From positions 1 through 36,831 of the IMG/VR virus record IMGVR_UViG_3300045970_000329: 36,831 bases of DNA. One strand, written 5' to 3'. The stretch is from a virus. Below the pieces are notes generated by a model, which searched no databases, was not told where the DNA came from, and saw only the letters and a program-made list of their open reading frames with translations. Positions 1 to 36,831 of the stretch are shown here, one piece after another (the stretch's first letter is position 1; each line of letters starts with the position of its first letter). The position numbers and the translations under genes are program-made.

Positions 1-59
1 ACTTCCGGCGCGCCAAGGTCAAGGCGGCCAAGAAGAAGGGGAAGGGGGGCTGCAAGTGA
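1..59 (+). CDS. C-terminal end of an upstream gene (partial)
   Basis: An open frame enters from the left edge and ends at TGA 57-59. Only 18 residues are visible, FRRAKVKAAKKKGKGGCK, a strongly lysine-rich tail of the kind found at the ends of nucleic-acid-binding proteins. The stop overlaps the GTG start of the next gene (GTGA), the arrangement used throughout this rightward operon, which supports it being a real gene end. Function cannot be judged from this fragment. Confidence 0.6.
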   Translation, partial: FRRAKVKAAKKKGKGGCK

Positions 60-463
60 GCGCCGACTTCCAGGTCGGCGACAAGGTCCGGGTCAAGCAG
101 GGCATGGGGACCACCACCGGGCGCCCGATGCTCGCCGAGGGCGAGGTCTACACCGTGACCGGCATCCGCGACACCCACGGCCTGTTCGGGATGGGGCTCC
201 GGAACGGCGAGCTGGTCGTGAAGAACGACCGGGGCGAGGAGGGCGGCTGGTACGCCCACCGGTTCGAGCAGGCGGAGGAGAGGGAGCCGGTCAAGCCGTT
301 CCCGGCCTTCGTCTACGTCACCCGGGACGAGTGCGGCAACCTCTACGTCGAGGAGCTGGACGAGATCGACGAGGAGGACCGCGAGGTGGTCGGCCGCTAC
401 TACCTCAACGCCGTGGGCTCGGTCCAGGCCCAGGAGACGTTCGCCTTCACCCCCGTCATCTAG
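56..463 (+). CDS. Small phage protein with SH3/KOW-like N-terminal barrel
   Basis: A 135-residue protein of unknown function. The GTG start overlaps the previous stop by 4 bp, and a G-rich Shine-Dalgarno stretch (GGGG) lies just upstream. Residues 5-70 have a beta-rich pattern (VGDKVRVKQG, then GEVYTVTGI, ending GGWYAHRFE) that resembles small SH3- or KOW-like barrels found in many short phage proteins. The C-terminal half is acidic (EELDEIDEEDRE). No catalytic motif is visible. Its position before the primase-helicase suggests an early accessory role, which is inference only. It ends at TAG 461-463. Confidence 0.7.
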   Translation: MSADFQVGDKVRVKQGMGTTTGRPMLAEGEVYTVTGIRDTHGLFGMGLRNGELVVKNDRGEEGGWYAHRFEQAEEREPVKPFPAFVYVTRDECGNLYVEELDEIDEEDREVVGRYYLNAVGSVQAQETFAFTPVI

Positions 464-629
464 CTGGACGGGCAGCAATCAGTCAACGCCGCGCTGGGCG
501 GCTAGAGCGGGGTGAAGCGGTCCCCGCACCCAGCAGCGCAGAACGGCCGCCGCCGGGCGGCCCATCCAAGCGGCCCCACTACGGTCCGAGGCTGCACCCG
601 GCATCCCCACCATTTCCCGAGGAGCACCC
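464..629 (+). promoter_or_regulatory. Leader with two hairpins before the primase-helicase gene
   Basis: This is the largest gap in the first operon. It holds two inverted repeats: GCGGGG 507-512 with CCCCGC 522-527, and GGCCGCC 545-551 with GGCGGCC 556-562 (4-nt loop GCCG). Neither is followed by a T-tract, so an intrinsic terminator is unlikely. They could be RNA structures in the leader or processing sites. The ribosome binding site GAGGAG (about 619-624) precedes the GTG start at 630. I see no convincing -10/-35 pair. Confidence 0.35.
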
Positions 630-2906
630 GTGTCGCTGACCGATGACGCTCTCGCCCTGCGTGTGCTTGGCTTCCACCCCATCGTCGAGCGCGCCAACAG
701 CAAGATGCCGCTGGCTAGCGGGTGGCAGCGCCTCGTGAACCAGACCGAGGCCGAGCTGCGAGCCGCCTTCGACGCGGCGCCCGCCGGGTCCGGCGTCGGC
801 ACCGTGACCCACGGGTTCATCGTCATCGACGTGGACGTGCGGGAGGGCGTGAACGGCTACGACAGCCTGCGCTCTCTCCCGCCGCTCCCAACCACGCTGG
901 CCAGCGACACCCCCAGCGGCGGGTCGCATCACTTCTACCGCATCCCGCTGGGCGTCGAGGTCCGCAACAGCGTGAGCAAGCTGGGGCCCGGCATTGACGT
1001 GCGCGGCACCGGCGGACAGGTCGTGCTCCCGCCCACCGTCATCGACGGCGTGGCCTACGCCTGGTCGGACGCCCGCTACGGATTGCAGCCGATGGCCGAG
1101 CTGCCGGCCGAGTGGCTGGAGCTGCTGGCCGGCCCGCGGTCCGAGCCGACCTTCACGTTCGGCGCCGCCTCCGGCAAGCGCACCCTGACCCGCCCCGAGG
1201 ACCTGGACATGGACGGCAAGCGGCGCCGGGCCTACATGGACAAGCTGGACGAGCCCAGCGTGCAGGGGGCCGGCGGCAACGCCGTGATGATGAAGGCCGC
1301 CTTCCGCGCCAAGGAGTTCTCCCGCAACCCCGCCGACGCCCTGGAGGAGCTGCTGGTCTGGAACGACCGGCTAGCCACACCGCCCTGGGACGAGCACGAG
1401 CTGGCCCGCGCCATTCTGAACTCCGACGCCGTCCTTGGCGCCGGCCTCGACCGGGACCGCGAGGTGGCCCCGGTCCCCGCCGCTCCCCCGCCCAAGGAGC
1501 TGCCCACCATGCCGCTGGCGTGGGTGGAGCGGATGCAGGCTTACGTCGCCCGCGAGGTGGATGGCTCGTGGGCGCTGCATAACCCGCTGACCGAGGGCGC
1601 GGCCAAGAAGCTGCTGGTGGCTAGCGGGGTCAAGGCCAAGGCGGCTGCCCAGATGCTGGCAGACGGCGGCGTGCCCTACGCCAAGGCCGTCGAGTGCGCG
1701 CCCGGCAGGCCGGCGTCGTTCATCGACGCGCAGGGCCGGCTGGTCCTCAACACCTACGTCCCTCCGGCCATCCAGCCCAAGGCCGGTCCCTTCGACGTGC
1801 TGGACGAGGTGCTGTCCTTCCTGGCCGACGGGGATGACGGTGGCAAGCGGTGGCTGATGAACTGGATGGCCTTTGCCGTCCAGAACCCGGCCCGCCGCCT
1901 CAAGACGGTGCCCGTGCTCTACGGCGCCCAAGGAACCGGCAAGTCGCTGCTGGTGCGGGTCATGTCCGAGCTGATGGGCAGGCAGAACAGCGCCGCCATC
2001 CGCAACGATGACCTAGCCGGCCGGTTCACCTCGCACTTCGTCACCAAGCTGTTTGTGAGCGTGGCCGAGATTCAGTCCGCCGACGTGAGCCACGCGACGG
2101 CCAACCTCAAGTACCTGACCGGCGAGCCTGAGCTGGTGATGGAGGCGAAGGGCGCCAACGCCCTGCCGGTCAAGTCCGCCATCAAGATGATTTGCACGTC
2201 GAACCAGACGTTGCCGGTGCTGGTCGAGGGGCAGGGGGACCAGCGGTGGTCGCTGTTCCGCCAGATGGCCGAGCCCGACACCGGCTACCTGGCGCGCACC
2301 GCGGCGCTGTTCGACCGCGCCACCAACGACTGGTCGGACGCTGGCCAGGCGGAGCTGGCGGGCCTGCTGGCCTTCCTGTTGGCCTACCCGGTGGATGTGG
2401 ACCTGGCCATGACGCCTCACCGCAACGCGGCCCGCAACGCCGCCGCCGAGGCTAGCCGGTCCAGCGTGGAGGCGTTCGTCGAGGCGGTGCGCGGCTCGTC
2501 CATTGATGCGGCGTTCATCGCCAACGTGCCCGAGCACGAGAAGTCCGGACCGGCCTACGTCCACATCCACATCCCCGAGCAGGGCGACGTTATCTCGTCG
2601 GCCGCCCTCCAGGCCGTCTACCGCGCCTTCTGCAAGGCGTCCGGCCTGATGCCCTTGGGCACCCCGAAGCTGGTGGCTGAGCTGGAGCGGTTCGCGCCCG
2701 AATGGCACCGCAAGCGACTGCCCACCAACGTCCTGTCCACCCGGCCCATCGCTTACGCCGGGGTGCCCCGCCAGCTCGACCTCCTGCCGTTCCGTCCGCT
2801 GACCGTCCGTCAGCTCCCGCTCGTCCCGGCTAGCGCGCATCCGGCGCTAGCCGCAGCCGAGTCCACCACGCAGCGCGTGTTCTTCACCGAGGAGGCTGAG
2901 TCGTGA
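630..2906 (+). CDS. Primase-polymerase / SF3-like helicase fusion
   Basis: A 758-residue replication protein. Residues 1-150 form a bifunctional primase-polymerase (Prim-Pol, PF09250-type) domain: metal-binding IDVDV at 66-70, GGSHHFY at 97-103 and GIDVRGTGGQVVLPP at 121-135. Around residues 215-270 is a primase C-terminal-like segment (PPWDEHELARAI). The second half is a D5/DUF5906-type helicase with Walker A GAQGTGKS at 432-439, an acidic KLFVSVAE Walker B-like segment, a sensor-like MICTSNQ and an arginine-finger candidate in DQRWSLFR. It would prime and unwind phage DNA, as such fusions do in phages and plasmids. The GTG start is chosen because GAGGAG lies 6 nt upstream. It overlaps the next gene by GTGA. 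No helicase loader or DNA polymerase is visible in the window. Confidence 0.93.
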   Translation: MSLTDDALALRVLGFHPIVERANSKMPLASGWQRLVNQTEAELRAAFDAAPAGSGVGTVTHGFIVIDVDVREGVNGYDSLRSLPPLPTTLASDTPSGGSHHFYRIPLGVEVRNSVSKLGPGIDVRGTGGQVVLPPTVIDGVAYAWSDARYGLQPMAELPAEWLELLAGPRSEPTFTFGAASGKRTLTRPEDLDMDGKRRRAYMDKLDEPSVQGAGGNAVMMKAAFRAKEFSRNPADALEELLVWNDRLATPPWDEHELARAILNSDAVLGAGLDRDREVAPVPAAPPPKELPTMPLAWVERMQAYVAREVDGSWALHNPLTEGAAKKLLVASGVKAKAAAQMLADGGVPYAKAVECAPGRPASFIDAQGRLVLNTYVPPAIQPKAGPFDVLDEVLSFLADGDDGGKRWLMNWMAFAVQNPARRLKTVPVLYGAQGTGKSLLVRVMSELMGRQNSAAIRNDDLAGRFTSHFVTKLFVSVAEIQSADVSHATANLKYLTGEPELVMEAKGANALPVKSAIKMICTSNQTLPVLVEGQGDQRWSLFRQMAEPDTGYLARTAALFDRATNDWSDAGQAELAGLLAFLLAYPVDVDLAMTPHRNAARNAAAEASRSSVEAFVEAVRGSSIDAAFIANVPEHEKSGPAYVHIHIPEQGDVISSAALQAVYRAFCKASGLMPLGTPKLVAELERFAPEWHRKRLPTNVLSTRPIAYAGVPRQLDLLPFRPLTVRQLPLVPASAHPALAAAESTTQRVFFTEEAES

Positions 2907-3229
2907 AGCTGATTAGAGAGGCGGCGAAGAAGTTGGCGGACTCGAAGGACCCCAAGGAGCGGGCGCTAGCCGAGTACCTGCGGACGCATGACGCCAGGCT
3001 GCGCTCCCTGCTCGCCGACGCCGCGTGGGCCGCCCGGGGGACAGCGGCCGACGACAGGGATGAGCTGGAACAGGTCGCCCTCCTGGCCTGCTGGCAGCTT
3101 TTCCTCACCGACGACCCCGAGGTCGCGCTGCGCGCCGTGGACGCCGCGCTCCACCGCCATGACCGTGCCTTTACGGACGGCGCCCGCCGCCACCTACCCC
3201 TGCTCGACACCCCACCCAAGGAGAACTGA
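2903..3229 (+). CDS. Small helical protein, translationally coupled to primase
   Basis: A 108-residue predicted all-helical protein beginning at GTG 2903 in a GTGA overlap with the primase-helicase stop, so it is probably translated by coupling. It is rich in charged residues and alanine. The segment DDRDELEQVALLACWQLF (residues about 50-67) faintly resembles sigma-70 region 2.1 helices, but nothing else of a sigma factor follows and I do not call it one. Position between primase and nuclease suggests a replication accessory role. Function unknown. Confidence 0.7.
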   Translation: MKLIREAAKKLADSKDPKERALAEYLRTHDARLRSLLADAAWAARGTAADDRDELEQVALLACWQLFLTDDPEVALRAVDAALHRHDRAFTDGARRHLPLLDTPPKEN

Positions 3230-3230
3230 T

Positions 3231-3911
3231 ATGGCACGTCCCGCATTGGGCTACCGCAACGCCGCCGGAAAGAAGGTCCCCGGCGTCACCACCGTCCTCA
3301 AGTCCATCCAGACGATGGACGGAGACATCCTCTGCTCCTGGGCCGCGAAGCTGGCCCGCGCCGGCGAGGACTGGCGCAAGGTCCGCCAGGCGGCCGGCGA
3401 CCACGGCACCATGCTCCACGAGCTGTGCGAGACGAAGCTGCCGGGCGAGCTGGTCGACGGCGACAAGCCCGCGCTGGCCAGCGGCGAGGCGTGGTCCAAG
3501 CTGCAAGCCAGCTACGGCGCCATTCGCCTGTGGTGCTTGCAGAACAACCCCAGGACGATCATCGCCGAGGAGCCGATGATCAGCGAGGAGTTCCAGTTCG
3601 GCGGCACGCTGGACGCCTGCGTCGAGCTGGACATGGGCGACGGGATGGCGCCGTGGATTCTCGACTACAAGACGGGGTCGATGGTCGGCGCCAAGGAGTG
3701 CGCGCAGATGGCGGCGTATCGGACGCTGCTGGCCGAGACAAAGGGCATCGAGGTTCGGGGCGCCGTGCTCATCCACGCGCCCACCAAGGAGCCCGGCTAC
3801 ATGAGGCCGGTCCGCCTGGACGCCGAGCTGCTGGACCTGGGCTGGGGGCTGTTCGTGTCTGCCCAGACCGTGTCCAGGAACGTCTCCATCATCGAAGCGG
3901 CCATGGGCTAG
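3231..3911 (+). CDS. PD-(D/E)XK exonuclease, RecB/Cas4-like
   Basis: A 226-residue nuclease. The start ATG 3231 follows AAGGAG (3218-3223) with good spacing; longer readings of the frame run back into the preceding gene and are rejected. Motifs in order match the RecB/Cas4 PD-(D/E)XK fold: H63 in GTMLHEL, E113/E114, GTLD with D128, WILDYKTG with D145 and K147, and the QMAAY motif with Q159 and Y163. Members of this family trim or resect DNA ends in recombination-dependent phage replication. No cysteine cluster for a Cas4-type Fe-S centre is apparent. It sits directly before the DEDD protein, suggesting a joint recombination module. Confidence 0.88.
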   Translation: MARPALGYRNAAGKKVPGVTTVLKSIQTMDGDILCSWAAKLARAGEDWRKVRQAAGDHGTMLHELCETKLPGELVDGDKPALASGEAWSKLQASYGAIRLWCLQNNPRTIIAEEPMISEEFQFGGTLDACVELDMGDGMAPWILDYKTGSMVGAKECAQMAAYRTLLAETKGIEVRGAVLIHAPTKEPGYMRPVRLDAELLDLGWGLFVSAQTVSRNVSIIEAAMG

Positions 3912-3914
3912 ACC

Positions 3915-4895
3915 ATGACGCAGATATCCATTCACTTTGGGGGCGGCCCAACCCACCCGCTGGCCAATGCCAGCGGCCCTCCGTTTCCGCCCCCGCCCAC
4001 CTCCGTCGAGCCCAGCGGCCCGAATGACCCGACCACCCAGGTCGGCCCCTGCATCCCGCTGGGCTCGACGGAGCGCACTATCATCGGCCTCGACACCGGG
4101 GAGCGGGCGGGCAAGACCGTCGCCTGCTACCCGGACGGCTCAACCCGCCACTACGCCGACCCGCTAGCCGCGCTAGCCGAGATGCCGAGCGGCGCCCGCG
4201 TCATTGTGGAGCGGTCGGTCTACGCCTTCCGCTCGCAGTCCAGGGCCGCCTTCATCGCCACGGCCAAGCTGCGCGGGCTCGAACTCTACCCCATCGACCC
4301 GCGACGGACGATGTGCCGCCGCCGGGACTGGCACCCAGGGGTCGAAAAGACGGACGAGCTGGATGCCCTGGTGCTGCGAGATATCGGCATCGAGGGGGTC
4401 ATCCCGCGCTGTCCGCTGTCGGAGCCGCGACTGGCCCCGGACCTGCTGACCAGGGCTCGACAGGTCGGCTACGACCTCGACCACCCCGAGCTGCCGGCCA
4501 GGCTGCGGGAGGCCGTCGAGCGCATCACCAGTCAGCCGGTCCCGCCGTGCGCCGTGCTGGCTGGGGTCGCGCTGCCGGCCGGCAAGCGGTCGGCGGTTAG
4601 GTGGGCGAAGGTCGGCTACCAGCTCGTCACCTTCGCCGTGCTGGCGCTGGAGTCGGGCTCGAAAAAGAAGGCCAAGAACGCCCTCAAGCACCCCGGACTG
4701 GCCCGCTCCAACCTGCGTCACCACCCGCTGCGGACCTGTGAGTCGGTGGGGGAGCGTCGAGAAATCATGCGGTCGATGGACCGCTTTCAGAAGTGGACCT
4801 ACGACCTACTGCATGGGCCCCCTCGCCCCACGGCTCAGTCAACCGTGGCCCACACCTCCCCATGCAGCGGGTCGCTCATCCTGGAGGCCGCATAA
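3915..4895 (+). CDS. RuvC-fold DEDD protein related to IS110 transposase core
   Basis: A 326-residue protein starting 3 nt after the exonuclease stop. Residues 1-52 are proline-rich and probably disordered. Residues 55-165 carry the acidic set expected of an IS110/Piv-type RuvC-fold core: D60 in IIGLDTGER, E99 in VIVERSVY, and D147/D150 in EKTDELDALVL, the last very close to the KTDxxDA signature of IS110 transposases. The C-terminal half (170-326) is basic and does not look like the Tnp20 serine domain that completes those transposases. I see no insertion-sequence ends around it. It may be a phage Holliday-junction or branched-DNA nuclease that shares ancestry with the transposase core. It overlaps the next gene by TAATG. 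Confidence 0.72.
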   Translation: MTQISIHFGGGPTHPLANASGPPFPPPPTSVEPSGPNDPTTQVGPCIPLGSTERTIIGLDTGERAGKTVACYPDGSTRHYADPLAALAEMPSGARVIVERSVYAFRSQSRAAFIATAKLRGLELYPIDPRRTMCRRRDWHPGVEKTDELDALVLRDIGIEGVIPRCPLSEPRLAPDLLTRARQVGYDLDHPELPARLREAVERITSQPVPPCAVLAGVALPAGKRSAVRWAKVGYQLVTFAVLALESGSKKKAKNALKHPGLARSNLRHHPLRTCESVGERREIMRSMDRFQKWTYDLLHGPPRPTAQSTVAHTSPCSGSLILEAA

Positions 4896-5095
4896 TGCCG
4901 ACCTACACCTACCGTTGCGACCGTTGCAAGCGCATACGCGAGGAGGTCCGGCCCATCGCTAGCCGGGCCTACCCCGAGGGCTGCCCGCGCTGCGAGCTGG
5001 GCTACCTCCAGCTCGTCCCCAGCGCCACGGCCGGCAACTTCCCGGGCGCGGACTATTGGCGGACCCGGATGAAGGCGAGGGGGGAGGGGTTCTAG
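4895..5095 (+). CDS. FmdB-like zinc-ribbon protein
   Basis: A 66-residue protein whose N-terminus, MPTYTYRCDRC, is the typical start of the FmdB/CxxC_CxxC regulatory zinc-ribbon family (PF09723-type). The two metal-binding pairs are CDRC and CPRC. ATG 4895 overlaps the previous TAA by one base, with GGAGG at 4883-4887 giving 7-nt spacing. The family's biochemical role is poorly defined. In phages such proteins are thought to bind nucleic acid or modulate transcription. The C-terminal tail (YWRTRMKARGEGF) is basic. Confidence 0.8.
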   Translation: MPTYTYRCDRCKRIREEVRPIASRAYPEGCPRCELGYLQLVPSATAGNFPGADYWRTRMKARGEGF

Positions 5096-5098
5096 CCA

Positions 5099-5308
5099 AT
5101 GGGCCGAAACTACAACGCCGGCGCCAACACCAAGCGCAAGCGGCTGGCCAGCAGCGGGCGCAACGTCGAGGTCCAGGGCGGAGTCATCGTCGAGCACGCC
5201 GGCTGTCTCATGGTCCGGTGCCACGCCTGCGGCGCGCTGGCCCCGGTCAATCGCTGGTGGGTCCACGGCACGAGCGAGGACCCGCACATCCAGGGCCACG
5301 TCGGCTAG
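5099..5308 (+). CDS. Small basic protein with a CxxC pair
   Basis: A 69-residue protein starting at ATG 5099, with a GGAGG-type site in the end of the preceding gene. The N-terminal 25 residues are basic (NTKRKRLASSGR). One metal-binding-like pair, CHACG, occurs near residue 41, and a terminal histidine-containing stretch could add ligands. It is the last gene before the terminator at 5334. Its TAG stop lies inside one of the GCTAGC palindromes (5304-5309), with a second copy 8 bp on. Function unknown. Confidence 0.65.
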   Translation: MGRNYNAGANTKRKRLASSGRNVEVQGGVIVEHAGCLMVRCHACGALAPVNRWWVHGTSEDPHIQGHVG

Positions 5309-5333
5309 CCGGCTAGCAAGCCAGTCTCACAAC

Positions 5334-5366
5334 GAAGCCCCGGGCATACCCCGGGGCTTCTTCGTT
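5334..5366 (+). terminator. Rho-independent terminator of the first early operon
   Basis: Stem GAAGCCCCGGG (5334-5344) pairs with CCCGGGGCTTC (5350-5360) around a short CATA-containing loop and is followed by TTCGTTTG. The perfect 11-bp stem and moderate T-rich tail fit a rightward intrinsic terminator. It separates the replication block from the next genes. The tail is not a clean U-run, so some read-through is possible. Confidence 0.8.
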
Positions 5367-5394
5367 TGTGTGGCGGGATGGGGAGGTAATTGTT

Positions 5395-5739
5395 GTGACC
5401 CCGGAAGAACGTCAGAAGTGGACCCGCATCCGCGATGAGTGGGACGAGGCCGTAATCGCCAGGGCCAAGAAGAAAGGCCGCCTCCCCGTCGTCGACTGCA
5501 CGCTCAAGAGCTACCCGGTCCCGCCGGATGTTCTGCGGGAGCTGGAGAGGCTGGAGCGCCCCGAGGTGCGGGAGGCTGCGTTCCGCCGGGCCGCCCAGAG
5601 CAGGCGCAAGGCTGCCAGCCTGCGCTCTCTCGCGGAGCTGCTGGCAGGGAAGGGGTCCGAGTCCAAGGGCTCTCTGGCCAAGGCCGAGGCGCTGGAGCGA
5701 GAGGCTGGGGAGGTGGAGCGGCTGTACCGTGCCGCGTAA
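5395..5739 (+). CDS. Coiled-coil-rich hypothetical protein
   Basis: A 114-residue helical, highly charged protein of unknown function. The frame is open back to a GTG at 5368, but that lies in the tail of the terminator. GTG 5395 has GGAGG at 5382-5386 with 8-nt spacing and gives MTPEERQKWTRIRDEWDE, so I prefer it. Residues 45-110 look like a long helix with Arg, Glu and Ala, likely a coiled coil. It lies alone between the terminator and the sigma-like gene's promoter. It could be a small regulator; no motif decides it. Confidence 0.65.
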   Translation: MTPEERQKWTRIRDEWDEAVIARAKKKGRLPVVDCTLKSYPVPPDVLRELERLERPEVREAAFRRAAQSRRKAASLRSLAELLAGKGSESKGSLAKAEALEREAGEVERLYRAA

Positions 5740-5755
5740 TTCTCACGATAGGGCA

Positions 5756-5784
5756 TTGACAGTAACGAGCCGATATCGTAGAAC
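5756..5784 (+). promoter_or_regulatory. Sigma-70-type promoter for the sigma-like gene block
   Basis: TTGACA (5756-5761, perfect -35), a 17-nt spacer, then TAGAAC (5779-5784) as -10 with four of six consensus bases including T1, A2, A4 and A5. It lies 44 bp upstream of ATG 5828 in an otherwise GC-rich window. An AAAGGA ribosome site follows near 5813. Host RNA polymerase with its main sigma factor should recognise it, so this block is probably transcribed early. Confidence 0.72.
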
Positions 5785-5827
5785 GTACCCCCGAAAGAGT
5801 CACCCACCCCCCAAAGGACTACACCCC

Positions 5828-6511
5828 ATGCACGACTTCGCCCCCCTAGCCGACTTCCCTGCCCTCACCACCGAGCAGCGCCAGCTCGTCTCGAATCACC
5901 TGCATCTGGCCGAGGCGCTGGCCACGCGCCGGCTGAGCTGTGACCGGGGCCCCGACTGGCAGGACGCCTATCAGGACGCCGTCATGGCGCTCATGGAGGC
6001 GGCGTCGAAGTGGGACGCGACCCGGGGCTGCGAGTTCGGTGCCTTCGCTTGGACGCTGGGGTCGTGGCGCATGGGGCGGACGAAGTTCCGCGCTGCCCGC
6101 TCTCAGGCCATGCAGTCGACGATGGGGGGCATCACCGGCGACGGCGAGGACATGGTGACGGGGGCCAACGACCCCGACCCCTCGCCCAGCGCCGACGAGC
6201 TGCTGGAGTCGGCCCAGGACCGGGCCGCTGGCCAGCGGGCGCTGGACAGTCTGCCCGCTGCCGACCGGGAGGTCGTTGCCGGCCTGCTGTCCGGCCAGAG
6301 CATCCGGCCCAGCACCGCGACCCGCATCCTGGCCGCCATCACGGGCCAGCGCATCCACCTCGACCGGCCCCGCCTGACGCACGCCCAGCGGTCCCGCCGC
6401 TGGCACGCCAACCTGTCCCCCGAGCGCAAGGAGGCCCGCCGGGTCCGCCAGAACGCTCAGTACCGCGCCCGCTACGCCAGGCGGCAGGCCCCGAAGGCGG
6501 TGGCCGCGTGA
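5828..6511 (+). CDS. Phage sigma-factor-like protein
   Basis: A 227-residue protein. Residues 42-85 (PDWQDAYQDAVMALMEAASK then WDATRGCEFGAFAWTLGSW) follow the pattern of sigma-70 regions 2.1-2.4: an acidic helix, a helix of ALMEAA type, the D-x-x-R-G turn, and an aromatic FxxFAWT helix that would contact the melted -10. Residues 136-172 (RALDSLPAADREVVAGLLSG) resemble a region 4 helix-turn-helix. The C-terminal 50 residues are very basic. If real, it would redirect host RNA polymerase to phage promoters. Divergence in region 4 leaves open a non-sigma DNA-binding role. It starts at ATG 5828 after a strong promoter and overlaps the next gene by GTGA. Confidence 0.72.
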   Translation: MHDFAPLADFPALTTEQRQLVSNHLHLAEALATRRLSCDRGPDWQDAYQDAVMALMEAASKWDATRGCEFGAFAWTLGSWRMGRTKFRAARSQAMQSTMGGITGDGEDMVTGANDPDPSPSADELLESAQDRAAGQRALDSLPAADREVVAGLLSGQSIRPSTATRILAAITGQRIHLDRPRLTHAQRSRRWHANLSPERKEARRVRQNAQYRARYARRQAPKAVAA

Positions 6512-6810
6512 AGCGCGCCGAGCTGGTCGAGCTGCAAGCCGGCCTCCAGTCGGTGGCCGTGGCCGCCCTCCAGATGGCCCAGGCCGTGGCCGCCGCCCTG
6601 GCTAGCGGCGATGACCCGGCTAGCTCCGAGGTCCGCACGTCCATGCCCGAGGTGGTGGTTGGTGCGCCCGACGTGGAGGTGGAGCTGCCGCCGGCCCTCC
6701 AGCTCAAGGTCGCCGTCTGCCAGAAGTGCCTGCGGCGCTTCTCCTACTTCGGCGCCGTCGCCCCCTTCGACTGCGGGGACTGCCCCGGCGCGCCGCTGGG
6801 GGTCGCATGA
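6508..6810 (+). CDS. Small zinc-finger protein
   Basis: A 100-residue protein starting at GTG 6508 (GTGA overlap with the sigma-like gene). Residues 1-33 form an alanine-rich helix (VKRAELVELQAGLQSV and on). The C-terminus carries four cysteines, CQKC and CGDC, about 17 residues apart, a probable zinc ribbon or treble clef. Such small zinc proteins in phage operons usually bind nucleic acid or host proteins, but no specific family is recognised. It ends in an ATGA overlap with the next gene, so the sigma-like gene and at least three followers appear translationally coupled. Confidence 0.7.
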   Translation: MKRAELVELQAGLQSVAVAALQMAQAVAAALASGDDPASSEVRTSMPEVVVGAPDVEVELPPALQLKVAVCQKCLRRFSYFGAVAPFDCGDCPGAPLGVA

Positions 6811-6974
6811 GCGCCATCGACTGGAGCCTGCCCGTCCGCAGCGCCCACGACATGGACGTGTGCCGGGACTGCGGCGAGCCGTGGTGCGAGCTGCACGAGG
6901 AGCACTACGCCGACTGCCCGTGCCCGGGGCCGGACTCGCGCAACGAGGACGAGGACGAGGGGGTGGGGCCGTGA
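6807..6974 (+). CDS. Small Cys/His-rich protein
   Basis: A 55-residue protein starting at ATG 6807 (ATGA overlap). The core is dense in possible zinc ligands: CRDCGEPWCELHEEHYADC followed by CPG. Similar short Cys/His modules with an acidic tail (here SRNEDEDEGVGP) recur in phages, but I cannot name a function. It ends at TGA 6972-6974, overlapping the next GTG start. Confidence 0.65.
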   Translation: MSAIDWSLPVRSAHDMDVCRDCGEPWCELHEEHYADCPCPGPDSRNEDEDEGVGP

Positions 6975-7207
6975 CGCGCTCCGAGGCCCTAGCCACCCTG
7001 CTCCTCGTGCTGTTGCTCATGGTTGGGGCCGGTGCCGTGGGTTTCGTCGTCGGAAACCGCGAGCCGCCCCCCGTCGCGCCCGCCCAGGCTCACGTCGTTC
7101 GGATGCTCGACATAGTCATCCGCGACTCCAACACCACCAACCGCCGCCAGCGTTTCGAGTGCCGTCCCACCGATGCACCCACCACCACCACGAAGGAGCC
7201 TAAGTGA
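6971..7207 (+). CDS. Single-pass membrane protein
   Basis: A 78-residue protein from GTG 6971 (GTGA overlap with the preceding gene). Residues 6-27 (ALATLLLVLLLMVGAGAVGF) form one hydrophobic transmembrane segment after a short MTRSE leader. A proline-rich linker, a short amphipathic stretch and a threonine-rich tail follow. With one arginine before the segment, the topology is not obvious. It stands in the early operon, away from the lysis genes, so a role at the host membrane (for example superinfection exclusion) is possible but unproven. GTGA overlap with the next gene. Confidence 0.65.
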   Translation: MTRSEALATLLLVLLLMVGAGAVGFVVGNREPPPVAPAQAHVVRMLDIVIRDSNTTNRRQRFECRPTDAPTTTTKEPK

Positions 7208-7746
7208 GCCTGCCTGACCGCGACTGCCGACGCTGCACCCATTTCCCCGGCGCTCTGTTCGAGCCCTGTCTCGTCTCCAAGCACCACGTCGCCACGATTT
7301 CCGGCCCCTGCACGATGTTCAAGGCCAAGGCCAAGAAGCGCAAGGCCCGGCCCCAGGTGCAGGTCATCATCGACGAGGTGCTGGCCAGCGCGGTGCTGCC
7401 CACCAGCGCCGCCGACCGCAAGAACATCCCGATGGTCCGGGGCCTGCTCGACTACTTCCCCGCCGCGCTCGCCGCCGTCGCCGCCGTCTCCAAGAAGGGC
7501 AATGACCAGCACAACGCTGGCCAGCCCATGCACCACGCCCGGGGGAAGTCGACGGACCACGCCGACTGCATCGTGCGGCACCTCGTCGAGCGCGGCACCG
7601 TCGACACGGACGGCGAGCGGCACAGCGCCAAGGTGGCGTGGCGCGCGCTGGCGCTGTTGCAGGAGGAGCTGGAGCGCGAGGCCGGGGCGCCGCTGCCCCG
7701 TGGCGCAAAGGTCGAGGCCGTGCCGGCAGGGACGGTGACGCCGTGA
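7204..7746 (+). CDS. dATP/dGTP diphosphohydrolase-family protein
   Basis: A 180-residue protein from GTG 7204 (GTGA overlap). Residues 75-158 closely match the phage family named dATP/dGTP diphosphohydrolase (PF18909 type): LLDYFPAALAAVAAVSKKGN, QHNAGQPMHHARGKSTDHAD (102-121) and the helix SAKVAWRALALLQEELE. Conserved His, Asp and Glu would bind metal. The family is thought to hydrolyse purine dNTPs to the monophosphate and pyrophosphate, altering nucleotide pools. The N-terminal 40 residues carry four cysteines (C8, C11, C22, C36), an added metal-binding-like module. A basic linker, KAKAKKRKARP, joins the parts. It lies three genes from a nucleoside deoxyribosyltransferase-like protein, suggesting a small nucleotide-metabolism set. 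Confidence 0.82.
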   Translation: MSLPDRDCRRCTHFPGALFEPCLVSKHHVATISGPCTMFKAKAKKRKARPQVQVIIDEVLASAVLPTSAADRKNIPMVRGLLDYFPAALAAVAAVSKKGNDQHNAGQPMHHARGKSTDHADCIVRHLVERGTVDTDGERHSAKVAWRALALLQEELEREAGAPLPRGAKVEAVPAGTVTP

Positions 7747-7931
7747 TCTTCCTGCTGCTGTCCGGCGTCACTCTCGCCTGCCTGGCCTGCTGGGTCGACG
7801 GCCACCGGGCCGGCCTCGCCGACGCCCAGCTTGAGCTGGACGAGCTGGCCGCCAAGGTCCGGAGCAACCGCGAGTCCATTTCCGCCCTCTCCGACGCCCT
7901 GCTCCGCACGGGCGCGGCCGGGAGGGCGTGA
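7743..7931 (+). CDS. Membrane-anchored coiled-coil miniprotein
   Basis: A 62-residue protein from GTG 7743 (GTGA overlap with the preceding gene). Residues 2-18 (IFLLLSGVTLACLACW) form one transmembrane helix starting right at the N-terminus. Residues 25-60 are a predicted helix with heptad-like leucines (LADAQLELDELAAKVRSN). This N-in anchor plus short coiled coil is also seen in phage spanins and superinfection proteins, but here it lies in the nucleotide-metabolism operon. Function unknown. Confidence 0.6.
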   Translation: MIFLLLSGVTLACLACWVDGHRAGLADAQLELDELAAKVRSNRESISALSDALLRTGAAGRA

Positions 7932-8332
7932 TGGCTCTCGTCTACGTCGCCGGCAAGTGGTCCCGCCGCGGAGAGGTCAAGGCCGTCATGGCGCAGCTCA
8001 GGGAGCGTGGGGACATCATCACCCACGACTGGACGGACGAGGACTCGATGGACGGGGCTAGCCAGCTAGCCAGGGACCAGCACTTCGCCCGCTGCGCCGA
8101 GGCCGACATGGTCGGGGTGGTCAACGCCGACTGGTTCATCCTGCTCCACGACCCCACCTGTCGCGGCGCCTTCGTGGAGCTGGGCGCCGCCCTGGCCCAC
8201 GGCGTCAAGGTGGTGGTGGTCGGCGGGCAGGCCGGCGGCGCTGACCCGGCGCTGTCATGCCCCATTTTCTACTGGCTGCGCGAGGTGCAGCACGTCCAGA
8301 CGGTGGAGCAGGCGCTGGCCCTGACGGGCTAG
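7931..8332 (+). CDS. Nucleoside 2-deoxyribosyltransferase-like protein
   Basis: A 133-residue Rossmann-like protein. The start is ATG 7931, or the GTG directly before it at 7928. Features of the nucleoside 2-deoxyribosyltransferase/DUF4406 superfamily are the opening strand LVYVAGKWSRRGEV, the strand-turn DIITHDWT (28-35), an acidic helix, ADMVGVVNADWFILL (58-72), and RGAFVELGAALAHG (78-91) with the conserved glutamate E83. Family members move deoxyribose between bases or cleave nucleosides. In phages they are linked with salvage, and sometimes with modified bases or defence evasion. The exact substrate cannot be read from sequence. Its TAG stop lies in a GCTAGC palindrome. Confidence 0.75.
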   Translation: MALVYVAGKWSRRGEVKAVMAQLRERGDIITHDWTDEDSMDGASQLARDQHFARCAEADMVGVVNADWFILLHDPTCRGAFVELGAALAHGVKVVVVGGQAGGADPALSCPIFYWLREVQHVQTVEQALALTG

Positions 8333-8336
8333 CTGG

Positions 8337-8394
8337 TTGACATGGACCCACGGTGCGTGTGAGGATGCCTGTCGTAAGCATCCATTCACGCACC
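8337..8394 (+). promoter_or_regulatory. Promoter-like element overlapping a 17-bp inverted repeat
   Basis: TTGACA (8337-8342) is followed after 18 nt by a weak -10, GAGGAT (8361-8366). The -10 lies inside the left arm of an imperfect inverted repeat: GGTGCGTGTGAGGATGC (8352-8368) against GCATCCATTCACGCACC (8378-8394), 14 of 17 positions pairing around a 9-nt loop. An operator covering the -10 would be a natural repressor site for the gene starting at 8405. The repeat could equally act as an RNA hairpin ending the upstream operon, but no T-tract follows. Confidence 0.55.
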
Positions 8395-8404
8395 GGGGGC
8401 GGTC

Positions 8405-8800
8405 ATGGCGCGTACTTCTGAGAGGCTAAAGCGACGAGAGATTGAGGAGAGGCACAACGCAGTCCTCCAGTTCTGCGTGGCGCACCCAGATGCCACGGGA
8501 GACGAGATTCAAGACGCCCTGACTAGCGGAGTGCTGACCGGCAAGAAGGGTCCGCCCATGAACATCGGGAACCTATACCGGTTGAAGCGCCAGGCGCTCC
8601 AGCTCTCGCAGTCGGGGGCCAGCCTCACCCCGGCGCCTCTGCCGCTGCCGCACCGGGACGGCGACATAGTCAAGCAGCTCAAGGCGCTGGTGTCGCAGAT
8701 TCAGAAGCTGCTGGCCACCGACCCCGCCATCGCAGAGCTGACCATTACAAAGTCAGGTGCGCGCATCGTCCGTACCGAGCTGCGAGGAGAGAGCCTGTGA
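8405..8800 (+). CDS. Putative DNA-binding protein (winged-helix-like)
   Basis: A 131-residue protein starting at ATG 8405, directly after the inverted repeat. Residues 8-75 have a basic helix (SERLKRREIEERHNAVLQFC), the turn-helix AHPDATGDEIQDALTSG and a second helix after NIGNLYRLKRQAL, a layout suggesting a winged-helix or helix-turn-helix domain that may read the adjacent palindrome. Residues 90-131 look like an oligomerisation helix followed by a beta segment. The identification is by pattern only. If it is an autoregulator, the upstream inverted repeat would be its operator. GTGA overlap with the following gene. Confidence 0.6.
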   Translation: MARTSERLKRREIEERHNAVLQFCVAHPDATGDEIQDALTSGVLTGKKGPPMNIGNLYRLKRQALQLSQSGASLTPAPLPLPHRDGDIVKQLKALVSQIQKLLATDPAIAELTITKSGARIVRTELRGESL

Positions 8801-8961
8801 GCCAGCAAAACGCGCCTCTGCTGTTCCTGTCCGCGCTGTTCGTCGGGTCCTGGTTGGTCATGTGCCTGGAGTGGGGATGGCTCGTGGGCAGCCTGGTTTC
8901 GCTAGCCGCCATCGCTGTCCTGGTGATGGCCAGCATGGACCTGACTCAGAGAGGTTCGTGA
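8797..8961 (+). CDS. Two-helix membrane miniprotein
   Basis: A 54-residue protein starting at GTG 8797 in a GTGA overlap. Translation gives two hydrophobic helices, about residues 6-23 (PLLFLSALFVGSWLVMC) and 27-46 (WGWLVGSLVSLAAIAVLVMA), joined by a very short turn, then MDLTQRGS. The size and hairpin topology recall class II holins or small superinfection-exclusion proteins. Distance from the endolysin argues against a holin. Its end overlaps the 3' end of the opposing gene by 16 bp. Confidence 0.6.
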   Translation: MSQQNAPLLFLSALFVGSWLVMCLEWGWLVGSLVSLAAIAVLVMASMDLTQRGS

Positions 8962-9434
8962 CGGCACCGCTCGCACGGAACTGAGGGGCGAGAGTCGTTG
9001 GCAGCCTCACCCACCAGCCACCCAACGGCCTCGGCCTCCTCCGCGAAGTAGCGGAGGAAGTCGGGGCCTCTGCTTTGGCACAGTCCATTCAGCAGCTCGA
9101 TGGTGCTGGGGTGAGCCGGACCTAGCGCGGCCACCCGGACGATCTGGGACGCAAACGGGGAGCAGGCGTCCTCGGCGTGGCTAGCCAGCAGGGGGTCGGG
9201 AGGGTCCTCTGACATCCGCATTAGGATGGACACCCGGCCGTCTCCATCCTGTACGACGGCGCGGGCCATCCGTTCGTAGACCAGCGCCTGGGGTAGATGG
9301 GAGGTGAAGTCAGCGCAAAGGATGGGGTGTCCTTGGGGAAGCGTCCAGGAGACGGACTCATGGGCTGTCGTCATGCTTAGGTGGACCTCGGTGGCCGGCG
9401 GGTGGCCACCGTCAGCTAACACGGGCCTCGCCAT
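8946..9434 (-). CDS. Hypothetical protein, leftward, convergent with the early block
   Basis: A frame of up to 162 residues, reading left from ATG 9434 to TGA 8946-8948. No Shine-Dalgarno sequence precedes ATG 9434. An alternative ATG at 9374 gives a 142-residue protein starting MTTAHESVSWTLPQGH, with GAGG 13 nt upstream. The content has normal protein character: HLPQALVYERMARAVVQ, an acidic middle, and a C-terminal helix ending with two cysteines (CERCRHEPL). No family is recognised. It is the only leftward gene upstream of the integrase block and its 3' end overlaps the two-helix membrane gene. Single genes placed like this are sometimes lysogeny or immunity functions; that is inference. 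Confidence 0.55.
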   Translation of the reverse strand: MARPVLADGGHPPATEVHLSMTTAHESVSWTLPQGHPILCADFTSHLPQALVYERMARAVVQDGDGRVSILMRMSEDPPDPLLASHAEDACSPFASQIVRVAALGPAHPSTIELLNGLCQSRGPDFLRYFAEEAEAVGWLVGEAANDSRPSVPCERCRHEPL

Positions 9435-9483
9435 GATTCATGTGAGTATTCTCATACGGACGAATTTTGGATAGGTTAGTGCC
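9435..9483. promoter_or_regulatory. AT-rich divergent intergenic region with a small dyad
   Basis: A short, distinctly AT-richer gap between the leftward gene at 9434 and the rightward gene at 9484. It contains the dyad TGAG-TATT-CTCA at 9443-9454 followed by an A/T-rich stretch (AATTTTGGATAGG). Its divergent position and composition suit back-to-back promoters with an operator. I could not find a clear -35/-10 pair on either strand, so the call is weak. Confidence 0.35.
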
Positions 9484-9705
9484 ATGACCAAGGCACACAT
9501 GACCCCGGAACTGAGGGCCAAGCTGTCCGCCAATCTGGAGAAGGCTCGCGCCGCCAAGAGAAAGAGGGCGAAGGCCAAGCGGCCCGCGCCCTCTCTCGTG
9601 ACCCAGCTCCACGCCCAGGCTGGCCGGCTGCTAGCCGACGCCCGCAAGCTGCGGGCCAGAGCCCTGGCCCTGCGCCGCGCCGCTCGGCTCGTCGGCCGGG
9701 GCTGA
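9484..9705 (+). CDS. Small very basic protein
   Basis: A 73-residue protein from ATG 9484, with a weak AGG upstream. Residues 1-38 are Lys/Arg/Ala-rich (MTPELRAKLSANLEKARAAK, then RKRAKAKR); residues 40-73 continue as a basic helix. The charge suggests DNA or RNA binding. Its last 75 bp overlap the 3' end of the integrase gene on the other strand, an unusual tail-to-tail overlap in which both frames look plausible. The integrase end is low-complexity, so the integrase may have been extended over this gene. Confidence 0.55.
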   Translation: MTKAHMTPELRAKLSANLEKARAAKRKRAKAKRPAPSLVTQLHAQAGRLLADARKLRARALALRRAARLVGRG

Positions 9706-10725
9706 CTCGTAGCTGCCGCTGGCCAGCATCGGGGCCACGGCTGTCGTCGCGTACCAGCCCAAGGTCGTGGCCGTCCCCTTGTGACCCAGACGCAGCGCCA
9801 CCTCGGCCGGCAGGACGCCCGCCTTGATGGCGTTGGTCGCGAAGGTGTGGCGGAACCGGCCCGGGGTCCACCGCTCGACGCCGGCCGCGTCGCACGCCTT
9901 CTTGATGGACTTGTAGAACGTCTCGCGCGAGAGGCCATCCAGCCCCCGCGCCTTGAGCGCCCGGGCCGCCTCGCCGATGTAGACCGGGACCGCGACGCGG
10001 TGGGTGTGGCCGCCCTTGTGGGCGAACCCCAGCACGTCCTCGTCGCCGACGCCAGCCTCGACCGTCCCCTTCTCGACCAACCGGATGACCTCGGACAGAT
10101 GGCAGCCCGTGGCCGCCATGATGCGGCACGCGAGCTGGACCTGGCGCGGGAGCAGCGGGAGCACCGCCCGGTAGTCGGCCTCGGGGATGACCTTGGACGG
10201 CCCGGCGTCCTGGGCCGGCCTGCCCTGGGGAACAGGCAGCGCCTCCAGCGTCGGGTCATCGCTGGCCCGCATCCTGTCCGTCTGCCGGAGGTACGAGTAG
10301 AGGTGCTTGATGGTGACGATGCGGTCCCGCCGGCTGGTCGAGCCGCGGAGCAGCGCCAGCAGGTCGGCTAGCCGGACGGCGTTGATCGCCCTCCCGTCCA
10401 GCTTCCCCTGCCACCACTTGAGGTAGCGGACCTTGGCGTCCATCCAGCGCGTGTCGGTGGAGTCGGTGTCGCTGCGGCACCACAGCCGGTAGTCCTCGAT
10501 GAGCTGGTCGGTCAGCTCCAGCCGCTGCCGCTTCGACGGGGGCTGGTACGTCTCGGGTGCGGCGTCGAACCGCTCGTGCTCCTTGAGCGCCGCGCGCAGG
10601 GTCGAGCACTCGGTCGAGAACTGGAACCGCTTGCCTCCCCGAACCTCCCTGATGTAGTAGGTGCGCGTGCCTCTGGCGTCCTCCCACACGCGACCGCTCC
10701 AGCCCTCGACCTTGACGAAGGGCAT
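9631..10725 (-). CDS. int: Tyrosine recombinase (integrase) with non-canonical active site
   Basis: A 364-residue integrase: an N-terminal arm/core-binding part (residues 70-155, helices such as LIEDYRLWCRSDTDSTDTRW) and a catalytic part (175-335). Recognisable positions are ATGCHLSEVIRL (205-216), K237 in HKGGHTHR, PGRFRHTFATN with R292, LGH with H315 and nucleophile Y325 in GWYATTA. Two canonical residues differ: the first arginine is H209, and the histidine before FRH is G289. I recall related integrases with His at the first position, so it is probably active, but this is untested. Residues 342-364 are low-complexity. Its TAG stop lies in a GCTAGC palindrome. It is transcribed leftward downstream of a small zinc protein gene. 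Confidence 0.9.
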   Translation of the reverse strand: MPFVKVEGWSGRVWEDARGTRTYYIREVRGGKRFQFSTECSTLRAALKEHERFDAAPETYQPPSKRQRLELTDQLIEDYRLWCRSDTDSTDTRWMDAKVRYLKWWQGKLDGRAINAVRLADLLALLRGSTSRRDRIVTIKHLYSYLRQTDRMRASDDPTLEALPVPQGRPAQDAGPSKVIPEADYRAVLPLLPRQVQLACRIMAATGCHLSEVIRLVEKGTVEAGVGDEDVLGFAHKGGHTHRVAVPVYIGEAARALKARGLDGLSRETFYKSIKKACDAAGVERWTPGRFRHTFATNAIKAGVLPAEVALRLGHKGTATTLGWYATTAVAPMLASGSYESAPADEPSGAAQGQGSGPQLAGVG

Positions 10726-10728
10726 GGC

Positions 10729-10938
10729 TTACTCCGTGTCGCCCTCGCGCATGAAGCGCGAGCAGGGGCAGTCGAGGGACTGGCACTTGGACTTGCTGGG
10801 CGGCACCGAGCCGGCCGGGCCATGGTCGGCCAGATCGTGGTGGCAGCGGACGCAGGTGAACAGGCTGGCCATGGTGTCGAGGTACGACTTGTCCTCGGGC
10901 CTTGGCAGGACGAATCCGACAGGGAGCGGGGTGGTCAT
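10729..10938 (-). CDS. Small zinc-binding-like protein upstream of integrase
   Basis: A 69-residue protein read left from ATG 10938, ending 3 nt before the integrase start, so the two are probably co-transcribed. The frame is open further upstream to 11148, but that part crosses the promoter and terminator, so I reject it. Cysteines and histidines (FTCVRCHHDLADHG, then CQSLDCPCSRF) suggest a zinc-binding fold. The size and position would suit a directionality factor (excisionase) or lysogeny regulator, but excisionases normally show a winged-helix pattern, which is not evident here. Confidence 0.68.
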   Translation of the reverse strand: MTTPLPVGFVLPRPEDKSYLDTMASLFTCVRCHHDLADHGPAGSVPPSKSKCQSLDCPCSRFMREGDTE

Positions 10939-10945
10939 GGTCAAC

Positions 10946-10974
10946 ACTCTACCCGCTCGGGGGGCCGTGGTCAA
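10946..10974 (-). promoter_or_regulatory. Leftward promoter for the integrase operon
   Basis: On the minus strand TTGACC (top-strand 10969-10974) is followed by a 17-nt spacer and TAGAGT (10946-10951), four of six matches to each consensus or better. The start codon of the small zinc protein (10938) is only 7 bp beyond the -10, so the transcript would be leaderless or nearly so, unless another start is used. The -35 coincides with one TGGTCAAC repeat and the other repeats flank it, so a protein binding them would control integrase expression. Confidence 0.6.
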
Positions 10975-10986
10975 CAGGTGGTCAAC

Positions 10987-11098
10987 GGCCGTAAATGAAA
11001 AGCAGGAAAACCAATAAGGAGAGGTGCAGGAGCGGCTTATCTGGCACGACTGGAAACCTTGGGGCTCCCCCAACAGTCCTGCGGCCCTCCCCGCAACC
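10987..11098. other. Non-coding A-rich gap; possible attP region
   Basis: Between the two groups of TGGTCAAC repeats lies about 110 bp with no convincing gene. It begins A-rich (AAATGAAAAGCAGG) and contains a nested inverted repeat: ACTG 11049-11052 with CAGT 11074-11077, enclosing TTGGGG 11059-11064 with CCCCAA 11068-11073. Repeats flanking a central core next to an integrase is the layout of many phage attachment sites. No host sequence is available to identify a core, so this stays a suggestion. Confidence 0.3.
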
Positions 11099-11136
11099 AC
11101 AAAGAAAAACGCCCCCCGGGAAAGCCCAGGAGGCGT
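11099..11136 (-). terminator. Leftward terminator of the late (lysis) operon
   Basis: In minus-strand RNA the 12-bp stem formed by top-strand 11125-11136 and 11109-11120 contains two G-U pairs, has a 4-nt loop (CUUU) and is followed by GUUUUUCUUUG (top-strand A-rich 11099-11110). This is a classical intrinsic terminator. It lies 28 bp downstream of the last lysis gene and keeps late transcription from the integrase operon. Confidence 0.85.
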
Positions 11137-11164
11137 GGTCGTGGTCAACGGCTGGTCAACGGGG

Positions 11165-11371
11165 TCAGGTGGCTCGGAAGCCCATGGCCCGCTTTCCCTC
11201 GACCCACTCGGCGTCGGGGTCCTGGTGGATGCCGCCCCCGCCCACGTCTCCTGCCTGGGCCTCGGTCGCCTGGCTCTGCGACCAGACGATGGCTAGCCAG
11301 CCCAGGCCGGCCAGCGCCAGGGTCGTCAGGCACCCCACCAGGAAGGCCAGGAACACCAGGGATGTGGTCAC
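11165..11371 (-). CDS. Small membrane protein of the lysis cassette
   Basis: A 68-residue protein read left from ATG 11371 (ATGA overlap with the gene before it). Residues 4-30 are hydrophobic (LVFLAFLVGCLTTLALAGLG), then a polar acidic tail follows. L11-V12-G13-C14 fits a lipobox, so an outer-membrane spanin lipoprotein is possible. But the segment after the cysteine is still hydrophobic and the leader lacks positive charge, so a simple transmembrane protein is more likely. It is the last gene before the terminator. Confidence 0.6.
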   Translation of the reverse strand: MTTSLVFLAFLVGCLTTLALAGLGWLAIVWSQSQATEAQAGDVGGGGIHQDPDAEWVEGKRAMGFRAT

Positions 11372-11691
11372 GCCGGCCGCCGGGCCAGGTGGGCCTCCAG
11401 CTTGGCACCCAGGGCAGCGACGTTCTCGCGGACCAGGACCAGGGCCTCGGAGGTGGAGCCGTACATCCTGGCCTCTCGGCCTTCGTGGGCGACGATGGCG
11501 GAGTCGATGACCTTGGCCGTCTCGATGGACTGCTCTGCGTTGGCCAGCTTGATGTGGCCCTGGATGATGGCGCCACCTCCGTTGGAGAGGGTCTTTTTGA
11601 TGAGGTGCGGGGTGGCGTACCAGTAGGCGACAGCGAACGCGATGGACAGCAGGCCGTGTTCGAGCACGGCCACGATCATCTTCTCGGTCAC
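11368..11691 (-). CDS. Membrane-anchored coiled-coil lysis protein (spanin- or holin-like)
   Basis: A 107-residue protein from ATG 11691, coupled to the preceding gene by ATGA. Residues 7-26 (VAVLEHGLLSIAFAVAYWYA) form a single transmembrane helix. Residues 40-105 are helical with heptad-like hydrophobics (IKLANAEQSIETAKVIDSAI and on), giving an N-anchored periplasmic or cytoplasmic coiled coil. This is the general design of an inner-membrane spanin, and the overlap with another small hydrophobic gene recalls Rz/Rz1 pairs. Sequence similarity is not shown. An antiholin or pinholin are alternatives. Confidence 0.6.
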   Translation of the reverse strand: MTEKMIVAVLEHGLLSIAFAVAYWYATPHLIKKTLSNGGGAIIQGHIKLANAEQSIETAKVIDSAIVAHEGREARMYGSTSEALVLVRENVAALGAKLEAHLARRPA

Positions 11692-11924
11692 GGGGACGCC
11701 GCCGCAGCCTGGCCAGCGATGGCCACCCGCTTGACGGTGTAGGCGGTGAAGGTCGGCGCGAGCAGCGCCGCCACCATCGCGGGGTCCAAGGCGCCCAGGC
11801 TGACGCCGGACACGACCACGCCGCTGGCCAGCGCCTTGACGAGCACGGTGGCCAGGCAGAGGGCCGAGGCCGTCAGCAGAAAATCTCGCTCGCCGAGCGA
11901 GTTACGGAACATCGGAAGGTTCAC
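11688..11924 (-). CDS. Putative holin (two transmembrane segments)
   Basis: A 78-residue protein starting at GTG 11924 with AGGAGG six bases upstream. Residues 14-38 (FLLTASALCLATVLVKALAS) and 40-62 (VSLGALDPAMVAALLAPTFT) are hydrophobic, with a short turn between, and the C-terminus is KRVAIAGQAAAASP. Size, topology and its place directly after the endolysin support a holin that releases or activates the endolysin across the inner membrane. No holin family signature is visible. Confidence 0.65.
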   Translation of the reverse strand: MNLPMFRNSLGERDFLLTASALCLATVLVKALASGVVVSGVSLGALDPAMVAALLAPTFTAYTVKRVAIAGQAAAASP

Positions 11925-11942
11925 GGCTTGCCTCCTGTGGAG

Positions 11943-12374
11943 TTACGAAGTGCCGGTCCGCATCATTTCGGACAGACGGTTTGCGCGGACGCCCACCTGG
12001 CGCGCCCAGAGGGTCTTGAGCATCGAGTCGGAAGCGGCCTCGTAGTTTCCGGACTGGACGGCGGCTAGCCAGTTTGGCCAGCGCGCCACCTCGTCCGCGC
12101 CCATGTTGAAGGCCATGTTGAGCAGGACGCGCTGGCGGACAGGGTCCACCGGCTTCCAGGGCGAGGGCCCGCGCCACCAGGGGATGGCCCGGTCTAGGTC
12201 CGCCCTGGTGCGCTCCACGTCGTTGGCCAGCAGGAACTCGGCCTCGGCCTGGGAGACACCCACGTCGTCGAGGTTGCGGCCCACGCCGATGGTCAGCTTG
12301 CCCACGGTGTCGCGGTACGGCTTGAGTCGGACGCCTTCGTCGCGCACCAGCTCAGCAATGATGGGGTCGGTCAT
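11943..12374 (-). CDS. Endolysin, T4-lysozyme-like muramidase (GH24)
   Basis: A 143-residue lysozyme. Counting from the upstream ATG 12380, the catalytic triad of the GH24 family is E15, D24 and T30 in EGVRLKPYRDTVGKLTIGVG, with exactly the E-9-D-6-T spacing of T4 lysozyme (E11, D20, T26). Subtract 2 for the start used here. ATG 12374 is preferred because AGGA lies 7 nt upstream of it, against only 2 nt for 12380. Later segments (VLLNMAFNMGADEVARWPNW, ARQVGVRANRLSEMM) also fit. It cleaves the MurNAc-GlcNAc bond of peptidoglycan. There is no signal peptide or SAR helix, so it needs the holin next to it. Confidence 0.93.
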   Translation of the reverse strand: MTDPIIAELVRDEGVRLKPYRDTVGKLTIGVGRNLDDVGVSQAEAEFLLANDVERTRADLDRAIPWWRGPSPWKPVDPVRQRVLLNMAFNMGADEVARWPNWLAAVQSGNYEAASDSMLKTLWARQVGVRANRLSEMMRTGTS

Positions 12375-12383
12375 GGTCATGTC

Positions 12384-14954
12384 CTACGGGGTGTAGTAGC
12401 CGCGACCGCCGCCACCACCACCGCCTCCGCCTCCGCCGGAGCCGCCGCCGGTATACGGAGCCGTGGACTGCTGGGTCCAGTCGGCCCCTAGGCCGGACGG
12501 CGGAACAAACCACGCACTCGCGGAGGGGCCATAGGCGTTGTAGATAGTGACGAACAGGAACCAGCGCGGGTCGTTGGTGGAGATAATCCCCGACACCACG
12601 TCGTTCTGCCAGAAGAACGAGGCTGCGGATATGTTGCTGGTCGCCGTGTGGGTTGTGGTGTTCGCGTATAGCCGGTCCGACAACGGCACATAGGAGGTCT
12701 GGATGAACGTGGCGGCGGTTGCGTTCCCCCGGTACAGGTCCAGTTTCGCGTAGCGCATCCCGTCGAGATTGTCCGACAGGGCGCTGGGGCGCAGGAACAG
12801 GTTGATGGAAAAGCTGCCGTGGGTGGTGAAGTTATTGACGCCCTGGATGAACAGCCGGCTGATGTTGGGGGCTCCGCTGAGATACGTTGGGCTCGTGTTG
12901 CAGTTTCCCTTGTACCAGCCAATGTCTGCCGCCATGTTCGTGCGGTCCAGCATCCGGGTCGCAACGGCGGTGGACTCGTCGAGCAGGAAGCCCTTGATGG
13001 TGATGCCGCCGGGCCCGACGCGCAGCGGGCTGTACGACATCCACACCACGCTTCCGTCGGCGATGTCGGTGCCGTAGGTGGTGGGCGCGGCGGTGCCGCT
13101 GGCGTGCGTCCCGGCGTTGGTCTTGATATACATTCGGCTAGTGCCGGACACCTTGACGATGGCGTACTGAGCGTAATTGGTGCTAGCTGCCCAATCGGCG
13201 ATACCCAGCACCGCCGCCGGGGTCAGCATCTTCACGCCGGCGGTGGGAGCGTGGGTAGTCGCGTCCTCCGTATAGGTGGTTGTGGCGATGCCATTGCCGT
13301 TGATCGCGTTAGCGTCCAGCGTGCCGGTCGTGATCTTGGCGCCGCTGATGGTGGTGTCGTTGACGTTGGCCAGCCACGCCGACTTGAGCATCGCGGCGGC
13401 CTGTGCCGCGTTGTTGGCAGCATTGGCCTTGGTGGTGGCGTCTCCGGCGGCGGTGGCCTCGGCCAGAGCCCTAGCCTGCGCCGCGATGACGTTGAGGAGC
13501 GCCTGCTTGGTCGTCAGGGCCGACTGGATGTATCCGCGCAGCAGGGCGCCGCCGCCGGACTGGAGGTCGGTCTGGGCCGTCATGCTGGTCCACAGGCCCC
13601 AGGTCGAGACGTAGGCCCCCAGGGTGGCCACGGCCGCGTCGTAGTTATTCCGCGCTGCCCAGCCGGCCACGATGCCGAAGCTGGTGGCCTGAGCGTCGAG
13701 GGTGCTCTGCTCGCTAGCCAGGGCATCGCACATGGGGCGGATAGCCTGCTTCTCGGGCGGGGTGATGATGTCGTCGCTGTTGAGGGCGTTGGTCAGCGTG
13801 GTGAGCTGGCCCTGCACCAGACCGGCCTTGTAGGTCGCGTCGGACGCGGCCGTAGCCTCGGCCAGCACCTTGGCCTGCATCGCCAGCTTGGTGAGGAGGG
13901 CCTGCTTGGTCGTCAGGGCGTACTGGATGTTGGTGCGGAAGGTCGAGCCGCCCCCGACCGCCAACGCTGTGTAGCTGGTCATGCTCGTCCAGCAACCGTT
14001 GGTGGTGATGAAGCTGGCCAGCACGGTGACTGCGGCGTCGTAGCTGTCCCGCTCGGCGACGATGCTGTACGCCGTAGCCTGCGCCACGAGCCCAGACTTC
14101 TCGGCTAGCAAGGCATCGCAGATTGGGCGCGTGGAGGACTTCTCCACGGGCGTCAGGATGTCGTCGCTGTTGAGGCTGGTGTTGAGCGTGTCCAGGTTGC
14201 CCTGTACCGCCCCGGACTTGGCGGTCGCATCCAGCGCAGCCGCGGCGATGGCTGCCTCCTGCGCCGCCAGGGCCTGGTTTCCGGCGTCCAGGAAGGCCGT
14301 CTGCTCGGCCAACGCCTTGGCCTGCGTGGCGATCTTTGTCAGGAGGGTCTGCTTGGTCGTGAGGGCGGTCTGGATGTTGGTCCGGAAGGTCGCGCCGCCG
14401 CCGGTCGCGAATGCGGTGTTCGCACCCATGTCCGTCCAGCACCCGTTCGTGGTGATGAAGCTAGCCAGGGCCGTGATGGCAGCGTTGTAGGCCGTCCTCT
14501 CGGCCGTAATCGAGAAGGCGGCTGCCTGGGCGCTGAGTCCCGACTGCTCGACCGCCAGGGCGTCACACAGCAGCCTGGTCGCCAGCTTCTCCACCGGGGT
14601 CAGCACGTCGTCGTTATTGAGGTCGCTGGCTAGCCGGGTCAGCGTGGCGTTGACGGCGCCCGCCTTGGCGGTGGCGTCGGCTGCCGCGGCAGCGATGGCG
14701 GCGGTGGAGGCAGCGTTCGCCCTCGCCTGGGCATCCAGGGCCGCGGCGGCCTGGGCTGCGGCGGCCTTGGCGGTGGCATCGGCGGCTGCATCGACGGCCA
14801 CCTGGGAGGCGGCGGAGATAGCCACCTCGGCCTGGGACAGCGCCCGACCGGCCAGCGTCTGGGTCAGCTCGGCGTCGGCCTTGAGGACCGGCAGGGCCTC
14901 CTCGCGGGCCAGGCCACGGGTCATCACCTGGAAGCTGCTCTCCCTCGTATCCAT
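12384..14954 (-). CDS. Tail fibre / appendage protein with triplicated helical domain
   Basis: An 856-residue protein just downstream of the giant virion protein (TAGATG junction). Residues 35-100 are an alanine-rich helix with DATAKAxAA-type repeats. Residues 101-218, 250-367 and 380-500 are three copies of one ~118-residue domain (DDxLTPxEK, xxxPxCDALxxEKSGLxAQA, FITTNGCWTSM, GGGxxFRTNIQxALTTKQ, LLTKxAxQAKxLAE). This DxxLTPxEK type is known from tail spikes and fibres, where it spaces domains. Residues 560-830 are beta-rich and probably the receptor-binding head. The C-terminus is an almost pure glycine linker (GGGSGGGGGGGGGGG) before RGYYTP. No chaperone gene follows. Confidence 0.82.
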   Translation of the reverse strand: MDTRESSFQVMTRGLAREEALPVLKADAELTQTLAGRALSQAEVAISAASQVAVDAAADATAKAAAAQAAAALDAQARANAASTAAIAAAAADATAKAGAVNATLTRLASDLNNDDVLTPVEKLATRLLCDALAVEQSGLSAQAAAFSITAERTAYNAAITALASFITTNGCWTDMGANTAFATGGGATFRTNIQTALTTKQTLLTKIATQAKALAEQTAFLDAGNQALAAQEAAIAAAALDATAKSGAVQGNLDTLNTSLNSDDILTPVEKSSTRPICDALLAEKSGLVAQATAYSIVAERDSYDAAVTVLASFITTNGCWTSMTSYTALAVGGGSTFRTNIQYALTTKQALLTKLAMQAKVLAEATAASDATYKAGLVQGQLTTLTNALNSDDIITPPEKQAIRPMCDALASEQSTLDAQATSFGIVAGWAARNNYDAAVATLGAYVSTWGLWTSMTAQTDLQSGGGALLRGYIQSALTTKQALLNVIAAQARALAEATAAGDATTKANAANNAAQAAAMLKSAWLANVNDTTISGAKITTGTLDANAINGNGIATTTYTEDATTHAPTAGVKMLTPAAVLGIADWAASTNYAQYAIVKVSGTSRMYIKTNAGTHASGTAAPTTYGTDIADGSVVWMSYSPLRVGPGGITIKGFLLDESTAVATRMLDRTNMAADIGWYKGNCNTSPTYLSGAPNISRLFIQGVNNFTTHGSFSINLFLRPSALSDNLDGMRYAKLDLYRGNATAATFIQTSYVPLSDRLYANTTTHTATSNISAASFFWQNDVVSGIISTNDPRWFLFVTIYNAYGPSASAWFVPPSGLGADWTQQSTAPYTGGGSGGGGGGGGGGGRGYYTP
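13455..14654 (-). repeat. Three tandem ~118-residue coding repeats in the tail fibre gene
   Basis: In-frame repeated units at about 14654-14301, 14207-13854 and 13817-13455 encode the same helical domain, separated by spacer helices of about 30 and 12 residues. The first two copies are closer to each other (both have SFITTNGCWT); the third diverges (STWGLWTSM). DNA similarity is high enough that recombination could change copy number, giving fibres of different length. Confidence 0.8.
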
Positions 14955-17900
14955 CTACTTGCCCTCCATCATGTTGAGCGGCGTCACCAGCTCGCTGGAC
15001 GCCTTCTGTCCGAACACCAGACCGCTAGCGATGGAGCCGGCCCCGTGGCGCTGCCAGTCGTGCTTGAGCCCCTTGTCGATGTAGCGCCCGGTCTTGGACG
15101 CCTGACCAAAGCCAGCCATCCCACCGACCGTCGCAGCCCCCAGGGCCAGCGCCAGCTCGACGCCGCCGACCTTGCCCGTGGCCGCCCCCTTCGCCTCGGA
15201 GTAGAGCCGGGTCATCAGCGACGTGCCCGGCAGCCCGCCGCGCGCCGTGCCCGGGGACAGGTAGTTGATGATGGGGAGCTGGTAGGGGATGGTCGAGAGC
15301 ATCCGGGCAACCGCCCACTTGGCCACGCCCTTGGCGTCGTCGTCCTTCTTGGGACCACGGCTAGCCAGGAAGTCGCCGGCGACTCCCATTACCGCAGCCT
15401 GGGCTCCGATGACGAGCATGGCTCGGCCGATGACGGCGGCCCTGGACGGAGCCCCCTCGCCCGTCTCCCGCCAGGCGTCGGCCGCCTCCACGATGGTCCG
15501 GCGGTTGAAGTTATAGACCTTGCTGGCGAAGCCGTAGAGGAAAGCGGTCTGACCAAAGAACCTCTCGTCCCGCAGCAGGGCGGCCTTGCTAGCCGCATCG
15601 TTGGCCGGGAAATACTTGCGGACCAGGGCGTCGGCCTCGCGGACGGCGGTGGCGTGTGCCTCGGGCGCCTGTTCCAGCGTCTTGTCGGCCATGAGCCCCT
15701 GGTACTTGGCCAGCCAGATGGACGTGGCAGTCATCCGGTCCGTCGTCTCCATCATCCAGTAAGCCGCGTGCTCGATGTCCCGGTAGAACCCCTTGGCGCC
15801 CCTGCGCGAGACGATGGACTCGATGGCCTCGCCGGTGTTCGAGCCGTGGTGCATCCTGGCCCGCAGCGCGATGGAGTGCTCCAATCCGAACGCCCGGAGG
15901 TCTGTCCAGTTAGCGGCTAGCTGGGAGGTGACGCTAGCCAGGCGCTCGGCCGACACCTCGCCGGCCATCAGCGGCAGGAGCGGGTTGGTCAGGTCGGCCA
16001 TGGCGACCGACAGGTTGAACCCGACGGCGCCCAGGGTGGCCTTGCGCTTGGCGAACGACAAGACCGCGTTCCAGCCGCGCATCGTGTCGCCGGCCACGCT
16101 GGTCGCGCCCTTGGTGGCGACGGCGCGGACGTAGGACGGGAAGATGGCCTCGTACTCCTGGCCCAGCGTGCCGCGCAGCATGGAGCGGAAGGCGGGGTCC
16201 ATCACCAGGCCCGCGGCCTCCTTGACCCACAGCCGGTGGGTCACGTCATGGAGCACTTGGGAGACGTGCGCCGGAACGACGTGGAAGTCGAGGTTGAGGA
16301 TGTCGCTGTTCTCCCGGGCGCGCTGCTGGGCGTGCGAGTTCCCGACCTTGGCGGGCCTGGCATCCGGACCCCGAAGGGCGCCGGCGCCGTCCACCGCCCC
16401 CAGCGGCACGGGCCGCTTGCTGGGGATGCGCGGGTCGTAGCGGGCAGGGAAGTAGCCGCCCTCCAGCTCGACCCACGAGCCGTCGGCCAGCACCAGCCTG
16501 ACCGGGGATGCCGCCACCTTCTCGGGGCGCAGCCCCTGGTCCGCGATGTGCGTCTCCTCGATGAGCGGGTAGAGGTCGGCTAGCGCGGTCCACACGCCCT
16601 GGACCCAGCTCAGCTCGCCCCTGGTCAGATGCTTGCCCAGAGTCCTGAGAACCTGGGCCTCGTCCCAACCCATGCCATCGAGGAGGCGCTGCTTGTTCCC
16701 CTCGTTGCCCATGTTGAGCGCCACCATGATGAGCTGGCCAATGGACATCGGGGAGTCCGGGGCCAGGATGCCCATGGTGTCGGGCACGGGCAGTTCCTTG
16801 CCGGCGCCCTCGGCCACCTCGCGCAGCCGCTTGGCCGTCTCGGGCGGGAGCTGGTCCCACAGGTCCTGGATGCGCTGGGCGAACTTGCCCGAAAGCGCCA
16901 GCTCCTTGTCCTGGGCGACCAGGCGCTCCTCGATCATGAAGCGCCAGAGCGGGTGCGTGCGGTCATTGCCCGTGATCTGGTCGACCAGGCCCTCGATCTC
17001 GGTGAGGTTGGAGTCGATGGAGGCCATGAACTTGCGGGCCAGATAGGCCGCCCTGGCCGCCGGGGACAGGGCGGACGGGTCGCGGGGCAGGCCGCGCGCC
17101 CCGAACCTGGCCAGCGACTTGGCGGTGGCGTCCACCACGTTCTTGCGGGACTCCTTCTTGCCGGCCAGCGTAATGGCGTTCTTGCCGCTGGCCACGGCCT
17201 TGATGTTCTCGACCGCGTTGTGGACCTCACGCGCCTGCTCGACCGTCAGCTCGTCCCACTCCTTGGGGCTGGCCGCCAGCTCGCGGATGAAGTCCGCGTT
17301 CCAGCCGTCGGCTTGCAGCTTGCCATCCACCTCGAACACGTCCCCACCGTCACGCCGCATGGCCTCCAGGGCGCGCTCGATGGCGCCGGCGTCGGGCTTG
17401 GCGCCCTCCTCGAACCCGGCGGCCAGCCGGATGGCGTCGGTGGCGTCGCTGTACGAAATGTCAGCGTGGCCCAGGCTGGACTTCCAGTCCTTTCCGCCGG
17501 CCTTCTTCACCCGCTTCCAGGCGGACTCCATTTCGGCCGTCAGCGACTCGCTAGCCGCGACGAGGTGCTTGTTGAGGATGACCTCGTCCCAGGCGTGCTG
17601 GGCCTGTCGGTAGAGGAAGTCGCTCTCCGTGGTGCGTCCGCCGGAGCTGGCCTTCTTGGCCTTGGCCATCAGGTCGAACGCCTGCTTGGCCGACTTGCGC
17701 TCGGCCGCCAGGTGGAAAGCGCCGGACACGTCGCCCACCTTCGTCTCGGCCACGGCCTTCTCGACCGCCCCGCGCACGACGCCGGCCGGGAGCCGGGCCT
17801 TGGTCTGACCCAGCTCGCGGGCCAGGGCGGCGCGGACGCGCAGCGCCTCCTGCAAGTCGGAGGGTCCGTGGGTAGCACGGGCCATTTCGCTGCGGACCGT

Positions 17901-20900
17901 CTCCGTGACCAGCTCCAGCTCGGTGCCGAACGTCGCCTCCATCCGGGCCTTGACCTCGGCCTCGATGGCCTGCTCGCGCGGCAGCGCCTCGGCCAGCTTG
18001 CGGACCATGTCGGTGCCGGAGTCCCAGCCAAAGGCCAGGGCCAGCTCGTCGGGGTGGACGCCGGCGTCGCGGGTCAGCCCCTTGGCCTTCAACCTCTCGG
18101 CCACGGCCTGCCCAGCCAGCGCCTCCACGTCGGCGTAGCGCAGCCGCATGGTGCGGCCACTCTCGTCCACCAGCCCCAGGCTGGCCAGCGGCGCGGGACG
18201 GGTGGACTCGCCCTCCTTGTTGCGGAGGGTGCCCGTCTGGAGGAAGTGCTCGGTGATGCCGCCGGGCGACTCGTCGTACTCCTGGGTGGCCGAGACGCGA
18301 ATCAGCTCGCGCTCGGCATTCAGCTTCCCGCCGGCGCCGGCCGCACGCCCCTGGCTAGCGGCGCTAGCTCGGTCCAGCCGGTCCCGGGCCTCGTCCTCGG
18401 TCTTGAGCCGCAGCTCCGCGATGGCCGCCGCGTCCTCGGGCGTCAGGTTGAGCAAGGCTCCGTAGTCGACCCGGCCCTCCTTGGTCTGCTCGACCGCGCG
18501 GTCCACGGCAATGAGCCGGTCGAACACGCCGCGCACCTCGTCGGACAGCTCCAGCTCCTGGCCGTAATTGTCGCGATACTGCTTTTTGATACCCTCAATG
18601 GAGCCGTAGATGCGCCCCATCCACTCGCGGAAGCGACGGAACACCGACCGCAGCTCGGGCGCGGGGGCCTTGCCCTCGGCCAGATACTGCTCCCAGGCGT
18701 GGGAGATTCGCTCCTCCTTGGCCTCCAGGGCGGTCAGCCGCTTCGACTCGGCAGCCGTGCGCTTGGCCTCGGGAATGCCGCCCAGCTTGGTGCGCTCCAG
18801 GTTGTCGGCCAGCCGCTCGCTAGCGTCCTTCCATCCGCCGAACTTCAACAGCTCGGCGTAGTCGGCCTTGAGCCGTTCGGGCGCGGCCGGGTCGAGCGCC
18901 ATGTCGTGCATCGACCAGGACAGGAAGTGGGAGGACTCATGGGCGAGGGTGGACCGGTCGCCAGCCAGGGCGCGGATGATGAAGTCGCGCGGCGTGCCGT
19001 CCGGACCAAGGGTCATCCGGATGGCGCCGCGGTTGCTCTGGCGCAGCTCGCCGATGTTGGCCTTGGTGCGGGCTTGCAGCTCGGCCCACTTGGCCGGCAC
19101 GTCGATGGCGGCAACCTGCTCGGCGGTCAGGCCGTAGCGGTCCACGATGAACTCGTCGCTCAGCTTGAACGGAATGCCCAGCTCATTCAGCCGCTCGTAC
19201 ATCCGCTCGGTGGCAGGCGTGCGCCCCAGGTCGGAGCGCATCCCCAGGCCGTGCAGCTTGGCAATCTGGAGGGCCTTGAGGTAGAGGGCGCTGGAGTAGC
19301 CCTTGCCCTTCTCCCAGGCCACAAGGTCGTTCCACTCCTTGGAGCCCTCGGCCAACCCCTCCTTCCCGACCCCCAGCAGCGACACGTCGAGCGTGTCCGT
19401 CTCCTGGTTCACCTCGGTCCACATCCAGACCTCGGACTCGGGGTTGCGGAAGTGGATGGAGCCGTCCTTGCGCGTGAGGATGACCCCCTCCAGGCTGGCC
19501 TGCTCCAGAAAGTTCGTCAGCTCAGCGTCGTGCCTGGAGACGGTGGTGGTGGCGTCGGACTCGGGGGCCGTGACCTCGACCTTTGCCTTGCTGGCCGCGT
19601 CGGACAGAAGGTCGCGAGGCAGCTCGACCGGGGCAACGCCCAGCTCCTTCGCCACCTCGGTCGCCAGCGACGTGGGCTTGCCGGCCTCGCCACGAATCCA
19701 GGCCAGGCGGTCCTTGCGGGCCACCATGTCGCGCAGCAACCCGGCGCCGTCGGGCGCGCCAATGACGCTAGCCAGCTCGTCGGCGGACAGGCCGCCGGCC
19801 TCGGTCGGCAGCTTGGTGGAGTCATTGCCCAGCAGCCTGGCGGCCTCGGCGAAGTCCAGCTTGGGCGACACCTCGGCGCCGGCCAGGGCGGCCTCGCGCG
19901 CCTGGGCGTTCAGCTCGGTCAGCCTGGCCCGCAGCGCCTCGGTGGCGGCAGCCTTGGTGCCCCCAGCATCCACGGCATCCGGCTTCCCGTACCACCCGGG
20001 CGGCCGGGTGGCGTAGTCGGCGCGGCTCACGTCCAGCTCGCCCTGGGTCTTGGCGTGCCAGCGGTCGAACGCCTCGATCTTCTTCTTGTTGGCGAACTTG
20101 CCCGACGACACCCACTTCTCGTCGTAGCGCAGCTTGGCCAGCAGGCCGCCCCAGGCGCGCGGGTCGATGGGGTCAGCGGCCCGGGTACCCTCGGGCTCGG
20201 CCGCCCACCTCTCCAGGGCCTCGCGGACCTTGGCGTAGCCCCTCCCGCCCAGGCCCTGCGTCAGCCGGCCGGCGGCCCACGCCTGCATCACGCCCATCTT
20301 CGATGGGCCGGCGGCTCCGTCCTCGATGGACGGCCTCATGTAGCCGAACACCAGCTTCTGCGCCTGCTCCGGCGCGTCCACCCCGCCCAGAGCCGCCCAG
20401 GTGTGCTCCCAGGCGGCCCGGTGCTCGGCGAAGTCCTTGGCATCCAGCCACGATGGGATGCGGACGGAGTGGGACGCCTCGCCCTTGCCGTCGTGCAGCC
20501 GCACAGCCGCCCCGCCCTCGGGGTCGGACTCGATGCGGACGGCCACGCGCTTCGTGGCGCTGCGGCGCTCCAGCGGGCCCCGCTCCGCGCCCCCGTCGGC
20601 CTTGGCCACGCGCTTCGCGACCTTCTCGATCTCGGCCAGCAGCTCCTTCGGAGCGGTCGCCTTTCCGCTAGCCACGGCCTGCTCGCGCAGCCTGGCCAGC
20701 AGCGGCTCGGTGGCCGGGGTGGACTTGCCGGTCCGCAGGAACTCCCACGCCTTGGCGGCCGGGTGCTCGTCGAACGCCTTGGCAGCGGCGGCGCGGCGGG
20801 CGCGCTCCAGGACGGCCGGGGCGTTGCGGGCGGAGGCCACGCGGGTCGCCCCGTCCAGCACGCCGAACGAGCTGCCGGACAGCTCCTCCAGGAACAGGCT

Positions 20901-22880
20901 GGGCAGGCGCACCTTGACAGCCGCCTCGTCCACGGAGACGTTGAACTCCCTGGCTGCGACCTCGACCGCCCCGCGGAAGGTGCGGGCGAAGGTGTCGGCC
21001 TCGGCCGGCGACTTGCCGATGCGCGTGGCAGCGGCCCGCATCTTCTCCGCGATGACATCCAGCTCGACCTGGACGCCGTCCGTCTGCCGCTCCTCCCACC
21101 GCTTGGTCAGGAACTCCTGGGCGTCAGCCATCTCCTTGAGCGCCTGACGGCGCGTGGGGGAGCCGGGGTCCGGCGTGATGTCCATGGCCAGGCGCTCGTG
21201 GAGCCCCTTCTGCACCGCGTTCGTCGCCCACTTGCCCAAGGGGACGGGCAGCATGGCGCCGTCCGCCGTGGCCTTGTCGAACGCCTCGCCGCTGTCGCCC
21301 ACGATGCGGCTAGCCAGCTCGCGGGGCGCCACGTTCTCCTTCTGCGCCAGCTCGGACAGGGCCTCCACGTCAACGTGGACGGTCTGGTTCGGGCCCATCT
21401 GCGTGACCAGCTTGTCGAATTCCTCGGGGCTGGCCTTCGCCATCCGGCTGTTCTTGGTGTTGTCCGCGATGTCCTTGAGCGTGCTGGCCAGGTCGGCGCT
21501 GCGGCGCCAGCGGCCGTAGTTCCCAACGGCGTTGGCCACGGGGCGGAACGCGGAAATCACCGCGAAGTCCTCCATTCCACGGACGGCGCCCTGGAGGAAA
21601 GAGGCCATCACCCTGCCGTCCGTCCCCTCGCCGTGGCTAGCCTGGGCCAGCTCCAGCGTGGCCTGGCCGATGCCGGACTGGAGCCCCATGATGAGCCCGC
21701 CGTGGAGCTGGGCCTCGCCATACTCCTTGGCCAGATGGCCGGCCACGCCAACGAAGGTGCGGTCGGTCATCAGCCGGTCGATGGCCTTGGGCACAATCCT
21801 GGCCACCGTCCGCTCGACGGCGCCGACCTTCATGGCGACCTTGCCGGCCCCCAGGCCGACGGCGTTGGGAAGCCCGCTCATCACCATGCCCAGGGGGATG
21901 GAACCGTAGAACGACCAATTGCTGGCCTCATGGTCGGTCAGGAGGTCGGTCTTGCCGTCCGCCCGCTTGGCGTCGTGGAGCTGGTGGTACAGCCCGCCGC
22001 GCATTTCCTCGCCCCAATACATGGCGGCGAAGGGGCCCAACATCGAGCTGGCGACCATTTCCGGGCCCATGTCGACGGCAATCTTCGCCACGTTGGCCAG
22101 GGCATTGCGGACGTAGTCATGCTCGTGGAACTGAGTATCGCCGGACACCCCCAGCTCGGTCAGCTTCGCCTCGGCCGCGTGGACCTGCTCCCACATGGAG
22201 GTGTGCTCGGCCTCGGTCATCGGGCGCTGGCGGGCCAGGACCCGAACCTCCTTACCGGTGGCCACCTGCTCGTAGCCCAAGGACGGGTCGCGAACCGTCC
22301 CGTCCGCGAGCTGAGTGGTCAGCCGCTTGATCTCGGTGTTGAGCCGACGACCCTCGAACAGCCGGCCAAAGAATCCGGGCACGGCGGATTGCAGCTTGCC
22401 GTCCGCCATGTAGGCGTCCCGGCCGGTCAGCTTCTCCAGCGCGGAGAGCCGGTCGTAGTCGCTGCGGGCCAGCGCCGTCTTGCTGGGGTCGCCGATGAAC
22501 CCGGCCAGGACCGGGTGGTCCCGAACGACGGAGAACGAGTCCAGCTTCTGCGCTTCGACCGCGCCCCGAGCGCCGGGCAGGTCGGCGGCCACCACCTCGG
22601 GCTTCCACCCCAGGGCCGACGACAGGCGCAGCACCTCGGCCTGCTCCTCGGGAGCCTTGTCGTTGTTCGCCACCCGCCAGCGCAGGTTGAGCGCAAGCTG
22701 CTCCTCGTCCTTGGCGGTGTCCACGACCGGCCGGGCCGGCGGCAGCTCCCCAATGACAGCGGTGAAGTCAGGCAACGGGCTGGCCGGCGCCGCGCCCTGG
22801 TCGCCCAGGACGGGGACGGTGGCGGACGGAACGGGCGGCAGCTCGGAGATTGCGGCGCTGAAATCGGGGAGGGTTTCCAT
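14955..22880 (-). CDS. Giant polyvalent internal virion protein
   Basis: A 2641-residue protein, the largest gene of the window, placed where T7-like phages keep the ejected gp15/gp16. Visible parts in order: N-terminal helices with a WRVANNDKAPEEQAEV segment typical of large polyvalent phage proteins; hydrophobic Gly/Ala stretches about residues 265-370; an acetyltransferase-like fold about 1115-1260 (GKGYSSALYLKALQIAKLHG, then MRSDLG and TERMYERLNELGIPF); a zincin-like HESSH motif at 1314-1318 in AHESSHFLSW; long charged coiled coils; a C-terminal conserved-looking region about 2250-2470 (HAAYWMMETTDRMTATSIWL); and two membrane-like segments near 2480-2500 and 2565-2590. Such proteins travel in the virion and enter the host with the DNA. 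Catalytic activity is inferred from motifs only. No SLT-type lysozyme motif was noticed. Confidence 0.85.
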   Translation of the reverse strand: METLPDFSAAISELPPVPSATVPVLGDQGAAPASPLPDFTAVIGELPPARPVVDTAKDEEQLALNLRWRVANNDKAPEEQAEVLRLSSALGWKPEVVAADLPGARGAVEAQKLDSFSVVRDHPVLAGFIGDPSKTALARSDYDRLSALEKLTGRDAYMADGKLQSAVPGFFGRLFEGRRLNTEIKRLTTQLADGTVRDPSLGYEQVATGKEVRVLARQRPMTEAEHTSMWEQVHAAEAKLTELGVSGDTQFHEHDYVRNALANVAKIAVDMGPEMVASSMLGPFAAMYWGEEMRGGLYHQLHDAKRADGKTDLLTDHEASNWSFYGSIPLGMVMSGLPNAVGLGAGKVAMKVGAVERTVARIVPKAIDRLMTDRTFVGVAGHLAKEYGEAQLHGGLIMGLQSGIGQATLELAQASHGEGTDGRVMASFLQGAVRGMEDFAVISAFRPVANAVGNYGRWRRSADLASTLKDIADNTKNSRMAKASPEEFDKLVTQMGPNQTVHVDVEALSELAQKENVAPRELASRIVGDSGEAFDKATADGAMLPVPLGKWATNAVQKGLHERLAMDITPDPGSPTRRQALKEMADAQEFLTKRWEERQTDGVQVELDVIAEKMRAAATRIGKSPAEADTFARTFRGAVEVAAREFNVSVDEAAVKVRLPSLFLEELSGSSFGVLDGATRVASARNAPAVLERARRAAAAKAFDEHPAAKAWEFLRTGKSTPATEPLLARLREQAVASGKATAPKELLAEIEKVAKRVAKADGGAERGPLERRSATKRVAVRIESDPEGGAAVRLHDGKGEASHSVRIPSWLDAKDFAEHRAAWEHTWAALGGVDAPEQAQKLVFGYMRPSIEDGAAGPSKMGVMQAWAAGRLTQGLGGRGYAKVREALERWAAEPEGTRAADPIDPRAWGGLLAKLRYDEKWVSSGKFANKKKIEAFDRWHAKTQGELDVSRADYATRPPGWYGKPDAVDAGGTKAAATEALRARLTELNAQAREAALAGAEVSPKLDFAEAARLLGNDSTKLPTEAGGLSADELASVIGAPDGAGLLRDMVARKDRLAWIRGEAGKPTSLATEVAKELGVAPVELPRDLLSDAASKAKVEVTAPESDATTTVSRHDAELTNFLEQASLEGVILTRKDGSIHFRNPESEVWMWTEVNQETDTLDVSLLGVGKEGLAEGSKEWNDLVAWEKGKGYSSALYLKALQIAKLHGLGMRSDLGRTPATERMYERLNELGIPFKLSDEFIVDRYGLTAEQVAAIDVPAKWAELQARTKANIGELRQSNRGAIRMTLGPDGTPRDFIIRALAGDRSTLAHESSHFLSWSMHDMALDPAAPERLKADYAELLKFGGWKDASERLADNLERTKLGGIPEAKRTAAESKRLTALEAKEERISHAWEQYLAEGKAPAPELRSVFRRFREWMGRIYGSIEGIKKQYRDNYGQELELSDEVRGVFDRLIAVDRAVEQTKEGRVDYGALLNLTPEDAAAIAELRLKTEDEARDRLDRASAASQGRAAGAGGKLNAERELIRVSATQEYDESPGGITEHFLQTGTLRNKEGESTRPAPLASLGLVDESGRTMRLRYADVEALAGQAVAERLKAKGLTRDAGVHPDELALAFGWDSGTDMVRKLAEALPREQAIEAEVKARMEATFGTELELVTETVRSEMARATHGPSDLQEALRVRAALARELGQTKARLPAGVVRGAVEKAVAETKVGDVSGAFHLAAERKSAKQAFDLMAKAKKASSGGRTTESDFLYRQAQHAWDEVILNKHLVAASESLTAEMESAWKRVKKAGGKDWKSSLGHADISYSDATDAIRLAAGFEEGAKPDAGAIERALEAMRRDGGDVFEVDGKLQADGWNADFIRELAASPKEWDELTVEQAREVHNAVENIKAVASGKNAITLAGKKESRKNVVDATAKSLARFGARGLPRDPSALSPAARAAYLARKFMASIDSNLTEIEGLVDQITGNDRTHPLWRFMIEERLVAQDKELALSGKFAQRIQDLWDQLPPETAKRLREVAEGAGKELPVPDTMGILAPDSPMSIGQLIMVALNMGNEGNKQRLLDGMGWDEAQVLRTLGKHLTRGELSWVQGVWTALADLYPLIEETHIADQGLRPEKVAASPVRLVLADGSWVELEGGYFPARYDPRIPSKRPVPLGAVDGAGALRGPDARPAKVGNSHAQQRARENSDILNLDFHVVPAHVSQVLHDVTHRLWVKEAAGLVMDPAFRSMLRGTLGQEYEAIFPSYVRAVATKGATSVAGDTMRGWNAVLSFAKRKATLGAVGFNLSVAMADLTNPLLPLMAGEVSAERLASVTSQLAANWTDLRAFGLEHSIALRARMHHGSNTGEAIESIVSRRGAKGFYRDIEHAAYWMMETTDRMTATSIWLAKYQGLMADKTLEQAPEAHATAVREADALVRKYFPANDAASKAALLRDERFFGQTAFLYGFASKVYNFNRRTIVEAADAWRETGEGAPSRAAVIGRAMLVIGAQAAVMGVAGDFLASRGPKKDDDAKGVAKWAVARMLSTIPYQLPIINYLSPGTARGGLPGTSLMTRLYSEAKGAATGKVGGVELALALGAATVGGMAGFGQASKTGRYIDKGLKHDWQRHGAGSIASGLVFGQKASSELVTPLNMMEGK

Positions 22881-22887
22881 GTTCTCG

Positions 22888-24855
22888 TTACCTGCTCATC
22901 AGGCCGTAGGTGGGGGAGTAGGAGACGCCGCGAGCGGTCTTGTCCACGGCCGGCTTGGGGGCGTAGCGGAGCTGCTGCTTCTCGTAGACCCACCGAATCT
23001 CGGCCTCGGTCATGGGCCGACCCTTGGCGTCCTTGAGAATCTTCTCCCGCATCAGCGGAGGCGGCCCGCCCTGGACCTTGCGCCAGTCCTGGTTAGCCGC
23101 TAGCAGGGCGTCGGGCGTGAAGTACCCGGGCTCCACGTCGGGCGAGTGGCCGCGCAGGAGCTGGACCTTGCGACCCGCCTCCACCTCGGAGTCGGATAGG
23201 ATGGGGATGGACGGCAGGCCGGACTGCGCCGCCTCGTCGGCCGTGCCCTCCCGGTCGAAGTAGCCCAGCGAGCCACCGCCCTTGATCTTGTAGGTGCGGT
23301 TCACGTCGAGAACCAGGCCCTCGACCTCGGCATTGGTGATGCGCTGGCCAGCGTTCTTGGGGTCGCGCTTCTGCGCCAGCAGGATTGGGGCGACCCTGTC
23401 CTGGAGCATCTTCCACTTGTATTGGTCCTGGAAGTCCCAGGCGTTGAAGGGCTTGGTCTTGGTGGCCTCGGACAAAACGCCCGCGTCCACGGCCGCTGCG
23501 TGGAGCGTTTGGTCGACGCTTTTGAGGATGGCCTCGGGGTTGTTCCGGTCCCGGTGAACCTGCTCGACCTTCCCCATGATTGCCAGGCGGAACCGCTTGG
23601 GCAGCGTGGAGTAGCGCGCGTCCTTGAACAGCTTGTCCTCGCCGGACGCGCTCCATAGGTCGGCGTTGCGGTCCACGTCAATCATCAGCCCCAGGTAGTT
23701 CTTCTCCTGCCAGGGCTCCAGCTCGCCGGACTCCTTGTGGGCCTGCTCGGCCCGGGCTAGGCTCTTGAGCCGCTGGCGCTGGTCGGGGGTCAGGTCGGCA
23801 TCTAGCTTGGGGTTGGCCGACAGCCAGGAGTCGTAGGACGTGCCGTCCGGGTACTTCTGGTAGGACCCCAGGGCGTTGTCCCAATACTGGTTCTCCACCA
23901 GCTTGGTGCCGCTCTCGTTGGCCGACACGCGATGCTGCCACGCCGTCATCGACGCATCGAAGTCGGGGCCGGCGCTGGGAAACAGCTTCTCCAGCTCCTT
24001 CTTACCGGCGGTGAAGTCGAGGCTCTTGTTCGGCAGAGTGAACTGCGTCTCCAGCCGGCGAGACAGAACGTCGGCCCGGCCAATGCGCGCGACGTGCTCG
24101 ACCTTGGCCTCCAGCTCGGGGAGGTCGTCGCCCAGCTCGGCCCGGTGCTTGTTGAGCTGTTCCAGCGCAACCTCGAACCCGCCGGGCAATCCCATCAGCG
24201 TGCGAATCTGGGCGGAGTAGAGCTGGCCCACTTGCTGCTGCTCGAACGACTTGGCGGCCTCGGGGCCCAGACCCTTGGCCTGGGCGTAGATGGCCGTCCG
24301 CTCCCTGACGCTCTGGGCTTCCTCCTCGGCCACCCCAGGGGTCAGGGCCTCGCGCGTGGCTCGGCGGACGGACAGCGAGTGGCTGCCCTGGAAGGTGCGG
24401 TCCCGGTCCACCTCGATCTGCTGGCCAACGTGGGCCTCGCCGATGCGGTGCATCTGCGACAGCTCCTTGTTCGCCTCCTGGGTGAACAGGGACTTCTGCT
24501 CGTCATTGGCCAGGCCCTCGTAGGCCGACTTGGCTCGCTTGTCCGCGTCCTTGTAGACCTCCTCCGCCGCCTCGGCCGCATTGCGGCCCTCCTGCCGGCG
24601 CAGGAACTCCATGTTGGAATCGTTCGCGTCGCGCTCCCTGTTGAGGGCGTCCTGCACGGCGGTCACGTCCGCCTTACGCTTCTCCTCAAGCTGGATTTGC
24701 CGGTACTGGTCGACCACCTTGCTAGCCGTGCTAGCCGCGGCCGAGACGACGGAGGCGCCGAACTCTCCGGCCTGATGGTTGGCCTGCTCGAACACGACCG
24801 GCTGGGACCGCTCGTCGAGACGGGGCGCCGAGAGCGTGGGGATGGTGAACGCCAT
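22888..24855 (-). CDS. Internal virion (ejection) protein, gp15-like by position
   Basis: A 655-residue, mainly helical and charged protein, read from ATG 24855 with an AGGA site in the previous gene's stop region. Residues 30-150 are long helices (VVDQYRQIQLEEKRKADVTA, NAAEAAEEVYKDADKRAKSA). The middle has WQHRVSANESGTKLVENQYW and similar segments. The C-terminus is tyrosine-rich (SYSPTYGLMSR). Length, helical content and location between the gp14-like and giant proteins match the internal core proteins of short-tailed phages, which form the ejection channel. Direct sequence similarity to T7 gp15 is not obvious. It ends 7 nt before the giant gene, indicating coordinated expression. Confidence 0.72.
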   Translation of the reverse strand: MAFTIPTLSAPRLDERSQPVVFEQANHQAGEFGASVVSAAASTASKVVDQYRQIQLEEKRKADVTAVQDALNRERDANDSNMEFLRRQEGRNAAEAAEEVYKDADKRAKSAYEGLANDEQKSLFTQEANKELSQMHRIGEAHVGQQIEVDRDRTFQGSHSLSVRRATREALTPGVAEEEAQSVRERTAIYAQAKGLGPEAAKSFEQQQVGQLYSAQIRTLMGLPGGFEVALEQLNKHRAELGDDLPELEAKVEHVARIGRADVLSRRLETQFTLPNKSLDFTAGKKELEKLFPSAGPDFDASMTAWQHRVSANESGTKLVENQYWDNALGSYQKYPDGTSYDSWLSANPKLDADLTPDQRQRLKSLARAEQAHKESGELEPWQEKNYLGLMIDVDRNADLWSASGEDKLFKDARYSTLPKRFRLAIMGKVEQVHRDRNNPEAILKSVDQTLHAAAVDAGVLSEATKTKPFNAWDFQDQYKWKMLQDRVAPILLAQKRDPKNAGQRITNAEVEGLVLDVNRTYKIKGGGSLGYFDREGTADEAAQSGLPSIPILSDSEVEAGRKVQLLRGHSPDVEPGYFTPDALLAANQDWRKVQGGPPPLMREKILKDAKGRPMTEAEIRWVYEKQQLRYAPKPAVDKTARGVSYSPTYGLMSR

Positions 24856-24858
24856 GTC

Positions 24859-25386
24859 CTAGACCACCGTTCCGGGCGGCTTGGGGCCGCCCTGCTTGAA
24901 GTACCCTGTGGCCTGGAGGCCGCTCAGCCCGGAGCTGGCCGCACCGCCCACGCCGCCGATGATGCCGCTGGCCAGCGCCATGCGCCCGGCGGCCTTGGCG
25001 TCCTCGGACGAGTTCCGGAGGTTGACGGCCTGGGTCTTGAGGCCCCAGGCTTCCCGCTGGGCGTTGTTGCGCGCCACCTCGCGGTCCAGGCCCGTGATGG
25101 CGGCGCCATCCAGGACTGTCTGCGCCGCCGAGCCGCTGGACACGTCCACGCCCTGACCCGCGTAGCCGGCCACCTGCTGGCCCTTGATGGCCTCGCCCTG
25201 CATCTGGACTCGCGAGGCGTCCGACTCGCCCTGCTGGAGCGCCACCGACGCGGCCTGCTCGGCCTGGACGGCGTTGCGCTTCATGGCCGCCGCGTTGGCG
25301 TCGGCAGCCTCCTTGTCGGCCACGCCCTTGGCGATGCCGCCGACCAGGGCAAGGGTGCCCATCGTGATGGAGACGGGTTCACACAT
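24859..25386 (-). CDS. T7 gp14-like internal core protein
   Basis: A 175-residue protein that begins MCEPVSITMGTLALVGGIAK, a start shared by many podovirus gp14-like internal proteins. A central Ala/Gln-rich helix (AAMKRNAVQAEQAASVALQQ) and a glycine-rich membrane-like end (GIIGGVGGAASSGLSGL) complete the pattern. In T7 the protein is ejected first and sits in the outer membrane during DNA entry. ATG 25386 overlaps the previous stop by 8 bp. Position between the gp13-like and large internal proteins supports the call. Confidence 0.8.
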   Translation of the reverse strand: MCEPVSITMGTLALVGGIAKGVADKEAADANAAAMKRNAVQAEQAASVALQQGESDASRVQMQGEAIKGQQVAGYAGQGVDVSSGSAAQTVLDGAAITGLDREVARNNAQREAWGLKTQAVNLRNSSEDAKAAGRMALASGIIGGVGGAASSGLSGLQATGYFKQGGPKPPGTVV

Positions 25387-25852
25387 GACGCGACCTCACA
25401 GCCGGGCAGAACGGAGCCCGCTCGACGCCGTGCTCGACGGCCGGGTAGATGGTGAAGCCCAGGTGCCGAAGGAACCGCTGGGCCTGGACGTACTCCTCAT
25501 CCACGAATTGGATGAGGGTGGGGAACTCGATGGCCCACTTGTCCACCAGGCTGCGGGCCAGGCGCATGAAGGTGGTGGGGTGCTTCTCGACGCCGTAGCC
25601 GGTCAGCAACCAGGGGATGGCGGTGGGCCCAAGCAGCTCGGGCTGGCACAGGCCGAACATGGCGACTGGCTCGGCGTCGAAATAGGTGGCCCAGGCCCGG
25701 CCACCGGAGGCGGCTAGAGACTCGGCTAGCGCCTTGATGGGCGAGAACCCGGCGGCCCGCTTGACCTCCAGGGCGTCGGCGGGGCGCATCCTGGGGGCCA
25801 GGGCCACCACATCATCGAAGGTGGCCTTGTGAATCTCGACGTGAACGCTCAT
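25379..25852 (-). CDS. T7 gp13-like internal virion protein A (acetyltransferase fold)
   Basis: A 157-residue protein. RMRPADALEVKRAAGFSPIK (21-40) and WATYFDAEPVAMFGLCQPEL (54-73), then PWLLTGYGVEKHP, match the DUF2833/T7 gp13 family. That family has a GNAT-like fold (FLRHLGF near residue 128 is a typical last helix of a GNAT) but is structural: in T7 gp13 it is a virion-assembly protein. ATG 25852 overlaps the gp12-like gene's TGA by 4 bp. Whether it keeps acetyl-CoA binding is unknown. Confidence 0.82.
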   Translation of the reverse strand: MSVHVEIHKATFDDVVALAPRMRPADALEVKRAAGFSPIKALAESLAASGGRAWATYFDAEPVAMFGLCQPELLGPTAIPWLLTGYGVEKHPTTFMRLARSLVDKWAIEFPTLIQFVDEEYVQAQRFLRHLGFTIYPAVEHGVERAPFCPAVRSRHV

Positions 25853-27891
25853 GCGCCTCCGACCTCCACTTCCCGGGAAGCCCCCAGCACCGTGACGGGC
25901 AGGGGGTCCGACTGCCGCAGGGCGGCCCGGCCGCCCCGGTTCCAGGAGCTGGACACCGACACATCCAGGCGCTCGTTGTAGAGCCCGAGCGTGGCGGCCG
26001 TGAATCCAAGGGGGGCGCGCCAGGGGGTCAGGTCGGACAGCGACTCGCCGGAGTAGAGCCCGGCCGTGCGGTCCACCTCCCAGGTGACGCGGGAGACGTT
26101 GCGAACCTCGCTGGGGCGGTCCCGCTGGTCGAGGTCCAGGTCCAGCAGCTCGATGTCGGACTGGTAGGACAAGCCCACGCAGACATCGGAGGCCGCGACC
26201 GGGAGGGTGATGACCCCGCCGTTCACGGTTAGGGTGCCGCGGACGATACCGTCGGCCAGCGCCACAACCGACCGTCCCTCCAGGTGCGCCAGTCCCGTGA
26301 CGATGGTGGTGGCAGAGGCGGAGTGCTGCCAGATCGAGGCGTCCAGAAAGCAGCCCAGCTTGATGTCCGTAACCTGTCGGCTAGCCGACCGCTCGATCTG
26401 CCGGACGCCATTCCGCAGGACGATGGCGTACACCACGTCCTCCGAACCCTCGGGGATGGAGCAGACCGACTCGAACGTCCCCTGGGTGTCGTGCTTGGCC
26501 CAGGCGGCCACGTTCATTTCGCGCGAGTAGGTCATGCTCACCAGCGAGCCGTCGTCGCGGACGCCCCACATGATGGGGTAGGGAAGGCGCTGGAAGGTCC
26601 AGTCCACGATGGTCCGGCCGGCGCTGGCCAGCAGATGGTTGGCGACCAGGGACACCTCTCCGCCATCCCAGCCGCCGCGCTGGCCGTCGAAAGCCAGCTC
26701 GCGCACCGTGGACTGCTGGGATTGGAGGTACAGCACCACGTTGTTGACCACCAGCGGGCGCAGCCACGAGCATCCATTGAAGCTGGCGGGCACGAGGTTG
26801 ATGTTGGTGGGCGACATGGGCCGGTCGCCGGCGTCCGCCGCGAACTCGGTGTTGGCCGTGAGCACCAGGAGGTGGCGCATCGACACCAGGGCGCGGACCT
26901 CCTCGTACTGCCGGCTGCTCACCGTGAAGTCGATGGCGTCGTCATCCTTCTGCGGCAACGAGTAGTCGAAGTTCTTGGGGGCGCCCACGCGCGAGGCCAC
27001 CACGCGCTGTGGGTAGCTGGGCTGGTTGGCCATCACCAGACGCTGCTGGTGGTAGACGACCACGGCCGGGTTCTCGCTGCTGGCGAACGGGTCGCGTGCG
27101 CTGGGCGGGCGGTCGGAGTAATTGGGGACCTGGCCCTCATCTTGGAACCGGACGCCGTTCGACTTGCCGACGTAGCCATAGACCCCGTAGCGCCCCCGGT
27201 ACCAGCAGTAGGAGGTGGCTCCCGCGACGCCGTCGGTGAACAGGGTGACGGCGCGGTCGGGCGCCACGACGACGGCGGCGGACGACAGCACCGGGGACGG
27301 AAGGCTCTCCTCGTCATCCTTCACAGCCGTCACCACCCAATCCCACTCCTTGGTGACGTGGGTTGGGTCGGCAACCGTCTGGGGGGTGTTGAAGAAGTAC
27401 GGCGAGGCGGTCGGGGCGCTGATGCTGCGAACGACTGCGAAGCTGGCCAGCGTCCAACTCGACTGCGACACGCGACGCAGCTCGCGGGGGGCGTGCGATG
27501 GGTGCGTGATGGTCAGCGTGTCGCCGCTTTGCACGAACTGGAGCCTGGAGAGCTGGGCCTCGGCGTACGGCGTGACCACATCGACGGGGGCCAGCAGGGC
27601 ATCCAGCACGAACCCGCCGCCCTGGATGACCCGGACGTAGAGGTGCCCGAACTCCAGGACGTAGGACTGAGTGGTGGAGAAGGTGAACGGAATGAGCCGC
27701 GACTTCGTGGCGCTGCTCTTGGTGGCGCCGACGTACTGGAATCCGGGGCGGTTCATGGCCGCGCCGGTGGGGGTGGCGAAGAAGTTTCGGAGCGTGCGGA
27801 CCGCGGCAGCGCGCGACGGGATGTCCGTGCGCGACTGGAGGTTCTGGGCAACCTCTCCGCCGTGAAAGCTGGACTGCCGGATGACGGCCAC
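25849..27891 (-). CDS. Tail tubular protein B (T7 gp12-like)
   Basis: A 680-residue tail protein starting at GTG 27891 with GAGGAG in the end of the gp11-like gene. The N-terminus carries the family signature: IRQSSFHGGEVAQNLQSRTD followed by RTLRNFFATPTGAAMNRPGF with the conserved NF..TP.G....PG, then SYVLEFGHLYVRVIQGG. The rest is beta-rich (propeller-like in T7), with short repeats such as VVYHQQRLVMAN. It forms the tail nozzle below the gp11-like ring. The sequence is intact and its length is within the range seen in T7-like phages (about 650-800 residues). Confidence 0.92.
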   Translation of the reverse strand: MAVIRQSSFHGGEVAQNLQSRTDIPSRAAAVRTLRNFFATPTGAAMNRPGFQYVGATKSSATKSRLIPFTFSTTQSYVLEFGHLYVRVIQGGGFVLDALLAPVDVVTPYAEAQLSRLQFVQSGDTLTITHPSHAPRELRRVSQSSWTLASFAVVRSISAPTASPYFFNTPQTVADPTHVTKEWDWVVTAVKDDEESLPSPVLSSAAVVVAPDRAVTLFTDGVAGATSYCWYRGRYGVYGYVGKSNGVRFQDEGQVPNYSDRPPSARDPFASSENPAVVVYHQQRLVMANQPSYPQRVVASRVGAPKNFDYSLPQKDDDAIDFTVSSRQYEEVRALVSMRHLLVLTANTEFAADAGDRPMSPTNINLVPASFNGCSWLRPLVVNNVVLYLQSQQSTVRELAFDGQRGGWDGGEVSLVANHLLASAGRTIVDWTFQRLPYPIMWGVRDDGSLVSMTYSREMNVAAWAKHDTQGTFESVCSIPEGSEDVVYAIVLRNGVRQIERSASRQVTDIKLGCFLDASIWQHSASATTIVTGLAHLEGRSVVALADGIVRGTLTVNGGVITLPVAASDVCVGLSYQSDIELLDLDLDQRDRPSEVRNVSRVTWEVDRTAGLYSGESLSDLTPWRAPLGFTAATLGLYNERLDVSVSSSWNRGGRAALRQSDPLPVTVLGASREVEVGGA

Positions 27892-27893
27892 GG

Positions 27894-28778
27894 CTACCAG
27901 CTCCTCGTGGTGATGATCTCGCTGTCCGGCTGGCGGTCGGGCACCTGCTCGTTGAGATCGCTGGCCAGCGCCTGGTTGAAGGACAGGGTCGCGGCCTGGA
28001 ATAGCGTGGTGGCCAGCTCGGGCTTGATGGCCATGGGCATAGCTAGCCGGCTAGCCAGCTCGAAGATGAGGGCGTCCGCAAAGGCGTTGGACCAGAGCGA
28101 CGGGTCGGTCACGCGGGCGACGTAGGCCAGAGAGGCGGGCGAGAGGTCGCAACAGAGGATGCGCCCCGTTGCGGTGTCGTTCATTTCGATGGCCCACGGC
28201 GTCGGGACGGACTTGCCGGTCGCGCGGTAGCCGGTGTCCAGGTCGATGGAGCGCAGGAAGTCGCTGGGCAGGGCGTAGCAGTAGCCCCAGCCGTACCGGA
28301 CATGGTCCGTCAGCCGCAGCAGCTCGGCGCGCCGGGTGGCCCAGCTCCAATTGTGCCGAGCCATCAGCCGGTCACGGGTGCGGGCGAAGAACAGCACGCC
28401 CAGCTTCTCGGACTTGGTGACGGGGGAGGCGAGGCTGGCGATGGTGGTTGTCTCGCCCAGCGCGCCCAGCGCCATCTGCACGATGTCCAGCTCGGTCGTG
28501 GTGAGCGAGGTGCTGGTCTGCCCGACGGTGAAGGCCGAGCCCACCGCGGACTGCGACAGAGCGTCGGTCGCGGTGATTCGGTACCAGCTCGTCGAGACTC
28601 CGACTCCATGGACCAGGAAGAACAGCCCGGACGTGGAGTCGTACACGGTCACGTCGGTCAGGGAGTGCGTAACCGTTCCGACCGTGCTCCACGCTCCGGT
28701 CGAGGTGGAGGCTGTCTCGACGAGATAGCTGACAATGTCAGCGTCGGTGGATGGGAGCCAGGTAACCTTGTTGGACAT
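27894..28778 (-). CDS. Tail tubular protein A (T7 gp11-like) with N-terminal Fn3-like domain
   Basis: A 294-residue protein. Residues 95-294 are gp11-like: TELDIVQMALGALGETTTIA (about 93-112), FFARTRDRLMARHNWSWATR, then YCYALPSDFLRSIDLDTGYR, and a helical end ALIFELASRLAMPMAIK. This adaptor ring joins portal to nozzle. Residues 1-88 are an extra beta-sandwich resembling fibronectin type III (VTWLPSTDADIVSYLVETAS, SLTDVTVYDSTSGLFFLVHG, SWYRITATDALSQS). T7 gp11 lacks such a domain, so this is a fusion that may reach the outside of the tail. It starts at ATG 28778 after AGAGAGG. Confidence 0.87.
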   Translation of the reverse strand: MSNKVTWLPSTDADIVSYLVETASTSTGAWSTVGTVTHSLTDVTVYDSTSGLFFLVHGVGVSTSWYRITATDALSQSAVGSAFTVGQTSTSLTTTELDIVQMALGALGETTTIASLASPVTKSEKLGVLFFARTRDRLMARHNWSWATRRAELLRLTDHVRYGWGYCYALPSDFLRSIDLDTGYRATGKSVPTPWAIEMNDTATGRILCCDLSPASLAYVARVTDPSLWSNAFADALIFELASRLAMPMAIKPELATTLFQAATLSFNQALASDLNEQVPDRQPDSEIITTRSW

Positions 28779-28790
28779 TAGGTCCTCTCT

Positions 28791-29978
28791 CTAGGGGACG
28801 GGGGCGGCGTAGCCGCCTGGAGCTGGGCTGGTCGAGGGGGCGGCGTGGACCCCGGGCACCAGGGGGGCGTGTCGCTGGGCCTGGCCCGCTGCGGGCCCGG
28901 GGGCGGCGCGGGCGACATGGCCCTCATTGTGCGGGGGCGATGGGTTGCTGGAGCGGGCGCCGGCGGCGGGAGGCGGGGGAAGGATGACCCCGACGGCCCA
29001 GCCCATCATCGGGGAGTAGATGAGCACCAGGTCGGAGGCCGACGCTATCCAGGAGGCCAGAATGGAGCCTGTCTCGGCGAACCGCCCGGAGTCCAAACTA
29101 ACAGACGCAACCGAGGCCAGTACGGTGGGCGCCTCCGCTAGCTGGAGTGAGTCTGAGGCTGACAAACCCCACGCGGCGACGACGGAGGCAGAGTCAACCC
29201 CCTGGCGGGCGTCATCGGCGGACGAGGCCCACGAGGCGACAATAGAAGAGGGCTCCGCAAGGGAGGCTGCGTTCGACCCAGAGGCCGACCATGAGGCTGT
29301 GACCGCTCCGCTCTCGGAGTAGGAGCTACCGCCACCGCCCCCGGAGGCGGGATTGAGGGCGAACAGAGTCCACTCAAACAGACCGGGGCTTGCGCTGTCG
29401 CCCCCCGACGTGACTGTGGCCCGGGTGGAGGTGATGCTAGCTGCCGACGCCGAGGTCGCATACCAAACGCCCTGTGCAAAGGTGTATCCGTTTGTTGCAG
29501 AGTAGTCAGATACAGATATTGCGGTATTGGTGGTGAAGGACGGAGCAGCCCCAATGGTTGCATAAGCCCGACCGTCTGCGTCCTGCGCTTGGAGGGCGAA
29601 TAGGGTGGCCACAACCACCGACCCGGCCGGAGCTAAAACCGTCAGCGACCCTGCGGTGGTCGAGTAGGTCGACTGCACCTCGGAAGCAATCGAGGCTATC
29701 GGGGTGGTGGTGTCCACGCCCGAAAATCGAAACACCTGGGACCTGCCAAATTGGCCGTAGACCGATGATGTGGAATCGCTACCCGTGGCGATGCGCCAAA
29801 AGACGGTACAGATGCCGGAGGGCGTGCTCGAATGGGCGGCGCTCCATCCCGAAAACCACGAGGCCGCTGTGTCTCCGTAGGCAAGCATCACCAGAAGGTC
29901 GCCCACCGTACCGGCTGGCACCCCGGGGTCCGTCCATGCGTCGCCGGGTATACCCGCGCCGACGTAGGCGATGGCCAC
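28791..29978 (-). CDS. Virion surface/fibre protein with 20-residue tandem repeats
   Basis: A 395-residue protein starting at GTG 29978. Residues 1-210 look like a beta-sandwich domain (TVGDLLVMLAYGDTAASWFS, APAGSVVVATLFALQAQD, GLFEWTLFALNP), related in look to carbohydrate- or decoration-type phage modules. After GGGGGSS (213-219), residues 221-316 are five repeats of exactly 20 residues: position 10 of each unit is W230, W250, W270, V290 and W310 (SGAVTASWSAS, SSIVASWASS, ASVVAAWGLS, APTVLASVAS, TGSILASWIAS). Residues 330-395 are Pro/Ala-rich and disordered. The gene sits between the head and tail genes. Codons of the repeat region are less GC-biased than the neighbours. Function unknown; probably a fibre or decoration. 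Confidence 0.7.
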   Translation of the reverse strand: MAIAYVGAGIPGDAWTDPGVPAGTVGDLLVMLAYGDTAASWFSGWSAAHSSTPSGICTVFWRIATGSDSTSSVYGQFGRSQVFRFSGVDTTTPIASIASEVQSTYSTTAGSLTVLAPAGSVVVATLFALQAQDADGRAYATIGAAPSFTTNTAISVSDYSATNGYTFAQGVWYATSASAASITSTRATVTSGGDSASPGLFEWTLFALNPASGGGGGSSYSESGAVTASWSASGSNAASLAEPSSIVASWASSADDARQGVDSASVVAAWGLSASDSLQLAEAPTVLASVASVSLDSGRFAETGSILASWIASASDLVLIYSPMMGWAVGVILPPPPAAGARSSNPSPPHNEGHVARAAPGPAAGQAQRHAPLVPGVHAAPSTSPAPGGYAAPVP

Positions 29979-29988
29979 GGCAGCTCCG

Positions 29989-30387
29989 CTAGCTAATGCT
30001 GATGGCGGTGATGTTCTCCGACATGGTGTCGGCGACCGTCAGCGTGCGCGGCGTGGAGAGCGCGCCCCAGGAAATGATCTTGCCCGCCGTTCCGCTGGCC
30101 GCCGTGCAGAGGAACCAATGCGTGGCCCCCGTGATGACGACGCCCGTGCCCCAAGTCACGGCCGCGCCCATCGAAAGCACGGCGCCCGTGATGGTGGCGT
30201 TGGCGCTCGTCCAGTTCTTGCGAGCCGCGCCAACCGCGGCCTCCGAGGCAGCCACGCTGGCCAGCGTTGAGGCCGCCGTGGGTGCGGCGTTGACCAGCCC
30301 GATGTAGAGCTGGTTCGCGGGGATGGTCGCGCCCTTGGCGATGGCGTCGAGGATGTAGCCGCTGCCTTCGGTGGTGATGTTGGCCAT
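29989..30387 (-). CDS. Small structural protein (head-fibre/tail-fibre-like)
   Basis: A 132-residue protein. The frame is open further, but ATG 30387 has AGGGAG 7 nt upstream and begins MANITTEGSGYILDAIAKGA, so it is preferred. NQLYIGLVNAAPTAAST, then GAARKNWTSANATITGAVLS and SWGALSTPRTLTVADTM, match a widespread small beta-rich phage structural family found near capsid and tail genes. Its role (head fibre or connector decoration) is not settled. It is the first gene after the hairpin at 30424-30480. Its TAG stop lies inside a GCTAGC palindrome. Confidence 0.72.
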   Translation of the reverse strand: MANITTEGSGYILDAIAKGATIPANQLYIGLVNAAPTAASTLASVAASEAAVGAARKNWTSANATITGAVLSMGAAVTWGTGVVITGATHWFLCTAASGTAGKIISWGALSTPRTLTVADTMSENITAISIS

Positions 30388-30423
30388 TCGTGTGCTCCCT
30401 GCCGCCGCTTGCGGGACGGCCAA

Positions 30424-30480
30424 TGAACCGTTGAACGAGACGGCCCTCCCGGTAAGGAGGGCCGTCCTTTCAGCGGTTCA
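30424..30480. terminator. Two-tier hairpin after the capsid block
   Basis: Inner stem ACGGCCCTCC (30440-30449) pairs perfectly with GGAGGGCCGT (30456-30465) around a 6-nt loop. An outer stem TGAACCG (30424-30430) with CGGTTCA (30474-30480) adds 7 bp. For leftward RNA only CTCGTTC follows the inner stem, not a clear U-tract. It would slow or partly stop late transcription after the cement gene, so tail genes may be expressed less than head genes. The palindrome would work in either direction. Confidence 0.7.
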
Positions 30481-30485
30481 GCCAG

Positions 30486-30905
30486 CTACGGGACCGAGAC
30501 GCCCGCGAGCAGGATGTCGGTCTGGACCAGGTCCTCGTCCACGAGGAACGACTGGACGGTGGCGGTCGGGGCGGTGCCGGCCTGCGTATACTTCACGCGG
30601 TAGTACCGGAACGGGGCGGTCGGGGGGCAGTCGAGGTGGTACACCTTGCCGGCCACCAGGTCGGCCGCCGCGATGGCGCGGGAACCGACCGACTTCTCGC
30701 TGGCGAACGTCGCGGCGGTGTCGCCGAACAGCTCGATGGTGAGGGTCGGGGTGGTCCCGCCCACGGCCGAGACGGCGGTGGACACCCGGAACTCGTCCGG
30801 GCGGATGGCGGCCGACACGTCGATGTAGTCGGTGCCGATGGTGGTCACGGCGCCGGTGATGGCCTGCGCCGTGGTGTTGAAGCAGAGCTGCGCGTCGAGG
30901 ATCAT
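30486..30905 (-). CDS. Bbp16-like capsid cement protein
   Basis: A 139-residue beta-rich protein. The opening MILDAQLCFNTTAQAITGAV and the core TPTLTIELFGDTAATFASEK, KVYHLDCPPTAPFRYYRVKY match the Bbp16 family, named after the jelly-roll cement protein of Bordetella phage BPP-1, which clamps capsid subunits from outside. It directly follows the major capsid gene, as in BPP-1. ATG 30905 has AAAGGA upstream. Confidence 0.85.
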   Translation of the reverse strand: MILDAQLCFNTTAQAITGAVTTIGTDYIDVSAAIRPDEFRVSTAVSAVGGTTPTLTIELFGDTAATFASEKSVGSRAIAAADLVAGKVYHLDCPPTAPFRYYRVKYTQAGTAPTATVQSFLVDEDLVQTDILLAGVSVP

Positions 30906-30939
30906 GTGGTGGTTTCCTTTCGGGGGTCGCTAGCCGGGG

Positions 30940-31962
30940 CTAGACGACGCCGGCCTCGGTGGAGACGAGGGCGTCCTGGACCCGAATCGGGATGCCCAGG
31001 AAGTGCGGGACGAGCTGGCCGCCGCGGTCGACCCACTCCAGGTAGTTCTGCGACTTCTTCTGGAGCTGCTTGTTGAACATCGCGAAGCCCCAGCGGTTCA
31101 TGTAGAACACCGGCTGGACCTGGCCGATGTCGTAGATGGACGCGATCTGGTCCTGCATCGAGGCGGTGAGGTCGGGGCCGGTGGCGGCGGACGGAATGGT
31201 GCTCGCCACGTCGATGTTGCAGAGCCGCGAGACGTAGCGGTAGTCCTGGACGCAGAGTCCCAGGCTCCACTTGTGGTGGGTGACGAGGGCCAGGAACTCG
31301 GCGGTGCCGCCCGAATCCTTCACGAGCTGCTTGCCCAGGTCCTCGGTCCGGTACCCGGCCGTGCTGTTCTTGGGGAAGATGCCGTAGACGGTGTCCGGCG
31401 ACCAGCCGACCAGCCAGATGGAGGTGTTGGTGTTGGAGCCCGCGGTGCCGGCCTTGACGATCTGGCCCGCGGCAGGATTGCCGACGGTGGCGTTGAAGCG
31501 GGGGGTGAGGCCCATGATCTTCTCGGGCCCGCCGGTGTAGCCGGCCAGGATGCCGCCCTGGGTGGACGAGTAGAGGAGGGCGTTGGCGATCTCCAGGCCG
31601 AACGCGGCAACGAAGGCGTTGTCCTCGTCGGCGCGGAAGCCGGCGGCGTTGCCGTTCAGCTCAGCGAGGGCCACGTCCACCTTGGACAGACCCTCCAGCA
31701 TCCCACAGGACTCCTCGTAGACATCCGACTGGCTCTTGGAGGCGGTGATGCCCTGGTTCAGCTTGCGCCACATCGGGCTGGGGAGGGCGGTGCGGGCCGA
31801 GAAACGGTGCCCGGTGGGGAGGTTGCCGGCCTTGAAGGCCAGGTCCTGGAGAAAGCTGTTCTTCTTCGTCAGCAGCTCCACGACGGAAGCGATGCCACCC
31901 TCGGGGTTGGACTTCTTGGCGAGGTCGACCAGGGTGGGGTACAGCGTGCCGATTGCGGCCAT
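30940..31962 (-). CDS. Major capsid protein (BPP-1 Bbp17-like)
   Basis: A 340-residue protein that begins MAAIGTLYPTLVDLAKKSNP and continues with LLTKKNSFLQDLAFKAGNLP and HRFSARTALPSPMWRKLNQG, the signature of capsid proteins related to BPP-1 Bbp17 (an HK97-type fold with altered connectivity). VPHFLGIPIRVQDAL near the C-terminus is the typical last strand. AAGGAG lies 9 nt before ATG 31962. It follows the scaffold gene and precedes the cement gene. No capsid protease is visible, which fits related phages that assemble on a separate scaffold. Confidence 0.92.
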   Translation of the reverse strand: MAAIGTLYPTLVDLAKKSNPEGGIASVVELLTKKNSFLQDLAFKAGNLPTGHRFSARTALPSPMWRKLNQGITASKSQSDVYEESCGMLEGLSKVDVALAELNGNAAGFRADEDNAFVAAFGLEIANALLYSSTQGGILAGYTGGPEKIMGLTPRFNATVGNPAAGQIVKAGTAGSNTNTSIWLVGWSPDTVYGIFPKNSTAGYRTEDLGKQLVKDSGGTAEFLALVTHHKWSLGLCVQDYRYVSRLCNIDVASTIPSAATGPDLTASMQDQIASIYDIGQVQPVFYMNRWGFAMFNKQLQKKSQNYLEWVDRGGQLVPHFLGIPIRVQDALVSTEAGVV

Positions 31963-32026
31963 GCAGGAAACTCCTTGGGTGGTGAAACGGTGCTGGGGCT
32001 AGCGAAATGCTGGCCCCGGTGTGCTG

Positions 32027-32689
32027 CTAGTCGTTGAACATCGTGGGGTAGCGCTGGCGCAGGATGGCCTCGGGGTCCGGGGTCGAGGCGGCCGATGCCT
32101 GGCGCCCGGCCATCGAGTCCTCGCTGATGGCCTTGGCAGCGCGCACGGCGAGGCGGACGAGGGCGGGGTGGTTGCCCAGGCCCAACTCGGCGATGTCGCG
32201 CCGGATGGCTCCGTCCTGGTCGAAGGCGCCGAAGAAGCGGGCCACCTCGACCTTAGTGGAGTCGAACTGCGCGCCGCCCAGCTCCTTGTCCGACTTGATG
32301 GCCTCGGCCCAATCGCCCTGCTGCTTGGCGAAGGCGGCCTCGGCGGCGGCGTGGGACTTCTGGATGACGCCGGCGTAGAGGTCGACCAGCTTCTGGGCGC
32401 CCTCCGACTTGATGCCCAGCTCCTTGGCCAGCGGCTTGAACGCCTTGACCACCTCATCGTCGGCAGCCACGCCCTCGGGGACCTTGAAGTCCACCTCGGG
32501 CTCCACGACGGGTGCGGGGGGCGGGGCGGCGATGAGCTGTTCGGGCGCCGCCGGCGGCGCAGGCGCCGCGGCGGGCGCAGCAGCGGCCGGGGCCGGTGCA
32601 GGCGCCGGCGCGGCAGGGGCCGCGGGGGCGGCCGGGGCCTCGGGGGCCGGTGTGGCGGCGGGAGCGGCGGGGGTGGATTCGGTGCTCAT
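32027..32689 (-). CDS. Scaffolding protein with Pro/Ala repeat arm
   Basis: A 220-residue protein. Residues 8-60 are nearly pure Pro/Ala (repeating APAAPAAP), a disordered arm. Residues 70-220 have the usual scaffold pattern: EVVKAFKPLAKELGIKSEGA, FAKQQGDWAEAIKSDKELGG, ELGLGNHPALVRLAVRAAKA, and the end AILRQRYPTMFND. Such proteins guide capsid assembly and leave before DNA packaging. ATG 32689 overlaps the previous stop (ATGA). The repetitive Pro/Ala DNA may vary in length between relatives. Confidence 0.85.
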   Translation of the reverse strand: MSTESTPAAPAATPAPEAPAAPAAPAAPAPAPAPAAAAPAAAPAPPAAPEQLIAAPPPAPVVEPEVDFKVPEGVAADDEVVKAFKPLAKELGIKSEGAQKLVDLYAGVIQKSHAAAEAAFAKQQGDWAEAIKSDKELGGAQFDSTKVEVARFFGAFDQDGAIRRDIAELGLGNHPALVRLAVRAAKAISEDSMAGRQASAASTPDPEAILRQRYPTMFND

Positions 32690-33048
32690 TGGGTGTTGCT
32701 CTCCTCGGCGGCGACCTCTGCCGCTTCACGGGTGGCCTGGCGGGCGCGTGCCTCGGCTAGCTGCTCCTGGAGCGCCTGGACGTAGAGGTCGGGGGCGTGC
32801 TGCTGGCACCGGACCAGGAGGCCCAGCCCGACGGAGCGGCGGCCTTCGTTGTAGGAGGTGGAGTGGGGCTCGCCGACGAAGCTGGGGCCGAAGGTTCCGG
32901 CCTTCTCGTCGAGCAGGTCCCACACGAAGCGTCGCCCCTCGGGCGTGGACAACACGGCCACGAGGTCGGAGCGGACGCGGTCGGCCAGCCGCTCGTCCTC
33001 GGCGCGGAGCATGGCCTGGGCCCGCTCGCTGGCCAGGACCTCGCTCAC
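32686..33048 (-). CDS. Bbp19-like phage protein
   Basis: A 120-residue helical protein from GTG 33048 (GTGA overlap with the portal). GRRFVWDLLDEKAGTFGPSF (38-57), EPHSTSYNEGRRSVGLGLLV (60-79) and APDLYVQALQEQLAE follow the Bbp19-like domain found between portal and scaffold in BPP-1-like phages. Its function is not established; it may help head assembly. The C-terminal tail is charged and helical. Overlaps on both sides suggest fixed stoichiometry with portal and scaffold. Confidence 0.78.
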   Translation of the reverse strand: MSEVLASERAQAMLRAEDERLADRVRSDLVAVLSTPEGRRFVWDLLDEKAGTFGPSFVGEPHSTSYNEGRRSVGLGLLVRCQQHAPDLYVQALQEQLAEARARQATREAAEVAAEESNTQ

Positions 33049-34781
33049 ATGGCCCCCGTTCCGATGCCTGGCCCGCCGCCCTGGGATGCCAGCAGCCGGT
33101 TGAGGGCGCTGGTGCCGTTCACGTCGGTCTTGGACAGCAGCTCGGCCGACTTGGCCATGTCGGGCCCGGCCTGGGCAGCCTGCTGCGCCTGCTGCGCGTC
33201 GGCCACGGCCTTCGCCTTGGCCTGCCGGACGGCGTCCACTTCCTCCTGCGAGAACAGCAGGGACGGGTGGGTGCCGAGCATATCGGCGTACTGCGCGACC
33301 AGCTCGTCGGCGTTCAGCTTGTCGAGGATGTCCGGCTTGGCAGCGGCCAGGCTGCCCACGAAGCTGGCCAGGCGCTCGACCGCGGAGACGCCTAGGAGCC
33401 GCTGCGCCGCCGCCATGATCGAGACGTACTCGACCCGGATGGACTGGCCCTCCAGCTCTGCCGGGGGCTTGGGCAGCAGGCCGCGACGCAGGCAGATGAA
33501 GAACACCCGCTCCAGCAACTTGTCCAGCAGCTCGTCGTGCAGGCGCTCCAGCACGGGTCCGAGCGTCAGCAGCTTCTCCTCGTGGCGCTCCGCGACCTCG
33601 CGCGCCGTGGCGCGCTGGTTGCGGTCATCCATCGTGAGGGCCAGCCAGAGGTCGACGTAGAACGTCCGGTTGATGCGGTCCTCGTGCTGCCGGACGGCCT
33701 GGTCCACGGCGCCGATGGCGGCGGGGTGGATGTTCAGCACGGGCTCGAATCCCTGCGAGCCGGCCACGCGGTCGAGGTACGTCACGTCGCCCGGGAGCAG
33801 CGAGACGCGGCCAGCCTTGAGGGCGGACGGGGCGACCATCGGCGGATTGCTGATGCGGTCCACCACCATCGCCTTGCGCTTCTCCAGGAGCTGGAGAGCC
33901 TTGGCGTCGCCCAGGGCGTCGAACCCGGGGCCGGTGCCGTAGGTGTCGGTCCCGGTGACGTTCCAGCGCGGGGCCATGACCGGGAACTCGTGGTAGCCGG
34001 ACACCCGCAGGAACTGGCTGTCGGTCGAGTCGCTTCGCAGCTCGAACCAGACCGAGCGCCAGGCCATGTGCTGCGAGCCCAGCCGGCCGGGAATGAACCC
34101 GGGGTTCGGCTCGATGACGTGCATCACCTCGACCACGGCGTCGTACTGGTGTCGCTTCCAGAGGTCGCGGGTCTGACGGGAGCAGGCGTCGAGGCCAAAC
34201 TGCTCGACCGTCTGCGCGACGGTCATCGTGACCTCGCGCATCATCGTGTCCACCTGGCCGCGGGCCGAGGTGGCCAGGCAGAAGGAGCCGAGGGGCAGGA
34301 CGTAGGACCGGATGACTTCCTTGGCGTCCTCCTCCACGACCATGGCCGCGGTGGAGAACACGCCCAGGTCCCCGAATACGCTGGCCAGCCCGTTGTAGAC
34401 GTTGGACCGGATGAGGACTTCCTTGAGGATGTCCTCCACATCGACCAGCCAGCGGCGAACGGATGCGCTGGCCCGGCCGCCGTAGTTCGGAACGGCTAGC
34501 CGGAACCAGGGCCGAGCCGGGCTCACCAGCCCCGAGACGAACCCTGCCGCCAGGGTGCGGGCGGCCTGGGTCGGGGTGTTGTTGATCAGCTTCTCATTGG
34601 TCGCCGGCTTGTTGCGCTGGCTGGTCTGGTCGCGGAAGCGCCGAGGCAGGATGTAGTCAGCCTGCTGCTTCCAGACGGCGACCCAGGGGCTGCGCTCCTG
34701 CTTGAGCGTGGCCCAGCGGGTCAGGATGCGCTGCTTCTCGGGCTCGTTCGGCACCGGGTTGGCGGCGGAGCTGGTGATCAT
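33045..34781 (-). CDS. Portal (head-tail connector) protein
   Basis: A 578-residue portal of the podovirus head-tail connector family (PF12236 type). Evidence: QRILTRWATLKQERSPWVAV and YILPRRF at the start, PTQAARTLAAGFVSGLVSPA, RPWFRLAV, the VWFELRSDSTDSQFLRVSGY stretch, TYGTGPGFDALGDAKALQLL, and DRNQRATAREVAERHEEKLL. Twelve copies form the DNA channel at one capsid corner. The C-terminus is Gln/Ala-rich and then glycine-rich. Length is within the usual 500-600 range. It lies two genes after the large terminase, coupled to both neighbours by 4-bp overlaps. Confidence 0.93.
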   Translation of the reverse strand: MITSSAANPVPNEPEKQRILTRWATLKQERSPWVAVWKQQADYILPRRFRDQTSQRNKPATNEKLINNTPTQAARTLAAGFVSGLVSPARPWFRLAVPNYGGRASASVRRWLVDVEDILKEVLIRSNVYNGLASVFGDLGVFSTAAMVVEEDAKEVIRSYVLPLGSFCLATSARGQVDTMMREVTMTVAQTVEQFGLDACSRQTRDLWKRHQYDAVVEVMHVIEPNPGFIPGRLGSQHMAWRSVWFELRSDSTDSQFLRVSGYHEFPVMAPRWNVTGTDTYGTGPGFDALGDAKALQLLEKRKAMVVDRISNPPMVAPSALKAGRVSLLPGDVTYLDRVAGSQGFEPVLNIHPAAIGAVDQAVRQHEDRINRTFYVDLWLALTMDDRNQRATAREVAERHEEKLLTLGPVLERLHDELLDKLLERVFFICLRRGLLPKPPAELEGQSIRVEYVSIMAAAQRLLGVSAVERLASFVGSLAAAKPDILDKLNADELVAQYADMLGTHPSLLFSQEEVDAVRQAKAKAVADAQQAQQAAQAGPDMAKSAELLSKTDVNGTSALNRLLASQGGGPGIGTGAM

Positions 34782-35281
34782 CGGACCTGGGCCCTGCGCC
34801 CCTCGTACAGCGGGCGAACCCGGCGGATGAACTCAGCCGCGGGGTCGATGATGGAGGGGGGGCGGGCCGCGGACAGGGGAACGGAGGCGGGAGCCGGGCG
34901 GCCGGCGGACGAGGGGGTGGGGGCGGCAGGCGGCCCGCCGCTGGTCGGGGCGGGACGGGTGGTGGTGGCTGCGGGTCCGCTGGGGGGCGGCGGGCGGGCG
35001 CCGGGAGCCGGGGGCGTTGGCCCCGTGGCCATCGGGTCGAGGCTGGGCGGGCCCTTGAGCCCTGCGCCGGCGATGCCGTCGACACCCCGGGTGGAGGTGA
35101 GGAAGGTGGAGAGCATCCCCTTGCGCGCCATGAGCTGGAACTGCGCGCGCTGGCTGCTGGCCAGGGCTGCCTCGCCCATCAGGTCATTCTGGGCGGCGAC
35201 GGGCGGCGGTGGGGCCGCCTCGGCGGGCGGGCGCGCCGATAGCGCCTTCGCCCCGTAGTATGCGCCAGCGGCCAAACCCAT
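34778..35281 (-). CDS. Proline-rich structural protein between terminase and portal
   Basis: A 167-residue protein from ATG 35281, one base after the terminase stop. Residues 1-17 are small and hydrophobic (MGLAAGAYYGAKALSAR). Residues 30-68 could fold (NDLMGEAALASSQRAQFQLM). Residues 75-145 are a long Pro/Ala/Ser/Thr-rich disordered region. The end, AEFIRRVRPLYEGRRAQVR, is helical and basic. No family is recognised. ATGA overlap with the portal suggests a head role. High proline content resembles minor head proteins or scaffolds of other phages. Confidence 0.65.
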   Translation of the reverse strand: MGLAAGAYYGAKALSARPPAEAAPPPPVAAQNDLMGEAALASSQRAQFQLMARKGMLSTFLTSTRGVDGIAGAGLKGPPSLDPMATGPTPPAPGARPPPPSGPAATTTRPAPTSGGPPAAPTPSSAGRPAPASVPLSAARPPSIIDPAAEFIRRVRPLYEGRRAQVR

Positions 35282-35282
35282 G

Positions 35283-36617
35283 TCAGGACTCCATGTGGAA
35301 CGGGTCGTACTCAGCGCCGACGCATTGGTGGGACCGCGGGCGGTAGACGCCCAGCGGGTCCTGGCTCTCGCGCGGCGGGAGCGGGGAATAGAAGGTGAGG
35401 GCCAGCGCGTCGCCGCAATCAGGGGAGGCCATGCCCCGCTTCTTCATGTCGGCCTTGGACTCCAGGACGATGCGGGACTGCGAGTCGTACTTGAACGTCG
35501 GCGCGGCCAGGTCCAGCTTGAGCTGCTGGTCGTCGGGGATGGACCCCAGGCGCAGCCACTCCGCCATTTCGCCCCACAGCCTGGCCCGCGTGTTGGCGTA
35601 CTTCTGGACGTGGGAGCGGGTGCCGAAGTTCACGGCGATGGGGGCGCGCCCGAGCTGGCGCATCCGGTCCACGACTCCGGCACCCAAGCCGCCCTCGTCC
35701 ACGAAGATGGCGTCGGCGTTGTGCTCATCGGCGCAGGCCAGGGCGGCGGCGGCTACTTCCATGGTGTCGTAGCCGCGCAGCTTCTGGAGTGCGAAGGAGA
35801 CGGGCCCTTGGCGCAGGATGAGCGCCGTGGTGTCGTCGCCGAATCGAGCCGGGTCGACCCCAAGGGCCAGGCCGGCGTGGACGTACTCGCCCTCGGCGTA
35901 GCTGCGGACGGCGGCGGCCTCGATGCGGTCGGACGGGATGAGGATGTCCGCCCCGCCGGCTGAGAACACGCACATCATTTCGGCCTGGAACTGCGCCTCG
36001 CTCATTTCGTTGCGAGCGGCGGCTACCTCGGACGGCTCGATGGCCGCGGTGTCCTCGACGGTGAGGAGGGTCGCGTACCACTCTGGGTCACGGAGAGCCT
36101 TGTAATACAGCTCCGAGAACAGGTTGATGCCCTTGGCGGTGCCGATGAAGATGGCCCATCCGATGCGGTCGGCTAGCGCGGGGCGGATGATCTCGCCCCA
36201 GACGCTGGGCTCGATGTCCGCAACCTCGTCGACCACGATGCCGTCGAACCCAAGGCCGCGCAGCGCGGTGGCGTTGTCGGCGCCGAACAGCCGGATGGTC
36301 GCGCCGTTCGGAAACTCGACCTTGAGTTCGGACTCGCGGACCACGGTGCCGGGAACGTTGATGCAGACCTTCTTGAGAATGTCCCAGGCAACTGCCTTGG
36401 CCTGCGCGTAGTAGGGGGCGACGTAGGCGAAGCGGCCGTCCGGCGTGTTGAGGGCGCCCTTGAAGCCGCGCTTCGGATTGCCCAGCACCAGCTCGTGGAT
36501 GGAGAACACCGTCTTGCCGGCCCGGCGGTGGAGCACCAGGACCGAGAACCGCTTGCGTGCCTCATGTACCAGGCGCTGCCAGCGGCGCGGCTTGTAGCCG
36601 AGGTTGACGGCTGCCAC
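35283..36617 (-). CDS. Terminase large subunit (TerL)
   Basis: A 444-residue packaging motor. ATPase: Walker A HRRAGKT at 30-36, Walker B IVVDE with D130-E131, coupling motif GTAKG at 159-163. Nuclease (RNase H-like): D255 in GVDPARFGDD, D307 in FVDEGG and D400/D403 in DCGDALAL. It cuts phage DNA and pumps it through the portal. The start is GTG 36617, overlapping the resolvase stop (TAGTG). No small terminase is visible in the window; it should lie beyond the right edge or be replaced by another gene. Confidence 0.95.
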   Translation of the reverse strand: MAAVNLGYKPRRWQRLVHEARKRFSVLVLHRRAGKTVFSIHELVLGNPKRGFKGALNTPDGRFAYVAPYYAQAKAVAWDILKKVCINVPGTVVRESELKVEFPNGATIRLFGADNATALRGLGFDGIVVDEVADIEPSVWGEIIRPALADRIGWAIFIGTAKGINLFSELYYKALRDPEWYATLLTVEDTAAIEPSEVAAARNEMSEAQFQAEMMCVFSAGGADILIPSDRIEAAAVRSYAEGEYVHAGLALGVDPARFGDDTTALILRQGPVSFALQKLRGYDTMEVAAAALACADEHNADAIFVDEGGLGAGVVDRMRQLGRAPIAVNFGTRSHVQKYANTRARLWGEMAEWLRLGSIPDDQQLKLDLAAPTFKYDSQSRIVLESKADMKKRGMASPDCGDALALTFYSPLPPRESQDPLGVYRPRSHQCVGAEYDPFHMES

Positions 36618-36831
36618 TAGAGAATCCGCCGGCCAGGCGGCAGGGGCGTCGAGGCGCCGACGCCGATGAAGGCATGGATGGCCGCGACAGCGTCGGCCTG
36701 GTGTTCGTGGAGATCGCGGCGCGAGGCCCAGACGACCTCGGGGTACAGCTCGCGGACGGCCGCGATGACCTCGTCCTTCTTCGCCGTCTTGTTGCCGGTG
36801 AGGGCAGCCTTGAGCGCCATCGGGCTCTTGC
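36617..36831 (-). CDS. RuvC-like Holliday-junction resolvase, C-terminal part
   Basis: The frame runs in from the right edge without a stop, so the ATG at 36820 is an internal methionine rather than the start. The visible 71 residues (SPMALKAALTGNKTAKKDEV, and further HQADAVAAIHAF) match the C-terminus of RuvC-family resolvases: the P-xxxK-xALTGNGxAxK loop and the last catalytic aspartate (HQADAVA). It would resolve branched DNA before packaging. Many phages keep such a gene next to terL. It ends at TAG 36617-36619. Confidence 0.75.
   Translation of the reverse strand, partial: KSPMALKAALTGNKTAKKDEVIAAVRELYPEVVWASRRDLHEHQADAVAAIHAFIGVGASTPLPPGRRIL

Follow-up and report, generated by a model that had tools for sequence, protein, structure and literature searches.

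What HIP1 does in cyanobacteria has been a matter of debate ever since it was described in 1995. Other short motifs over-represented across genomes include Chi, the DNA uptake sequences and KOPS; none of these is a perfect palindrome, and they tend to be longer or biased to one strand. HIP1 (GCGATCGC) and the alternate HIPs occur at densities of 500-2500 per Mb, and in Elhai's model methylated G-mC steps steer mismatch repair (PMC4390886). Among six cyanophages examined, HIP1 was carried by four: Nostoc phages N1 (33 copies per 50 kb) and A1 (27), Planktothrix PaV-LD (27) and Nodularia 2AV2 (20). CGATCG was the top over-represented palindrome in all four, and HIP1 was absent from cyanophages A-4L and LMM01. 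The literature search found no paper reporting GCTAGC as an over-represented palindrome and none on HIPs as a general phage feature, and GCTAGC was not found among the HIPs in the main text of PMC4390886.

The DNA analyzed here is a viral stretch of 36,831 nt (the window) in which GCTAGC occurs exactly 57 times between positions 714 and 36177, or about once per 650 bases. The resulting density of 1,548 per Mb is in keeping with a HIP, for which at least several hundred copies per Mb are expected. A preliminary description had given about 57 copies against 12-13 expected, and both figures were reproduced, with expectations of 12.5 from base composition, 13.5 from an order-2 Markov model and 22.9 from an order-3 model; the GC content was 69.1% rather than the approximately 67% given there. 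The order-4 model proposed in that description returned 53.5 and is unsuitable as a null, because the GCTAGC sites themselves determine the 5-mer counts; the other nulls all show the excess. Synonymous-codon shuffling, which preserves amino acids and codon counts, was applied to 30.5 kb of coding sequence and gave 5.9 ± 2.2 copies, with a maximum of 13 among 300 shuffles, against 41 observed. The excess is thus about sevenfold over what the proteins and codon use predict, and GCTAGC ranks first among all 6-mers in the coding sequence relative to expectation.

The excess is specific to the full 6-mer. GCTAGC accounts for 57 of the 79 CTAG sites (72%; about 70% had been claimed), and the other NCTAGN palindromes are nearly missing (CCTAGG 2, ACTAGT 0, TCTAGA 0). 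Neither of the two results that the preliminary description had named as grounds for rejection, a null model in which GCTAGC does not stand out or similar numbers of the other NCTAGN palindromes, was thus obtained. Its one-step neighbors are near expectation except for the transition neighbor GCCAGC, which is raised (140 observed vs. 92 expected), and GCGAGC, the only one lowered (35 vs. 53). HIP1 and CGATCG each have 0 copies in the window, so that HIP1 proper is not present.

Sites are spread over coding (1.44 per kb) and unassigned DNA (2.04 per kb), with diverse flanking sequences. Every usable frame is occupied, as had been stated: 25 coding sites are read GCT-AGC and 16 CTA-GCN, and others supply TAG stops. 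CTA-GCN had been called the main place of the CTA codon, which holds for only about half of these codons (16 of 33). TAG stops within GCTAGC were confirmed for the genes ending at 8332 (site 8328..8333), 9631 (9630..9635, the integrase stop) and 29989 (29988..29993), and the fourth one proposed, at 5308, ends a 69-aa ORF whose start lies at 5099. The other single sites, to which no strand is assigned, lie at 714..719, 1370..1375, 1620..1625, 2451..2456, 2965..2970, 4958..4963, 8901..8906, 9180..9185, 10367..10372, 11292..11297, 12064..12069, 13182..13187, 13713..13718, 14104..14109, 14460..14465, 14629..14634, 15024..15029, 15360..15365, 15588..15593, 16579..16584, 17550..17555, 18819..18824, 19767..19772, 20667..20672, 21309..21314, 21636..21641, 23099..23104, 25725..25730, 26380..26385, 29137..29142, 29436..29441, 30929..30934, 31998..32003, 32756..32761, 34495..34500 and 36172..36177.

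The remaining sites form close pairs, likewise without strand, which are 8 bp apart at 5304..5317, 8057..8070 and 28042..28055, 9 bp apart at 4163..4177, 18354..18368 and 24721..24735, 17 bp apart at 2829..2851 and 15916..15938, and 18 bp apart at 6601..6624. Pairs 8-18 bp apart are in excess in the window, and the overall spacing is unusually even, with a CV of 0.58 that is the lowest of 162 equally frequent 6-mers. Both features exceed nulls limited to synonymously convertible positions. The same GCTAGC sites are present in a second, independent contig (99.98% identity over 12 kb), which lengthens the phage by 4.4 kb holding 8 more; with this extension, the spacing is less even (CV 0.66).

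Most restriction-type palindromes other than GCTAGC are missing from the window. Fifteen of them have zero coding copies where codon shuffling predicts 5-26, and GGCGCC is at expectation (51 vs. 50.4). The lack of many palindromes in the window and its sisters is a feature shared with restriction-site avoidance in phages and prokaryotes (e.g., PMC4687349); that phenomenon is described mainly as depletion, and strong enrichment of one palindrome is not predicted by it.

Three close sister phages were compared: the window/G003 and G002, both rich in GCTAGC, and G001, which has none. G002 contains 25 copies in 16.9 kb and G001 contains 0 in 48.2 kb, despite 67-81% nucleotide identity between its packaging, portal and capsid genes and those of the window. 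The density of GCTAGC is kept between the window and G002, but the positions are not: of the 24 sites that could be aligned, the two have only 5 in common. Sharing at Ala-Ser and Leu-Ala pairs was not clearly higher for GCTAGC (5/20) than for other such pairs (22/128). The even spacing was not significant in G002. GACGTC, AGGCCT, CTGCAG and GCATGC are absent from the window and G002 and present in G001; from these shared absences, the two GCTAGC-rich phages look like phages of a host group other than that of G001. GCTAGC was not enriched in about 140 distant relatives, and scans with the tail protein and primase for close relatives gave no new lineage. A viral scan with the pattern GCTAGCCN{1,2}GCTAGCC returned at least 119 stretches, mostly with weak enrichment; among the matches listed, none was comparable except L222, in which the matches cluster within a short repeat.

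The phage belongs with the epsilon15-like podoviruses, having portal and tail proteins with homologs in epsilon15 and related phages. Its portal protein (33045..34781, minus strand; PHROG 332, E 6.8e-153) is about 44% identical to that of epsilon15 over 87%, and PHROGs 332, 376 and 394 were matched. The terminase large subunit (35283..36617, minus strand) has 76% aa identity in G001, the sister without GCTAGC. A tyrosine-type phage integrase is encoded at 9631..10725 on the minus strand (PHROG 1, E 9.4e-21; Pfam Phage_integrase, E 7.5e-11), which makes a temperate lifestyle probable; a search for a partial tRNA att site found none.

The likeness to HIP1 suggested in the preliminary description is well supported: a single palindrome is enriched while others are absent, sisters are split, and sites turn over at constant density. 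Like HIP1 and the alternate HIPs, GCTAGC is a palindrome with GC ends, far above composition and codon-use expectation at near one per kb, in coding and non-coding DNA, and missing from some close relatives. Beginning and ending with GC, it fits at the sequence level what Elhai's G-mC model requires of an alternate HIP. It differs in being known here from phages alone and in its short-range pairs. Cyanophage HIP1 provides a close parallel, with other palindromes absent, spacing in N1 and A1 as even as that of GCTAGC in the window, and absence from some phages; it is, however, an 8-mer rather than a 6-mer, is found in low-GC phages, and showed no close pairs 8-18 bp apart in the cyanophages examined. 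Chi, DNA uptake sequences and KOPS resemble GCTAGC as short over-represented motifs, but GCTAGC is a perfect palindrome.

The favored explanation, given a probability of about 0.6, is that GCTAGC is an alternate HIP, a HIP-type host signature carried by the phage and most likely recognized by a methyltransferase of the host. Of the causes listed in the preliminary description, whose interpretation is supported in part, the strongest one left is a host signature connected with methylation or repair. The phage would replicate as a lysogen and take on the DNA signature of its host, for which some cyanophages carrying HIP1 are a model. New sites would arise wherever a few substitutions can create them and would be retained until their density reaches a limit of about one per kilobase, for instance through methylated G-mC steps directing mismatch repair (Elhai's model, PMC4390886). 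The host genome would then be expected to have the same excess. No match to an N6/N4 methyltransferase gene was found in the phages with the Pfam N6_N4_Mtase model, and the putative methyltransferase would therefore be the host's. Methylation of GCTAGC has been reported in Bacillus megaterium S2 (PMC8112702). If this explanation holds, a HIP-type palindrome of different sequence exists in a group of phages of which one related lineage is entirely devoid of it, and the small, tractable genome could be used to test if HIP motifs follow the host methyltransferase and are selected.

Comparison with candidate hosts, as had been proposed, did not recover such a genome: the highest GCTAGC density was about 394 per Mb, compared with 1,548 in the window, in 1,234 genomes comprising five phylum samples, without specific sampling of Myxococcota, Gemmatimonadota, Actinomycetota or cyanobacteria, and 31 genomes with related prophage genes. 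In the terminase-profile genome scan, the closest prophage genes were only 48% identical and spread over several phyla; therefore, no host was called from it.

A tentative and rather doubtful extension is that GCTAGC functions in a spacing-dependent way, as a mark needed no more than about 1-1.7 kb from every point on the phage chromosome. A methylation-dependent repair or replication-control system might read the mark, also using the site pairs 8-18 bp apart. Even HIP spacing, as for HIP1 in the two Nostoc phages, would then reflect selection for function and not a mutational by-product, and it could serve as a quantitative means of telling the two apart.

It is unlikely that GCTAGC serves the phage itself, being recognized by a protein of the phage or the host in packaging, segregation, nucleoid or replication control or SeqA-like pair binding, and kept by spacing selection in phage DNA only, with a host that is not enriched. 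The even spacing and pair excess beyond the synonymously convertible nulls agree with this, as does the failure of any of the 1,234 genomes to show such a density. The zero sites in 48 kb of G001, with its 67-81% identical structural genes, argue against it; core phage machinery therefore does not need GCTAGC, and the packaging or segregation role raised in the preliminary description is improbable. HIP1, in addition, sets a precedent for a host signature that is just as evenly spaced.

A host signature without methylation, in which biased host repair or replication (e.g., by an enzyme similar to Vsr but working in reverse) gives rise to GCTAGC, is judged a little less probable again. It would account for an excess in every usable frame and region and for the turnover of positions. 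Conversion should deplete the source sequences, yet GCCAGC is raised and, of the other neighbors, GCGAGC alone is lowered and the rest stay close to expectation; the even spacing is also left unexplained. Release from restriction, in which almost every palindrome is avoided in the host group and GCTAGC is simply unrestricted, draws on the fifteen palindromes at zero; it would give the expected count, as seen for the likewise unrestricted GGCGCC, and not seven times the codon-shuffled expectation, and an excess this large already makes it very improbable. In favor of codon or dipeptide usage, repeats or an assembly artefact, rare-codon pairs are involved and the Ala-Ser dipeptide is over-frequent (123 vs. 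97); these causes were rejected, since codon shuffling yields only 5.9 copies, the flanks are diverse, and the independent contig carries the same sites.

GCTAGC occurs 57 times in the window, exactly the number given in the preliminary description, and makes up 57 of its 79 CTAG sites. Expected counts were 12.5 from base composition, 13.5 under an order-2 and 22.9 under an order-3 Markov model; the order-4 model proposed earlier gave 53.5, near the observed value, and is unusable as a null because GCTAGC dominates its own 5-mers. As a stricter null, synonymous codons were shuffled 300 times with all proteins and codon counts preserved, giving 5.9 ± 2.2 coding copies (maximum 13) for the 41 observed (z 15.6). 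GCTAGC ranked first in over-representation among all 6-mers, and its one-letter neighbours lay near expectation, except GCCAGC (up, 140 vs 92) and GCGAGC (down, 35 vs 53). Since it stood out against the shuffles and the other NCTAGN palindromes numbered 2 (CCTAGG), 0 (ACTAGT), and 0 (TCTAGA), the two outcomes named beforehand as refuting, no outlier under Markov or codon-shuffled models and similar counts of such palindromes, were absent.

The sites are spaced much more regularly than expected by chance (gap CV 0.58 with close pairs merged; no gap above 1,739 bp). When sites were placed at random 5,000 times, on unassigned positions and on those that synonymous changes could convert, no placement was as even, and GCTAGC had the lowest CV among 162 6-mers of similar frequency. 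Merging was decided after the data were seen; every merge distance of 20-100 bp yielded the same evenness. Nine pairs lay 8-18 bp apart, with about two or three expected by chance (p 0.0002-0.003 over the full window; 0.007 when only convertible coding positions are used).

Three close contigs were found in IMG/VR. One of them, G003, represents the same phage (99.98% identity over 12 kb) and adds 4.4 kb with 8 more GCTAGC; with this extension included, the gap CV was 0.66 (p 0.0006). The sister phage G002 (16.9 kb, 69-75% nucleotide identity to the window) has 25 copies, whose evenness was not significant at 21 merged sites. The other sister, G001 (67-81% identity), has none in 48.2 kb, and none of about 140 additional loci from related phages and prophages shows a comparable excess. 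Between the window and G002, density is maintained and positions are not: of the 24 window sites that can be aligned, only 5 are also GCTAGC in G002, a rate not clearly above that of the remaining codon pairs for Ala-Ser or Leu-Ala (5/20 vs 22/128). Ala-Ser dipeptides are over-frequent in the window (123 vs 97 expected; G001 96 vs 98), which is only suggestive of an amino-acid cost at some sites. GACGTC, AGGCCT, CTGCAG, and GCATGC are missing from both the window and G002 and present in G001, and because of this joint absence the GCTAGC-rich pair look like phages of a host group other than G001's.

The best-supported reading is that GCTAGC is a host signature of the highly iterated palindrome (HIP) type, as an alternate HIP. 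Where cyanobacteria have an alternate HIP, a cognate methyltransferase occurs with it, and in Elhai's proposal methylated G-mC directs mismatch repair, which creates HIPs to a limit near one per 1,000 bases (PMC4390886). That model needs GC at both ends, which GCTAGC has, and the density and even spacing in the window also fit. A putative host methyltransferase would methylate GCTAGC, and mismatch repair directed by the methylated G-mC would create the sites. HIP1 (GCGATCGC) was counted in six cyanophages; in 50 kb, 33 copies were present in Nostoc N1, 27 in Nostoc A1, 27 in Planktothrix PaV-LD, and 20 in Nodularia 2AV2, where CGATCG is the top over-represented palindrome, and HIP1 was near-absent from Anabaena A-4L (0) and Microcystis LMM01 (1). 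Phages can therefore carry a host HIP, and other phages whose host groups have HIP1 can be without it. HIP1 is evenly spaced in N1 and A1 (CV 0.47 and 0.50, p below 0.001), which are 71.5% identical where aligned and have in common 10 of the 23 N1 sites in aligned DNA. The same behaviour is seen in the window, for a different palindrome.

GCTAGC might instead serve the phage alone, a reading that an ordinary GCTAGC density in the host would strengthen. A survey of 1,234 genomes, sampled from five phyla (Pseudomonadota, Planctomycetota, and Acidobacteriota among them) and from carriers of related terminases, turned up no host; the top density was about 394 per Mb vs 1,548 per Mb in the window. 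Packaging, portal, or capsid machinery is unlikely to need GCTAGC, because those genes are 67-81% identical in GCTAGC-free G001.

Opposite to the GCTAGC excess, other palindromes are nearly gone from the coding sequence. Zero copies were found of CAGCTG (26 expected), GAGCTC (25), GACGTC (21), CTGCAG (18), CGATCG (14), and ten further palindromes, and of the non-palindromic, type-IIS-like sites CTGAAG (23), GAGACC (19), ACTGGG (14), and GAAGAC (13). This depletion looks like heavy restriction pressure by the host group. The absent set varies between sister phages, with GCCGGC and CCGCGG missing from G002 only, and so may be a fingerprint of host restriction systems. TGGCCA is also over-represented against coding shuffles (window 51 vs 26, G001 39 vs 21); the excess is equal in both, so it belongs to the phage group as a whole and has nothing to do with the split in GCTAGC.

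The window covers most of the genome of a temperate, epsilon15-type podovirus, with terminase, portal, capsid, tail, primase, and tyrosine integrase genes. A 2,641-aa protein at 14955-22880 (-), with an LPD22 domain close to its N-terminus, is probably an internal virion or ejection protein; the matching ORF of G001 has 4,108 aa. A dATP/dGTP diphosphohydrolase-like protein at 7204-7746 (+) adjoins a nucleoside deoxyribosyltransferase-like one at 7928-8332 (+), whose match is under the Pfam cut-off, and the two are possibly a nucleotide-modifying pair. GGTCAAC repeats (gtggtcaac, ctggtcaac) at 10940-10995 and 11140-11165 beside the integrase, and at 2770-2800 of L044, the DNA with the extension, are possible integrase arm sites or operators. 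Tandem-like cgtgtccg repeats (cgtgtccgctcgtgtccgctcgtgtccgg and similar) lie between genes of the extension at L044 2225-2410.
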